This document shows positions 1-64,000 of a stretch of DNA of 64,000 nt, in pieces. Source of the DNA: Rhodosporidiobolus odoratus. Taxonomy: Eukaryota; Basidiomycota; Microbotryomycetes; Sporidiobolales; Sporidiobolaceae. Position 1 is the stretch's first letter. Every line of letters begins with the position of its first letter. The DNA lies in contig JAOANU010000005.1 in NCBI GenBank assembly GCA_034387635.1, positions 310,001 through 374,000 on the forward strand, in the 5' to 3' direction. The notes below the pieces were generated by a model. That model had not been told where the DNA came from and made no database searches. It saw only the letters and a program-made list of their open reading frames with translations. The position numbers and the translations under genes were made by a program.

Positions 1-1
1 C

Positions 2-217
2 ACCGCTACGCCTGACCCTCTAGGGCTCACTCCGTCGCGCTGTCCGCCTTCTGCAACAACCCAACGCCCTTATCCGTCTTCAGCACCGCCTTCAACACCA
101 CACCCAGCCTCCTTCACGCCTTCATCTTTTTCTTCCCGACCACCGCTGTCGCCGTCGGGAGCCGACACCGACTCGCCCGCTGCACCGCCATCTAAGGACC
201 CACTCGGAGCATTGTAG
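2..217 (+). CDS. 3' end of an unidentified gene (partial)
   Basis: The frame beginning at base 2 is open for 71 codons and ends at TAG 215-217. The encoded tail is rich in proline, serine and threonine, with no domain I recognise, and ends in KDPLGAL. It could be the disordered C-terminus of a gene that starts left of the window; such P/S-rich tails are common in this genome. Because GC-rich sequence gives long chance frames, the call rests only on openness and composition. The next gene starts about 700 bases downstream in the same direction. Confidence 0.35.
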   Translation, partial: TATPDPLGLTPSRCPPSATTQRPYPSSAPPSTPHPASFTPSSFSSRPPLSPSGADTDSPAAPPSKDPLGAL

Positions 218-924
218 AGCGTGTGGAACAAGCTTTTCTGCCCAGCCACGGTACGGCCACGAGCGCTTCCGAGCGAGTGAGGCGCTGCCGCTGCCTGACT
301 ACTTATCTTTTCTCTGTCACGGGCTGCTCGATTCGGATGCTGGTCGGTGCGTGCTCGTCAGCGGATCAGGATCATGGGCGCTCGAATCAGAGCGCCGGAG
401 ACCGTTTGGGCGGGACACCGCCCCGCCGGGGAAAGAGGAGACAGATTGTTGATTGTGCTCCTGACTGCGAACGATAAGAGCGGTAGGGAGGCCAGATGGG
501 AAGGGGGGGCTGCTCCTGCTGGCTCGTGCCGGGCGTGCGCGATCAAGCCATTACGCTCGTGGTGCTAGCGACGGCTCTCGATGACTGCAAGCTCAACTTG
601 TAGCTTATGATCAGGCGGTGCACTCGGGACTTACGATTCCACGGAACGCGCCCCGCCACCTCCCCGTGCTCTCACACCGAGGCGTCGGACCGTATCTTAG
701 CGTCGAAATCTTTTTTGGTCGACGGCTGACTTCTGATTGGAGCCCTGGGAGAGCTATCTTTGCCCAACGAGAATCTCGCCCTCCTCTTCTGGGACGTCAA
801 CCCTCCTCCGCCGCTTCCTCTCTCTCTCTCTCTCTTTTCCCTCACACTCACGCGACGCATCAGGCTCCGCGCCTAGCTTCAACTTTCCACTTTACGACTA
901 CCGACTACTCTCTCTGTACTCGAC
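218..924 (+). promoter_or_regulatory. Intergenic stretch and permease promoter
   Basis: No gene is supported here. The segment just upstream of the permease start has pyrimidine-rich tracts, including a CT run near 818-845 and CT-rich sequence up to the ATG at 925, as expected of a fungal core promoter and 5' leader. No TATA box was convincing. Short frames at 223-568 and 618-1066 lack a domain or supporting context. Confidence 0.4.
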
Positions 925-3557
925 ATGTCGATGTCGGCCGAGCACGAGATGGGCGACCTCGAGAAGGGCGGCGCGGCGACTTTCACCCAGAAGGGCGAAG
1001 GCAACCAGGTCACGGTCACTGGACTCGACCCTGATGCGCCGGAAGGAACCGTACACCGTGGCTTAAAGGCCAGGCATTTGCAGGTGCGTTGTTGCGGCCC
1101 TTATCATCACCCGCCCACGCCGGCTCCCGTTATGGGGCCGCCTCTTTTTGGCGCACATGGTCCGTACTCACGCTTCTCGTCATTCCTAGATGATTTCCCT
1201 TGGTGGTACTATCGGTACCGGTGCGTCTGCTCTTTCTCCTTCCTTCTGGCTCTCCGCGGTGGATCCGTCATACTCATCATACCCGTGTTTTTCGTACCCT
1301 TTTCTTCCTCTCCTCGTTCAATTTCAATTGCATGATGTACAGGTCTCTTCGTCGGCGCTGGTTCTGCGCTCGCAACTGGTGGTCCCCTCGGTATCTGGCT
1401 GGGCTACTCGATCATGGGTCTCGTCGTCGGTACCATGATGATCGTGCGTTTCCTCCCCTTTTTGCTTTCTTCTGCTCTTCAGCTTAGACTTACCCGCCTT
1501 ACCACCTGTGCAGGCCCTCGGTGAACTTACCACCCTCTACCCCGTCTCTGGTGCCTTCGTCCACTACACCTCGCGATTCGTTGACCCTGCCATCGGTTTC
1601 GCCCTTGGAGTGCGTTTGACTCTTGCGTCTCCATTCCCGCTGCGAGCAAACACTGACATAACTTGCCTCTGTAGTGGAACTACTGGTACTCTTACGGTAC
1701 GCCGCGTTCCCTGCCATTCCTGCCGTTTTTGCAAGGCCGCGCCCCAGGACTTTGCTCTCGTCTTCCTTGCCGCCTGTTTCCTCTCCATCTCCTCCCATAT
1801 ATCCCGGAGACCTTGTCCTGACGCTCTTCGAACTCGCTTCAGCTATCACGCTTCCTACCGAGATCACTGCCGCCGCCCTCGTCATCCAGTACTGGCGAAC
1901 AGACATTAACGTCGCAGTCTGGATCACGGTCTTCTAGTATGTCGCCCTGCTACTTCCATCCGCCCTCCGCATGCCGCTAACCTCTTTTGTTCCACAGCGT
2001 CGTCATCTGCGGGTTCAACTTCCTCGGTGTTCGCGCTTACGGCGAGGCAGAATTCTGGTTCTCGATCATCAAGATCGTCACCATCATTGGCCTCATCATC
2101 CTGGGTATCATTATCACCGCTGGCGGTGTCCCCGGCAGTGACCCCATTGGCTTCCGCTGTGCGTTCTCCGTTCTTTCTGCCATCCATTTTTGCTATTCTC
2201 TCCTTTTCTCCCTCGCCATTCTGGATCACCTCCTCTGTCCTTGTCTGTCCATCCTGGCCACAATCACTGATATGCTCTACCTCGTGCAGTCTGGCGCAAC
2301 CCGGGTCCTCTTCAGCAGCAGAACGGCATTCCTGGCGCCACCGGTCGCTTCCTCGCCTTCTGGTCTACTCTCGTTCAGGGTGCCTTCTCGTACCTCGGTA
2401 CTGAGATCGTCGCTCTCACTGCCGGTGAGGCCCAGAACCCCCGCCGCAACATGCCCAAGGCTATCCGTCGTGTCTTCTTCCGAATTGTGCGTTTCGTCTG
2501 CCTTTCTCCCAGCCTACCTCCCAGTAGCTGACTGGCGTTTATCCTACAGTTGTTTTTCTACGTAATCGGTACATTCATTATGGGATTGATTGTGTCTCCC
2601 AACGACCCCGCTCTCACCAACGGCGAGGGTGTTGCCGCCTCCCCTTGGGTGCGTTTCCTCCCCTACCTTTCTGACTCTTCCGAAAGCACCCTGCTTACAT
2701 GCCTGGCTCCTGTACAGGTTATCGCCATCAAGAATGCTGGTATCGACGGTCTTCCCTCGGTCATCAACGCCGTCGTCCTTCTCTCCGCCTTCTCCGCCGG
2801 TAACTCCGACCTTTACGCTTCGTCCCGTACCCTCTACGGTCTCGCCTGCGATGGCAAGGCCCCTGCCTTCTTCCGTCGCTGCACCAAGAACGGTCTCCCG
2901 ATCTACTGCTTGATCGCCACCGCCGCCGTCGGTCTCCTCGCCTACATGTCCGTTTCTAGTTTCCTTTCCTACTATCTCGGCTGGGACTGATCCAGTCCTT
3001 TCTTTCACTTTAACAGGAACGTCTCGACCGGCTCCACCACCGCCTTCAACTACCTTTCCTCCATCTCTTCCATCACCGGTCTTATCACCTGGGCTTGCAT
3101 CAACTTCTCCTTCATCCGTTTCTACCACGGTTGCAAACTCCATGGCCTCGACCGTAACGAGCACCCCTTCAAGGCTCCTTTCCAGCCCTACGCCTCGTAC
3201 ATCGGTTTCGTCATCATCATTCTTGTCATCATTTTCAACGGTTACTCCGTCTTCCTCTCCGGCAACTGGGACACTGCCAGTACGTCTTCTCCCTTGTCGT
3301 TTCTTGCCTTCCTTAGCTGACCAACCCTTCTCTCACCTCGCTCCCTCTCAGCTTTCATCGTCGACTACATCACCCTCGTCATCTTCGCCTTCCTCTGGGT
3401 TGGCTGGAAGCTCTTCAAGCGCACCAAGTTCGTCCGCCTCGAAACCATGGACTTCTTCACCGGCCGTCGCGAACTCGACCAGATGGCCGAGGACGAGGCC
3501 GCCAAGTTCGAGGTGCCGACCACTTGGTACGGTAAGATCTGGGCGTTCCTTATGTAG
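925..3557 (+). CDS. Amino-acid permease (YAT/APC family), intact, many introns
   Basis: Plasma-membrane amino-acid/proton symporter of the fungal YAT family (AGP/GAP/DIP type). The spliced product has a short acidic N-terminal tail, then MISLGGTIGTGLFVGAG, the family signature of membrane segment 1, then ALGELTTLYPVSGAFVHYTSRFVDPAIGFALG and WNYWYSYAI, the conserved segment 2-3 region. It continues through about twelve hydrophobic segments and a hydrophilic C-terminal tail ending KIWAFLM. At least ten introns were traced, for example 1084-1189, 1221-1342, 1444-1513, 1610-1674, 1697-1842 and 1937-1997; the exons at 1190-1220 and 1675-1696 are only 31 and 22 bases. Most donors read GTGCGT. ATG 925 is the first in frame and precedes all conserved sequence. 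No lesion was seen. Substrate cannot be told from sequence. Its downstream neighbour, a dioxygenase pseudogene, converges on it. Confidence 0.93.
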
Positions 3558-4076
3558 GCGTGACCGTCATGAACTGCTCTCGTCTATATGTATCGGAGTT
3601 CGGCGCTGTTCTGGAGGGATCTTTTCGCAGTAGACTTTATGTTGTGGCGAAAAGACGCCGTGTGTATACCGGTTGCATCGAATTTCGTCTTTCGCACGTC
3701 ACATTTGACTTTGCTTTCTGCAACAACTTGCTCGGCGTGCCGTCCATCATAACTGGCCATGTTCCATTCTTTAAGCCGAGTCTGCTCTGCGCGAAGCCTT
3801 CCGTTCCGGTTGAAGACCTTCTCAAGCTGGCTTCCCTCCAGCGTTTGCGCTACATGCCTTGGCTATGATGCAGCCGCCGTGCCACGTACAATAGCTGCGG
3901 TTCGTCTTTACACCTGCCTTTGAACGCTGTCAGGCTAAAGGGTTTCCTTCTTTCCCACTCGACTACATTCAAGTTGCCGCCCTTTCCCTCCAGTGCTTGC
4001 GACAGGCGACTGAGCAAGAAGGGACACCAAGAGTGATATGGACAGAAAAACTACTTTGAAAGTTGCCGAACCGTCT
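3558..4076. other. Convergent 3' intergenic region
   Basis: These roughly 520 bases lie between the permease stop and the end of the convergent dioxygenase-like pseudogene. A 102-codon open frame (3560-3868) has no recognisable domain and starts two bases after the permease stop, so it is most easily read as 3' UTR. Nothing else was seen. Confidence 0.5.
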
Positions 4077-5520
4077 CTACAGATCCACCAACCTCCCTTC
4101 CTCCTCCGCACTTTGCGAAAGATCATGATCAATTCCAAACCTAACCTCGTGTGGAACCCTCCCCGTCCAACTTCCGGCAATCCGTAGCCCCTGTGTCTCA
4201 GCCTCTCGCTCCATCGACACTCTCACCCCTCGTCCTTGAGCCTCCGAGGGGAGAGGAATGGTCATTCTTTCGCGGTACCATGGGGCGAAGTGAATGGCGG
4301 CGAGCATGATGCGACGGGAGGGGTAAAGGTTGGGACGAGCGGCGTGCCAGAGCCGGGAGATCGCGGACTACGAGAGATCCTGGAGTGCCGTCATGTCGAA
4401 GAGAGGGAGAAGGGCGACCAGTTCAGTGAATGAATCCAATGACCGGACCAAGACAGGGAGAAGAAAGCCACAGATGAGGTTTACGTACCCTTCGGAACGA
4501 CTGGTTGGTAGGGTGGACGTTCCTCTCGGCGGGCTTGGCGGAGATCCCGCTTGATGCGGCCTGAAGCTCGCTCGCCGTGAAGACCTTCCTGGGCTTGTAG
4601 ACCAGACAGAGCCGGCGTATGAGTACCGAGCCAGCACTCTGCAGTCAGGCACCAAACAGAGGAGATATGACTGCGATCAAAAGGGCGAGAGAAGATTATA
4701 TGACTGGACCAGCGTACCGGTAGAACCGTTTTCGGGCTTCATCTAGACGAGTCCTACATTGATCACGCATGCGAAGGGAATCTAGGTGTGCGGAAGTATG
4801 TCAGTCAGTCGTGTACAGAGGAGAGAGGACGCCGAGAGCCGAAGACCCCACTCACCTCTGGATGAGTAAAGTCCGCATCAGAGTGAGTCCGCATCAGAGT
4901 GCACCGGCTGACCCTCGCTTTCGAGGTCAGTGATGGCCGTTTGGCCACTTAAAAACGCAAGGGTGGGCGAACCGCCTAAGTAAGCCCGTGTAACGGAAGT
5001 CGCAAGCGGGTTGACGAAGATTGAGGCGTCGAATGTGGAAGGTTCGATTGGCGGATCTTGCTGGATATTGCCCGAGTTGTAGTTGAACGGCCTGGTCAAT
5101 CGAGAGTGCGCGAGTCAGGAGAGCGGTCGAGGAATATGAAGGGGAGTACAGGGGGAAGGGAGGATTGGCGGCGTGGGAAACCAGAGTGAGAACGACAGAA
5201 ACCTATCGACATACCCCTCGTCCCCCATTTTCACCAGCTTAACCGGATCTTCGAGCATGCGCTTATTCATCTTGTCGAGTGCACCGTGGTCAACCACGTC
5301 ATCGAGCACAGCCATTCCGTCACGGTGCAAAGCCTCCGGTGCCGTTCGCAGATTGCGCTGGGTAAGGCGTTTGGCTCCACGTTCTGCGGCAGTGGGGCGA
5401 ATGGAGGCAATGGAGGTCGAGTAGGTAGCGGCTGAAGCTAACCCACGGCGAGAGAGGGATAAGAAGGGCTGCGAAATGTAGGGATATTGGCGGAAAGAGG
5501 TGTATGGCGTTGGAAAGCAT
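4077..5520 (-). pseudogene. Phytanoyl-CoA dioxygenase (PhyH)-like gene, disabled by three lesions
   Basis: On the minus strand, exon pieces match a fungal PhyH-family Fe(II)/2-oxoglutarate dioxygenase in order. They are APEALHRDGMAVLDDVVDH; PFNYNSGNIQQDPPIEPSTF with IFVNPLATSVTRAYLGG; the metal motif in QPVHSDAD; IPFACVINVGLV; KPENGSTE joined to CWLGTHTPALSG; IKRDLRQARREERPPYQPV; then SLVVRDL, RLWHAA (second metal His) and MLAAIHFAPWYRERM. Splice sites are still good, but the frame is broken three times. A 16-base tandem duplication (4870-4901) shifts frame right after the HSD motif. TAG at 4743-4745 interrupts the exon before KPENG. One extra G:C pair at 4353-4357 shifts frame between RDL and RLWHAA. 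The 5' end is unclear: no ATG in frame precedes the first conserved block; 5520 is a candidate start needing an unseen splice. Three lesions in one gene beside intact neighbours argue for a true pseudogene, not read errors. Confidence 0.82.
4870..4901. repeat. 16-bp perfect tandem duplication
   Basis: AGTCCGCATCAGAGTG occurs twice back to back (4870-4885 and 4886-4901). With one copy removed, the minus-strand frame would read on from HSDAD through FTHPE to a GTGAGT donor, as in the family. Two copies add 16 bases and shift the frame. Confidence 0.95.
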
Positions 5521-6369
5521 GTTGATCGGCAGTCAGCTGAGAAGGAAGCAAGGACAAGAGAGTGTTGGACTGGAGACGAAGCCGCATTGGCAAAGAGCCG
5601 GCGTCGGAAAGATGTGTAGCAAGACACCGGTGAAAGGAGAGATTGACCGGATTGACCGGGCAAAAAAGCTAGCGCAGAGAGAATACCTCCGACCGCCGTA
5701 CATTCGAACGTCGCTAGAGCCTGTTCAGTCCCTCAGAGGATGTACATACTGCGTATGTCGCTCTGAAGGGTATGAGGTGCTCAGTGGCCGGGGGCTTGTT
5801 AAAACGTGGGCCGTCCTGCCACGAAATGAAGGAAAGAAGCGTAAACTCAGCAGACCAGCGCGATGCCGGTCATGACAGAGCGCCTGAGCGGTCAAGTCAG
5901 ACAGCAGGTACAGCAATGGGACAGCTGGCCTGCAACAAGCTAGAGCGTAAACGGTCATTTATCGAAGGTGCAAAGCGGAGAAGCGAGAGGGAAAAGGGAA
6001 ACGTACGCGATAACAGCGAACTTCTGGCTCACACATACGCTCGTCGACCCTCGACGGTCTGAGGGCGCTACACGAGCTCTGTAAATTGCAGACGAGGTGT
6101 TCACTGCGCAGCGGCGGAAAATGTCGATGTGTCCGCGGGGCAAGCGACCGGAAGCAGCCGATCGCCTCGCTGACAGATGAGGTAGACTTGTCTAGAGTGT
6201 AGCTCTGTATATCGCGTGTCCTAGCGTTCACTGAAGCGAGCATTGATAGACTCAGGAGACGGGAGTCTAGTGAACGTTTGAACTTCGACATTCCCCGCAC
6301 TTGCTCACATTCCACCTCACACTCTCGCTAGACTTGCTACTCAACCTCAATACCTTCTCAGAGTACACC
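5521..6369. other. Divergent intergenic region between the PhyH pseudogene and ALY1
   Basis: About 850 bases without a supported gene. Open frames on both strands (for example 5504-5875 plus and 5959-6315 minus) have no domain, and those on opposite strands overlap. The right end, with CT-rich sequence and CACC just before the ATG at 6370, should be the ALY1 promoter and leader. Confidence 0.45.
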
Positions 6370-7938
6370 ATGGCATCCTTATTGAACCGCGCACTGGCAG
6401 GTGCGAGTGAGGATGCGACCACCAAGGGAGGCAGGAGACAAAGTGGAGGAGGTGTACGGAGTTCGCCATACGCTGTAAGCCCTAGTCCACAGCACTCTGA
6501 CCTCCAAGGTCTTTCAGCCACTCTCGGTCCGGGTAACCCCCGATGTCAAGACGCGAGACTTCCCCTCCTGCTCCATCCCGGCAATACTAACTTTGGTTGC
6601 ACGCACAGCGCCCTGCCGACAAGTGGAACCACGACAAGTTCGCCGATAACGATGCTGGACCCGCCAGTCGCTCGCCTAACGCTCCTCAAGGCAGAGGCAG
6701 TCTCGCGGCTCGATTGGGACCCGGCGGTTCATCCGATTCGGGGAGGAAGACCAACAAGCTTGTGATCCGCAACTTGCACTACGAAGTCAGCGAGCGAGAA
6801 CTCGAGGTGCGCCGCGGTCCGCTTCGACGTAGCAACGCCAACTAACCTTTTCCTTCCTCCGTTTCTGCCCTTTTTTTCGCATACCGCCTCTCGACGGAAT
6901 TGGTCTCGACTCGGCCTCTACGTACTCTGTGCTTTGACATCACTCGGTGACAGCTCCTCTTCGTTCAAATCGGCGCAATCACTTCAGGCCCCAAGATCAA
7001 AGTACGACTACCCACTTCTTCCCCGTTGTTCGCAGGTCCAGCCAGGCTAGCAAAGAGCACTACCTCAGCCGGACCCGTCGACTTCTTGACCTAAATACTA
7101 TCGTCGGATCACTTACATGTGCCCCTCTTCTCACTTTGATCTCATGCCTTGCTCAATCCCACTCGCCTCTGCTCCCTTACTTTCCGCCTCCGTCTTTCTT
7201 GCCTGCGTAACCTCAGTTTGACCGCTCTGGTCGCTCAGAGGGCGTAGCATGGATCACGTATGGCAGTGAGGAGTATGCGATGCAGGCTAAGGAAGCGTTC
7301 AACGGCGCACCGGCCAAGGGTAACTCGCCATCTCTGATATTTTCCCTCGACAGGCCAGACAAACTGACCAAGTCGTCTACCTCCCCAGGTCAAGCCATCG
7401 AAGTCGACTACGACTTCCGCCCCGACCGAATCGCTGGTCCTGGCGGTGCCTCCGCTCCGGGCACCTTACTCGCTCGTCTCAACGCCGAGTACGCTCCCCC
7501 CTTCCACCCCTAGAAACGCTTGTACTTACTAGCATGATTTTCCCTTTACGGCAGCCCGTCTCGCGGACCCAAGTTTGCTACTCCTACCGGTCCCTCCGGT
7601 GGACGCGCGCCTCGAGGGCGTGGTGAACGTACCGTGAGCGGCAACGGCGGTGCGCCTCGCGGGGGAGCTGGAGGTCGTGGTGCTGCTGGAGGAGGTCGTG
7701 GTGGACGTGGTGAACCGAGGCAGAAGAGGGAGCCCAAGACGAACGATGATTTGGATAAGGAGTTGGAGGCGTTCATGAAGGCTCCGGAGGGGAGTGTAAG
7801 TCTCGCTTTCTCTCTTCCATTCTCTCTTTCTGCGGAGGCACTGAGTAGTACACCTCTATGCAGGCTAAGCCCACTGAAATCGCCTCGCCCGCTGCCGCCC
7901 CTCAAGCGGAATCGGGAGGCGATGTCGAGATGTCCTAA
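6370..7938 (+). CDS. ALY/REF/Yra1-type mRNA export adaptor (ALY1)
   Basis: Nuclear RNA-binding adaptor of the TREX complex, linking spliced mRNA and the UAP56/Sub2 helicase to the exporter Mex67/NXF1. The spliced protein has an N-terminal basic G/S-rich part (MASLLNRALAG), RPADKWNHDKF, then an RRM split over several exons: TNKLVIRNLHYEVSERELE, LLFVQIGAITSGPKIK, FDRSGRSEGVAWITYGS, and QAIEVDYDFRPDRI. An RGG/GGR-rich linker follows, with the C-terminal helix DDLDKELEAFMKAPEGS, the conserved UAP56-binding motif of the family. It ends GGDVEMS at TAA 7936-7938. ATG 6370 sits in a strong ACCATGG context. It lies tail-to-tail with a second, different ALY gene whose stop is about 310 bases away. Two CTCGAC hexamers occur in its second intron near 6890-6910. 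Family assignment is firm; the exact TREX role is inferred. Confidence 0.88.
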
Positions 7939-8245
7939 TCCTCTGCTTCCAGCTTGTCTCGTTGTCTTCTTCCCCCTCTACATCTTATTACGTGACTCTG
8001 CCCGTTGATTTGTCCGATCTAGCTCGAAAAAAAAGAGGTAGTCCCTGTTTCTCGCCTTTGAATGTAAACTCAGATCTGCTTGTCCCCTTCCCTTGTGCTC
8101 GAGGCGTCACGCGATGTTACAAGCATGACTGACGCGAGAGATAACGTGAACGTGCTGAACGCAAATCGGTCAAGTGCACAGAACCCGGTACTAGTGTACA
8201 ACACAACAACTGAAAAACCCTGTCTCCCTTCTTTACTTTTCATGA
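7939..8245. other. Convergent 3' region between ALY1 and ALY2a
   Basis: About 307 bases holding the two 3' UTRs. No gene was seen. Similarity to the sequence beyond the other arm (after 33649) stops here, so this marks the outer edge of inverted-repeat arm A. Confidence 0.5.
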
Positions 8246-10115
8246 TTAGGCAGTCGCCTCACCGGCCCCGCCACTACCCGCCTTGGTGACCTCATTCTGC
8301 CAATCGTTCATATCGGCGTCGAGGTCCTCCAGGGTGGCCTTGGGGCGCTCCTCGCCGCCCCTTCCACCACGCCCTCCTCCACGACGACCACCTCCACCAC
8401 GACGACCACCCGCGCCACCACCAGGACCGGAACGACGAGGAGCGGCGGAACCAGAGGCGGCCGCGACGGTACTGGGAGAAGTAACGGAGCAAACGGGTCA
8501 GTACGCAGAAGAGGAGAAGAGCAGAGAATGGAAAGAAAGGGAGAGGACTGACGCAGATGCCCGACCAGTAGCAGCTTTGGGTGCGGTGGGTGCAGGAGCA
8601 ACCCCGAGACGACCGGCGAGACCTCCTCCGACGAGACCGGAGGCGGCTTGGGCGACTTGAAGGGCGCGGGAGGGGTCGACGATGATTTCGACTCGCATGG
8701 GGCGCTCTGAATGGGTGATAATTGAATGTGGTTCGAGCGAACGGAGGTGACGACGGAGGAGGGGAGAGCAGAGCGGAAGGAGTGAGGAGGAAAGAGGTGG
8801 GTTAGGTAATTTGTCCGTAGCTGAACGTTTGGGTTCTTGTCTGTGTGAGGTCGAATAACGACTCGGCCAGCATGCACGAGATGCCTGCAGGGCTTGACTT
8901 TACACTGATCCGTCCCCGGCGCGTTCTTTCGATCCCTGCGCTAAGGGAGCCTCGACCCTTGCCCACACCCTAGCTCGACTGCTTGTCCTCTCGACCACGA
9001 GGCGCGGTGAAGCAGGAGCCTTTCTGCCGTCATCGGCGCCACGAACCATGGAGAGGAGCGTGGGCTCGACTCTCAGACGGAACAGCGGAAGAGGGAGGGA
9101 GCTAGGCTCGACCGATACCTCAACGCTGTGCCCCGACTGCAAAAGTGCGGGGCGGAAGTCGGAAGGGAGCAATGCTCGACCTCCCGCTTCGACGCTGCCG
9201 GCTTGCCATCCGATCGACGAGGAGCGGAGCTCGACTCGGAAGGATGCGGGGTTCGTAGGCCTCGTGGCGCGCTCATCCCGGTGGTCGCGAAGAGCCGGAC
9301 CGGGCGAGGGGGAGGCTGGTCGAGGCAGGGGAGTTGCGGGTGGCGACGGTGCGGCGTTATTGCGCGAGCGGCGGTGTCTCCATGACCGAACCTCAACCCA
9401 GGCGACGTGACGACTATGCGCACGTAAGCGACTCGTCCGCTCGACTCCATCCGGAATCCCCCTCGTGCACCAGCCGGTGCGTGATGTACCCTGGCTCCTC
9501 AAGGAGGGCGATCCAGCTCTTGCGATGTCCGCGAGACGTGCGACGAGGTTTAAACGCAATCGAGGAAAGTCGAAGACGCCGACTCTGCACGAAAGAAAAA
9601 GAAAATGAAGAAAATCACGACCCACTTCCGTCGATCAAGCGCTTGTTGTACTGCTCGTAAGCCTTGGTCGCACTCTCGGCCTTGTTGAAGTGGACGGTGG
9701 CGGTACCCTTGGACTTGCCGTTCGGGCCGTAGGAGAGCTCGACGCGGCGGACGCGGCCGATGGTGGATTCGAAGAGTTCCTGTTTAGAGCAACGTCGCAT
9801 CGTAGAGGCGCATACCGGAAGGGGGAGGTGGAGGGAGTGATGTCAGCGCAAGCATGAGAACTCGAAATGATCAAGAAAGCGCACCCTGATCTGGTTCTCG
9901 TTGACATCGTCGGGCAAGTTGCTGACAATGACCTTGTCTCCAACGTGCACGCTTTTGTTCTGCGCGACGGCGGGGGCAGCCTTGGCCGGTGCGGGAGGAG
10001 CGCCCTCAGCGGCGGGAGCGGGACGGGGAGCCCTGGCTCCACGAGGGTTGCGACGGGGTGCGCGCGACTTGCGCTTCTCCTGAATGACGTCGTCGAGGGG
10101 GCGGTCGATGTTCAT
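8246..10115 (-). CDS. ALY/REF-family mRNA export factor, arm A copy (ALY2a)
   Basis: A second, distinct ALY/REF-type RNA-binding protein, about 254 residues after splicing. The N-terminus MNIDRPLDDVIQEKRK matches the family's N-terminal box (LDDIIK type). A basic R/P/A-rich stretch follows, then one RRM: KVIVSNLPDDVNENQIR, ELFESTIGRVRRVELSYG, KGTATVHFNKAESATKAYEQ, and LIDGKRPMRVEIIVD. After that come a glycine-rich RGG segment and the C-terminal helix TLEDLDADMNDWQNEV, ending GEATA at 8246-8248. The exons are about 10115-9885, 9779-9626, 8706-8552 and 8470-8246. The third intron is 919 bases, far longer than others here, with a GTGGGT donor. An upstream ATG joined through a weak GTCCGC donor would add two residues (MS). 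It differs from its arm B copy by few residues (for example D/E in SNLPDD). It diverges from the MINDY gene at a shared promoter. Confidence 0.88.
8707..9625 (-). promoter_or_regulatory. Exceptionally long conserved intron of ALY2a with GTCGAG motif cluster
   Basis: The intron runs from a GTGGGT donor (9625) to an ACCCATTCAG acceptor (8707), 919 bases, while most introns here are 50-190. Retention adds only SGS after LIDG before a stop, so unspliced RNA would encode a truncated protein. The minus-strand hexamer GTCGAG (CTCGAC on the plus strand) starts at 8951, 8974, 8990, 9065, 9107, 9175 and 9230: seven in 285 bases. The same spacing recurs in the arm B copy. In S. cerevisiae, YRA1 is autoregulated through one unusually long, poorly spliced intron; a similar role here is inference. 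Confidence 0.6.
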
Positions 10116-10677
10116 GGACTGTGAAAGTGCATAGCGAGGTGTGTGAGCTGGAGTGACAGATGAAAGGGGAGCTGGGAGGCGAGCGGACCATGTTGTAGAT
10201 GAGTTGTTGGAGTCTGTGCGAGGGCGAAAGAGTCAGCTGAAGCACTGTGACTACTGGGCGAGTGTTTCTGCACTCCCCTGCGGTGTACGAGGAAGAGATA
10301 AGGCAATGGGAAGGAGAGGGGGCGTGACTGGGTTCTCGAGACGCGGCGAGAGAGGCAGGGGAGTGACTGGGCTTACAGTACGACTTGTGGGAGGGATGGA
10401 AAGAGTCAGGTAACAGCACACACGCGAGATTAGCGGGGGAAGAGAGAACGAGAAAGCGACGAGGACAACAATCAAAGACAACTTTCTAATTCAGTGACAA
10501 TGAGTGGCAGTCTAGCTGTGTATAGGATAGTATGCTCATACGCTACAAGCTAGGCCGCGCCCTTCCCTGTGCTGTGTACAATATTCAGAATTTTTCTTGA
10601 TTTCCCCGGATTTCCTCTGAGATTGAATTTCCATCTTGGCTCTCTATTTCGTGTCAATAACGCTTAAGAGCGAGTAC
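10116..10677. promoter_or_regulatory. Bidirectional promoter, ALY2a / MINDY-a
   Basis: About 560 bases separate the divergent starts of ALY2a and the deubiquitinase, so both are probably driven from here. The segment is clearly recognisable in arm B (31232-31792). It is pyrimidine-rich on the ALY2 sense strand and may hold a spliced 5' UTR for ALY2, with a possible AG acceptor just before the start codon. No TATA box was convincing. Confidence 0.5.
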
Positions 10678-12933
10678 ATGGCAGTTCAAGACGCGCTAGA
10701 AACCTCATCCGCTAATCCCGCAGTGCCTGCAATCCTCCCTGACACGCTCACCCTACGACCCGAGGACCAAGCCCCACCTGCTTCGACTTCGGCGAGCGAG
10801 GACGACAAGGGTCAGCGGGCACACGGACTCGGAAGTCAAGGGCAGAAGAGAATCACGGGAGGGTCTGCGGAGCCGCCTGAGAAGGGGGAAAATCAGAACA
10901 CTGAATCAAAGCAGCGAGAACGTCGATCGTCTCCACCACCAGCTGTCGAGCATGCGACACGGAAAGCAACCCCGGGCGCCGGCGACGAGAGGCGGGCGAC
11001 TGGCGGACTCCCTTCGGTGCTCGGACCTGCATCGTCTGACGAACCGCCTGCCCTTTCTTCCTCAACCTCGCCTTTTCCTCCTGCTACACCCGAACAACTC
11101 GCCCGACAACTAGCCGGCGTCTCCTTCACGGCTTCTACACCATCCCTTGCAGCTTCCTCAGCTTCGAAAACGCCAACTGAGGCAGAAGCGGGCGAGGAAG
11201 AGTGGCCTTTGAAGGAGATATACTGGCCGCCGCTACCACCGACGCCTGAAGAAGCTGCGGCAGGCCTCGCGGGGTTCACGATCGATGAAAGGCTAAGAGT
11301 GAGGGTCATCTGCCAGAATCGGAACGGACCGTGTAGCTTGATCGCGCTTTGTGAGTTGGTCATGCTCCATCCTTGCCTTCCTTCTACCATCGCCCTTTTC
11401 CTGCCCCGTCTCCTCCATCGCCTTCCTCTCCGCTGTCTCGATCCTGTTACCGGACATGGGCAGCACGCTCATACTGTCCCGCTACAGGCAACATCCTCAT
11501 CCTCCGTTCCGCCCTCACTCTCCCATCTCACTTGTCAACCGCCACCTACTCCCTCCTGTCCGCCCTTCTTGCCGACTACTTCCTGTCTCTTCCTCCCTCC
11601 CCTTCTTCGCTCTCCCTTGACGCTGCCCTCTCGATATTGCCAACCACAAGCTCCGGCCTCACCCTCAACCCTCGCTTTTCCGCCATAGATGCGTTCTCCG
11701 GTGCGGGTGAAGCTGGCGAGTTGGCCTTGTTCGAGCTCGCACGAATACCGCTCCTGCATGGCTGGCTGGCGGACAAGCAGAATGCAGAAGAGTTTGAGAT
11801 CATGGCTGGCGAGAAGGGTTGTGTCGACTACGACACTGCGCTGGAAAGGCTGGTCGAAGGCACTGAAATCGCGGGACCCCTTGGGCTGCAATTGGAAACT
11901 GCGGAAGCGGAAGACGTGGTGCTTGCTGAGGAGGTAGAGCGACGAAGTAAATGGTCTGAGGAAGTACAGGAAAAGGTTCGACGAGGTGGGCCTTCTTCTT
12001 TCGCCTGATTCATGCTCGGGCAAAGTAGCTGACGCTTTCTCATTCAACTATGCGATCAGCGACCATCATTGACAGCTTCCTTGACGCCTCTTCCACTCAA
12101 CTTACCTACCCTGGCCTCTTCTCCCTGTCCTCCTCTCCTTTGCTCCCTCCCTCCAGCCTCGCCGCCTTGTTCCGCAACTCTCACCTATCCGTCCTCTATC
12201 GTCGTCCCACGCTTCCTCCCTCTGCGTCATCGGACGCTGTACCCACAAATCACCCCGAGCTGTTCACCCTCGTTACCGATGCTGCTTTCGCTGCAGAGAG
12301 CGAGATAGTCTGGGAAAGTCTGGAGGATGTCGATGGAGGGGCGAGCGAGTTCTATGATGCGGGCCTCAGGAAGGCTAGCACGAGAGGAGGGGACTTTGTG
12401 GCAAGCGCAGGACAGAAGCGGGAAAGAGCGGAAGGGCGGGAAGATAGGACGGGAGGGGAGGAAGCCGAGTACGTGCTTGCCGGCTCTTTCCGTCTCGTCG
12501 CCCCCTCTCCGGCACTCTCCATTCGGCAGACTATACTTCATCGATACGCGGCCATTCACGTGACGACATTCGCGCGATCTTGGTGCACGACTGACCTAGC
12601 CTTCTGCTTCGCAGTCTCGCCCTCGCTCAGCAACTACAAGCAGAAGAAGACTCTCACGCCGCGTCGCTCCGTCGAACTCGAAACGAACGAGACGCACGAG
12701 AAGAGGACTACGCTGAACGGGCCGCCCAACCTCTGCGCCCTGACAACAAGGGAGAGCGGGAAGAGCGAAGAAGACGGCGGTTCGAGGCGGCCGCGGAGCA
12801 TGACCCCGAGAATCTTGTCCCAGACCGGAGGGCAGGAAAAGACGCAGACAGGACGAACAAGAGCAGGCGATCGAGTATGGGCGGGCAGTCAAGAGGAAAG
12901 AAGGAGAAGGAGGACAAGTGTGCGGTGATGTAA
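10678..12933 (+). CDS. MINDY-type (DUF544/FAM63) K48 deubiquitinase, arm A copy, C-terminal CaaX
   Basis: Cysteine-type deubiquitinase of the MINDY family, which trims K48-linked ubiquitin chains. Four exons were traced (10678-11350, 11488-11985, 12060-12468, 12615-12933), giving about 632 residues. A disordered N-terminal third is followed by the catalytic box VICQNRNGPCSLIALCNILIL (oxyanion Gln and catalytic Cys), split by intron 1. Then come IIDSFLDASSTQLTYPGL and FRNSHLSVLYRR (catalytic His region), and NHPELFTLVTDAAF followed by IVWESLEDVDG. The C-terminal part has DLALAQQLQAEED, resembling an MIU ubiquitin-binding helix, a charged region, and the end KCAVM, a CaaX box predicting prenylation and membrane attachment. 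ATG 10678 is the first in frame; an earlier in-frame TTG is not used. All catalytic residues are present, so this copy should be active. It shares a divergent promoter with ALY2a, and PEX3 follows in the same direction. Confidence 0.88.
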
Positions 12934-13143
12934 ATTCGTAGGCTGGTGCACTCGATGTAGGACACCTTAGGTACTGTTGCTGTATACATCATCGCTGTCC
13001 CTAGCTTGTATGTAGACCGTTAGTCTGGCATTCATTCCTCTTCTTCTTCTCACATTTCTCAAACCCGTCGATCTCGTCTAAGCGACTCAGACTCAGCGAG
13101 ACCGACATAGTATACTACCTGTCTGCTGTTGACGGCGGTCACC

Positions 13144-15696
13144 ATGCTCGCGTCGTTGTTGACGCTTCCCTCGGCTGCGTTGAACTCGACAACTTCCTTC
13201 ATCTCTTCAAGACGACGTACGCTACAATGGATTGGGGGAACAGCAGGAGCAGTCTACTGTGGATCTAGATGGATCATGGACAAGGTCGAACAGAGCGCGG
13301 ACAAGGGAACAAGGGAAGGTTGGGCCAGGCAAGAGTAAGTCCCACTCTCGTTCTTTATTCCAGCAGATGTCACCTCTGAATACCCGCGATGCTTTTACAG
13401 CCTCGAGAGAAGGTTCGACATGACCCTGGCCGACGCTAATTACACGACTCGCGCTTTGCTCCCTACCCTTTCTTCCCAAATATCGGCAGAGCTGGATGTC
13501 GAGGCAAGGACAGCCGAGCTAGGTCGACGGGCGCGGGAAGAGCGAGAAGTGAAGATGAGGGCTGAGCAAGGGCGACTGGAGAAGGAGGCGCAAGGGAGGC
13601 TGGAGGAAGAGCCGGAAAGGGGAAAAGCGGGGGAGGATCTCGTCAATGGACAGCGCGAGATCACGACGAATGGCCAGAACGGCACGACCTGCACGGGAGG
13701 CTCAGACGTCACGAACCCGAATGGGTCGACAGAAGAACCTGAGAGCCAGCAGATTACTCCGCTCGCCCCTCGCCCCGCCACACTCGATCCGACTGCCGCA
13801 TCTTTCACTCCATCCTCACTTATTTCTCCTTCGTCGTCCGACTCTTCGCCCCCGCCCTCAGCCACTGTTGACTCCGCCCATGACGAGGTACCCTCAGCGG
13901 ATCGGCCGAACGGCGCAATCGCGCCAGTACATGCTGCTATCGACGGCACAGAACGCTCGGCCACCCCCGGGGCCGAGAAGACAGAAACTGAAGCCGACAA
14001 ACCCTCTTGGGCCTCGGTCGTCAAGCGCAACACCGCTGGGGCGCAGTCCATGACAGATACGCTTGTCTCGAATGGCGCAGTCACAAGTACGCCACCCGAA
14101 GTTGCGCCAGCACCATCGCGCGCTGTCGCAACAACCTCTGAACCAGAACGATCCGCGACTGCAGGTTCCGTGCTACTCAACGGTACGCAAACAGACCGTC
14201 TGGCTGAGGAGCAGACCCCCTTGATAGCTCAGACGAAAGCGGAGCTGTGGTGTGACATCAAGGTTCTGAGTGCGTTTCCTGCCTCGTCTCCTGCGCCGGT
14301 CGATTCGGGCTGCTGACGACATTTCAATGTCTGACCTCGACCTCTTCCTCGCGCCCTGCTGCCTCGCCATGTCTCTGTGCCCTTGCTCGCCGATGCTGTA
14401 TCCTGGCCCATTGTTGCATGCCTCTCGCTCGGCTGAACCGCATCCTCTTCGCAGCCTTCACTCGCCTGCTCAGCACCATCTACACCCTTACCTTTCTCAC
14501 TCTCCTCACTCATACTCAGCTGTCCCTCCTCGGCCGATCATCCTACCTTCACTTCCTCCTCGCTTCTGTACCTCCACCCAGTCCCCGAAGTCAACCGGTC
14601 AAGCCACAGCCGCTGTCACGCAATAGTTTCAAAGACGACCTCGAAAGGATGCTTTTTGCCGAGCAGACGCTCCCGCCGACCGACGCTGAGCAGGAGGAAG
14701 AGAGGGAACGCCAAAGGAAAGAGACGGAGCAACTGTACTTGACGTTCTCGTACTGGCTGTTGCACGACGGGTGGAAGGTTGTCGAAGCAAGGGCCAGGCC
14801 TGCTGTGGAGGCGGTGGTTGGACCGTACGTTGTGCTGCTCCTCCCCATCCCGTTCTTCACATTCTCTACTCGACCTGGGAACTTACTGTCCCTGTCTGTC
14901 ATGCAGAATGGGTCTCAAAACTCAGCTCGTCTATGGCGAGGTGAGTGCCCTTTTTGGCGAGTTGAGGAGGCGTGTCGAGACAGATTTCGAGACCGGTGAA
15001 GCCATCGAGTACGTACCATTCTGTCTCATGCTCGTCCGCTAGGATACAGCGCACGAATGGCGGATAAGCGCCTGACACGCTTTGGATCTTCAGTTTCTCC
15101 GCTGCCTTTTTACCGCCAACCCCTGCGCTCGAAGTGCAAACCCTCATCGCGGGCGGTTCCTACGTGCCGTTTTCCTCGCCATCGACAACTCCTTCCTCCC
15201 CTTCGTACCCACCCTTCCCGTCCTCTCCTTCACCTTCGCCCATGACCCCACCCCTCCGAACCCTTCTCTCCGAAACCGCCGATACCCTCTCCTCCCCTGA
15301 CTCCGCCCTCATCCGGTCCCTCCTCCTTGACCGACTCTTCTCCCTCGTTATCGAACAGCTAGAGCCCGCGTTCGCTGGGAGAAAAGAAAGTGCAGCAGAT
15401 GACGGAGGCAGAGGAGCGAGATTTGAGGATGTTACAGAGAGGACGGCTAGGGTGGTTGATGTATTGCCGGTGTTGACGAGGTTGTCAGGGAATGGAGAGG
15501 GGAGCTTGCTGGGAGGCGAGGAAGGGAGGCAGGTGGTCGAGGTGAGTCTGCGTTCATTGATTGAACCTTCTCAGGCTGCTCGTACTGACACCTTTCTACG
15601 CTGTGTCTGCAGGCCCTCACCTCTGTATCTGAGTTGTGCGATCTCTGTGCTGTGATGTATAGTAGCTGGGATCCGGACGGTGTCCGAATCGCATGA
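13144..15696 (+). CDS. PEX3: Peroxisomal biogenesis factor 3, arm A copy
   Basis: PEX3 is the peroxisomal membrane anchor that docks PEX19 and its membrane-protein cargo. The N-terminus has a basic stretch and one membrane segment (SSRRRTLQWIGGTAGAVYCG), then the family box LERRFDMTLADANYTTRALL followed by PTLSSQISAELDVE. A long low-complexity insert is followed by KAELWCDIKVL, FTRLLSTIYTLTFLTLLTHT, QLSLLGRSSYL, YWLLHDGWKVVEARARPAVE and TQLVYGEVSALFGELRRRVE. The C-terminal exons end in ALTSVSELCDLCAVMYSSWD then PDGVRIA and TGA 15694-15696. Exons include 13144-13334, 13401-14269, 14455-14824 and 14907-15008. Intron 2 is 185 bases and contains an 80-base segment absent from the other copy. The last residues differ from arm B because repeat similarity ends there. 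It converges on DDX41 with about 125 bases between stops. Confidence 0.88.
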
Positions 15697-15820
15697 ATCG
15701 AGGCTATTACAACAGGAGGCGGGGCGCGAACCAAATACAGTGAGAGAGAGAGAGCCACACGAGGGCCAGAATGACACCCGTAGGCTAGAATCACAGAAGA
15801 TGCGGATCCGCCGGTGCAGC

Positions 15821-18913
<3,093 letters not shown>

Positions 18914-19043
18914 GGCCTAGCTAGTCTGTACAAGCTCTCGATGAGAACGAGGAGAGTGACAAGAGGAAAGAGGGAATTCAACTGATGAAACTATTCCTGA
19001 CTTGTTACAACTCACTGTACAGCCTACAAAGGGTCTGCGAGCT

Positions 19044-19847
19044 ATGCAGCGAGCTCTTCAGATCACTCTGCGTCTCCGTCAGACTCTACTGCAGATCCGG
19101 CACTTGTCGACACCTTCCCCTTCCCCTCCTCCTCCTCCTCCTTCACCAACTTCATCCCGTCTCTCCGCCCGCCTACAGCCCTACCTTGCTCAGCTCAGAC
19201 AAAGTTACCCACACACCGATCCTGCCTCTCTCACAGTATCCTTCCTCCTCCTCCATGAACTTACCGCCATCGTCCCCTTCCTCATCTTCTTCGCCGCCTT
19301 TTCCTCCTTGTCCCTCGGAGCAGGACTCGTCTCTTCCACCCTGTCAACTACCTCAGACTCGTTGCAAGAACGATCGGGGTGGAGGCGAACTCTGAGAGGA
19401 TGGCTGCAAGAGAGTGAGGACAAAGTGGAAAAGGTCGGCAGGAGGTATGGTCTGTTTGGATGGGACAAGGAGACCAAGGACCAGCGCGAGGCTAGAAGAC
19501 AGAAGGAGAAGGAGCATGCTGAAAGAGGAGTGGTCAAGGTGCGGGATTTAGCGGTTGGAGGAAAAGTCACCGATGCGGTTGCGGCGTACTTAGTGGTCAA
19601 GGTGCGCTGCTCATTTGGCGCCTGCCTCCGTTCTTCTGTCTCTGTGCGCACTCTCTTGTCTGTGCGGCGTGGACCCTGACTGCGTGCTTCTTCGGTTGCT
19701 TCCGAGCAGACTCTCCTCCCCCTCCGCATCCTCCTTTCTCTTCGCCTCTCGCCCTGGCTCGCAAACGGCGCCATCGGCCGCTTTCGACAATGGCGAGTAA
19801 GACGACCGGGAACCAATGTAGCGAGGCCGACGCATATGCCGAAGTAG
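19044..19847 (+). CDS. Putative mitochondrial inner-membrane protein (fungal, Mrx11-like)
   Basis: ATG 19044 opens with MQRALQITLRLRQTLLQIRH, an arginine-rich, acid-free leader typical of mitochondrial import. After a proline/serine stretch comes the core SYPHTDPASLTVSFLLLHEL followed by TAIVPFLIFFAAFSSLSLG, one long hydrophobic segment with the DPxS...HE...P pattern I associate with small fungal mitochondrial membrane proteins such as Mrx11/YPL041C. A charged linker (WLQESEDKVEKVGRRYGLFG) precedes AERGVVKVRDLAVGGKVTDA and a second hydrophobic segment. One intron after AYLVVK joins it to TLLPLRILLSLRLSPWLANG. It ends THMPK at TAG 19845-19847. The family name is from memory and uncertain; mitochondrial membrane location is the better supported part. 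It diverges from DDX41 with about 130 bases between starts. Confidence 0.6.
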
Positions 19848-20222
19848 GGCTGCATACTTGGTCGCGGCGCCGAACTAGAAGAAACCGCCTTCATATCTTC
19901 ACGCTAGCTGGCAGTGCTTCGCCTCATCGGCTGCTGGGGCTGATGAAATCCCGCAAAGCTTTTCGCTACATTTGTCTACTCTACGTCCGAGTGACTGCAC
20001 CAAATGTCGACTATAAAGTAGACATGGGCAACATGGGTGTTACAAATGGAGCGGCTGCGATCCGAAGTGGAGGCGCGCCACATCATCGAGTTCGGAATTC
20101 GGCCGACGTCGCTCTTTCTCGGATTCCTCGTCTCCTCGCTTCTTCTCTGCACAAGCTAAGCTGTACCTTACCTGCTCTTCCGCATCTACACCCACAACTC
20201 CTCACCTTCACCTCTAGACACT

Positions 20223-21841
20223 ATGGGAGGTATGTCCTTCTCCCCACTGACGACATCATCTCCCCTTCTCACTGACACTATACTTGTATGAACAGCCGAA
20301 CACGCCCTCGCTGAACCTTTCACTCTCGCCGCCACCATCCCGCTCAAGCGATCTGGTCAAGCCCTCCCCAGGCTAGGCTTCGGAGTCTACCAGAGTACAA
20401 ACGCCTTGGCCAGTACCGCAACTGCATTGGCATTTGGCTACCGGTGCGCTGCGTTTCCTCCGCTCCGAATAACATGCTGTCGAGCCACGTTAAGTTGCGT
20501 CGCAATGTCGGCTGTTGCGACAGCATCTCGAAACTTTTCTTCGCTTGAAACTCTTTTCAAAAGAGGCGTCGCTCATACCATTTTCTTTGTCCCTCCGTTG
20601 TCCTGCTCTTCACCACAGTCACATTGACTCGGCCCGAGTCTACCGAAACGAAGCCGCCGTCCTTCAAGCCGTTCACAAGCTCCACTCGACGTCTGAAACC
20701 CCGAACGAGGGGACTGGAAAGGTCTGGCTGACGACCAAGGTCTTTGGTAAGGAGCACGGGACGGAGGAGACCAAGAAGGCAGTGGAGGAGAGTGCGGCAT
20801 TGGCGCAACAGTACGGGCTCACCTGGGTACGCTTGCTCTTCTCCGCTATCTTCCCTGCTTGCATAGTCACTTCGCAACTGACTGGTTCTGACTGATCTCG
20901 CTCGTGACAAACAGGACCTCATCCTCCTCCACGACCCGACCGCCGGACCCGCCAAGCGTCTCGAAGCCTGGAAAGCTCTTATCGAGGCTCGGGATGCTGG
21001 CAAGGTCAAGGCAATCGGCGTTTCCAACTTTAGTGAGAAGCACTTGAAGCAGCTCAAGGATGAGGGCTTGGAGACGCCGGATGTTAACCAGGTTCGCTTT
21101 TGTTTTTACCCTCTTTCCAGCTTCTCCTGTGGCCGCCTCCATTGGTTCTCATCAAACTTGAAGATTGCGCCTCGTGAAATATTGATGGGCATTCGGTGGT
21201 ACTGACTGACCCGCTGCCCTGATACAGATCGAGCTTCACCCCTTCTGCCAGCAAAAGCCTATTGTCGAGTACTGCCAGAAGGAGGGCATCGTCGTCGAGG
21301 GTACGCCAACTCCTTCTTCCCCTGCGTTGCCTGTATCTACTGTTTGTCCTCATAATGCATCTCTGACGCTGATTCTGCTTGGTGTCGCGCCCCGTGTAAC
21401 CTGAGCGCAGCCTACTGCCCCATTCTCCGCGGCCAACGCTTCGACAACCCGGTGTTGGTCAAGCTTTCGGAAAAGGTGCGTTGAGTGTTTCGGACGCGTT
21501 CAGCTCTCGTGTCCCCGCGCAAGCAATGATCGGGCAAGCTCTGATGCGTTTCCTCGGCCACACGCAAAGCACAAGGTCGACGTCGCACGCATACTGATCA
21601 GGTGGAGTCTCCAGAAAGGCTACGGTATGTTCCCCGCTCCTCCCCTCGCTCTTTCTTCCCCATCCTTGCTGACCCGATTATTTTCACAGTCCCCCTCCCC
21701 AAGTCCGACACCCCGGCCCGCATTCAGTCAAATGCCGACCTCGAAGGGTTTGAGCTGGACGAGGGGGATATGAAAGAGCTGGATGGGTTGGATGAGGGAG
21801 AGAAGGGAGCGGTCAGTTGGAACCCTGTTGGAAGGGAGTAA
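20223..21841 (+). CDS. Aldo-keto reductase (AKR) family NADPH oxidoreductase
   Basis: Cytosolic (beta/alpha)8-barrel reductase of aldehydes or ketones. Exon 1 is only ATGGGAG (20223-20229), ending at a GTATGT donor; the next exon continues AEHALAEPFTLAATIPLK. Landmarks are LPRLGFGVYQSTNA, HIDSARVYRNEAAV (catalytic Asp and Tyr), VWLTTKVFGKEHGT (Lys), DLILLHDPTAGP (His), GKVKAIGVSNFSEKHLKQL, VNQ joined to IELHPFCQQKPIVEYCQKEG, VVEAYCPILRGQRFDNPVL, VDVARILIRWSLQKGY, and VPLPKSDTPARIQSNADL, the phosphate-binding loop (Lys-Ser and Arg) of NADPH enzymes. The catalytic tetrad is complete. It ends NPVGRE at TAA 21839-21841. About seven short introns break it. Substrate is not predictable. The 375 bases upstream hold no convincing gene. 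Confidence 0.9.
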
Positions 21842-22425
21842 GAGCACGGGAATGTAGCAATAATGGCTCACAACGTTACAGTCAAGAAATAAAGTGAGTA
21901 GTCCTCTGTTCTCAGATTGTTGAGTCGTGGCTCCAGATTGTGGCGAGGGGCGAAGAGGACCTGTCAAGGTACCTGGGCACGGATAGGCCGTCGTGCGGTG
22001 AGAGCTTGGGCAAAGTAAGATATTTAGCCAAGCAGGCAGCTAGACATTGCCGGGAAGGTCACCATCCAGCGCGGCGTCACGAAGGAAGCTATCACAATGC
22101 AGGCGAAGTGAGCAAGCCGCAGCATCTGCCGAGTCTACAACAGGTTGTCGATCGACAACATTCAAGGGTGCGACTGACCTTGGACAATGCGGATTGAAAC
22201 AGGAGACACTCTTGTCTAAGTACCGCAATGTGTCTAGTTGTGAGTGAAGCCTCATGAATGAAGGAGCCCGCAAACGCTCTGTGGACTGTACCAGAGAGCT
22301 AGGATGGTATAGGGAGCCATGCATTCATGTGTTCACACTTCTGACCTTCTCAACCCGGATTGATTCGATGGCGCCCACAGCAAACAGATGTCAATGCCTA
22401 CCTGGGCGCAACAGACACGCACAGG
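21842..22425. other. Convergent intergenic region after the reductase
   Basis: About 580 bases between the reductase stop and the end of the convergent orphan gene. Base composition is less GC-rich than in the genes. Short frames on both strands have no recognisable features. Nothing else was seen. Confidence 0.4.
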
Positions 22426-23346
22426 CTACTCAAATCCGTAGATATGGGCTGCTCTCCTCCCCATCCACGGGACATGAGCGAGGGCATTCTCAAAGAACGT
22501 CTCATCTTCAAAGCCATGCGGCTGGACAACATGAACCTCGTTGCGATGGACGGCAGCTGTAGGTGGAACAGGCGGCTGAAGCAGTCGTGTACACCAGCCA
22601 TGGAGCAATGGCAGGTGAGGTAGGAGATTCTTGTCAGTCGTGGTTTCGAACACTCGAGTCATCCCGAAGTCTTCGTGACATACCCGCGAATCCGTGTAGG
22701 CATTGTATGCTTCTGCAGAGGTAGTGCGTAAGTCTGAGCTGCTTGCAGCACACGTGAGCAATCAGAAAGCGGCTCACCTTGAAGCAGAAACTCAAAGTAA
22801 CGCCTGAAGGATTGCTGAATGACCACAAACTCATGAGCCAGACTTTCTCTGGTAGATCGTTCGCGGGTGAATCAAGGGGAGACTGCAGGATGAGCTCACA
22901 TATTCCTCCGTCAGGAAGGCATACCCATCTAGCCCCGCTTCACGCACTCCTGTCCAAAGGTAGTCACACAATCTGCTGCCACTACTGATGACACTTCTGT
23001 CTGTCGCTGGATCCTTTTGCTGGTGTTGTGGCAGGCGGAGGAAGGCGCTGTAGTCGGTGGGGTCATGCGCCTTGGCGACCTTCTCCACTGTTGGCCTCCA
23101 CGGCAGCGAGAACAGTCCTGCCCATTCATCTGCTCTGATTCGATCCGGCAGTTCTTCGAAGTAGGAGGCGGCTACACGCGCCTGATCGCCAATAGGGTAG
23201 TCTCGATTGATGTAGGCTCCGGTCAGGGAGCTGAGGCGCTCGCAGAGATGTCTGAACTCGGAGTATGGCGCTTTTGCGGAGGCTGCTTGCCGGTAGCGGT
23301 GCTGTTGATCTTGCCAGAACTCATGGTCAATAGCCATCCTTCGCAT
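22426..23346 (-). CDS. Orphan protein of unknown function
   Basis: I do not recognise a family. ATG 23346 starts a 171-codon frame opening MRRMAIDHEFWQDQQHRYRQ and containing YSEFRHLCERLSSLTGAYIN, YFEELPDRIRADEWAGLFSL and CDYLWTGVREAGLDGYAFLT. The sequence upstream of the ATG is CT-rich, as in a 5' leader. A GTGAGC donor after TEEY can join CAATCC after ATTCAG, giving QSFRRYFEFLLQ. Later exons are uncertain; a plausible last exon ends FFENALAHVPWMGRRAAHIY followed by GFE at 22426-22428. It is soluble-looking, rich in aromatic and charged residues, without signal peptide or membrane segment. Protein-like composition supports a real gene, but the 3' half should be treated as provisional. Confidence 0.45.
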
Positions 23347-24586
23347 CTCGGGATAGGCTGTGTTGGACTGAGGGACTATGGGGACTTGGGGAGGTCAGAA
23401 GGAGAAGAGGAAAGGAGAGCCGGCGGAGGCATCGGCGGAGCAGAAAAGCCCCTCTCTTCTTGGTCCGTGCACCTCGTGCGCAAAGCGCCTCACTGCTCCC
23501 TGGCTGCCCGAGTTGAGCTCGTGGGAGGCAAAGGCTCTTGGGGAGCTCACGCAGAGTCAGTCAGAGGACAGAATTGAGCGGGAAACCGTGCCGAGATAGA
23601 AAAGGCAAAGGACGCGTCGAGTTCCATGACCCGGAAGATGCATCGCATGCTATACTGATCCATCGATGCGGCCTACAACATTGACACCGCTGTCGACCCA
23701 GATTGCACTCGTAACGACAACGGGAGGACGGCGAGTGGAAGCGCGATGAGGCTGATGCGAGCCCCAGGCGGTACGGGACTAGGTACAAGGGCGCTGCGGG
23801 TCTCTGGAAGAACTGGTAGGAGATGCGGCAAGCTAGCAAGATGCTGTTCAGTCACAAGCGGAAGAGGGCTGCCCTTCAGCAACTTCCTAGCCCTCCTTCG
23901 TAAGGCTTCACCCGAGTATCGGGCAATGCGCCGCTATTGCCTGCATTCTGCGCTATCGTTTACGCCCAGCCGGAACAACGCGCTCGACCTGCTCGACCTT
24001 CCCGACCTCGCAACTGATGAAGATCGAAACGACCTCGGAACGCTTCAGGAAGACTGGACCCGCCCTGTCAGTGCCATCGACGTAACAATGAGTTAGGGAG
24101 TCGCGCGCGGACCGGGTCAAGCTGAATGCTGGCTGAATGGAGGCACCTGCTCTCCCTTGCCGCCTCCCGCTTCCCTTTCCACGTGAAGCATGGCAAGTCA
24201 AGCAGCGCCGGATCCTGAATCTATGAGCTGTCGGGTAAGGGGCGCGCGCAGTGTGCTGGGGACGGTCGTGAGGAGGGTGTTCGGCGCGTGTCGCTTCTTT
24301 TCACATTGACAAGGCGAAAGCTGCTCGTCAGGCGGGCTCGCAAAGCCAACTTTTCAGCTGAGCGTATACAGCCGACGTGCGGCTCCAGAATACGCGAGTC
24401 TTGATGAGCAGCGGGAACGCAGCTCCGCACCGCACAGGTCACCTTTCAGGAGTACCCTTCGTCTCCTCATCGCCTCGACCCAGACTCCTCCAAGCTCTTC
24501 TTCCTCTCCTTCGTCACTTGCTCGCTTTTGTCCTCGTCTCTTTCTCCCTGCACCCACGGCGTCCCTCCCGTCGAGCCTCGCGCAAC
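23347..24586. other. 1.2-kb gap with a doubtful small ORF
   Basis: Divergent promoters of the orphan gene and of the serine-rich protein should lie at the two ends; CT-rich leader sequence precedes both starts. In the middle, an ATG at 23746 opens 116 codons on the plus strand, ending DLATDEDRNDLGTLQEDW followed by TRPVSAIDVTMS. It has no known domain and overlaps equally long frames on the minus strand, so I do not call it a gene. Confidence 0.35.
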
Positions 24587-25914
24587 ATGGTCCGCACCTC
24601 CTTCCTCGTCGCCTCCGCCGCCGTCTTCGCCGCCCAGACCCTCGCAGCCCCTAGCATACAGAGCCCTGCCCTGTACACCTGCACTCCGGCTAGCTACCAG
24701 TACACTTGCGAGTGCGTACGGATTTCTGCTCCTGATTGACTCTTCTACCCATCGCGAATTCAAGCGAAAACAGCTCTGACCTCGAGCCTCGTTCCCCATC
24801 CTCGCTTGCACCGACCCTTCACGTTCACTGTCTGATTCTCCGTACAGCGCTCCCCCTTGCACGGTCGTGATCCGTCCTGCCGACAACGCCGCTACGTCCA
24901 TCGCTTCTCTTGGCCAAGTCAACGAAGCCGAGGGAGCTATCAGCTGGTCACCCAACGTTGCCGAGGGCACCTCAGTCACGGCCTACATAACGAATGCTGC
25001 AGGTCAGGTTGGCAACAACTCGCCTACCTCGGTTGCCAGTGGCACAACCGACTGGTAAATTTCCCTTGTGCTGCGGACTCTACGCCCTGCTTCGCCGGCA
25101 AACTAACTGATGCTTGTAACATCCTCGCAGCATCGGGGCTTCCTCGTTAGCTGGTGGCGACTCATCTTCCGCATCCTCGTCGTGAGCTCCGAGTTGTCGT
25201 TCTCATTACACCTGATCTCCGTCATTTACGAAACTTACTTTTAACTACAGCGGCGAATCTTCCTCATCGTGCGCAATTTCCCATCGTGACCAAAGAACAC
25301 GTGTTCATTCCGCCTTTCCTTCCACGAATGCAGGGCCGCCGCATCCTCCAATGGTTCTTCTTCGGCTACGGGCTCTTCTGCCGCTTCCTCGGCCAGCTCG
25401 TACGTTGTCTCTCATTCGTTCGTCCTCGACTGTTCTGCCGTCGGAAAAACACGTGTCATGATCGCCGACTGATGACTTTGCCTGCGTTTCCACTTTGCAA
25501 ATAGCGCCGCCTCCTCCGCTAGCTCATCCGGCGCATCCAGGGTCTCTTCCATCTCTTCTGCCGCGTCCTCCGCCGTCTCGACTGCCACGTAAGCCTTTTC
25601 CTCTCGGTGCCCTCCATTCCAACTTTTTCCTTCTTCCCCTCCAGAGGTGCCGTACCACAGCTAACCGTGACTTTGTTATCGATGCAGCGCTATCTCGAGC
25701 TCGAGCGATGCCGCTGCTTCGGCGTCAGCTTCGGCTGACCCCGAGTCTGGAGCTGGCAAGCTCGCTGCTGGGGGGTGAGTCTTTTCACCGTTCAACCAAG
25801 ACCTTGCTTCAATCGCGCGACCTCCTTTATCTGCGGTCGAACTGACGAGATACTCTCCTTCCACGCCAAAGCCTCCTCGCCGGTGTTCTTGCCGTCGTCG
25901 CTGCTCTCGCCTAA
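24587..25914 (+). CDS. Secreted GPI-anchored Ser/Ala-rich cell-wall protein 1
   Basis: It starts MVRTSFLVASAAVFAAQTLA, a clear signal peptide with cleavage after ALA. A small disulfide-type domain follows: LYTCTPASYQYTC then PPCTVVIRPADNAATSIASL, AEGAISWSPNVAEGTSVTAY, ITNAAGQVGNNSPTSV. This resembles the Kre9/Knh1-like N-terminal domain of fungal wall proteins. The second half is nearly all Ser, Ala and Gly, spread over short exons, and ends AAGGLLAGVLAVVAALA, a hydrophobic tail after small residues, as in GPI-anchor signals. Stop is TAA 25912-25914. At least six introns cut the low-complexity part, all in phase 2. Two paralogues lie at 38983-40078 and 40844-41945. This member sits in the spacer and converges on PEX3-b. 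The role (wall structure) is inferred. Confidence 0.8.
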
Positions 25915-26287
25915 GCCACTCCGCCGTCACCGGCGCCAGACGAGCGTAGATTTTCCGAAGTTCTGCGATACCTCAAACTTGCTTTCCATCTAGCCTAATC
26001 TCGCATTACCCTTTCCGCATACTCGCAAACGGACTAGCAGCACCTCGTTCACTTCTCCATCGTATGTCCATTTTACAGTCTCTTGTCGTTCGTTTCACCT
26101 TCCTTTTTATCGTGATTATTCCCTTCCTTCGTTCCTTTCCGGTCTTTCTTGCAAATCAGTCTGTCGCCATAGTCTTTCCTTCGTCGGTTTGCGGACAGCT
26201 TGAGAGTGCCAGTAGAAGACGAAGGGAAAACGGAAGTCCAGCGGCTGGACAACAACACGTACATGATGCAATACAGAACCTCATGGG
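25915..26287. other. Convergent 3' region before arm B
   Basis: About 370 bases between the stop of the serine-rich protein and the stop of PEX3-b. T-rich stretches near 26090-26130 fit 3' UTR. No gene was seen. Inverted-repeat similarity begins just to the right, at about 26306. Confidence 0.45.
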
Positions 26288-28773
26288 CTACGACTGCAGG
26301 ACTTCCGGGTCCCAGCTACTATACATCACAGCGCAGAGATCGCGCAACTCAGATTCAGAGGTGAGGGCCTGCAGACACAGCGTAGAAAGGTGTCAGTACG
26401 AGCAGCCTGAGAAGGTTCAATCAATGAACGCAGACTCACCTCGACCACCTGCCTCCCTTCCTCGCCTCCCAGCAAGCTCCCCTCTCCATTCCCTGACAAC
26501 CTCGTCAACACCGGCAATACATCAACCACCCTAGCCGTCCTCTCTGTAACATCCTCAAATCTCGCTCCTCTGCCTCCGTCATCTGCTGCACTTTCTTTTC
26601 TCCCAGCGAACGCGGGCTCTAGCTGTTCGATAACGAGGGAGAAGAGTCGGTCAAGGAGGAGGGACCGGATGAGGGCGGAGTCAGGGGAGGAGAGGGTATC
26701 GGCGGTTTCGGAGAGAAGGGTTCGGAGGGGTGGGGTCATCGGCGAAGGTGAAGGAGAGGACGGGGAGGGTGGGTACGAAGAACAGGAAGGAATTCTCGGT
26801 GGCGCAGCGGGAGGTACGTAGGAGCCGCCGGAGATGAGGGTCTGCACTTCGAGCGCAGGGGTTGGCGGTAAGAAGGCAGCGGAGAAACTGAAGATCCAAA
26901 GCGTGTCAGGCGCTTATCCGCCATTTGTACGCTGTATCATCCGTACGCTGTATCCTAGCGGACGAGCATGAGACAGAATGCTACGTACTCGATGGCTTCA
27001 CCGGTCTCGAGATCGGTCTCGACACGCCTTCTCAACTCGCCAAAAAGAGCACCCATCTCGCCATAGACGAGCTGAGTCTTGAGACCCATTCTGCATGACA
27101 GACAGGGACAGTAAGTTCCCAGGTCGAGTACAGAATGTGAAGAACGGGACGGGGAGGAGCAGCACAACGTACGGTCCAACCACCGCCTCCACAGCAGGCC
27201 TGGCCCTTGCTTCGACAACCTTCCACCCGTCGTGCAACAGCCAGTACGAGAACGTCAAGTACAGTTTCTCCGTCTCTTTCCTTTGGCGTCCTCTCTCTTC
27301 CTCCTGCTCAGCGTCGGTCGGCGGGAGAGTCTGCTCGGCAAAGAGCATCCGTTCGAGGTCGTCTTTGAAACTGTTGCGTGACAGCGGCTTTGGCGTGACC
27401 GGTTGACTTCGGGGACTGGGTGGAGGTACAGAAGCGAGGAGGAAGTGAAGGTAGGATGATCGGCCGAGGAGGGACAGCTGAGTATGAGTGAGGAGAGTGA
27501 GCAAGGTAAGGGTGTAGATAGTGCTGAGCAGGCGAGTGAAGGCTGCGAAGAGGATGAGGTTCAGCCGAGCGAGAGGCATGCAACAATGGTCCAGGATACA
27601 GCATCGGCGAGCAAGGGCGTAGAGACATGGCGAGGCAGGAAACGCACTCAGAACCTTGATGTCAGACCACAGCTCCGCTTTCGTCTGAGCTATCAAGGGG
27701 GTCTGCTCCTCAACCAGACAGTCTGTTTGCGTACCGTTGAGTAGCACGGAACCTGCAGTCGCGGATCGTTCCGGTTCAGAGGCTGTTGCGACAGCGCGCG
27801 ATGGTGCTGGCGCAACTTCGGGTGGCGTAGTTGTGACTGCGACGTTCGAGACAAGCGTATCTGTCATAGACTGCGCCCCAACGGTGTTGCGCTTGACGAC
27901 CGAGGCCCAAGAGGGTTTGTCGCCTTCACTTTCTGTCTTCTCGGCCCCGCGGGTGGCCGAGCGTTCTGTGCCGTCGATAGCAGAATGTACTGGCGCGATT
28001 GCGCCGTTCGGCTGCCCCGCTGAGGGTACCTCGTCATGGGCGGAGTCAACGGCGGCTGAGAGCGGGGGCGAAGAGTCGGACGAAGAAGGAGGGCTGAGCG
28101 AGGATGGCGTGAAAGATGCGGCAGTCGGATCGAGTGTGGCGGGGCGAGGCGCGAGCGGAGTAATCTGCCGGCTCTCAGGTTCTTCTGTCGACCCATTCGG
28201 GTTCGGGACGTCTGAGCCTCCCGTGCAGGTCGTGCCGTTCTGGCCATTCGTCGTGATCTCGCGCTGTCCATTGACGAGATCCTCCCCCGCTTTTCCCCTT
28301 TCCGGCTCTTCCTCCAGCCTCCCTTGCGCCTCCTTCTCCAGTCGCCCTTGCTCAGCCCTCATCTTCACTTCTCGCTCTTCCCGCGCCCGTCGACCTAGCT
28401 CGGCTGTCCTTGCCTCGACATCCAGCTCTGCCGATATTTGGGAAGAAAGGGTAGGGAGCAAAGCGCGAGTCGTGTAATTAGCGTCGGCCAGGGTCATGTC
28501 GAACCTTCTCTCGAGGCTGTAAAAGCATCGCGGGTATTCAGAGGTGCCATCTGCTGGAATAAAGAACGAGAGTGGGACTTACTCTTGCCTGGCCCAACCT
28601 TCCCTTGTTCCCTTGTCCGCGCTCTGTTCGACCTTGTCCATGATCCATCTAGATCCACAGTAGACTGCTCCTGCTGTTCCCCCAATCCATTGTAGCGTAC
28701 GTCGTCTTGAAGAGATGAAGGAAGTTGTCGAGTTCAACGCAGCCGAGGGAAGCGTCAACAACGACGCGAGCAT
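26288..28773 (-). CDS. PEX3: Peroxisomal biogenesis factor 3, arm B copy
   Basis: Second full PEX3 gene, inverted relative to the arm A copy. The membrane anchor and LERRFDMTLADANYTTRALL box are the same as in arm A. The core is intact: KAELWSDIKVL, FTRLLSTIYTLTLLTLLTHT, QLSLLGRSSYL, LHDGWKVVEARARPAVEAVV. Differences are scattered substitutions, concentrated in the low-complexity insert and near QTLISGGSYVP. Intron 2 lacks 80 bases present in arm A and is now 105 bases, a multiple of three without an in-frame stop, so retention would add 35 residues rather than truncate. The C-terminus departs from copy A after MYSSWDPE and ends VLQS at TAG (26288-26290), because the repeat ends inside the last codons. 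No disabling lesion was seen, so both copies look functional. Confidence 0.87.
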
Positions 28774-28981
28774 GGTGACCGCCGTCAACAGCAGACAGGT
28801 AGTATACTATGTGTCTCGCTGAGTCTGAGTCGCTTAGACGAGATCGACGGGTTTGAGAAATGTGAGAAGAAGAAGAGGAATGAATGCCAGACTAACGGTC
28901 TACATACAAGCTAGGGACAGCGATGATGTATACAGCAACAGTACCTAAGGTGTCCTACATCGAGTGCACCAGCCTACGAAT

Positions 28982-31231
28982 TTACATCACCGCACACTTG
29001 TCCTCCTTCTCCTTCTTTCCTCTTGACTGCCCGCCCATACTCGATCGCCTGCTCTTGTTCGTCCTGTCTGCGTCTTTTCCTGCCCTCCGGTCTGGGACAA
29101 GATTCTCGGGGTCATGCTCCGCGGCCGCCTCGAACCGCCGTCTTCTTCGCTCTTCCCGCTCTCCCTTGTTGTCAGGGCGCAGAGGTTGGGCGGCCCGTTC
29201 AGCGTAGTCCTCTTCTCGTGCGTCTCGTTCGTTTCGAGTTCGACGGAGCGACGCGGCGTGAGAGTCTTCTTCTGCTTGTAGTTGCTGAGCGAGGGCGAGA
29301 CTGCGAAGCAGAAGGCTAGGTCAGTCGTGCACCAAGATCGCGCGAATGTCGTCACGTGAATGGCCGCGTATCGATGAAACATAGTCTGCTGAACGGAGAG
29401 TGACGGAGAGGGGGCGGCGAGACGGAAAGAGCCGGCAAGTACGTACTCGGCTTCCTCCCCTCCCGTCCTGTCTTCCCGCCCTTCCGCTCTTTCCCGCTTC
29501 TGTCCTGCGCTTGCCACAAAGTCCCCTCCAGTCGTGCTAGCCTTCCTGAGGCCTGCATCATGGAACTCGCTCGCCCCTCCATCGACATCCTCCAGACTCT
29601 CCCAGACTATCTCGTTCTCTGCAGCGAAAGCAGCATCGGTAACGAGGGTGAACAGCTCGGGGTGATTAGTGGGTACAGCGTCCGATGACGCAGAGGGAGG
29701 AAGCGTGGGACGACGATAGAGGACGGATAGGTGAGAGTTGCGGAACAAGGCGGCGAGGCCGGAGGGAGGGAGCAAAGGAGAGGAGGACAGGGAGAAGAGG
29801 CCAGGGTAGGTAAGTTGAGTGGAAGAGGCGTCAAGGAAGCTGTCAATGATGGTCGCTGATCGCATAGTTGAATGAGAAAGCGTCAGCTACTTTGCCCGAG
29901 CATGAATCAGGCGAAAGAAGAAGGCCCACCTCGTCGAACCTTTTCCTGTACTTCCTCAGACCATTTACTTCGTCGCTCTACCTCCTCAGCAAGCACCACG
30001 TCTTCCGCTTCCGCAGTTTCCAATTGCAGCCCAAGGGGTCCCGCGATTTCAGTGCCTTCGACCAGCCTTTCCAGCGCAAGGTCGTAGTCGACACAACCCT
30101 TCTCGCCCGCCATGATCTCCAACTCTTCTGCATTCTGCTTGGCCGCCAGCCAGCCATGAAGGAGAGGTATCTGCGCGAGCTCGAACAAGGCCAACTCGCC
30201 AGCTTCACCCGCACCGGAGAACGCATCTATGGCGGAAAAGCGAGGGTTGAGGGTGAGGCCGGAGCGGGTGGTTGGCAATATCGAGAGGGCAGCGTCAAGG
30301 GAGAGCGCAGAAGGGGAGGTGGGAAGAGACAGGAAGTAGTCTGCAAGAAGGGCCGACAGGAGGGAGTAGGTGGCGGTCGACAAGTGAGATGGGAGAGTGA
30401 GGGCGGAACGGAGGATGAGAATGTTGCCTGTAGCGGAAAAGCATCAGCGAGGTGCCATAATCCCGCAGTAATCCCGAGACAGCGAGGGGAAAGGCGACTG
30501 GGGAGACAGGGTAGAAGGCCGCGAGGGAGGAAAAAAGGATGGAACATGGCCAACATACAGAGCGCAATCAAGCTACATGGTCCGTTCCGATTCTGGCAGA
30601 TGACCCTCACTCTTAGCCTTTCATCGATCGTGAACCCCGCGAGGCCTGCCGCAGCTTCTTCAGGCGTCGGTGGTAGCGGCGGCCAGAATATCTCCTTCAA
30701 AGGCCACTCTTCCTCGCCCGCTTCTGCCTCAGTTGGCGTTTTCGAAGCTGAGGAAGCTGCAGGAGGCGATGTAGAAGCCGTGAAGGAGACGCCGGCTAGT
30801 TGTCGAGCGAGTTGTTCGGGTGTAGCAGAAGGAAAAGGCGAGGTTAAGGAAGAAAGGGCAGGCGGTTCGTCAGACGATGCAGCTCCGAGCACCGAAGGGG
30901 GTCCGCCAGTCGACCGCCTCTCGTCGCCAGCGCCCGGGGTTGCTTTCCGTGTCGCATGCTCGACAGCTGGTGGTAGAGACGATCGTCGTTCTTGCTGCTT
31001 CGATTCAGCGTTCTGATCTTCCCCCTTCTGAGGCGGCTCCGCAGACCCTCCCGTGAGTCTCTTGTGCCCTTGATTTTCGGGTCCGTCTGTCCGCTGGCCA
31101 TTGTCGTCCTCGCTCGCCGAAGTCGAAGCAGGTGGGGCTTGGTCCTCTGGTCGTGAGCGGAGCGCATCGGGAAGGATTACAGGCGAGGCGGGACCAGCGG
31201 TTGAGGTTCCTAGCGCGTCTTGACATGCCAT
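28982..31231 (-). CDS. MINDY-type deubiquitinase, arm B copy, C-terminal CaaX
   Basis: Second copy of the MINDY deubiquitinase, starting MACQDALGTSTAGPASP at ATG 31231 and ending KCAVM at 28982-28984. The catalytic box VICQNRNGPCSLIAL, the LTYPGL helix, FRNSHLSVLYRR and NHPELFTLVTDAAF are intact. In the roughly 140 residues from IIDSFLDAS onward only four substitutions were counted against copy A, and the last exon is the same in translation. The disordered N-terminal third differs more (for example LRSRPEDQAPP against LTLRPEDQAPP). Intron 1 has diverged strongly but keeps a GTATGT donor and a GCTACAG acceptor. Conserved catalytic residues with a drifting N-terminus suggest both copies are under selection. 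It shares a divergent promoter with ALY2b. Confidence 0.87.
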
Positions 31232-31792
31232 GTACTCGCTCTGAAGCGTTGTTAGATCGAAATAGAGAGCCAAGATGAAAATTCAATCTCAGAGGAAATC
31301 CTGGAAAATCAAGAAAAATTCTGAGTATTGTACAAAGCACAGGGAGGGGCGCGGTCTAGTTTGTAGCGTATGAGCCGACTGTCCTAAGCACAGCTAGACT
31401 GCCGCTCGCTCTACTGAATCAGAAAGTTGTCTTTGATTGTTGTCCTCGTCGCTCTCTCGTTCTCTCTTTCCCCGCTAATCTCGCTTGTGTGCTGTTACCT
31501 GACTCATTCTATCCCTTGCCCAAGTCGTACTGTAAGCCCAGTCATCCCCCTGCTTCTCTCGCCACGTCTCGAGAACCCAGTCACGCCCCCTCTCTTTCCC
31601 ATTCCCTTATATCTTCCTCGTACACCGCAGGGGAGTGCAGAAACACTCGCCCAGTAGTCACAGTGCTCCAACTGACTCGTCGACTCTCGCGCAGACTCCA
31701 ACAACTCATCTACAACATGGTCCGCTCGCCTCCCAGCTCCCCTTTCATCTCTCACTTCAACTCACACACCTCGCTATGCACTTTCACAGTCC
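31232..31792. promoter_or_regulatory. Bidirectional promoter, MINDY-b / ALY2b
   Basis: About 560 bases between divergent starts, matching the arm A promoter in length and largely in sequence. On the ALY2 sense strand it is pyrimidine-rich, with a CTTTCACAG acceptor-like site just before the ALY2 start, pointing to an intron in the 5' leader. Confidence 0.5.
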
Positions 31793-33649
31793 ATGAACAT
31801 CGACCGACCGCTCGACGACGTCATCCAGGAGAAGCGCAAGTCGCGCGCACCCCGTCGCAACCCTCGTGGAGCCAGGGCTCCCCGTCCCGCTCCCGCCGCT
31901 GAGGGCGCTCCTCCCGCACCGGCCAAGGCTGCCCCCGCCGTCGCGCAGAACAAGAGCGTGCACGTCGGAGACAAGGTCATTGTCAGCAACCTGCCCGAGG
32001 ATGTCAACGAGAACCAGATCAGAGTGCGCTTTCTTGATCATTCCGAATTCTCATGCTTGCGCTGACATCACCCCCTCCATCTCCCCCTTCCGGTATGCGC
32101 CTCTACGATGCGACGTTGCTCTTGACAGGAACTCTTCGAATCCACCATCGGCCGCGTCCGCCGCGTCGAGCTCTCCTACGGCCCGAACGGCAAGTCCAAG
32201 GGTACCGCCACCGTCCACTTCAACAAGGCCGAGAGTGCGACCAAGGCTTACGAGCAGTACAACAAGCGCTTGATCGACGGAAGTGGGTCGTGATTTTCTT
32301 CATTTCTTTTTCTTTCGTGCAGAGTCGGCGTCTTCGACTTTCCTTGACCGCGCGCAAACTTCGTCGCACGTCTCGCGGACATCGCAAGAGCTGGATCGCC
32401 CTACTTGAAGAGCCAGGGTGTATAACGCGCCGGCCGGGGCACGAGGGGGATTCCGAATGGAGCCGAGCGGACGAGTCGCTTACGTGCGCATAGTCGTCAC
32501 GTCGCCTGGGTTGAGGTTCGGTCATCGAGACACCGCCGCTCGCGCAATAACGCCGCACCGTCGCCGCCCGCAACTCCCCTGCCTCGACCAGCCTCCCCCT
32601 CTCTCGGTCCGGCTCTTCGCGACCACCGGGATGAGCGCGCCACGAGGCCCACGAACCCCGCATCCTTCCGAGTCGAGCTCCGCTCCTCGTCGATCGGATG
32701 GCAAGCCGGCAGCGTCGAAGCGGGAGGTCGAGCATTGCTCCCTTCCGACTTCCGCCCCGCACTTTCGCAGTTGGGGCACAGCGTTGAGGGATCGGTCGAG
32801 CCTAGCTCCCTCCCTCTTCCGCTGTTCCGTCTGAGAGTCGAGCCTACGCTCCTCTCCATGGTTCGTGGCGCCGGTGACGGCAGCAAGGCTCCTGCTTCAC
32901 CCGCCTCGTCGTCGAGAGGACAAGCAGTCGAGCTAGGGTGTCGGCAAGGGTCGAGGCTCCCTTAGCGCAGGGATCGAAAGAACGCGCAGGGGACGGATCA
33001 GTGCAAAGTCAAGCCCTGCAGGCATCTCGTGCATGCTGGCCGAGTCGTTATTCGACCTCACACAGACAAGAACCCGAACGTTCAGCTGCGGACAAATTAC
33101 CTAACCCACCTCTTTCCTCCTCACTCCTTCCGCTCTGCTCTCCCCTCCTCCGTCGTCACCTCCGTTCGCTCGAACCACCCATTCAGAGCGCCCCATGCGA
33201 GTCGAAATCATCGTCGACCCCTCCCGCGCCCTTCAAGTCGCCCAAGCCGCCTCCGGTCTCGTCGGAGGAGGTCTCGCCGGTCGTCTCGGGGTTGCTCCTG
33301 CACCCACCGCACCCAAAGCTGCTACTGGTCGGGCCTCTGCGTCAGTCCTCTTTCCTTTTCTTTCCATTCTTTGCTCTTCTCCTCTTCTGCGAACTGACCC
33401 GTGTGGTCCGTTACTTCTCCCAGTACCGTCGCGGCCGCCTCTGGTTCCGCCGCTCCTCGTCGTTCCGGTCCTGGTGGTGGCGCTGGCGGTCGTCGCGGTG
33501 GAGGTGGTCGTCGTGGAGGAGGACGTGGTGGAAGGGGCGGGGAGGAGCGACCCAAGGCTACCCTGGAGGACCTCGACGCCGATATGAACGATTGGCAGAA
33601 CGAGGTTAGTAATGCAGGGAACGGTGCTGCGGGTGAGGCGACTGCTTAA
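31793..33649 (+). CDS. ALY/REF-family mRNA export factor, arm B copy (ALY2b)
   Basis: Second copy of the ALY2 gene: exons 31793-32023, 32129-32282, 33187-33340 and 33424-33649, giving 254 residues. It has the N-terminal box MNIDRPLDDVIQEKRK, a basic R/P/A stretch, one RRM (KVIVSNLPEDVNENQIR, FESTIGRVRRVELSYG, KGTATVHFNKAES, then LIDGKRPMRVEIIVD across the long intron), a glycine/arginine-rich linker and the C-terminal helix TLEDLDADMNDWQNEV. Copy A and copy B differ in the last residues (NEVSNAGNGAAGEATA here, NEVTKAGSGGAGEATA in A). The 904-base third intron with its GTGGGT donor is kept. Both copies look functional. With ALY1, the window holds three ALY-family genes. Confidence 0.88.
32283..33186 (+). 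promoter_or_regulatory. Long conserved intron of ALY2b with GTCGAG motif cluster
   Basis: Same intron as in arm A, 904 bases here. GTCGAG starts at 32672, 32727, 32795, 32837, 32911, 32927 and 32950, mirroring the arm A order and 285-base span. Translations of this noncoding segment in the two arms differ at only a few positions per hundred, much closer than for MINDY intron 1, so it is either functionally constrained or recently converted. Retention gives a stop within three codons. Confidence 0.6.
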
Positions 33650-33956
33650 GTCCGATGTAGGGAAGGCTTGTTCTGGGGTTACTTTTTGCTTTTCTGTACT
33701 CGTTATATTCTTTGTTTCACTATTTGAGCCTGGATCAAAATGCGGTTTGCGGTATCCCCGGACTTCGCTGCGGTACACTCGAACAGCATTCGACCGCCAA
33801 AGTCATGCCGTCGGAAAGCAGAATCGCCTGATCTCGGGAGCGAATCAATTTGCCACTTCATCCTCTCACTTGCGATGATCCTTGCAATGCTGGACCTGTG
33901 TAACAACCTCGATTTTCGTGCCCTCCCGTCTCCCCAGATCTCGCTCTACGACCCGA

Positions 33957-35104
33957 TTACGGGAAAAGACCCTGCGCCTGACCGATCTTAGAGTTGCGGA
34001 GGTGGTTGTTGTCGATCGACCACGAGATGAGGGCGTAACCTACACAATGTGTGCGCAAGATGAAGTCGATGTACGGCGTGCGGTGTAAGACGGTGAGCGA
34101 GGAGAATTGGGAAATGGAAAGATGATGCGTAATAGTCGGCAATGGCAATGATAATCATCATAGGTATTAACAAGGAGCGAACAGGTAAGTCAAGACTTCT
34201 GAGGGCTAACAGGGAGGGGATGCCACGCACCGATAGCCAAAGGAGCGGCAAAGTAAACGGCCTGCTGAGCAGTTCGCTTGTAGCCGCGAACGATCCAGTG
34301 CCTGAAGGCGCCGCGCATGGGAGCTTGGCGGAAGGGGGAGACGACTACGTTTGTTTAGTAGCGAGATGGGACAGATGAGATGAGAGGGAGTGTGCGAGTA
34401 AGGACGTGTGCGAAGACGGGACGATTGGGGCGGAGCCCATCGAGATCAGAGTGAAGTCAGTCTCTGACCGGGAGAGTGCCGGTGGAAAAAAAGCAGTAGC
34501 GCACCGTAGGAGTTGATACCGACTTGCTTGGGGCCGCCGAGCTGATCCCACCCGGAAAAAAAAAGGCCAATCACAGTCAGGACAAGCACAGAAACGAATG
34601 TATGACAGGGAGAACGCACGTCACCCCACCATCCCATGTACTTGGAGCCGGCTACGCGTTGGTAGGCGCGCAAACGAGCGGAAGAGGGTTAGCATTTTCT
34701 CCCTTGCGGACAGCGGAGTCGGCAAGGCGGCGGATGCTCTGGGTACAGAAGGAAAGCGAAAAGAGAGAGGGAAAGGCGTACTCTGTGGACGACGGAACGA
34801 GGGTCATTAGCACAAGACCAAAGGAGAAAAGGCAAGTGAGAGAAGTAGGCGGCAGGTCCAGCACGAGCGCGAAAGCTGCCGGGCAGCGTGAGGATGAAAT
34901 GCACGTACCCTATCCGTGAGAAAACCGACCAACAGCACCAGGGGATTCGGAGAAGAGCGAGGTCAGCGTTTCATTCGACTCGACAAGCGGCAACCGCACA
35001 GCCCGCCCTCTACACAAGGCAAAGTCGACAGCCCGAGACCAGGAGGAAGGACGTACGCTGAACATTCCAGACCCAACAGTGATAAGAATCAGACGCGTAT
35101 TCAT
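33957..35104 (-). CDS. QCR8: Cytochrome bc1 complex subunit 8 (QCR8-like)
   Basis: Small nuclear-encoded subunit of mitochondrial complex III that binds near cytochrome b on the intermembrane side. Spliced residues read SKYMGWWGD, LGGPKQVGINSY, VSPFRQAPMRGAFRHWIVRG, YKRTAQQAVYFAAPLAIG, YALISWSIDNNHLRNSKIGQ, ending AQGLFP at TAA (33957-33959). This is the family layout: GGPKQ, SPFRQ, a basic loop, a single membrane segment and a short tail. Junctions use GTGCGT or GTGCGC donors after NSY and AIG. The N-terminal exon is uncertain: ATG 35104 (MNTRLILITVGSGMFS) before a GTACGT donor is the best candidate, but one or two small exons may intervene. Convergent with ALY2b, about 300 bases apart. Confidence 0.82.
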
Positions 35105-35713
35105 CGGGTAAGTTGAGGCAAGGCGGCGAACGGAAGTCGAGGAGGAAGATCACGGTCTCGTCAGCGATTCGTGTCCGGACAAAGAGGACGTAATGGAGGC
35201 GCACGCATTCCGGAGAAGGCGGTAGAAGAGGCGCGCATGGCTGTAGCGTTGATGAGGTGAGAAGCGGAGCGACGGATGTTGGCAGTGAGAGGACGGCGAT
35301 TGGTTCGCAATTTTACCTATAGAGGCTCAATCTGAACACCTGACAATGCCTCCTAGGGTATTACTAGCGGTGCAGCTCTGCTCCAAGCTTTATCTGAGCT
35401 GTTGCCGCCCGGCGAAAAGTCTAACACCCTGAATACAGCCTCAAAGGTAATGACGCTACAGCTGATCAGGTTTGCCTGTTTCTGTCCAGCCATCTGCCAA
35501 GTTGGGTTCCGCAAGCGTCACTCAAGCCGGGGTCGGCCGGCTACTCTGCACCCGCCCCACTTCTAGCTTTGCTTCTCTCTGCTCACACACATTCACCTTG
35601 CTCAGCGCTTTCTGCTGCAGTCCGTACCGCTTCCCACCCTCGCCGGATCGCCCAGGGCCGCCCCCCACTTCGCTTCCTCTGCAAGTCTCGACCCCGCTTC
35701 GTTTCACGCTCAA
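35105..35713. promoter_or_regulatory. Divergent intergenic region, QCR8 / esterase
   Basis: About 610 bases between divergent genes. The right half is CT-rich up to the ATG at 35714. No gene was seen; short frames at 35472-35790 overlap on both strands and lack domains. Confidence 0.45.
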
Positions 35714-38494
35714 ATGACCAAAGAGTCGAAGCTATCCCTCCTAGGCGTAGCATCCCACACAGCGCCGTCCGGCCTCACCGCTTTCCTTAGTTGGTTCTGG
35801 CGGCATCGCCAAAACTCGAAGGGCGGTCAACCGGGAAAAGAGTTGACTTACCACGAGGGCGTCAAGATTGTCAGGGCCTTCTTGGCCTACGCTTCTAAGC
35901 ACGGTGTAGCGGAGCTGCAGAAGTTTACGGCGGCCCATGTACCAGCGTGCGTTGTTCCCGTTCCCTCTTTTTGTCTTTTCTCCCTTGACTTTCCTTTCGA
36001 CTGGTTACAGGCCAACTTGGGTCTCTCGCACCATCGTCACCATCCCAGATACGAATATCGACCACGCTGCCGGATTGCTTCGGAAAGCCCTCGCAGTTGA
36101 CCCGAGAACGGTTGATCTGGTCGGAGGAGAAAAGTGGTGGACTTTGCGGGGAAGGAATTTGACGGGAGAATGGATTGAGGTGCGCCTTGCCACCCTCTTG
36201 CGGTAGTCTTTGGCAGCGCTGATTGCGCCCTGTACGAGCAGATGAAGAAAGACAAGCTCAAGCGTGGTGCCAATCCGCCGGAAAAAGTCTTGCTGTACTT
36301 GCACGGTCCGTCGCCTTCTCTCAGCTTATAGCCGCTCGAGCTGACACAGACGTTACTTCTGTACAGGTGGCGCCCACTTCTTCTCCTCGCGTTCGTTCTT
36401 AGCTTGACCCTTTTCTTCCTTTCATTGACCGTCTCTCTTGCCGCGACGTACCCCTCCCTTCCGTCGGCTACAGTCGAAACGCATCGCTATCAGATCCAAC
36501 GCCACGCTCGTAAGCTGGGAGCGCGCGCCTTCGCCCCCTCTCAGCGCCTCGCACCTCAATACCCCTTCCCCTGCGCCCTTCACGACGCCCTCGCTTCCTA
36601 CATCTTCCTCATCCAGCCTCCAACATCAGTCCCAGGCGATCCCACAAAGACGCCGCTGCACGAGCCAGTCCCGCCGGAGAGCATCATCATCTCAGGGGAC
36701 AGTGCAGGAGGAGGATTGGCGCTCAGCTTGTTGGTTTTGCTGAGAGATTTGGGGTTGCCGATGCCGGCGGGGGCTACGCTTATCAGTCCTTGGGTGGACC
36801 TGGCACACTCTTTCCCCTCTGTGGGCGAAGACGGTACGCTCTTTCTATTCCTTCTTTCGTACCTTTCTCGTTACATGCTTACCCTGCACCCTTATCTGTA
36901 GGCAAGGGCGACTATATTCCCCCAAACGGCTTCATCTTCCGCCCCGACCTCGTCTGGCCTCCTCCTCCCAACCCAGCAACACGGCTTGAACAGACGCTCG
37001 TGGGCGAAGAATCATTGACGGAGAATGGGCAGAAGATTGTGGTCAGGATTGATGAGCAGGTGCAGGTGCGCCACATTCACCCCATTCCGTTGAAGATATG
37101 AATGCTGATAATGACTGCGCTGCTCAGATGTATTGCCCTAACAACATGCTGGATCACCCTCTTGTCAGTCCGGTCAACCAGGGCTCTCTCGGTGGATTGC
37201 CCCCGCTATACATCGTGCGTATAGATCTACCTGATCACTACAAAATAGTAAGCAAGCTTAGGAAGAACTGACGCCTCGATACGCCTCTCGCCTATCTTGT
37301 GCTCTCTCTGCAGTGCTGTGGCTCCTCCGAGCTCCTTCGCGACGAAATCATCTACCTCGCCCACAAAGCCGCAAACCCATCATCCTACCCGCCCGCCCAA
37401 CGTATTTTCAAGCAATTCCCGTCCCAAAAAGCTCACTACGAGCAGAAATACCCTCCGACGAAAGTTCAGCTGCAGGTGTTTGATGGAGGGTGTCATGTGG
37501 TTACAACGCTGAGCGTGACGAGTTTGGCCAAATACGTGCGTTTTACACCTCGCGTTCCCTTCGTCGGCTTGCTGACCTTTGTTGACTAGAGCAGATGTAC
37601 CGCGGCGCTGCCAACGCCGGGCTCTTCTTCATCTCGGCTGCCAAGGCGAAGAAGGAGCGCCACGCCAACGGTAATGGCAACGGCTCGATGAAGCACACCA
37701 CCATCTCGGCCGTCAACCCTTCCGCATCAGTCGCACCGGGTCTGCACCAAGATGATCACGCCGCTGCGAACGCGGTGGACCACCCGGTCGATGACCTCGA
37801 CTCGGGCTCGGAAGGTGACAGCGATGCAGCCCAGAATGACGAGTCCGACGCGTCCTCCAATTCTTCCGAATCGTCGGATGATACCCCTCCTCCGAGTACC
37901 GAAAACACCCCACCAGAGCGAGTGACTGCCACCGGTCACCTTCCTCACTTCTCTTCGTCCTCGACCGCTTTCCTATCCTCTTCCTCCAAATCTCCCGCCG
38001 ACGCCCACATGATCCGTCAACGCGTCTCTCTCTACGGTATCCTTCGCCCTCTCGAGCCCCCCTCCCAACTACCCGGATGCACCATGAATCCACAACACAT
38101 CGGTCTCCTCCACGCCATACCCGTTCGAAAGTGGCTGTCCCAACGCTCAGACTGGGACAAGAAGTATTCCTCCGACCTAGCCCGGTTCCGACATGTCAAA
38201 GTCAAAGATCGAAGTCAAGCTGAAGAGCATGGGTTTCTCCTAGGTCAGTTTAGAGGCGAGAACCCGCCTCTTGGGAGTGTGGCGGCTTGGTTCGATCAGG
38301 ACAAGGCTAAGGAGGCGGCGGCTAGTGTGGATCAGATTGGGGGTAAGACGAGCGCTAGTATGGCTTTGGCGGCTTGGAGTCGGATTTCGGCCAAGCCGGA
38401 TGAGGAGAAGGCTGGCGAGGCCAAAGTCGAAGAGACGAAGGAGCAGGTTGGGGTTGAGCAGGTTAGGGAGGCCGAGGAGACGAAACATACCTGA
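35714..38494 (+). CDS. Alpha/beta-hydrolase fold-3 (HSL-like) esterase with long C-terminal extension
   Basis: Serine esterase/lipase of the hormone-sensitive-lipase group. The N-terminal part ([20 protein letters not shown]) precedes [12 protein letters not shown] joined to GAHFFSSR, the oxyanion HGG loop, then [20 protein letters not shown] and [20 protein letters not shown] (GxSxG nucleophile), [30 protein letters not shown] (likely acid) and [15 protein letters not shown] (His). After the catalytic domain comes a 300-residue tail: acidic and serine-rich ([19 protein letters not shown]), then [40 protein letters not shown], and alanine/glutamate-rich sequence ending EETKHT at TGA 38492-38494. 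The triad is complete. Around nine exons. Substrate unknown; the C-terminal domain is unassigned. Confidence 0.85.
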
Positions 38495-38982
38495 GTAGGT
38501 AGGGGTGGCGGATGTCAGTGAAGGGGTCGTATATAGCTTACTGCTTTGCGTAGAGGCGCTTGTATCTTTGTAGACGTTGAGTTCTTGTCTTTGTGCTTGT
38601 GCATGCAACCTTCGGTTTGCTCGATGCCGTCGGATGTTGGTTCGGATGGGAAAGCGACTTGGGAAGGTCAGACAGAATTGGTCAGAACCAGTTCTTAAAA
38701 CGTTTCTCTCTGCTGTTACTCCACGCGTGTGCCGCTCGAATAAGTCAATCTCAAGAAGCTGCAGCTGCAAGGACTGGACGGAAGTATCGCCACGACCGAG
38801 ACGATGGCGAATATGAAGTTGGTAAGGGGAAGTTCAGGGTGTCAAGCTGTCAAAAGAGGCCCAGCCACTTCTACGGGGTATCTACAAGCCCAGCTCGTCT
38901 ACTCCCCATTATAAGTAGTGCAAAAACGAGGAAGAACGTCTATGGTGGGAGGATAAGATGGACAGTGGGACCATGTAAGGGC
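38495..38982. other. Convergent 3' intergenic region
   Basis: About 490 bases between the esterase stop and the end of wall protein 2. A long plus-strand frame (38593-39501) runs into the antisense of the next gene and has no domain. Nothing else was seen. Confidence 0.45.
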
Positions 38983-40078
38983 TTAGGCGAGGTAAGCCGC
39001 AACAGCCATGGCGGATGCGAGGAAGCTACACACTCTCACCGAGCAGTCAGTATCCTGCGTCTCAGGGAGAGCGAGAAGAAAGAAGAAGAAAGAAGAAAGA
39101 ATGTACCTGCCAGCAACAAGACCCGCAGCACCACCCTCCGAATCGGCCGACTCGCTCGCATTGGCCGCGGACGAGCTGGAAGTAGCGGTACCACTGGCCG
39201 ACCCGCCGGAGCTGGCAGAGCCCGAGGCGGAACCGGCAGACGTGGAGGAACCGGAGGACGCCTTCGAGGCGGAACCATTGGCCGAACTACCGGAAGAGGA
39301 GGACGAGCTGCGCGCGACGGGGGGAAAGTTAGCTGGAGCAGCAGAGGGGGGTGTAGGGGAAGAAGAGCGTACCAGTCTGTCTCACCGGCAGCAACGACCG
39401 TGGCGGCGCTCGACTTGGTCACACCCTTGCTGTTCTGTAGGCAAGGGGGAAAAGCGCGGAAATCGAAAGGCGGTATGAAAAAGGCCCGTCAGCATGGCTG
39501 AGGCGCAACGAGAAAGCGGAAGTAGCGTACGGTGATCCAGGCAGTGACCGAGTCGCCCTCAGGCGAAGTAACGTCCCAACTGACCAAACCTTCGTTTTTG
39601 TCGACGGACCCCAAGTTATCGATAGACTTGGTCTCGTCCCCTGACGGACGAATCACGACGGTGCAAGGAGGGAAGCTGTCAAAGGCACAGGGGTGTAAGG
39701 GAGCGCGAGAATGAAGGAAAGCTGTAAGCCGAGTTCGGTGGGGTCAGACGAAAGGAGTGAAAAGGTGACGCACTCGCAGGAGTAGGCGTAACCAGCGGGC
39801 GTGCACTGGTACAGCGACGGCTATTGCGTCGGATGCAGCGCGTCGACGAGAGGGCACGAGAGGGCACGAGAGGGCAGTGCGGGAACAGGAGAACGAGGGG
39901 AAAAGGGGAGAAGGGTGCGAGCGACAGACGGGCGGACAGTAGTGTCAGCGCGGTGCAAGAGCAAGAGTGAAGAAAGGTGACGTACCGAACCAACAGTAGG
40001 TCCATCGTCAGACTGAGCGAGTGCCAGCTTGGCGAGGAAAGGAAGGACGGCGGCGGCGAGGAGGTAAGTGCGAACCAT
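38983..40078 (-). CDS. Secreted GPI-anchored Ser/Ala-rich cell-wall protein 2
   Basis: Signal peptide MVRTYLLAAAVLPFLAKLAL followed by AQSDDGPTVGS. The small N-terminal domain matches the protein at 24587: a tyrosine/cysteine pair, then PPCTVVIRPSGDETKSIDNL, NEGLVSWDVTSPEGDSVTAW, and ITNSKGVTKSSAATVVAAGE. The remainder is Ser, Ala, Gly and Pro, and the C-terminus GLVAGSFLASAMAVAAYLA is a GPI-type hydrophobic tail. Stop TAA at 38983-38985. Five or more introns. It forms a tandem pair with the next gene, which has the same exon pattern and tail, so the two arose by local duplication. A role in wall structure or adhesion is inferred from architecture. Confidence 0.78.
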
Positions 40079-40843
40079 AATGGGCTGTTACGAGGCGAGT
40101 AGGGGGAGTGCAGGTTATGAGAGAGTGTATGGGGAGTGTGTGCTGCCGAGCAGATAAAGTGATGAGACGGAGGGAAGCGAGAGAGAGAAAGAGGAGGAAA
40201 GAGGGTGACCGGTGCAGCCGGTGCAGCGAACTACTTGCGATATTCGAATCGCCGGAACTTGCGCGGAAGACTTGTAGTCTGTTAAATTGCCCCCATACGC
40301 TGGTATTATATATGACGGCTATACCGTGCGCCTCATGGGGGGTCTACGGGTATCTCGACGATAGCAGACACGAGCGCAGACACAGTCACACAGCTTTGAC
40401 AGTGAAAGCATGCGTTGGCAACCGTGGATTGAGAAGGTCAGGGGTATATCCCTAAATGCGCAAGCGACGCTAGTGCATAGCTGCTCACTAGGAAGGTGCT
40501 CGACGAGTCGACAAAGCTCCTACGCTAGCAACAGATCCATGTATCCTGCACAGAGACGTGGTTGAAAAGGTCAAGACGGGAAAACCACGCCCCTCTCTGC
40601 TATGATTCAACGCTGCGCACGTGCAGCCCGGATGTACAGTGAGGTCAAGAAGCTGCGATTGCGAGGAACGAATGAAAGTATGCGGACAACCGGGAGAATG
40701 TGGAAAAAGAGCTGAGGCCGGAAAGAAAAGGCGCCGACAACTTCGTATGGATCCGCTCGGCTGCTCTGCGAAGTACTAGCGTGGTAAGAGCGAAAGGAGT
40801 GTCTATGGTGGGTGATAAAGCGAGGAGTCAACTGAATAAGGCT
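40079..40843. promoter_or_regulatory. Promoter region of wall protein 2
   Basis: About 765 bases separating the tandem pair. It must contain the promoter of wall protein 2 (right of 40078) and the 3' UTR of wall protein 3. A TATTATATAT stretch lies at about 40302-40311, roughly 230 bases upstream of the wall protein 2 start, and is the best TATA-like element there. No gene was seen. Confidence 0.4.
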
Positions 40844-41945
40844 TTAGGCGAGGTAAGCCGCAGCTGCCATGGCAGAGGCGAGAAAGCTGCACATCACCAC
40901 AGAGCAATCAGTATCCCAGGTCTCTGGAAGTGCGAGAAGAAGGCAAGAAGGAACGTACCTTCCGGCAATGAGACCCGAAGCACTGCCCTCTGCGTCGGCC
41001 GACTCGCTAGCCTCGGCAGCAGAAGAGCTGGAAGTAGCGCTACCACCGGTGGTCGACGCTCCGGAACCTGAAGCAGAGGCGGAGCCGACCGAGGGCGACG
41101 AGCCGGAGGTCGACTTGGAAGCGGATCCCCCGGAGGAACCACCAGAAGAAGAGGACGAACTGGGAAAGAAGGGGGAGAAGGTCAGCTCAGGGCAGCGGAA
41201 GCGCGCAACGAAACGGAGGGCGTACCAATCGGTCTCACCGGCGGCGACTACCGTAGCGGCGTTGGATTTGGTCACACCCTTGCTGTTCTGCGGGAAAATA
41301 CGAAAAGCGCCAAAATATACCAGAACACCGGAATAGCCCGTCAGCGCAGGTCAAGGACGGTCGGAATAGACCAGAGAGCGTACGGTGATCCAGGCCGTGA
41401 CAGAGTCACCCTCGGCGGCAGTCACAGACCAGCTCACCGCGCCCTCGGCTCCATCAACAGGGCCCAGGTTGTCGATAGACTTGGTGGCATCACCAGACGG
41501 GCGGACGACGACGGTGCACGGAGGAGAGCTACATCCAATGCGAGTGAGAAAAGCAAGCAGAACAAGAGATGATGGTCAGTCAACATCGTGAACCGCGCTG
41601 AAAAGAGCGAAAGCTTGACGCACTCGCAGGTATAGGTGTAACTGGCGGGCGTGCACTGGTAGAGCGACGGCTACTCTCCGCGAGTCACAGTGGGAGGGCA
41701 AGCGGGCGATCCATGAGTGTTTGTGTTGAGGGCGAAGAGGTGAGAGAGGGGTAAAGAGGGGTAAAGGTTGGAGGGGGTGCGAGCGAGAACGGCCAACAAG
41801 TCGTGATGATTGTCAGCGCAACTCGTACCTGCGACAGAGGATACTGACGTACCGAACCAACAGTAGGGCCATCAGCAGCTTGAGCAAGCGCCAACCTGAC
41901 GAGGAAAGGCAGGACAGCGGCGGAGAAAAGGACGGTGCGGGCCAT
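40844..41945 (-). CDS. Secreted GPI-anchored Ser/Ala-rich cell-wall protein 3
   Basis: Tandem paralogue of wall protein 2. Signal peptide MARTVLFSAAVLPFLVRLAL, then AQAADGPTVGS; N-terminal domain with PPCTVVVRPSGDATKSIDNL, GAVSWSVTAAEGDSVTAWIT and SKSNAATVVAAGETD; then a long Ser/Gly/Ala stretch with SPSVGSASASGSGASTTGGS; and GPI-type tail GLIAGSFLASAMAAAAYLA ending at TAA 40844-40846. The last intron (GTACGT donor after LIAG, TGTGCAG acceptor) sits at the same place as in wall protein 2. No frame lesion seen. Confidence 0.78.
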
Positions 41946-42868
41946 GTTGAGCTATTACGATGCGTCTGGGTTGACGAAAGAGAGAGAATAAGAGAGTGTG
42001 TAGGCAGACTGTGTTGATAAGCAGACGAAACGATGCGACGAGAAGGAAGAGAGGAAGAAAGACTCGGAGGGTCAAGCGAACTTGCTTCTCTGGGTGAATG
42101 GGAGCAAGTCGGAAGGAGGTCCAGACAAGCGCAGGTTCTCACACAGCCCAGCCTAACTACGAGCAGGTTCGTGCCGCTGCGGCACCCCGTCTGAGCGTCT
42201 GAACAGGAGGACAGAAGAAAAGTCACCGATCGAGTAACGGGCGCGCTTGAATCGTGGGACATCTGCGCGAGGTTGAGCAAGGCGGTTTCCTCTAGACGAG
42301 TGATCCAGCCAGACATCTTCAGTCAACTCAACGACGACAGACGCGTTCGAGGACGAGAGGACTGACCGAAAGAAGGGGGAGGAAGCGGGATGAGCGAGCG
42401 AAACCGCTGTCGCTCTCCAAGTGCAACGCGTCCAGCGGTCTCCCTCACCCTCGTCTACCTCTCCTTGCTGCTGCTTGAGCTCAATACCGTCACGTGAGCG
42501 TTGGGGATCCGCCGCCGCTTTTCCGTCAATCCGGTTTGCTCGGCCCTGCTTTTCCTGTCACGACCTCGCAGGAATCGATGGTCAGCAGGCATGCCGAACA
42601 TACGATTCATTGTCAACGAGAAGACCGGCAGACCAAGGGCAAACGAGGCAGGAAGAAAGGATCGAAGGGAGAGAGAAGATGGGAAGGAACTACTTCGACG
42701 ATAGCCCAAGGTGAGCGAGTCGAGTTCGTATACAAAAGAGATGCAGCACACAGCGTCCAATTGAGGGCAGGAGAAGGGAAGAAGGCGATACGAGACCAGA
42801 TTAAGCGGGACTAGGTAGATGGGATGGGAGGAGGAATGTGCGGGAGTGCGGACTAGCTTGAAGTCGCT
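41946..42868. other. Intergenic region between wall proteins 3 and 4
   Basis: About 920 bases. It should contain the promoter of wall protein 3. Frames on both strands (42421-42814 plus, 42455-42760 minus) overlap and show no domain. Nothing else supported. Confidence 0.4.
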
Positions 42869-44411
42869 TTAAGCGGCAAGAGCGATAACACCGGCGACAA
42901 GGGCGAGGGCGGAGCTGCAAAGAAGGGCAAGACCAGTCAGCACTGGAGCTGAACGCGGCGTCAGGGAGAATCCGGGAACACACCCAGCCTTGACGCTGTT
43001 GGCAGCGCTCGTGTCCGAAGGGGACGCGGAGGGAGCAGAGCCAGTCGCAGTGTTGGTGGCAGATCTGAGGAGGGGAAGCAGACGGCATGAGCATCGCCTA
43101 GCAGACAAGGGGAGGAAGAGTTGAGAAACGCACGAGGTTGCCGAGGAGACCCGAGAAGAGACGCTCGAGCTGACGGACGAAACCGCAGACGAAACCGAAG
43201 ACGAGACACTCGACGCGGCGCTGGAAGCCGACGAGGCAGAGGAGGATGCGGTCGTGCTGAGGCAAGAACGATGGTGAGTCTTGTCTCTCAAGCATAGTGG
43301 ATGAGCGGGACGAACGCGGAGGAGGAAGCAGCACGCGAAGAGGAGGAAGAAGAGGACGCGGCAGCGCTGCTGGAGGAGGATCCGGCGGCAGCGGACGATG
43401 AGCCGGACGAGGAAGAGCCGACGCAGGACGAGTCACCGCTGTCGGAGATGGTGACCTGTGCGAAGAAGAGGGTGAGCGGGGCTCGTACGGTGCTGTTTCA
43501 GGATACCGCTTACCGGAGCGGTGAAGGCGCTGGCACCAGTTGAGTCGGTCATGCCGAGGGTGACCTGCACAGGGTACAATGAAGTTCAGGTTCCATTACC
43601 GCGCGCCGAAAGAAAGACGAGTACTAACCGAGGTGGATGCCGCAAGGTTGACGTTCCAGGTGTAACTAGTCTCGGAAGTAGACGACAAAAGGGTCTCGAG
43701 GAGCTGCAGGAGACAGACCGATTTGGGGTAAGTCTCCTATTTCCGTACAACAATTTAAGTGAACGTACGTCAGACTGCGATCCACCCTGGAAGACGCGGA
43801 TGTAGCTGTAAACGGGAAGGCGTGGAGAAGGAGGAAGGTTAGTGCGGGGGTGCGACGTGAGGCGGAAAGGTACGGACTAGGGAGCCTGGCCACCGCTCCA
43901 GGTGAGGAGGTAGGGCTGGCAGGTGTAGAGAGCAGTCGGGGTGTTGATGGTAAGGCTCGCTGCAGGCAACGGCGCCAAAGTATCGAAGAATGGAGGAATA
44001 GCGGCAATGGTTAGTTCCGGTCGTTACGAATCCGATGTTGACGTTTCACGGCCCCGCAGATCGTCCACACCCTCACTGCCATCGACGAGCGCCAACCCCG
44101 AGCACCGTCGAGGCTGCGCCATCACAGCCAGACGCACGATCTCGCTTGATTCCCAAAGCGAATCGTGTTGAGCGATGTTCCGCATTCCCGGCGCTCCAGC
44201 GCGCCAGCAACGCATGTCAGGCGCTAAGCAGCGTCCAAGGACCGCTGTCTCGACGACCCGCTTGAACCGAGGGCGTGGGAGGCGGTAGTGGCGACCCAAG
44301 ACGACGGAGCGCCCAGAGCGGAAGGTGGGGTGAACGAGGGAGATGGGACGCACACTGAGCGAGGGCGGAGCCGGCGGCGGCGAGGGCAGCAGCGAATGAG
44401 GTGAAGCGCAT
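42869..44411 (-). CDS. Secreted GPI-anchored Ser-rich protein 4 (divergent)
   Basis: ATG 44411 starts MRFTSFAAALAAAGSALAQ, a signal peptide. Exons then give TALYTCQPYLLTWSGGQAP, YIRVFQGGSQSDV, ETSYTWNVNLAASTSVTLGM, TDSTGAVTAS, and AQVTISDSGDSSCVGSSSSG. This is a Kre9/Knh1-like fold of the sort that often begins fungal GPI wall proteins. The second half is serine runs (SSSVSSAVSSVSSSVSSRVS), ending SSALALVAGVIALAA at TAA 42869-42871, a GPI-type tail. It resembles the three other wall proteins in layout but is only distantly similar in the N-terminal domain. Same strand as the tandem pair, so the three form a small cluster of wall-protein genes. Confidence 0.75.
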
Positions 44412-45278
44412 GGTGAGAAACGGCACGGGTGGAGCGCGAGGTGAGGGAGGAAAGAGGAGGAGAAGGAGAGAGACAGCTGGGAGAGACGCGAGGCACAAAA
44501 CTCGCTGGGCAAAAAGGCTCCCATCTCGGCCCTCCGGTCAGCGGGGGTTTTTCTCGGGTTCGTCGATCCATCATCCATCTGGTTCTTGACTTCTGTCTTC
44601 TGTCGCCCGCATGCGCGAGGACGCCAGCGCCCGGTTCTCGCACACTTCGCATGCTCACCGCCCTACTGCACCGGCTCCTCTCACGGCCACTCTTGGCCTT
44701 CCCGCCCTTGCCAACGCGCAGCTTTGCCCGGCCTCCGCCTCCGTCCCAACCCCGCTGCCCTCCGCCGTAAAACTATTTTCGTTCTTGACCCGCCATCCCT
44801 CGCTCGCTCGCCCCCTGCACATGCACCGCTCAGCGTCAGTAGACGCGAGACCGTCGCCAGCTGTCAGCGCAGCTCGTCGCACTCCGGCAATCTCGGCGCG
44901 TTGCTGCAGGCCGGGCTTGTTCGCTGCTACTGGCACGTCGCGCGCGGCTCTTTCTCGCCTGCTGCTTGTATCTCTCGTCGAGGTTGCCGCACGACGTACA
45001 CGTTCATCCGCTTCGCTCGAGGGGGGGAATCTGCTGCTGGTGCGTCAAGTCCTCCATTTTTTCCGCACTGCCTGCGAGCCAAGTACACTTGTTTGTTGCA
45101 CAGCTCCCTTTCTCAGCTTGACTATGCAGCCGCTACCGGATCCACCGCGGAATGGCTTACGCAATCAAGCTTTGCTGAACCGCTCAACACCTAGTTGTCT
45201 CCCTCCTGTCTCCCTCACCCTCAGTCTTTCTCGCCGGCCGCGCCGTCGACCTCATCGCAGCTCCACTGAATCCCCACC
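44412..45278. other. Divergent intergenic region with a long doubtful ORF
   Basis: This holds the promoters of wall protein 4 and of the orphan gene at 45279. A 293-codon plus-strand frame begins at ATG 44611, but it is rich in Arg, Pro, Ser and Ala without a domain and runs through the likely start of the next gene in another frame, so I treat it as chance. Confidence 0.4.
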
Positions 45279-46565
45279 ATGCAAGATCAAACAGCCGCAA
45301 ATCGGTAAGATGTGCTATCCCAATTGCGAGCCCAGCGGGATCGCGAAAAGCGCGAGCAGGACCTTGCCCGCCAGGCAGAAAGCATCAGTTGAGGTGACAT
45401 GGCACTGTGGGCAATATTCAAACTGGGCCCTTTCCGGAAGCCGCAGGGTCCTCAAGCGCTTCACCTTGTCGGTATGCTTCCTTTTTCACTGACCTGAGCG
45501 AGGGCACTCGTGACTCTGCTTCACTTCCCACAGGGCCCGCCGCTCTTGCAGCTGCAGCACTCGACCTCCGGCAGAACGACAATCGCCGCCTTGCCGCCGC
45601 CGATGTGCTCTTTAACCTCCAGACAACCATTCGCAATCAGACTCTGGAAGAAATCGGTGAGGCAAGCAAATTCAGCTTGGCAGTGCACGCTCAACATGTC
45701 TAACCGTTTGGTACTCGCAGACTTTTGGCAATGTCGATCTGACTGGCACTATGCACAAGTACAGCGTTAGTTCGCGCGGAGGAACCGCTGCCGAGCTGTT
45801 TGTCCTCGTCTCCTCCCCCTTTCGCACTACCGTGAGCTGACCTGTTCTGGCTCGTGACAGTTGGGAACCGATGTCTGCTCCTCGGCATGTGACGCACCCT
45901 TGGACCGACATGCCTCGGTCTCAGTTCCCTGAAGTGGGCCTTTTCAAATTGCATGTGCACAATTCCCAGATCCCTCAACGCTCGCCTCTTCCGGTATACG
46001 TCCCCAAATGGGAGGCCCTGTTCGTGGATCTAGCAAGGCAAGCCCTGAGTACACGACCTGATTTTAACCGCGGAACCCACCCCTTCAGCTTATTCCTTGT
46101 TCGCACCTTATACACCATGCATTTCGAGCTAGAACACGCTAGATCTTGACCCTTATATTGGTCCGCCGCGAAGAGTTCATGGAGGCTAGGAAGCTCCTCG
46201 CCGAGCATGAATTTAAGGGTGTCATGGATATGCTGGACGAAGCCAGATTTCGACGCCTCGGTCGTGAGCCTGGTGAGGGGACACGTTCCATGGCGTCCTG
46301 GGAAGAACGGGCATGGAAGGGAGTGCTCAGCAAGTATCTACCGGAACTCCCGGCAAACGATCCGGTGAGTCGGGAACCAGTCGACCTTTACCAGGCCAGC
46401 TTCGATTTTCTGCGATCTGGCTTCGAGGTGAGCTTCCCCCGGTCCCGAATATACTTTACTTACGCTGACACTTTTCGTGTCCTCTAGGCCGAAGAAGCCG
46501 GCACGTCGCAAGCGCCCCCTGCCAAGTTCTCACCTTTCGTCCCAGAGCGAGGGCCTCTAAACTAA
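45279..46565 (+). CDS. Orphan multi-exon gene of unknown function
   Basis: No family recognised. A CACCATG start at 45279 gives MQDQTAANR, followed by candidate exons with GPAALAAAALDLRQNDNRRL and AAADVLFNLQTTIRNQTLEE. Further exons give PRHVTHPWTDMPRSQFPEVG, KWEALF, then LVRREEFMEARKLLAEHEFK, GVMDMLDEARFRRLGREPGE and VDLYQASFDFLRSGFE. A well-formed last intron (GTGAGC donor, CTCTAG acceptor) joins AEEAGTSQAPPAKFSPF and a stop at 46563-46565. The two 3' exons look protein-like and are well spliced; the 5' exons need RNA evidence, as phases between some pieces were not resolved and two genes cannot be excluded. Confidence 0.45.
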
Positions 46566-47095
46566 ACAGGTTCGGACTGGCAATGTAAGAGGGTGCTGAG
46601 ACTGGGTCAATGGTCTTCCAGTCGAGGCAAGATTCGAGCTCGGTTGCTGCAAGATTAGTATGTGAAGATTGGTGTTTTCCGTCAGATTCGACGCCTCTTT
46701 CGTCGGCTAGCCTCTCCCGTGACACTTCAAGTGCTTTGTTCTCGAGTCCTCACGGTGTCTTCAGGATTACCGAAGAAGTTGCAGTAAGAAATGGACCTTG
46801 GACGACGGCGAGGCAACGAGGTATAAGCCGTCTGAGTAGGAGCCTGAGCAAAGGGTAACAAGGACGGAGAGGTATCACAAGCACAGGGTATAGTAAGCAT
46901 CAACTCAGGGCATCAAAGTAGGCGGTAAGATTGAAGAAAGTACAAGGAGACGATGTAGACTGGAGGCGGCCTTCTCAAGCCGGGAAATGTTCTGCGAGTC
47001 CATACACAGGCGGTCAGTAGCGGGCTAGCAGATTTTCAGATGTACGGGCGTACGCGCTGAGGGAAACTAACTGCAGGGACGTACCTCAGCTCCAC
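46566..47095. other. Convergent 3' region between the orphan gene and the WSS1-like gene
   Basis: About 530 bases, AT-richer than the flanks, with no gene seen. Presumably the two 3' UTRs. Confidence 0.45.
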
Positions 47096-50000
47096 TCATT
47101 CTGATGCAACCCACTTTTCTGCAAGTCCTCGCTGTCCCAGCTCGCAAGCACTGCAGCAAAGGGTCGTCGCCTGGTTCTGCGGAAGTGGGAAAGTCAGCAA
47201 ATCGGTTCAGAGATCTTGATGCAAAGCGTAAGGGTGGAAGGATGGAACAGGTAAGGAAGGGAAACGCACCTTTAAGGTACAGCCCCTGCAAATCCACATC
47301 TTGCCGCTCTTGCCGAAAGGTACCGACCCCTCCCGCGCCTCGCTACGGCCTTCTGTGATCGCTGTCTGGTGGTCTTCGGCGCGGGTGCGAGGTAGACCAG
47401 CCGTCGAGGGGATGAGTCCAGTCCCGAGGAATTCCTCAATTTCCAACAGAACTGCCGCGTCATCCTGCAGAGGCATTTCCGGCCGGTTCTCTGTGACACC
47501 CTCGGAGAAGACGTTCTTTCCCCATCCGCCGAGCTTGCCACGAGGTGAGTCAACCGTTTCTCCCCTAACCGCCGCTTCCCGCTGGGCAGACTTCGCGCTT
47601 GCTTCGATGGCCTTCCTACTCTCCTCCGCCTTCCTCTCGTGCTCCTCTTGCTTGCGCTTCCGCTTCTCTGAGACTCGAGCGTTGTGCGCCTTCTGACCGG
47701 CAAGAGTGTGGAGAAAAGTCTCGCGCTCGGAAGGGGGGACATCGAGAAAATTGGGTCGGCTGAGAGCGGGAGGGTCGAAGATGGAGATGTCGGAGTCGTA
47801 GTCATCTTGGTCAAAGTCGAAAGAGATGGAGGGGACGGGGGCAGGAATAGGCGGGACAAGTGGTTGATATCCAGAGGTCTTCTTCGCCTTCTTAGGCGGG
47901 TTGAGTGGAGAGGCTTTGTTTTCCGAGGCAGCGCGAGCACTCGCAGCTGAGGTCGAAGACTTCACAGCTTTGCTGCCGCTTGAAGAAGAGGCGACGGCGG
48001 AGAGGGTGAGTTCGCCGACTTCGGCTTTCTTTGTACTCCCTTTCCCTTCTTCCGTCTCCGCACTCTTCTGCTTCTTGTCCTTCTTCTCCTTCCCGGCATC
48101 CTCCCCGGCCTTCTTCGCGTCCCCGACGCTATCGCGGGCTGGTGCCTTGCCCTTGCCCTTTCCCGCCTTTGCATCCGCCTCCTCCTTTTCCTTCCTCTCA
48201 TCCTCCTCAATCTCATCGAGCAGCTCGCGATCACTCGCCTTCCTCTTCCTTGCCATCTCAGCCTTGACCCTCGCAACTGCGGTCACAGGCTCTTTCTCCT
48301 TTCTCGCCTTCTCCTTCTTCTCCGTCACCGCCTTCTTCTCCTTCACTTCGATCTGCTTGCCTCTGTCCGATTTCTTCTTCTTCTTGTTCGACTCCCCACG
48401 CTTGCTACCCTTGTCAATACGCTCTTTGCGAGGCTTTTTCGTCGGCGGGGCAGGAGGTGGAGATGCAGCGATAACTGCTTTAACCTGGTCCTTCCGTCTC
48501 ATCGGCGGTGGTGGCGGCGGGGAGTCATCGTCGTCTTCGTCGGAAGAGGGAGGGGGTATGAATGGAGGGCGTTGTGTACCGAGTGCAGTAGAGGTTGATG
48601 CAGTCGGAAGTCGGGGTTTCTTCGCAAGTTTGTCGGCGGCGGTTCCTGAAGAGAAGTACTTCATCGGGCTACGCTTTTGTGGCGAGGGAGAGGAGGGAGC
48701 GAGCTTCAATATGGAGGGCTGCGAGCGGGGAAATCATGGTAAGTACACTGCACGTTCGCCCTGGAAACAAAGAACGACGAATCAGAGCAAGAAACGCGAA
48801 ACAAGAGAGGATCAGGACAACAACATTACGGCTAGGTCTCGTTTCGCGTGGAAGGCTACAAGGAGAGAAGGAAAAATGCGAGAGACGCCGGAGCTACATG
48901 GGAAAGACGATGGAGGGAAAGGGGAAGGAGGTTAGGCAGGGAAAGAACCCACCTCGATGAGCGTATCGCTGTCATCGCTGTCAGAGAGGTCCAGCGAGAC
49001 TGTACGCTTCTTACCCAGTGATGCCACCATCGGGCGTTTCTTAGCGGTGCTTGTTGAGGAGATGCGAGGTGGACTCTTCTGCAGGATGGCGGAGGGGCCG
49101 GGAAGGTCGTCATCCGGCGAGACGGAGCTTTCGGATGCTGCGAAATATGAATGACCAGCAGAAACTTCAGTCAACATACTATGCGAAGGGGAGTCGGTAC
49201 GAGACGAAGGATACCGGCGTACCTCTTCTTTTTCCCGTCTTGCCCGTTCCTCCCATGCTGACCGGCATCGCCATATACGCCACTCGCGCCTTCTTTCCTC
49301 CTCCGGCCGTGACAACTTCGATCTCGTCGTCGCTCTCGTCCTTCACCCTGCCGCCAATGGAAAGATCGGCGTCGAGCCATGCACGCTCTTCAGGCGTCAA
49401 GTCAAGGCCGTCGAGGGGGCACGGGCCATCGGTAGCCGCGGTGACTGGAGCGCCGCGACGCTTCTTCGGTTGCGAGTCCGAAGGCGACATGGCAGACGGC
49501 GCCCTGGACGGTGAGGTGGCGGAAATGGACTTGCGGCGAGCGGAGGAAGGCGAGGCGGCTGGAGGCGATGAGGCTTGGCGCTTCTTCCCCTTCTCCTTTC
49601 CCCCGCTTCCGCCCACCCCAAATCCTGCTTCCTCCCTCCACTCCCTCATCTCCTCCTTCAACCAGTCCTTCTCTTCCTGCTCCAGCTTGATATCTGGCTT
49701 GTCCTCCTCGTCCGTTTCCCATCCATCGAAGCGACCCTCTTCATCCCAATCTAGCTCAAGCTTGGGCTTCTTCTCGTCGGCGGGCGAAGACGACCTTGCC
49801 TTGACGCGGGTTTCGGCGGCTTTGGCGCGTTGTTCAGCTGCGAGGCGAGCCTCGGCGGCGGCAGCACGAGCTAAAACGGCACCCTTGGCTTGGGAGCGGC
49901 GGCTGAGAGAAAGAAAATCAGAGTCCACTTTCACAGGGTATAGACTTGACGAATCAGGCAACTTACCCTTTAGTGCTCATCTCGGGATCAGCGCTCAAAA

Positions 50001-51096
50001 CATTTCCCTCGCCCTCGAAAGCCCCCTTCCTGTTGACCCTCCCGCCTGCCTTCGGCGCAATCGCCGTCTGTCTCCCCGTTGTCCCGAGCTTGGCAGCACT
50101 TCCCTTCGGTTTACTCGGCCCCGCTTGCGGATTCCTCCTCCTCACAAATCGACCGCGCTTCTTGTTCGCACCGCCGCAGGTGTAGTTCGGTTCGTCCGCA
50201 GTACCGAGGGGATCTTCAGCATGGGCGTAACCGGTGAGAGAGCGACCCGAAGAGAAGAAGCCGTCGCCGAAGTAGCCTTTGGCGCGGATCGCGGCGAGGG
50301 CGGAGCGGAGTTGCTGGTTGACTTTCTTGAAGGCCCACGAATGGTTCATCTCACGGATGTGAGCGAGCTATGCGAGTCGGATGGGTGGGTGAGGGGTCAG
50401 ACAGAATGATCTATAGAGGAAGAAAGAGAGGAAAAGCGGCGCACCTCGTGACACATCACATATAGCAAAAACTGATAGGGCGCAAAGCTTCCGTCCCTCC
50501 TCCTCAAAACAATCTCGACGACCTCACCTGGGAATAGAGACGGAGCGATTAGTTGGCATAGGCAGAGTCAAGCGAGACTCGATCGACAGAATTTCAGGAG
50601 TCGATGGGGTAAAGCAGGGTAGACGTCACCAGCGGTAGAGGGAGACGGTACTACGGTACGTACCAGCATTCCAGTTCCTCCCCGCGAAGACCGGGTTCCA
50701 TTCATGCTCGACTAAGCTATTGACACCAAACCCCCAGTTCTTCATGATCGGGCGGAACTGGGCGGCAAGGGCTTCGAGGATTTCGAGGGCCTGTGAAGAG
50801 AGAGCATTGGAGTCAGTGCAGAGAGACAGGACCGACAGGCTGCTGATGCGCCATCCTAGGCTGCTCAAAGGAGCGGACTCGGAGCGGAAAACGGCAATTC
50901 ACCCTGTCGCTGTCCGGCAGACCTTCGAGCACCCGTATAAAGGTGATATTCGGGTTCTGTGAAGGAGGACAGTTGTCAGCTTTCGTCTTCACGGGACACT
51001 CCGTAGCGGAACGGGCGAGGTTCAGGGAGAGTGCGGACGACAAGTACGTACTGGGTCTGGCCGCTTTGCATTGATTCTCTGATGTCCCACTGGCAT
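47096..51096 (-). CDS. WSS1-like (WLM domain) DNA-protein crosslink metalloprotease, long form with RanBP2 zinc finger
   Basis: Nuclear zinc protease that degrades proteins crosslinked to DNA, with Cdc48 as partner in yeast. The start is ATG 51096 (MPVGHQRINAKRPDP), then NPNITFIRVLEGLPDSDR, ALEILEALAAQFRPIMKNWG, FGVNSLVEHEWNPVFAGRNW, EVVEIVLRRRDGSFAPYQFL and LYVMCHE joined by splicing to LAHIREMNHSWAFKKVNQQL: the HExxHxxxxxH zinc site. GYFGDGFFSSGRSL follows. The remaining two thirds is disordered, charged and lysine-rich, with many acidic/Ser patches. At the very end WICRGCTLK is spliced to NQATTLCCSACEL, a RanBP2-type zinc finger, before TGA 47096-47098. Budding-yeast Wss1 is under 300 residues; this product is on the order of 1000, mainly from the inserted low-complexity region. 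I did not find a clear Cdc48-binding SHP box. Confidence 0.82.
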
Positions 51097-52809
51097 TCTC
51101 GATTGCTACTTGCGCCCTCTCTGCGTTAGTTGCGGGTTGTGGTGGAGGTTCGTTTGAGGAGGTGATGAAGTCAAGGGAGACTGCTGAGACGGTCGGCGGA
51201 GAGATGGATGGGCCAGGTCCTGCTATGAGTTCTGTGTGCTCTGCTGACAAGCCTCTCGGTCAAGCAGGATGAGATCGAGGTGTATTGAAGCGAGACGAAA
51301 TTCCTCTCGATCCCGCTGGTAAGAGCGAGTCAATCAGAAAGCCTACGATCAGTCATTCTGGACCCGATTTGCATGCCGACACTGGCGTGGAACGACTCAA
51401 AAAATGCGGGCCCACTCAGCGATTCCGCAGATCCTCTGAAAGCGCACCATCACTAAACCTCACCTGAACCTCCTCCGTTTCCTCTTCGTCCGCAGGCTAC
51501 CTGCCCACTTCGCAAGTGCAGGCTTCGCCCTTTGCTACATCAGCCTCTCCTTGGAGTGTGAGTAGACCCTTCGCCGGCTTCAGACCGACAGCCGCTGCCG
51601 CGTCCACCGCTTCGATTCCTCCCAGATTGTCCCTCGGCCGGACGCAGCAATGTTCTTGAATCACCGCGCCGAAGAGAGCGAAGCCGTTGTAGCCTGTTGA
51701 AATCGACGTGCGAAGGCTCTGCTCGCAGACGCCCGTGCAACCGAATATTGGCAAACATTGGCGGAAAATAGAAGAGCACATTGTCCAGCTTCAACCGCAC
51801 AAGGGGCATGAAGCTGAGGCTTAGATTGCTCCATAAGCATATCAACGACAGGACGCAAGGAGTGAACCGACGGCATCAGACTGGGGGATCTATGACCGGG
51901 ACAGGTGTACGAGATCTTACTGTACTCGCTGTTCCTGCTCCTATTCGTCTCGATTCCATGTCATGCAGAATCTTTCGAGTTTCATGTTTATGTGCGAGTT
52001 TATCTCAGGGTGTAATCCTACAGGAGAAACGTCTGCCGACGCTACAAAGGCTGTTGGACAAGTGAAACTCGCATATAGATTTGCAGGAAAAAATGTGGAG
52101 CCTGGCTCTTTGGAAGATCTTTCTCCTGTCACGCTTCCGAGCAATTATACTGAAGGATCCTGCACCCGAAGACTACCAACCGCCCCCGTAGTCGCCAGAA
52201 TCACCCGACTCAAGCAAAAACAGTTACAACCCAATCAAGTTCTCCACTTTAGAATCGGAGCTGTCCGAGGCCTCCAGCCGGCACGTCTCACTGCCGAGGC
52301 TCGAAAGCGACCGCCAGCTCATCTGCAGCTGCGGTTAACGGGGGACATTGCTGGAAAAAAGTCGAGCAGATGTGCGACGACGCGCACCCAGCCATCTCTT
52401 ACTGAGGATGCAGGCTTCCTGCTCTTGGCGTCCTGGGGTGTCCAAAGCAGTAAATATAGACGCTATTTGGCAGACGCCGAGTCCATGACGGACGTGTGCA
52501 AATCTACAGAAAAGACAGACATGCGAATGACCTTCTCAACTTGCTTTTTCACCCCGGTCAGGGTCTGTAGCGCCCACGTACAAAGCGCGACGCCTCCACG
52601 CGAGTCAAACTTAGGCGTACAAAGCCGAGACCTAGCTTCTCCAGAACAACGGCAACGACTCGACATCATCCGCTGCGAGCCACAGGTTTTCCGGCTGACA
52701 CGATGGGCCGGCCGAACCGGAATGACGTCGACTTCTCCTGCTGCAGTCTTTCCCGCTCGAGTTGCTTCGCTGTCTCCTTCTCCTACAACACAAGCACAAC
52801 ACACACCCT
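51097..52809. other. 1.7-kb divergent intergenic region with a long doubtful ORF
   Basis: Promoters for the WSS1-like gene and the mitochondrial gene must lie here. An ATG at 51963 opens 306 codons on the plus strand, running past the start of the next gene in a different frame. It has no recognisable domain, and its composition changes along its length. Lower GC than the genes. I do not call it coding, but it is the longest unexplained frame here. Confidence 0.4.
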
Positions 52810-54653
52810 ATGATTGCCTCAATTTCGTCCCGCACTCTCTCTCAAGCCGCTCGCCCGGTTGCTCGCCGCGCCCTTCCCCGTAACGCTCGCGTCCCGTCAA
52901 GGGGGTATGCCACTGAGGTGCGTCCGGTTGCTCGTTGGAATGAGAGGGAGCCAGTGCTGACGAGACACTGATGCTCCCACGTGCTCCGCTGATCTGCAGG
53001 CCACGAAGCCCGACTCTTCTCACCTCGTCAGCGGGTTGATAGGTGGTGGTCTCGTGCTTGGTGGTCTCTGTGCGTCTCGTCCCTTCTCGCCCCAGAGCTT
53101 TCAGACGATCGGCGGAAAGCACGACTGGCTGACAAGTTTATCGACCGCATGCGCCTCCATCCCCTTCCCTCCCATTCTTTCAATCCTCGTCATGTCTCGA
53201 TTGAAATCTCACCGAACCGCCGTCGATTACCGTTTACTGACCCTCTAACTCCCGTCAGACGGCTACTACAAGTACACCGGCGCCGACAAGGTCGTCTCTT
53301 CCGCCCGCTCCATCTCCTCGTCCGCTGAGGCCGCCAAGGCCAAACTGCAAGACGTCGCCCCCGGCTCAACCAAGGAAGCCCTCGCCCTCGCCAAATCAGT
53401 CGCCAAGACCTACGCCTCCGCCATCCCGGGTGGCGCCTACGCCATCGACCGCGGTTTCAAGGAAATCGAAGAGTTCCTCGACACCCACGGTGAGGCGGCG
53501 ACCAAGCTTGTTAAGGAGACTTATGCGGAGGTTGAGGAGGCGGCTAAGGGTGGAAAGGATCAGGGTGAGGCGATTGTCAATGCGCTGAAGAAGGCGGGAG
53601 AGAAGGTGCAGAAGTTGGTAGGAGAGCAGGCCCAGGAGGGATGGGAGAAATTGGGTGAGAAGTACCCTCAATTGAAGGAACAGCTTGGAGAGCAGGGCGA
53701 GGAATTTAAGGAGCTCGTCTCGAAGCAGTACGTTCTTATTTCCGTCGCTCGTGATTATTGCTTCTCGCTCACTATCTGCTGTCAACAGCGGCCCTGAGGC
53801 CTCCACCATCCTCACCTCCTTCTACACTTCCGGCGCCGCCATTGTCTCCAAGGGTGACTTCAACGCCAAGACTTACGAATCACTGAGGGACCTCCTCGCC
53901 GAGAAGAAGGACGAACTTACCTCCTTCTCCCAGAAGGCGGGCAAGGACGCATGGGAGAAGGCCTCGAAAGCGGCTGGACCGGCTTTGGAGAAGATGCCGG
54001 ACGTGAAGAAGCAGATTGAGGAGAACTTGGGCAAGGTTGAGGGTTACGTTGGCGAGGACCGCCTCAAGGTTCGTCGCGTCTCTCTCTGCTTCACTCGTCA
54101 TCTCTCTGGTCCGCGATAGCTAACTAACGCTCTCCTCACGTCCCGCCTGACAGGTCGTCAAGGAACTCTACTCTTCGCTCTCCAAGATCGCCGAGGGTGA
54201 AGGCACCGTCGAGGACAAGACCAAGAAGGCGAAGGACCTCGTCGAGAAGCAGCTCGGCGAGTCGAGCCAGTTTGTCAAGCTCGGTCTCGGCAAGGTAGAC
54301 GACCTCGCTAGTCAGGGAAAGAAGTGGTTGGAGAGCGCGACTGGCTTGACCGGATTGAGCAAGGTGCGTTCTCCTCTCCTGACGCCTCTCCCTCTCTCTC
54401 TCTCCGAATCTGTCCCATCTGTTTCGTCCCGGCTGACCCGTTGTCTGCGCGATGCCTACAGGTATTTGAGGAGATTGACCTCGCCTCGCTCAAGAAGGTG
54501 GCCACCTCGAAGGGTGACGAAGGCAAGAAGCTCCTCGACGAGACCTACTCTGAAATCCGGGAAATCCTCGAGAAGAAGAGCAAGAAGGCCAAGGAGTTGG
54601 CTGAGGACACCAAGGAGGACGCCAAGGGTGCTGCCAAAGGGGAGAAGAAGTAG
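52810..54653 (+). CDS. Predicted mitochondrial helical-repeat (LEA/apolipoprotein-like) protein
   Basis: It starts MIASISSRTLSQAARPVARR and ALPRNARVPSRGYATE, a classic mitochondrial presequence. A short glycine-rich hydrophobic segment (HLVSGLIGGGLVLGG) may cross the inner membrane. The rest is long amphipathic helix rich in Lys, Glu and Ala in loosely repeated units: AATKLVKETYAEVEEAAKGG, GEKVQKLVGEQAQEGWEKLG, YPQLKEQLGEQGEEFKELVS, KKDELTSFSQKAGKDAWEKA, KTKKAKDLVEKQLGESSQFV, ending GAAKGEKK at TAG 54651-54653. This resembles LEA group 3 or apolipoprotein-type helices. Introns have normal donors. I know no assigned function; similar fungal proteins exist but are uncharacterised. Membrane tethering or stress protection is speculation. 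Confidence 0.7.
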
Positions 54654-55244
54654 ATGGAACGGAAGGAAGAGAAGGAAACAAAGAAAAGGGAAAAATGGAC
54701 GCTTTCTTTCAGCTTGTAGCTAATTACCAAATCGCATCAATGGCAGTAACGAATGGTCGTACGGCTTCTGGTAGTCCGTCTCGAACAGGGAAGGCTTGTA
54801 ATATCCTTGCATTGCATTCTAACTGTCATTGCGTTGCATTGCCGATTCGTCCTTGTCCACCTCGCTTCCCCGTCGCTCGCTCCCTATAGTAGCACCATCC
54901 TCAGCAGCAGTGTAACTCTACCGCCCTGCGTAGCTGGCCACTCCTTCCAGCAGTGCGCGAACGACCCTCTTCGACCAGCGGACGGCTCGTCTCCAACTCC
55001 GGGACTAGGTAATTCACAGCGCTGGTGAAAAGGGAAGCAACCAGGTGCGTCAAGTCAAGATACGCAGCTCTACTGGGCCGGCGGTGTCAGTCCCTCGTGC
55101 AGTACGAGGGACAAGAGACGCACAGGCAGATGAGGAGGACGAGGGAGTGAACGGCGACCGCGACACAGGAGAGGAGCAGCTGCGCGTATGTCACAGCACA
55201 AGGGTTGTTGACTAAATCTTACGACACAGAAACAGCCGCCCGCT
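54654..55244. other. Intergenic region upstream of the TBC gene
   Basis: About 590 bases: 3' UTR of the mitochondrial gene and the TBC promoter. Short frames only; no domain and no RNA gene recognised. Confidence 0.45.
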
Positions 55245-58200
55245 ATGCTCCCTTCGACTTCCGCCCATCCCCTCTCCCCACCTGCTCCTTCCTCTTCGGC
55301 ATTCCAGCATGAACAGCAGCCCTTATTCCCTGATCACCCTTCCAGCTCCCTCCGCTCTGCTCATCCATCAGCAGACATACCTCTCTTTCCAGCCTCCCCG
55401 CCGGTCGAAGTTTCCGCACCTCAAATGGCCCGTCGAACAAGCGCCGCAACTCTCTTGGGCAGGAGAGAAGCAGAAGGCATAGGTCTTGGGCTCCCAGGCG
55501 TAGGACCTTCCTATACAACAGCTCGGGACGAAGATGCAACGCCCTTGGCCGCGCCAGGAGAACGACCACGAGGGATGCAGACGAGACGAGCCTCCACATT
55601 TTCCCTCGCCGTCGCACCGCCTTCGCCTACACCTGATCAGCCGGCACCAAGTTTAGTTCCGCCTTTCCTTGCTCTGAGAGCCGCGCCGCACCTCTTGCCG
55701 CCTTCCGCCCTTCTGGCGCTACCACCGGAACATCTCGCCGCGCTCGCTCGATCTCTCTCGCTTTCTCTCCATTCTGCAAAGGACAGCCTGGAAGACCGAC
55801 GTGCCGAGATTTCGGCGCTCGAAGTACTTGCGCGGGGTACGGGTGCAGGATTGGGGGAGGTTGAGCGAGCCAAGGTGAGGGCGAGGGCAGAGATTCGGGA
55901 GCTGCGAGAAGGGGAAGAACGCAAGAAAACGGGACGAGACGGGGAGTGGAGGGTTGAGTTGGGCGAGTTTGCCACCCCTCTGCCAGTTGCAGACACGGGC
56001 GAGAACGCTACCAAGGATAGTACGGAAGATGGTGACGCGGAGAACGTAGCACCGGCCAAGACAGAGGTGCGTCGCCTTGCCTGCCTTTTGGTCCTGCTCC
56101 ACGATCCTCGCAAACGTTCAGAGTGGCTGACCCACTGGCTTGTTCGCAGGCCGACATTGACCTCTCTGATCTGACTGAAGCAATCTCCTCCAACGCCTTC
56201 GACCTGGGTTTGCAACCCACTTCTCCCTCCTCCTTACACTTTCCTAGCACTACCGACGACACTTCCTCTATCCGGTCGCGGGCTCTGTCCCTCCCCTTTC
56301 CGTCCTCGTCCGCCACGACGCCGCCAGCCGCCGATGACAAGTCGGAGACCGCATCTATTGCTTCGACCTCATCTCGGCGTCTCCCTCCGCCTTCCAGCTC
56401 CGCACCAGCTGTCATACCGCTCCCGCTAAAGGCACAGAACAGAGGCAGGCATGCTTCACTCTCTTCCCGCCTCTTCGGTACCTTCTCCTACTCAGCTTCT
56501 ACGGCTTCGTCTCCTCCGTCGTCTTCAGCTCCGAATCCGCCTCCCCTACTCCGATTCCCTTCTTCAGCCTCGCTCTCGACTTCGCCGACCGGTCCGCCAC
56601 CTGTTGCACCTGTATCTGCCGGCCCGAGCTCCTCGCCGAACGAACCCCAGCCGAAAGCCTCGACAAGACATGCCAGGTCAGCCAGCATAAAGAGCACGAG
56701 GAGTATGAGTAGCGTTACTTCGACGGGAGGGTATGGAGATTGGCTGTGGAAGGCGGCTGGCGGGTGGGGTGGTCGAGAAGGGGCGGCGGGGAAGAAGAGG
56801 ACGCCGAGCATACGAGAAGGGATGGAGTCGCACGTCCCCGGCCAACTCCAGGACGAGCAGCCTTCGACGGGCGAAGCCTCTGCTGCTTCTGCCCCGGCAA
56901 GCGAGACCGCTGCGGCGGAGCCGGATCGAGACGAAGGGACCCAGTCGACCCCGTCCTCGCGGCGCCCTTCTTCCGCAGGCGCTTCAACTCTCGCGACCAC
57001 CCTATCCGCTCCGATCTCCTCATCTACCCCCGACGGCTCCCTCACCACCCCTGAACGACCCGCAAAGAAGCCCTCCCGCGTCTCTCCTTCTCGATCACCA
57101 TCATCGCTATCCATCTCTGCCTCTCTCCGCTCGCCCACCTCTCCATCTCTGTCTCGTACACGCTCGCCTGGTATTCCTCCCACGCTCCTTTCGGCGCCAC
57201 TGGCTGCACCGGCCGAAGCCACGAGTGTGGCAGAACATGCGGAAGGGACAATTGCTTCGCCCAGTCCGGGCAGGCAAGGAAGTGCTCCAGCTGCCGCACA
57301 CCTGGAGCGATCAGTCAGTGAGCGCAGCATTGGTGCAAATCCGGCACTTGGAGGTCGTATTGCGGCGGATGAGGCAGAGTCGGAGGAGGGTGAAGACGAG
57401 GAAAGAAGCGGAGGGACCCTTTGCGCGCGAGCTTCTTCCGCACGGTCCCCTCCGCTTCCCTCACCGCCTGCACCAACTCCACCTCCGAAGGAGAATGGTA
57501 CCGATTCGCTCCCTCCTGCGTTCTCGTTCGTGCCCGGCGTTCCGCTGTACAGCGCCTCGCCTGAGCCTTCTTCTCCTGCCGTGCTGCCGCAAGCGGACGA
57601 GGGTACGCAAGGTCGCGAGCCGCAAGACGCGCGAGATCACGGCGGCTATGTCGCGACTCTCTCCCGGGCTCTCGGCCTTTCGACCATTCATTCGGGCGAA
57701 CACCCGACGTCCGCCTCTTTGGACCCTTCCGCCCCGTCACGAACCTCTGCGACTCTCGATGCTACCGCTACATCAAGTAAATCAGTCCCACCACAACCTA
57801 ATCTCACCCTGTTTCCCCGTCTCCCTACTCTTCCCCTCGCCCTCCCACTCCCGCTCTCCATCCCACGCTACAACCCTTTCTCCGCCCCTACCCTGAGCAC
57901 GCCCGCCACCCATGTCTCCCTAGCCCTGACCTCTCCTGCAGCCTCTTCTTCTTTCGGCCTCACTGGTGCGGAGGCGGCGGGCGCTGGGGCAGCAGGCGGC
58001 AAAGGGGCTTCTCTAGCTGCGATGGCCGCTGCCGCCGCCGCCGCCTCGGCCGCCAGCAGTAGCAGTGGCGGAGGGACGATGGAGTTGTCGACGTACCTCA
58101 TGCGGGGGGAAATTGCGCCACCATCCCTTGCTCTTGCTCTGGACAAGGAGCGGCAAGAGGAGTTGGCGGCGCAGCAGGATGGGAAAGGACCGATGGTTGA

Positions 58201-60580
58201 TCGGTATGGGTTTGTTTGGGATGTTAGGAAGGGGATGGAGTTGCTAAGAGAGGGGAGGAGGAGGAAGGAGGAAGAGGATAGAGGGAAGGGAGGGGCAAAG
58301 GGGAGGGCAAGGAAGAGATCGAAGGTCGTATTGAGAGAGGAGGATCGGGAAAAAGCAGACCCGAGCTTCTCGACATCGTCGAAACTCGTTCGCACGGATT
58401 CGTCATCATCTGTTCTTCCTCCTTCTCAACAGCCTTCGCTTTCTCCCCTTCCCTTGCATCTCTCGTCTTCTTCCTCGCCCTCTTCCTCTCCCACACCTTC
58501 AATCCGTTCCACCTCTCCCTCCAACTCAACTTCGACCTCGACCTCCGCCCCTGCTTCTTCTTCCAATTCTTCAACCGGTCCACAATCCATGCGCTCCCTC
58601 CTAGCTCAACTCCGAAGCATCAACGAAGTCGACGAAAAGAAACTGGTAGAAGAATGGGAGGTCTTCATTCGGCGACGTCAGGTTAAACTATCCAAGTCTT
58701 CCTCCTCCTTGCCGCGGAAGGATGGCCCTGCTTCTTCGTCGTCTTCCTCCACCGCTGAGCCTAGTCGGGCTCATCGGCAACGTCAACGGCGAGAACGACC
58801 GCGTCCCAAGACGCTGTTCGACGATGAGCAGGACCTAACCGCGCTCGGGGGGGAGGACGAGGAAGGAGGAGGAGGGGTGAGTAGCGGTGGAGGAGGAGAA
58901 GAAGATGGGTGGGCAAACGACAACCTTGTTGGAGTTGCTCAGATGGGGACGGAAGGGAAGGGCAAGAAAGAGGATTGGGCGAGGTTCAAGGAGTTGGTCA
59001 GGAAGGGAGTGCCCATCGCTTATCGACCCAAGTGCGTCTTTCCTCCTCCTTACCTACTGTTGAGCAGTTCGTATCCGGTTGAGGTGGACGCTGACCCTGC
59101 ATGGCCTTTATGGCAGGATCTGGGCCGAATGCTCATCCGCAAATGAGGCTCGAGAACCGGCGTTGTACCAAGAACTTCTGGCTCAAAAAGAGTCAGTCGG
59201 GGAGAAACAATGCTTAAAGCAGATCGACATGGATTGTGCGTTTCTCTTTCCCCTTTTCCCCGTGCTTCTTCGGCGGCTCTCCGTCCTTTTGAGTGCTCAT
59301 TCTGCATCCTTCGCTGCCCAGGCCACCGAACCTTTCCTACGAATGTCTTCTTTGCCGGCAATGGACCTGGAGTGGGGAAGTTGAGGAACGTGCTCGTGGC
59401 TTACTCGAGGAAAAATCCGAAAGTCGGTTGTGTGTGACTTTCTTCCATCTCTCCAAATCTCACCTTCCGGCCTTTCCTCCCCTTTCTTCTTAGCACCACG
59501 CTGTTCGCCCTACCATAGCTAACGTCCTCCAATATTGTTATGCTTGCAGACTGCCAAGGCATGAACAATCTGGTAGCGACGCTCCTTCTCACTCATCCAG
59601 CAGAAGAAGATGCCTTCTGGGTTTTAGTCTGTATCATCGAGGTACATCCCTCTCTCCTGCTCCCCAGCTCCAATCTCGTTCACCTGACTGACTCCCTCCT
59701 CGTCAACCCCAACTCACCCGCCCTCAACCTCTGTTACACCCACCCATTCGCGCAGAATATCCTCCCCTCCGACTACTACACCTCAACCCTCTTAGTCTCC
59801 CGAGCGGATCAAGAAGTCCTACGCGATCTCACTGCTCGAGTTCTTCCCAAAGTTTCAGAGCACTTGGAGGAACATGGGGTGGAATTGAGCGCGATCAGCT
59901 TTGGTTGGTTCTTGAGTCTGTTTACCGATGTGTTGCCCATTCAAGTACGTGTCTATCTCTGGTCTCCTGAAGACCTATGCCTCCATTTGCAGCTTTCGCT
60001 GACGTCGCCTTGACGAACTCTGCAGACGCTCTTGTTCGTCCCCCTCCCACCTTTCCTCCTTTCCTCCTTCCCTCCTTCCCTCCAGCCCCTTTTCTCCCTC
60101 CCCTTCCCCCTCTCGGACGAGAAGACACTGATGAATTCAACCTCCATGGCACCACAGACGGGTCTGGGACCTCTTCTTCATCCACGGCACCGTCCTCCTG
60201 TTCCACATCGCCCTCGCCATCCTCAAACTCCACGCGACCGAGTTGTTGAAGTGCGATTCGGCTTCGGGGTTGTATGGACTCTTGGGGTCGATCCCTTCGG
60301 GGTTGTACCATGCTGATCGGTTGCTCAAGGTACGCCAGCCCGCTTTTTCTTTGGGGTTTTTTTTTTTTTTTTTGGTGCACGAGGAGTACAATGAGAGGGC
60401 GAGAGAGAGGGGAGGAGGACATGCTGATTTGTTGTTTTTGTGGAATGATAGATCGCGTGTGAGGACCTGGCGACTCGAGTGAAGGATAAAGAGGTTAGTT
60501 TGTTGAGGAGCAAGTATGTGGACAAGTTGCAGCAGGAGCAGGAAGAGCGGGAGGGGGAAAGGGGGAGGGAGGTCTCTTGA
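55245..60580 (+). CDS. TBC-domain Rab GTPase-activating protein with long disordered N-terminus
   Basis: RabGAP that switches off Rab GTPases in membrane traffic. About 1200 residues of low-complexity Ser/Pro/Ala sequence precede the domain, with one helical segment (LARSLSLSLHSAKDSLEDRR) and, before the TBC domain, RSLLAQLRSINEVDEKKLVE. The TBC domain follows over short exons: FKELVRKGVPIAYRPK, IWAECSSANEAREPALYQEL, KQIDMD joined to CHRTFPTNVFFAG (arginine-finger motif IDxDxxRT), GKLRNVLVAYSRKNPKVG joined to YCQGMNNLVATLLL (glutamine finger), EDAFWVLVCIIE, HLEEHGVELSAISFGWFLSL, FTDVLPIQTLFRVWDLFFIH, then a C-terminal helix ending EGERGREVS at TGA 60578-60580. Both catalytic fingers are present, so GAP activity is expected. 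The 17-T run at 60357 lies in its last intron. Target Rab unknown. Confidence 0.88.
60357..60373. repeat. Poly-T run (17 nt) in a TBC-gene intron
   Basis: Seventeen consecutive T residues within the last intron of the RabGAP gene. Such runs are rare in this GC-rich DNA. Length may vary between strains or between reads. Confidence 0.9.
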
Positions 60581-61093
60581 TTGATCGACCCTCTCCAGCC
60601 CTTTCCTCTGCCGAGTTTTCGTCCTTTCACCGGTTCACCCCTTCCTCCCTGCTTATTTCGACGCCGCTCGTTTACCTTGCACACGAACCGCATGTCTCCT
60701 TTTCTCTCTCCCTTCCGTTTCTTTCTCCCCTTTTTTGCTGTGACGTTGCCTCCTCTCTATTTGTTTCGGCAACGATGTATCCCGCCCCTACTATGGTCCT
60801 AGTTGTTGTTTCTTGTTATTCGCATAGCCTCAGGTTGTGTTCTTCTGACTTACTGGCAAGGCACAACCGAGCCAGAAAGAGGAGGAGGAGGAGGAGGAGG
60901 AGGCCGGACGAAGGGAGGGAGAGGAGACCACGACAACACGAGAGAAGAAACGGAGAGGAAACCAGAAAAGCAACAAAATCGACGAGCGGACGCCAGGAAG
61001 GATCCGTACAATGCGAAGCGAACGAGCCCACCCTGGAAAGCCGTTCTACCTTGACGACCATGAAGACCCGTTGCTCGCATACTGACTGTAGCT
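60581..61093. other. Convergent 3' region with AGG microsatellite
   Basis: About 510 bases between the TBC stop and the stop of the small minus-strand gene. T/C-rich at left (3' UTR). An (AGG)8 run lies at 60881-60904. No gene seen. Confidence 0.5.
60881..60904. repeat. (AGG)8 trinucleotide microsatellite
   Basis: Eight perfect AGG units, in an intergenic region. Confidence 0.9.
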
Positions 61094-61702
61094 TCACGGT
61101 GCCCCCTCGGCTTCCCTTTCCCTTTCCCTTTCCCCTTGCGCCTCGCCCAACCCTGACAATCCCTCCAACATTCCGTCCAACCCGTCGAGTAACTTGTCGA
61201 GTCTAGCTTCGATCTCATCGGCACTGGCATCGGCTGCGTCTAGTTTGCCGAGGAGGTCGGTCAGGTCTGCTTCCGAGAGATCGGTTTCGTCGTTTCCTTC
61301 TCCTGGTTGAGGAGGGCAGGAAGGGAGGGAAGGGAGGGAGGAAGGGGAAGGGATGGGCAGGGAGGCAAGGGTCGACATCAGGGTGACTAGGGACGGTTGT
61401 GAAGAGTCAGTTGTAGAGGGCGGAGAAAGGGAGGTGGAGGTGGAGGAGAGGGAGAGTGCAGACTGGGGGCCGTCGACCTCGTCTTGCGGGGCTGAAGTTG
61501 CAGTGACTCGGTTTGTGGCAGTTTGATGGGTGGTTTGTGAGGTTGGTGGTGCTTGGGAGGGTTGTGTTTGGGAGGTTGAAGGTGGTGATGAGGAAGTGGT
61601 CGACAGGGTTTGGTTCAAGTAGTCGAGGTCTGAGAGGGACACTGCGCGGGTAGGGGTTAGTCAGTACAGCTGTGCTCGATATGTGGACATGTTCAGCTTA
61701 CT
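61094..61702 (-). CDS. Small Ser/Thr/Pro-rich protein with C-terminal helix; start codon split by an intron
   Basis: The main exon (61641-61094) encodes about 180 residues: SLSDLDYLNQTLSTTSSSPP, a long disordered S/T/P part, then an acidic helical end DETDLSEADLTDLLGKLDAA, DASADEIEARLDKLLDGLDG, MLEGLSGLGEAQGERER, ending EGAP at TGA 61094-61096. The exon begins with TG directly after a CCGCGCAG acceptor and has no earlier ATG. An upstream GTAAGC donor preceded by A (61702) would create A|TG across a 60-base intron containing TGACTAAC, a good branch site, giving MSLSDLDYLNQ. It diverges from the next gene with about 100 bases between starts. The conserved-looking part is the C-terminal acidic helix; I know no name for it. 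Confidence 0.6.
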
Positions 61703-61806
61703 GTTTGACGCGGTATTGCAAGTGGCAGAGAGTGATTTAACGTTGATCGGGAACTCGAGTTTCCTCACTCTGACTTGTACTCGATTGACTCTGTTGGTAG
61801 CCACAG

Positions 61807-64000
61807 ATGGAGTATCACTACGCGTCAGATCACCCCTCACCTAGCAAGAAACGCCGTACCACCCAACCAACTCCTTCCACTCGCACTTCCTCTGCTCTTC
61901 CTCAATCAGCTCCACCACTCTTGCCTCTACCAGCACCGCCCCACTCCACAGCAAGTCATACACCTACACCCCCACAACCCCCTCTCCAACCCCTCCCACC
62001 CGTTCTCTCCCTCCTCGCCCTCGCTTCCTCCCTCCGTCAATCCTCCCTCTCCCTCCTTCCCTCTCTCGCAAAACGTCCCTCCACCACCTCGAACAGCTCG
62101 CAGTCTCGTTACGCCTACGCCTGGAATGCCTACTGTCAAGCTAGGGTCGGGTGCGTCGTAGCCTTGAGGGCAGCTTGTGCCATGGCCGCCACGGGCGAGT
62201 ACAGAGGCGGACGGATCGAGTTGAGGAGTTGCGCAATGCTCGCAGAGGTCGTCGTCGAAGGGCTCGAAGAGACCAAGGATGGCAAACCAAGTGGAGAGGC
62301 AGAAGAGGCCTTGGCCAAAGCGGTGCGGTTTTTTCAGCTCCTCCTCGTTCTCTCTTTGGCGGTCGTCCTGACTAGCTTACTCGGCCCGCGTCTGCTCCGC
62401 GGTCGTATTGAGTAGCTCTCAATAGCTCAATCAGTACGTGTCGCCTATCCTCTGACGCTACAAGATTCTGCCTCTTACAGACATCTTCCGCGCCTTCCAC
62501 AGCACCCTTCCTTGCACCCATATCTCCCACCCGTCCAGCTTCTTCAACTCCGCCTCTCCATCGCCACCCAGAAGCCCCTCAAACACACGCGTCAACTCCT
62601 CCGTCGCCTCTTGGCCTCCCTCCCTCCAACAGCCGCTCCTTCAACCACCGCCGCTCAAGCCGCCGCATACTACTCAGCGCAGACAATCGCTGCGACCTTG
62701 CCGAGCAAAGAGGTGAGCGACGTTGAGCGCATGGCAGCTTGGCGAACTCTGGCGGAAACGGCGAGCGAACGAGGGGATGCAGAGGTCGCTTGTCTGGCTT
62801 CGTTGAACGAAGCTCGCCTGGCCCTGGAAAACGCAGATTACGCTCGCACGTCCTCCCTTGTTGGGACGCTCTCGCCGACTTTGGGAGGAGACACGCCTGA
62901 GACTGAGGGGGCAGGGTGGAGGGAAGCGAGGATTCTGTTCAGGTTTTTGAGGACGGTGTTGTTGGCTCAGGTCGGGGACATGAAGGCTGCGAAGGAATGT
63001 CTCAAGGAGACGCACAAGTTGCTTGATGCGCCTTCAACTTTGGGTGGGGCGAGTCAGGAAGGTGTGGTCCAGGTAATTGCGTTGTTCTACCCAGAGAGGG
63101 TGCTCGCCCCTAATGCACAGACTCACCTCATCTCAAACACCTGCAGGCGACAGTGCACTCTGCTAAGCCTCCCACATCCTCCACGACCTCCGCAGGATCA
63201 GTCACCCTGCCCTTCCCCGTCCCCTCCCATTCAACTCTCTACCTCCACACTTACCACCTCTCCACGACCCTCCATTCCGACGCTCTCGGTCGATCCCCCC
63301 GCTCCCTCCTCTTTGCAACCGAAGGTCTCCGACTCCTCTCGACCCGTTTAAACGCTCGAGATTCGCCCCATCCCGGAACAGCGGTGCCTACCCTTCGTTC
63401 TATCAACGATGAGTTGAGAGTGTGGGCGGGGGTCAAGGTGGCGGTTTTGGGGGAGAAGGTTAGGGTTGAGGTTATGAGGGGGATGTTTGGAGAGGCGGAG
63501 AAGGGGTTGGAGGAGGCGGTGGAGATTGCGAAGAGGTTTGGGATGTGGGGTGACAGTGAGGGAGGAGAAGGGGAGACAGAAAGGGATGGGGAGGAATCGA
63601 GGGAAGTCAAGGAGAATTTGACGTTGGGTTGGGGGTTGGTGAGACTTGCGAGGTCTGCTAGAGGTGGAGAGGATGAAACAGAGGCTAGGAGGTGCTTTGA
63701 GGCGGTTTGTTGGTCAATAGCTTCCTCCTCTCCTTCGACAACGTCGTCGAAATCTTCTTCCTCGACCTCGACCTCGACCTCTGCGGTAAACCCAAGGAGA
63801 CGACATACCCATCTCCTCTCTTCTCTCTCCCTCCTTCTTCTCCTCTTCTCCTCCGACACCACCTCCCGCCCCACCTCCTCACTCCCTCCCCTCACCGCAC
63901 TCCCCACTCAACCCTCGGCCCAAGCCAATCTAGCCCACCTCCTCGCCCAAGCCCTAACCGCCAAAGAAATCACGGCTACCAAAACGGCCCTCAGTGGGGC
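61807..64000 (+). CDS. TPR-type protein resembling cohesin loading factor MAU2/SCC4 (partial, runs off window)
   Basis: ATG 61807 opens MEYHYASDHPSPSKKRRTTQ, with a basic nuclear-signal-like patch, then a proline-rich part and helices: PPVLSLLALASSLRQSSLSL, YAWNAYCQARVGCVVALRAA, RIELRSCAMLAEVVVEGLEE, GEAEEALAKA. After one or more introns (62323-62479, possibly with an 8-base exon) it continues HPYLPPVQLLQLRLSIATQK, LKHTRQLLRRLLASLPPTAA, RMAAWRTLAETASERGDAEV, ACLASLNEARLALENADYAR, LQ then ATVHSAKPPTS, SPRSLLFATEGLRLLSTRLN, FGEAEKGLEEAVEIAKRFGM, AQANLAHLLAQALTAKEITA. These are paired helices with TPR spacing and fit fungal MAU2 in layout, but I recognise no decisive motif. The frame is open to the last base; the 3' end lies outside. 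Confidence 0.5.

What the first reader, a model, noticed from the sequence alone, without database searches (positions are those of the whole stretch)
8246..33649. Large imperfect inverted repeat carrying two full sets of three housekeeping genes
Seen: 8246-15676 and 26306-33649 are reverse-oriented copies with ALY2, MINDY deubiquitinase and PEX3, around a 10.6-kb single-copy spacer with five genes. All six copies keep frames, splice sites and catalytic residues. PEX3 and ALY-type factors are normally single genes in fungi (established), so two linked inverted copies are unusual. Large inverted repeats can drive inversion of the spacer, hairpin instability, or concerted evolution. Inference: a stable palindrome-like structure shaping this locus, comparable to sex-chromosome palindromes.
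Basis: partly seen in the sequence, partly recalled or inferred. Interest (0 to 1): 0.88.

Follow-up and report, generated by a model that had tools for sequence, protein, structure and literature searches.

The report
Yeast gene-bearing inverted repeat, partly homogenised
A red yeast chromosome carries three everyday genes twice, as mirror-image 7.4-kb copies around a unique stretch, and the two copies appear to overwrite each other from time to time; this resembles a known flip/flop locus of baker's yeast but lies in a distant group of fungi and holds housekeeping genes.

Summary
The inverted repeat is real: 8246-15677 and 26304-33649 align in opposite orientation at 95% around a 10.6-kb spacer. 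All six gene copies (ALY2, MINDY, PEX3) have complete models and all 9 indels between the arms are noncoding. PEX3 and MINDY matches above cut-off lie only in these arms. The spacer and flank pieces tested have no second near copy and one STE3 locus was found, so a haplotype artefact is unlikely. Divergence is patchy: 1 mismatch in 1172 bases at 12537-13710, about 30% around MINDY intron 1, more uneven than shuffles; this points to arm-to-arm gene conversion. Nearest relative found: Rhodosporidiobolus odoratus. Its strain JCM 11641 has a PEX3 with the right arm's C-terminus, truncated, on a 14,694-bp contig; the matching interval here is 14,676 bp, which suggests the same structure there, though its DDX41, MINDY, ALY2 and second PEX3 were not found. 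The right arm's inner junction looks ancestral; that the left arm is the derived copy is less certain. Closest known: the Saccharomyces flip/flop locus. The sex-palindrome comparison fails on identity and on any sex link found. A new member of a known kind.

The parts
8246..15677 (+). Left arm of the inverted repeat (L); judged the derived copy
   Evidence: Self-BLASTN 95% to 33649-26304 on the other strand; its PEX3 C-terminus differs from that of R. odoratus
26304..33649 (-). Right arm of the inverted repeat (R); its inner junction is judged ancestral
   Evidence: PEX3 C-terminus WDPEVLQS identical to R. odoratus PEX3
15678..26303 (.). Spacer, single-copy where tested
   Evidence: 15700-18950 and 19000-23900 give one genomic match each; 23901-26303 not searched (one search was not scored)
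8246..10115 (-). ALY2, left copy: exons 8246-8471, 8553-8706, 9626-9779, 9885-10115
   Evidence: 254 aa, RRM_1 and FoP_duplication
10678..12933 (+). MINDY deubiquitinase, left copy: exons 10678-11350, 11488-11985, 12060-12468, 12615-12933; ends KCAVM (CaaX-like)
   Evidence: 632 aa, MINDY_DUB E 3.1e-65
13144..15696 (+). PEX3, left copy: exons 13144-13334, 13401-14269, 14455-14824, 14907-15008, 15094-15541, 15613-15696; the last six residues (after WDP) are not shared with R
   Evidence: 687 aa, Peroxin-3 E 2.5e-95
31793..33649 (+). ALY2, right copy: exons 31793-32023, 32129-32282, 33187-33340, 33424-33649
   Evidence: 254 aa; dN/dS to L 0.07
28982..31231 (-). MINDY deubiquitinase, right copy: exons 28982-29300, 29447-29855, 29930-30427, 30559-31231
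   Evidence: 632 aa; dN/dS to L 0.22 in residues 206-491, 1.05 in residues 1-205
26288..28773 (-). PEX3, right copy: exons 26288-26368, 26440-26887, 26989-27090, 27173-27542, 27648-28516, 28583-28773
   Evidence: 686 aa; dN/dS to L 0.42 over the first 681 codons
12537..13710 (.). Strongest recent conversion tract (left-arm coordinates): 1 mismatch in 1172 aligned bases across an intron, MINDY 3' end, the intergenic region and PEX3 5' end
   Evidence: longest neutral identical run 406 sites (12537-13369), longer than in any of 5000 permutations
11351..11487 (.). Unconverted patch: MINDY intron 1; neutral divergence 31% in the bin 11259-11510
15821..18913 (-). Spacer gene: DDX41-type DEAD-box helicase (11 exons)
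   Evidence: DEAD and Helicase_C on a first model; fuller model, 84-87% to four Rhodosporidiobolus DEAD-box proteins
19044..19844 (+). Spacer gene: PF10306 protein (FLILHELTA; name recalled)
   Evidence: tblastn of R. odoratus JCM11641_006538, precomputed Pfam PF10306
20024..21841 (+). Spacer gene: aldo/keto reductase (AKR)
   Evidence: Aldo_ket_red; R. odoratus JCM11641_006537 matches
24587..25778 (+). Spacer gene: serine-rich secreted protein (model may be short at its 3' end)
   Evidence: Gene finder only; resembles the 39-44 kb genes by eye
6370..7938 (+). Left flank: second ALY/REF-type gene (ALY1), convergent to ALY2-L
   Evidence: FoP_duplication on its 3' part; R. odoratus JCM11641_004845 (RRM and FoP) matches along it
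35714..38494 (+). Right flank: alpha/beta hydrolase (Abhydrolase_3)
   Evidence: R. odoratus JCM11641_001316

Best explanation
A 7.4-kb segment holding ALY2, MINDY and PEX3 was copied in inverted orientation about 10.6 kb away, between ALY1 and DDX41, in an ancestor probably shared with Rhodosporidiobolus odoratus. Since then, non-allelic homologous recombination between the two arms has copied tracts of one arm over the other (gene conversion), so that the arms evolve partly in concert while purifying selection keeps all six genes intact. By the established recombination mechanism, a minority of such events should resolve as crossovers and invert the spacer. Shown here: the structure, intactness, genome-wide copy number of PEX3 and MINDY, and patchy divergence. 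Inferred: which arm is older, the presence of the structure in R. odoratus, the conversion mechanism itself, and spacer inversion. No special function of the palindrome is claimed; extra dosage of the three genes is the likeliest reason, if any, for keeping both.
For: Structure and identity. PEX3 and MINDY above cut-off only in these arms; the left arm as DNA query finds only the two arms; the left flank and the spacer and right-flank pieces searched give no second near copy. Patchiness: 3578 neutral sites, 220 differences, longest identical run 406 against a permutation maximum of 215; p stays at 0.0002, the floor, without MINDY intron 1 and the outer 50 bp, and is 0.0004 with fourfold sites alone. 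0 of 9 indels coding, P = 0.00012. R. odoratus: truncated PEX3 with the R-arm C-terminus, start point mapping to both arms 14,676 bp apart against a contig of 14,694 bp; AKR and PF10306 protein on that contig, ALY1/PhyH and the hydrolase on two others. R. odoratus PEX3 is about as close to L (48 of 549 differ) as to R (53 of 549), and L-R is 44 of 549, although its C-terminus is R-type. ALY1 is within 2-5 tags of DDX41 or the PF10306 gene on one contig in 4 of the 8 other strains that have tags for both (R. azoricus, R. ruineniae, S. johnsonii, Rh. paludigena), which fits an ancestral order without the left arm.
Against: No raw reads were available, so local assembly or polishing error could homogenise arms. 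In R. odoratus no second PEX3, no MINDY, no ALY2 and, against expectation, no DDX41 protein was returned (length filters apply), so its left arm is inferred only from contig length and breakage. L-R PEX3 distance is not clearly smaller than the distance to R. odoratus, so a duplication at about the time of speciation with little conversion in that part is possible. The inner edge is sharp, 3 mismatches in the last 50 shared bases, unlike the outer edge. Synteny rests on locus-tag numbers: ALY1 and DDX41/PF10306 are on different contigs in the other 4 of 8 strains (R. poonsookiae, R. microsporus, S. roseus, S. salmoneus), and MINDY is close to the hydrolase by tag in only 1 of 4 strains (R. lusitaniae; not R. 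poonsookiae, R. microsporus, R. azoricus). R. nylandii and R. microsporus have DDX41 nearer MINDY than the PF10306 gene, the opposite order to R. poonsookiae.
Confidence: 0.68

Rival explanations
1. The duplication is a by-product of a chromosomal inversion of the spacer made through staggered double-strand breaks: filling in the stagger leaves one inverted copy of the arm at each end of the inverted segment.
For: It gives exactly arm-spacer-inverted arm in one event; the mechanism is documented as a source of duplications in Drosophila (PMC4965816, abstract and start seen). The spacer genes lie in opposite orders relative to MINDY in R. nylandii/R. microsporus and R. poonsookiae.
Against: It predicts ALY1 ancestrally next to ALY2 and DDX41 next to the right flank; instead ALY1 lies within 2-5 tags of DDX41 or the PF10306 gene in 4 of 8 strains, and MINDY/ALY2 lie 12-14 tags from the right-flank hydrolase in R. 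lusitaniae. The other strains are uninformative, and the outer junction sequence of a relative was not available.
Confidence: 0.17
2. A duplication near the time of the species split with no gene conversion; the patchiness only reflects different constraint and mutation rate along the arm.
For: R. odoratus PEX3 is about equally distant from L and R, as such a duplication would give.
Against: Identical tracts include introns, intergenic DNA and synonymous sites alike; fourfold sites alone have a run of 168, p = 0.0004, with a largest permuted run of 196. Bins of neutral sites range from 0 to 31%.
Confidence: 0.12
3. Assembly or haplotype artefact: two alleles joined as an inverted repeat.
For: 95% identity is in the range of divergent alleles; no reads could be inspected.
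Against: Spacer and flank pieces tested have no second near copy; one STE3 locus in the genome, as in a haploid (inference); divergence is a mosaic, not uniform; R. odoratus contigs, assembled independently, appear to break at the same place.
Confidence: 0.04

Closest known systems
Saccharomyces chromosome XIV flip/flop (FF) region (PMC9731477; abstract, section 10 and search passages read)
   Same: Two gene-bearing inverted repeats (4.2 kb there) around a unique block of genes (24 kb there); arms homogenised, attributed to gene conversion; retained across related species there.
   Different: [quoted passage not shown] Here the arms are 95% and patchy, the genes are housekeeping (PEX3, MINDY, ALY), inversion is untested and one sister species is only inferred to share it.
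Caenorhabditis gene-bearing inverted repeats (PMC1803023; abstract, first part of Results and Discussion read)
   Same: Inverted paralogous gene pairs with intergenic DNA kept alike within a species.
   Different: Short spacers (126 and 414 bp in the two main examples) and arms up to 100% identical; the authors favour selection for structure. Here the spacer is 10.6 kb with its own genes.
Primate X-chromosome palindromes (PMC8981503; passages read)
   Same: Large inverted repeats with arm-to-arm conversion and unique spacers.
   Different: Sex-linked, median arms 37 kb at 99.953% identity; this one is shorter, 95% and has no sex link found.
Staggered-break inversion duplications in Drosophila (PMC4965816; abstract and start read)
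   Same: Would produce the same arm-spacer-inverted arm layout.
   Different: Those flank inversions; here the flank gene order, as far as tags tell, favours a one-sided inverted copy.

Membership tests
Flip/flop-type homogenised inverted repeat | Two gene-bearing arms in inverted orientation around a unique multigene spacer | tested here: met
   (spacer 23901-26303 not searched genome-wide)
Flip/flop-type homogenised inverted repeat | Arms homogenised by gene conversion | tested here: met
   Clustered identity at neutral sites longer than in any of 5000 permutations; one genome only, no reads
Flip/flop-type homogenised inverted repeat | Same structure and boundaries in related species | tested here: inconclusive
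   R. odoratus contig length 14,694 vs 14,676 expected, R-type PEX3 C-terminus; left arm, DDX41, MINDY and ALY2 proteins not seen there
Flip/flop-type homogenised inverted repeat | Paralogues within a genome closer than orthologues between species | tested here: inconclusive
   PEX3: L-R 44, L-odoratus 48, R-odoratus 53 of 549
Flip/flop-type homogenised inverted repeat | Spacer found in both orientations | not testable with these tools
   Single assembly; congeners show both orders of DDX41 and the PF10306 gene relative to MINDY, which is only suggestive
Sex-chromosome-type palindrome | Arm identity above 99% | tested here: not met
   95%
Sex-chromosome-type palindrome | Linked to a sex or mating-type locus | tested here: not met
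   The only STE3 locus found (two adjacent matches) is on contig C17; the window is on C5. HD locus not tested; contigs may belong to one chromosome
Staggered-break inversion duplication | The two ancestral junctions lie on different arms | tested here: inconclusive
   R inner junction looks ancestral; outer junction judged only by locus-tag proximity

The most novel reading that the evidence does not exclude
The repeat is an old, genus-level flip/flop system of Rhodosporidiobolus: arm-to-arm recombination has repeatedly inverted the DDX41-PF10306-AKR block, and species for which one arm is seen, with opposite spacer orders (R. nylandii and R. microsporus against R. poonsookiae), lost an arm after a flip. 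Conversion-maintained inverted repeats would then have arisen independently in ascomycete and basidiomycete yeasts, here on housekeeping genes, with arm boundaries worn back to the ends of the coding sequences (exactly the ALY2 stop codon, and five or six codons before the PEX3 stop).
Probability: 0.18. Interest if true: 0.7.

Novelty: new member of a known kind. Interest (0 to 1): 0.5.

Why it matters
Salzberg et al. (PMC9731477) write that they have not identified the pressure that keeps the Saccharomyces repeats homogeneous (passage). A second case in a distant yeast lineage, carrying ordinary housekeeping genes and not sporulation genes, would show whether such repeats need special genes at all. 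It also warns that PEX3, MINDY and ALY orthology and copy number in this genus may be blurred by conversion and by collapsed short-read assemblies.

Tried and rejected
Sex-locus link: one STE3 locus on another contig, so not pursued. RNA or tRNA at the breakpoints: none reported in the window by ARAGORN (bacterial code) or Rfam at gathering cut-offs. Target-site duplication or shared sequence at the four junctions: only short matches of E 0.08 or worse. Haplotype artefact: judged unlikely. R. azoricus MINDY on an 801-bp contig as a second collapsed repeat: inconclusive. C-terminal residues of distant species as a test of which arm is ancestral: L (DGVRIA) and R (EVLQS) are both unlike them, so only R. 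odoratus was used. The L/R mosaic of R. odoratus PEX3 is weaker than it first looked: p = 0.001 with all 37 informative sites, 0.025 without the five beyond the breakpoint; and under a late duplication such sites only tell which copy changed. Literature searched; the flip/flop paper came.
Full report
Observation. A self-comparison of the window finds one large inverted repeat: 8246-14286 against 33649-27631 and 14359-15677 against 27638-26304, both at 95%. The break between the two pieces is an 80-base indel in a PEX3 intron. The window is contig C5, 310001-374000, of a 24.8-Mb, 45-contig genome. With the left arm as query the genome search returns only the two arms. Pfam models for PEX3 and MINDY match above cut-off only in these two places; ALY was not searched by family. 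The left flank (other matches are short, 73-83%), spacer pieces 15700-18950 and 19000-23900 and right flank 33700-38800 (one 31-base match elsewhere) have no second near copy. Spacer 23901-26303 was not searched (one search was not scored).

Genes. With a small gene finder and hand-fitted splice sites I obtained complete models for ALY2 (254 aa), MINDY (632 aa) and PEX3 (687 aa in L, 686 in R) in both arms, identified by Pfam on the left copies. All nine indels between the arms lie in the 2723 noncoding bases and none in the 4708 coding bases (P = 0.00012). dN/dS between copies is 0.07 for ALY2, 0.53 for MINDY (0.22 in residues 206-491, the deubiquitinase domain, 1.05 in residues 1-205) and 0.42 for PEX3. 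So the cores look constrained, while the less structured parts drift (that they are disordered is inferred).

Edges. The shared sequence stops exactly at the ALY2 stop codon on the outside and six codons (L) or five codons (R) before the PEX3 stop on the inside. Divergence is high at the outer edge (14 of the last 50 bases) and low at the inner edge (3 of 50). Beyond the edges I found only short chance-level matches. That both edges fall at ends of coding sequences is unexplained; wear of unselected flanks in an old repeat is one reading, for the outer edge at least.

Conversion. At 3578 neutral sites (fourfold, intron, intergenic) 220 differ, but not evenly: bins of 150 sites range from 0 to 31%. 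The longest run without a difference is 406 neutral sites (12537-13369), against a maximum of 215 in 5000 permutations. Without MINDY intron 1 and the outer 50 bases the result holds (406 against a maximum of 286), and fourfold sites alone give a run of 168, p = 0.0004, where the largest permuted run is 196. At 12537-13710 there is 1 mismatch in 1172 bases, across intron, coding, intergenic and coding sequence. Selection on any one kind of site cannot easily explain this; copying between the arms can. Raw reads were not available, so a polishing artefact is not excluded; Salzberg et al. examined this worry for the Saccharomyces repeats and found independent assemblies in agreement (PMC9731477 section 10).

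Relatives. The closest PEX3 in the protein database is a partial protein of Rhodosporidiobolus odoratus JCM 11641, 92% identical by BLASTP over 79% of the query, on a 14,694-bp contig; that it sits at a contig end is judged from 'partial' and its missing N-terminus. It ends WDPEVLQS as the right arm does, not WDPDGVRIA as the left arm does. A PF10306 protein (006538) and AKR (006537) are on the same contig; ALY1 and PhyH (004845, 004846) are on a 19,264-bp contig and the right-flank hydrolase (001316) on a 116,358-bp contig. This is what a collapsed inverted repeat would leave. Against it, no R. odoratus DDX41, MINDY, ALY2 or second PEX3 was returned (proteins outside the length range 0.55-1.75 of the query are not seen); DDX41 should have been on the contig.

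Age and direction. PEX3 differs between L and R at 44 of 549 positions, between L and R. odoratus at 48, and between R and R. odoratus at 53, so the duplication is about as old as the species split, or older and partly homogenised. The R. odoratus protein matches L at 21 and R at 16 of the 37 sites that decide; these are clustered (p = 0.001), but only weakly if the five residues beyond the breakpoint are left out (p = 0.025). Locus tags, R. odoratus apart: of 8 strains with tags for both ALY1 and DDX41 or the PF10306 gene, 4 have them close on one contig (R. azoricus 4920/4915, S. johnsonii 3895/3899, Rh. paludigena JCM10292 7200/7204, R. ruineniae 894/892) and 4 on different contigs (R. poonsookiae, R. 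microsporus, S. roseus, S. salmoneus). Of 4 strains with tags for both MINDY and the hydrolase, R. lusitaniae has them 12 apart (2004/1992, with ALY2 at 2006) and R. poonsookiae, R. microsporus and R. azoricus have them on different contigs. PEX3 and MINDY have adjacent tags in R. poonsookiae and Rh. araucariae, the two strains with both. The linked cases fit the present order minus the left arm, so I take L as the inserted copy, with moderate confidence. R. nylandii (AKR 5856, PF10306 5857, DDX41 5858, MINDY 5863) and R. microsporus (PF10306 1081, DDX41 1082, MINDY 1084) have the block in the other order from R. poonsookiae (DDX41 258, PF10306 259, PEX3 265, MINDY 266). Local inversions have therefore occurred; whether an inverted repeat caused them is unknown.

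Comparison with known systems. The Saccharomyces flip/flop region (PMC9731477; found; abstract, section 10 and passages read) is the nearest: 4.2-kb gene-bearing inverted repeats, 24-kb spacer, homogenised by conversion, spacer inverting repeatedly, age at least 17 million years. Gene-bearing inverted repeats with high within-species identity are also reported in Caenorhabditis (PMC1803023) and primate X chromosomes (PMC8981503). Among basidiomycetes, divergent pheromone-gene copies in the Cryptococcus P/R locus are suggested to act as inverted repeats, with conversion as a possible repair route (PMC12510652, passages). The present case shares the flip/flop architecture and the conversion signature; inversion and conservation across species remain unproven. 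The sex-palindrome comparison fails: identity is 95%, and the only STE3 locus found is on contig C17.

Verdict. A real, intact, probably old inverted duplication undergoing arm-to-arm gene conversion, in a fungus close to Rhodosporidiobolus odoratus. It is a new member of a known kind, interesting mainly as a possible independent counterpart of the Saccharomyces flip/flop locus.

Noticed in passing
8707-9625 and 32283-33186: Both ALY2 copies keep a very long intron (919 and 904 nt; median of 102 predicted introns in the window 94.5 nt). S. cerevisiae YRA1, an ALY-family gene, is auto-regulated through an unusual intron (PMC4818039, passages read), so this may be a counterpart that buffers the doubled dose.
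   Followed up: partly
8707-9625 and 32283-33186: The long ALY2 intron holds 8 (L) and 7 (R) copies of GTCGAG on the transcript strand (CTCGAC there: 1 each); the whole window has 105 of either form, so about 1.5 would be expected per intron by simple proportion.
   Followed up: partly
12933 and 28982: MINDY ends KCAVM in both copies, and CVVM, CLVM or CVVS in six full-length relatives aligned: a conserved CaaX-like end (prenylation inferred, recalled).
   Followed up: no
38976-41964: Tandem pair of serine-rich secreted-protein genes at 72-79% DNA identity, with look-alikes (by eye) at 42.9-44.4 kb and, in the spacer, at 24.6-25.8 kb: perhaps a small local family.
   Followed up: no
6370-7938: A second ALY/REF-type gene (ALY1) lies directly beside the left arm, convergent with ALY2-L, so three ALY-type genes sit in this window.
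   Followed up: partly
R. azoricus JCM11251_002953 (P0051): MINDY of R. azoricus is a partial gene on an 801-bp contig while its DDX41, ALY1 and hydrolase lie on contigs of 39-87 kb; it could be another collapsed duplicate.
   Followed up: partly
33957-34541: A small gene model that looks like QCR8 (cytochrome bc1 subunit 8; recalled, not searched) follows ALY2-R at the right edge.
   Followed up: no
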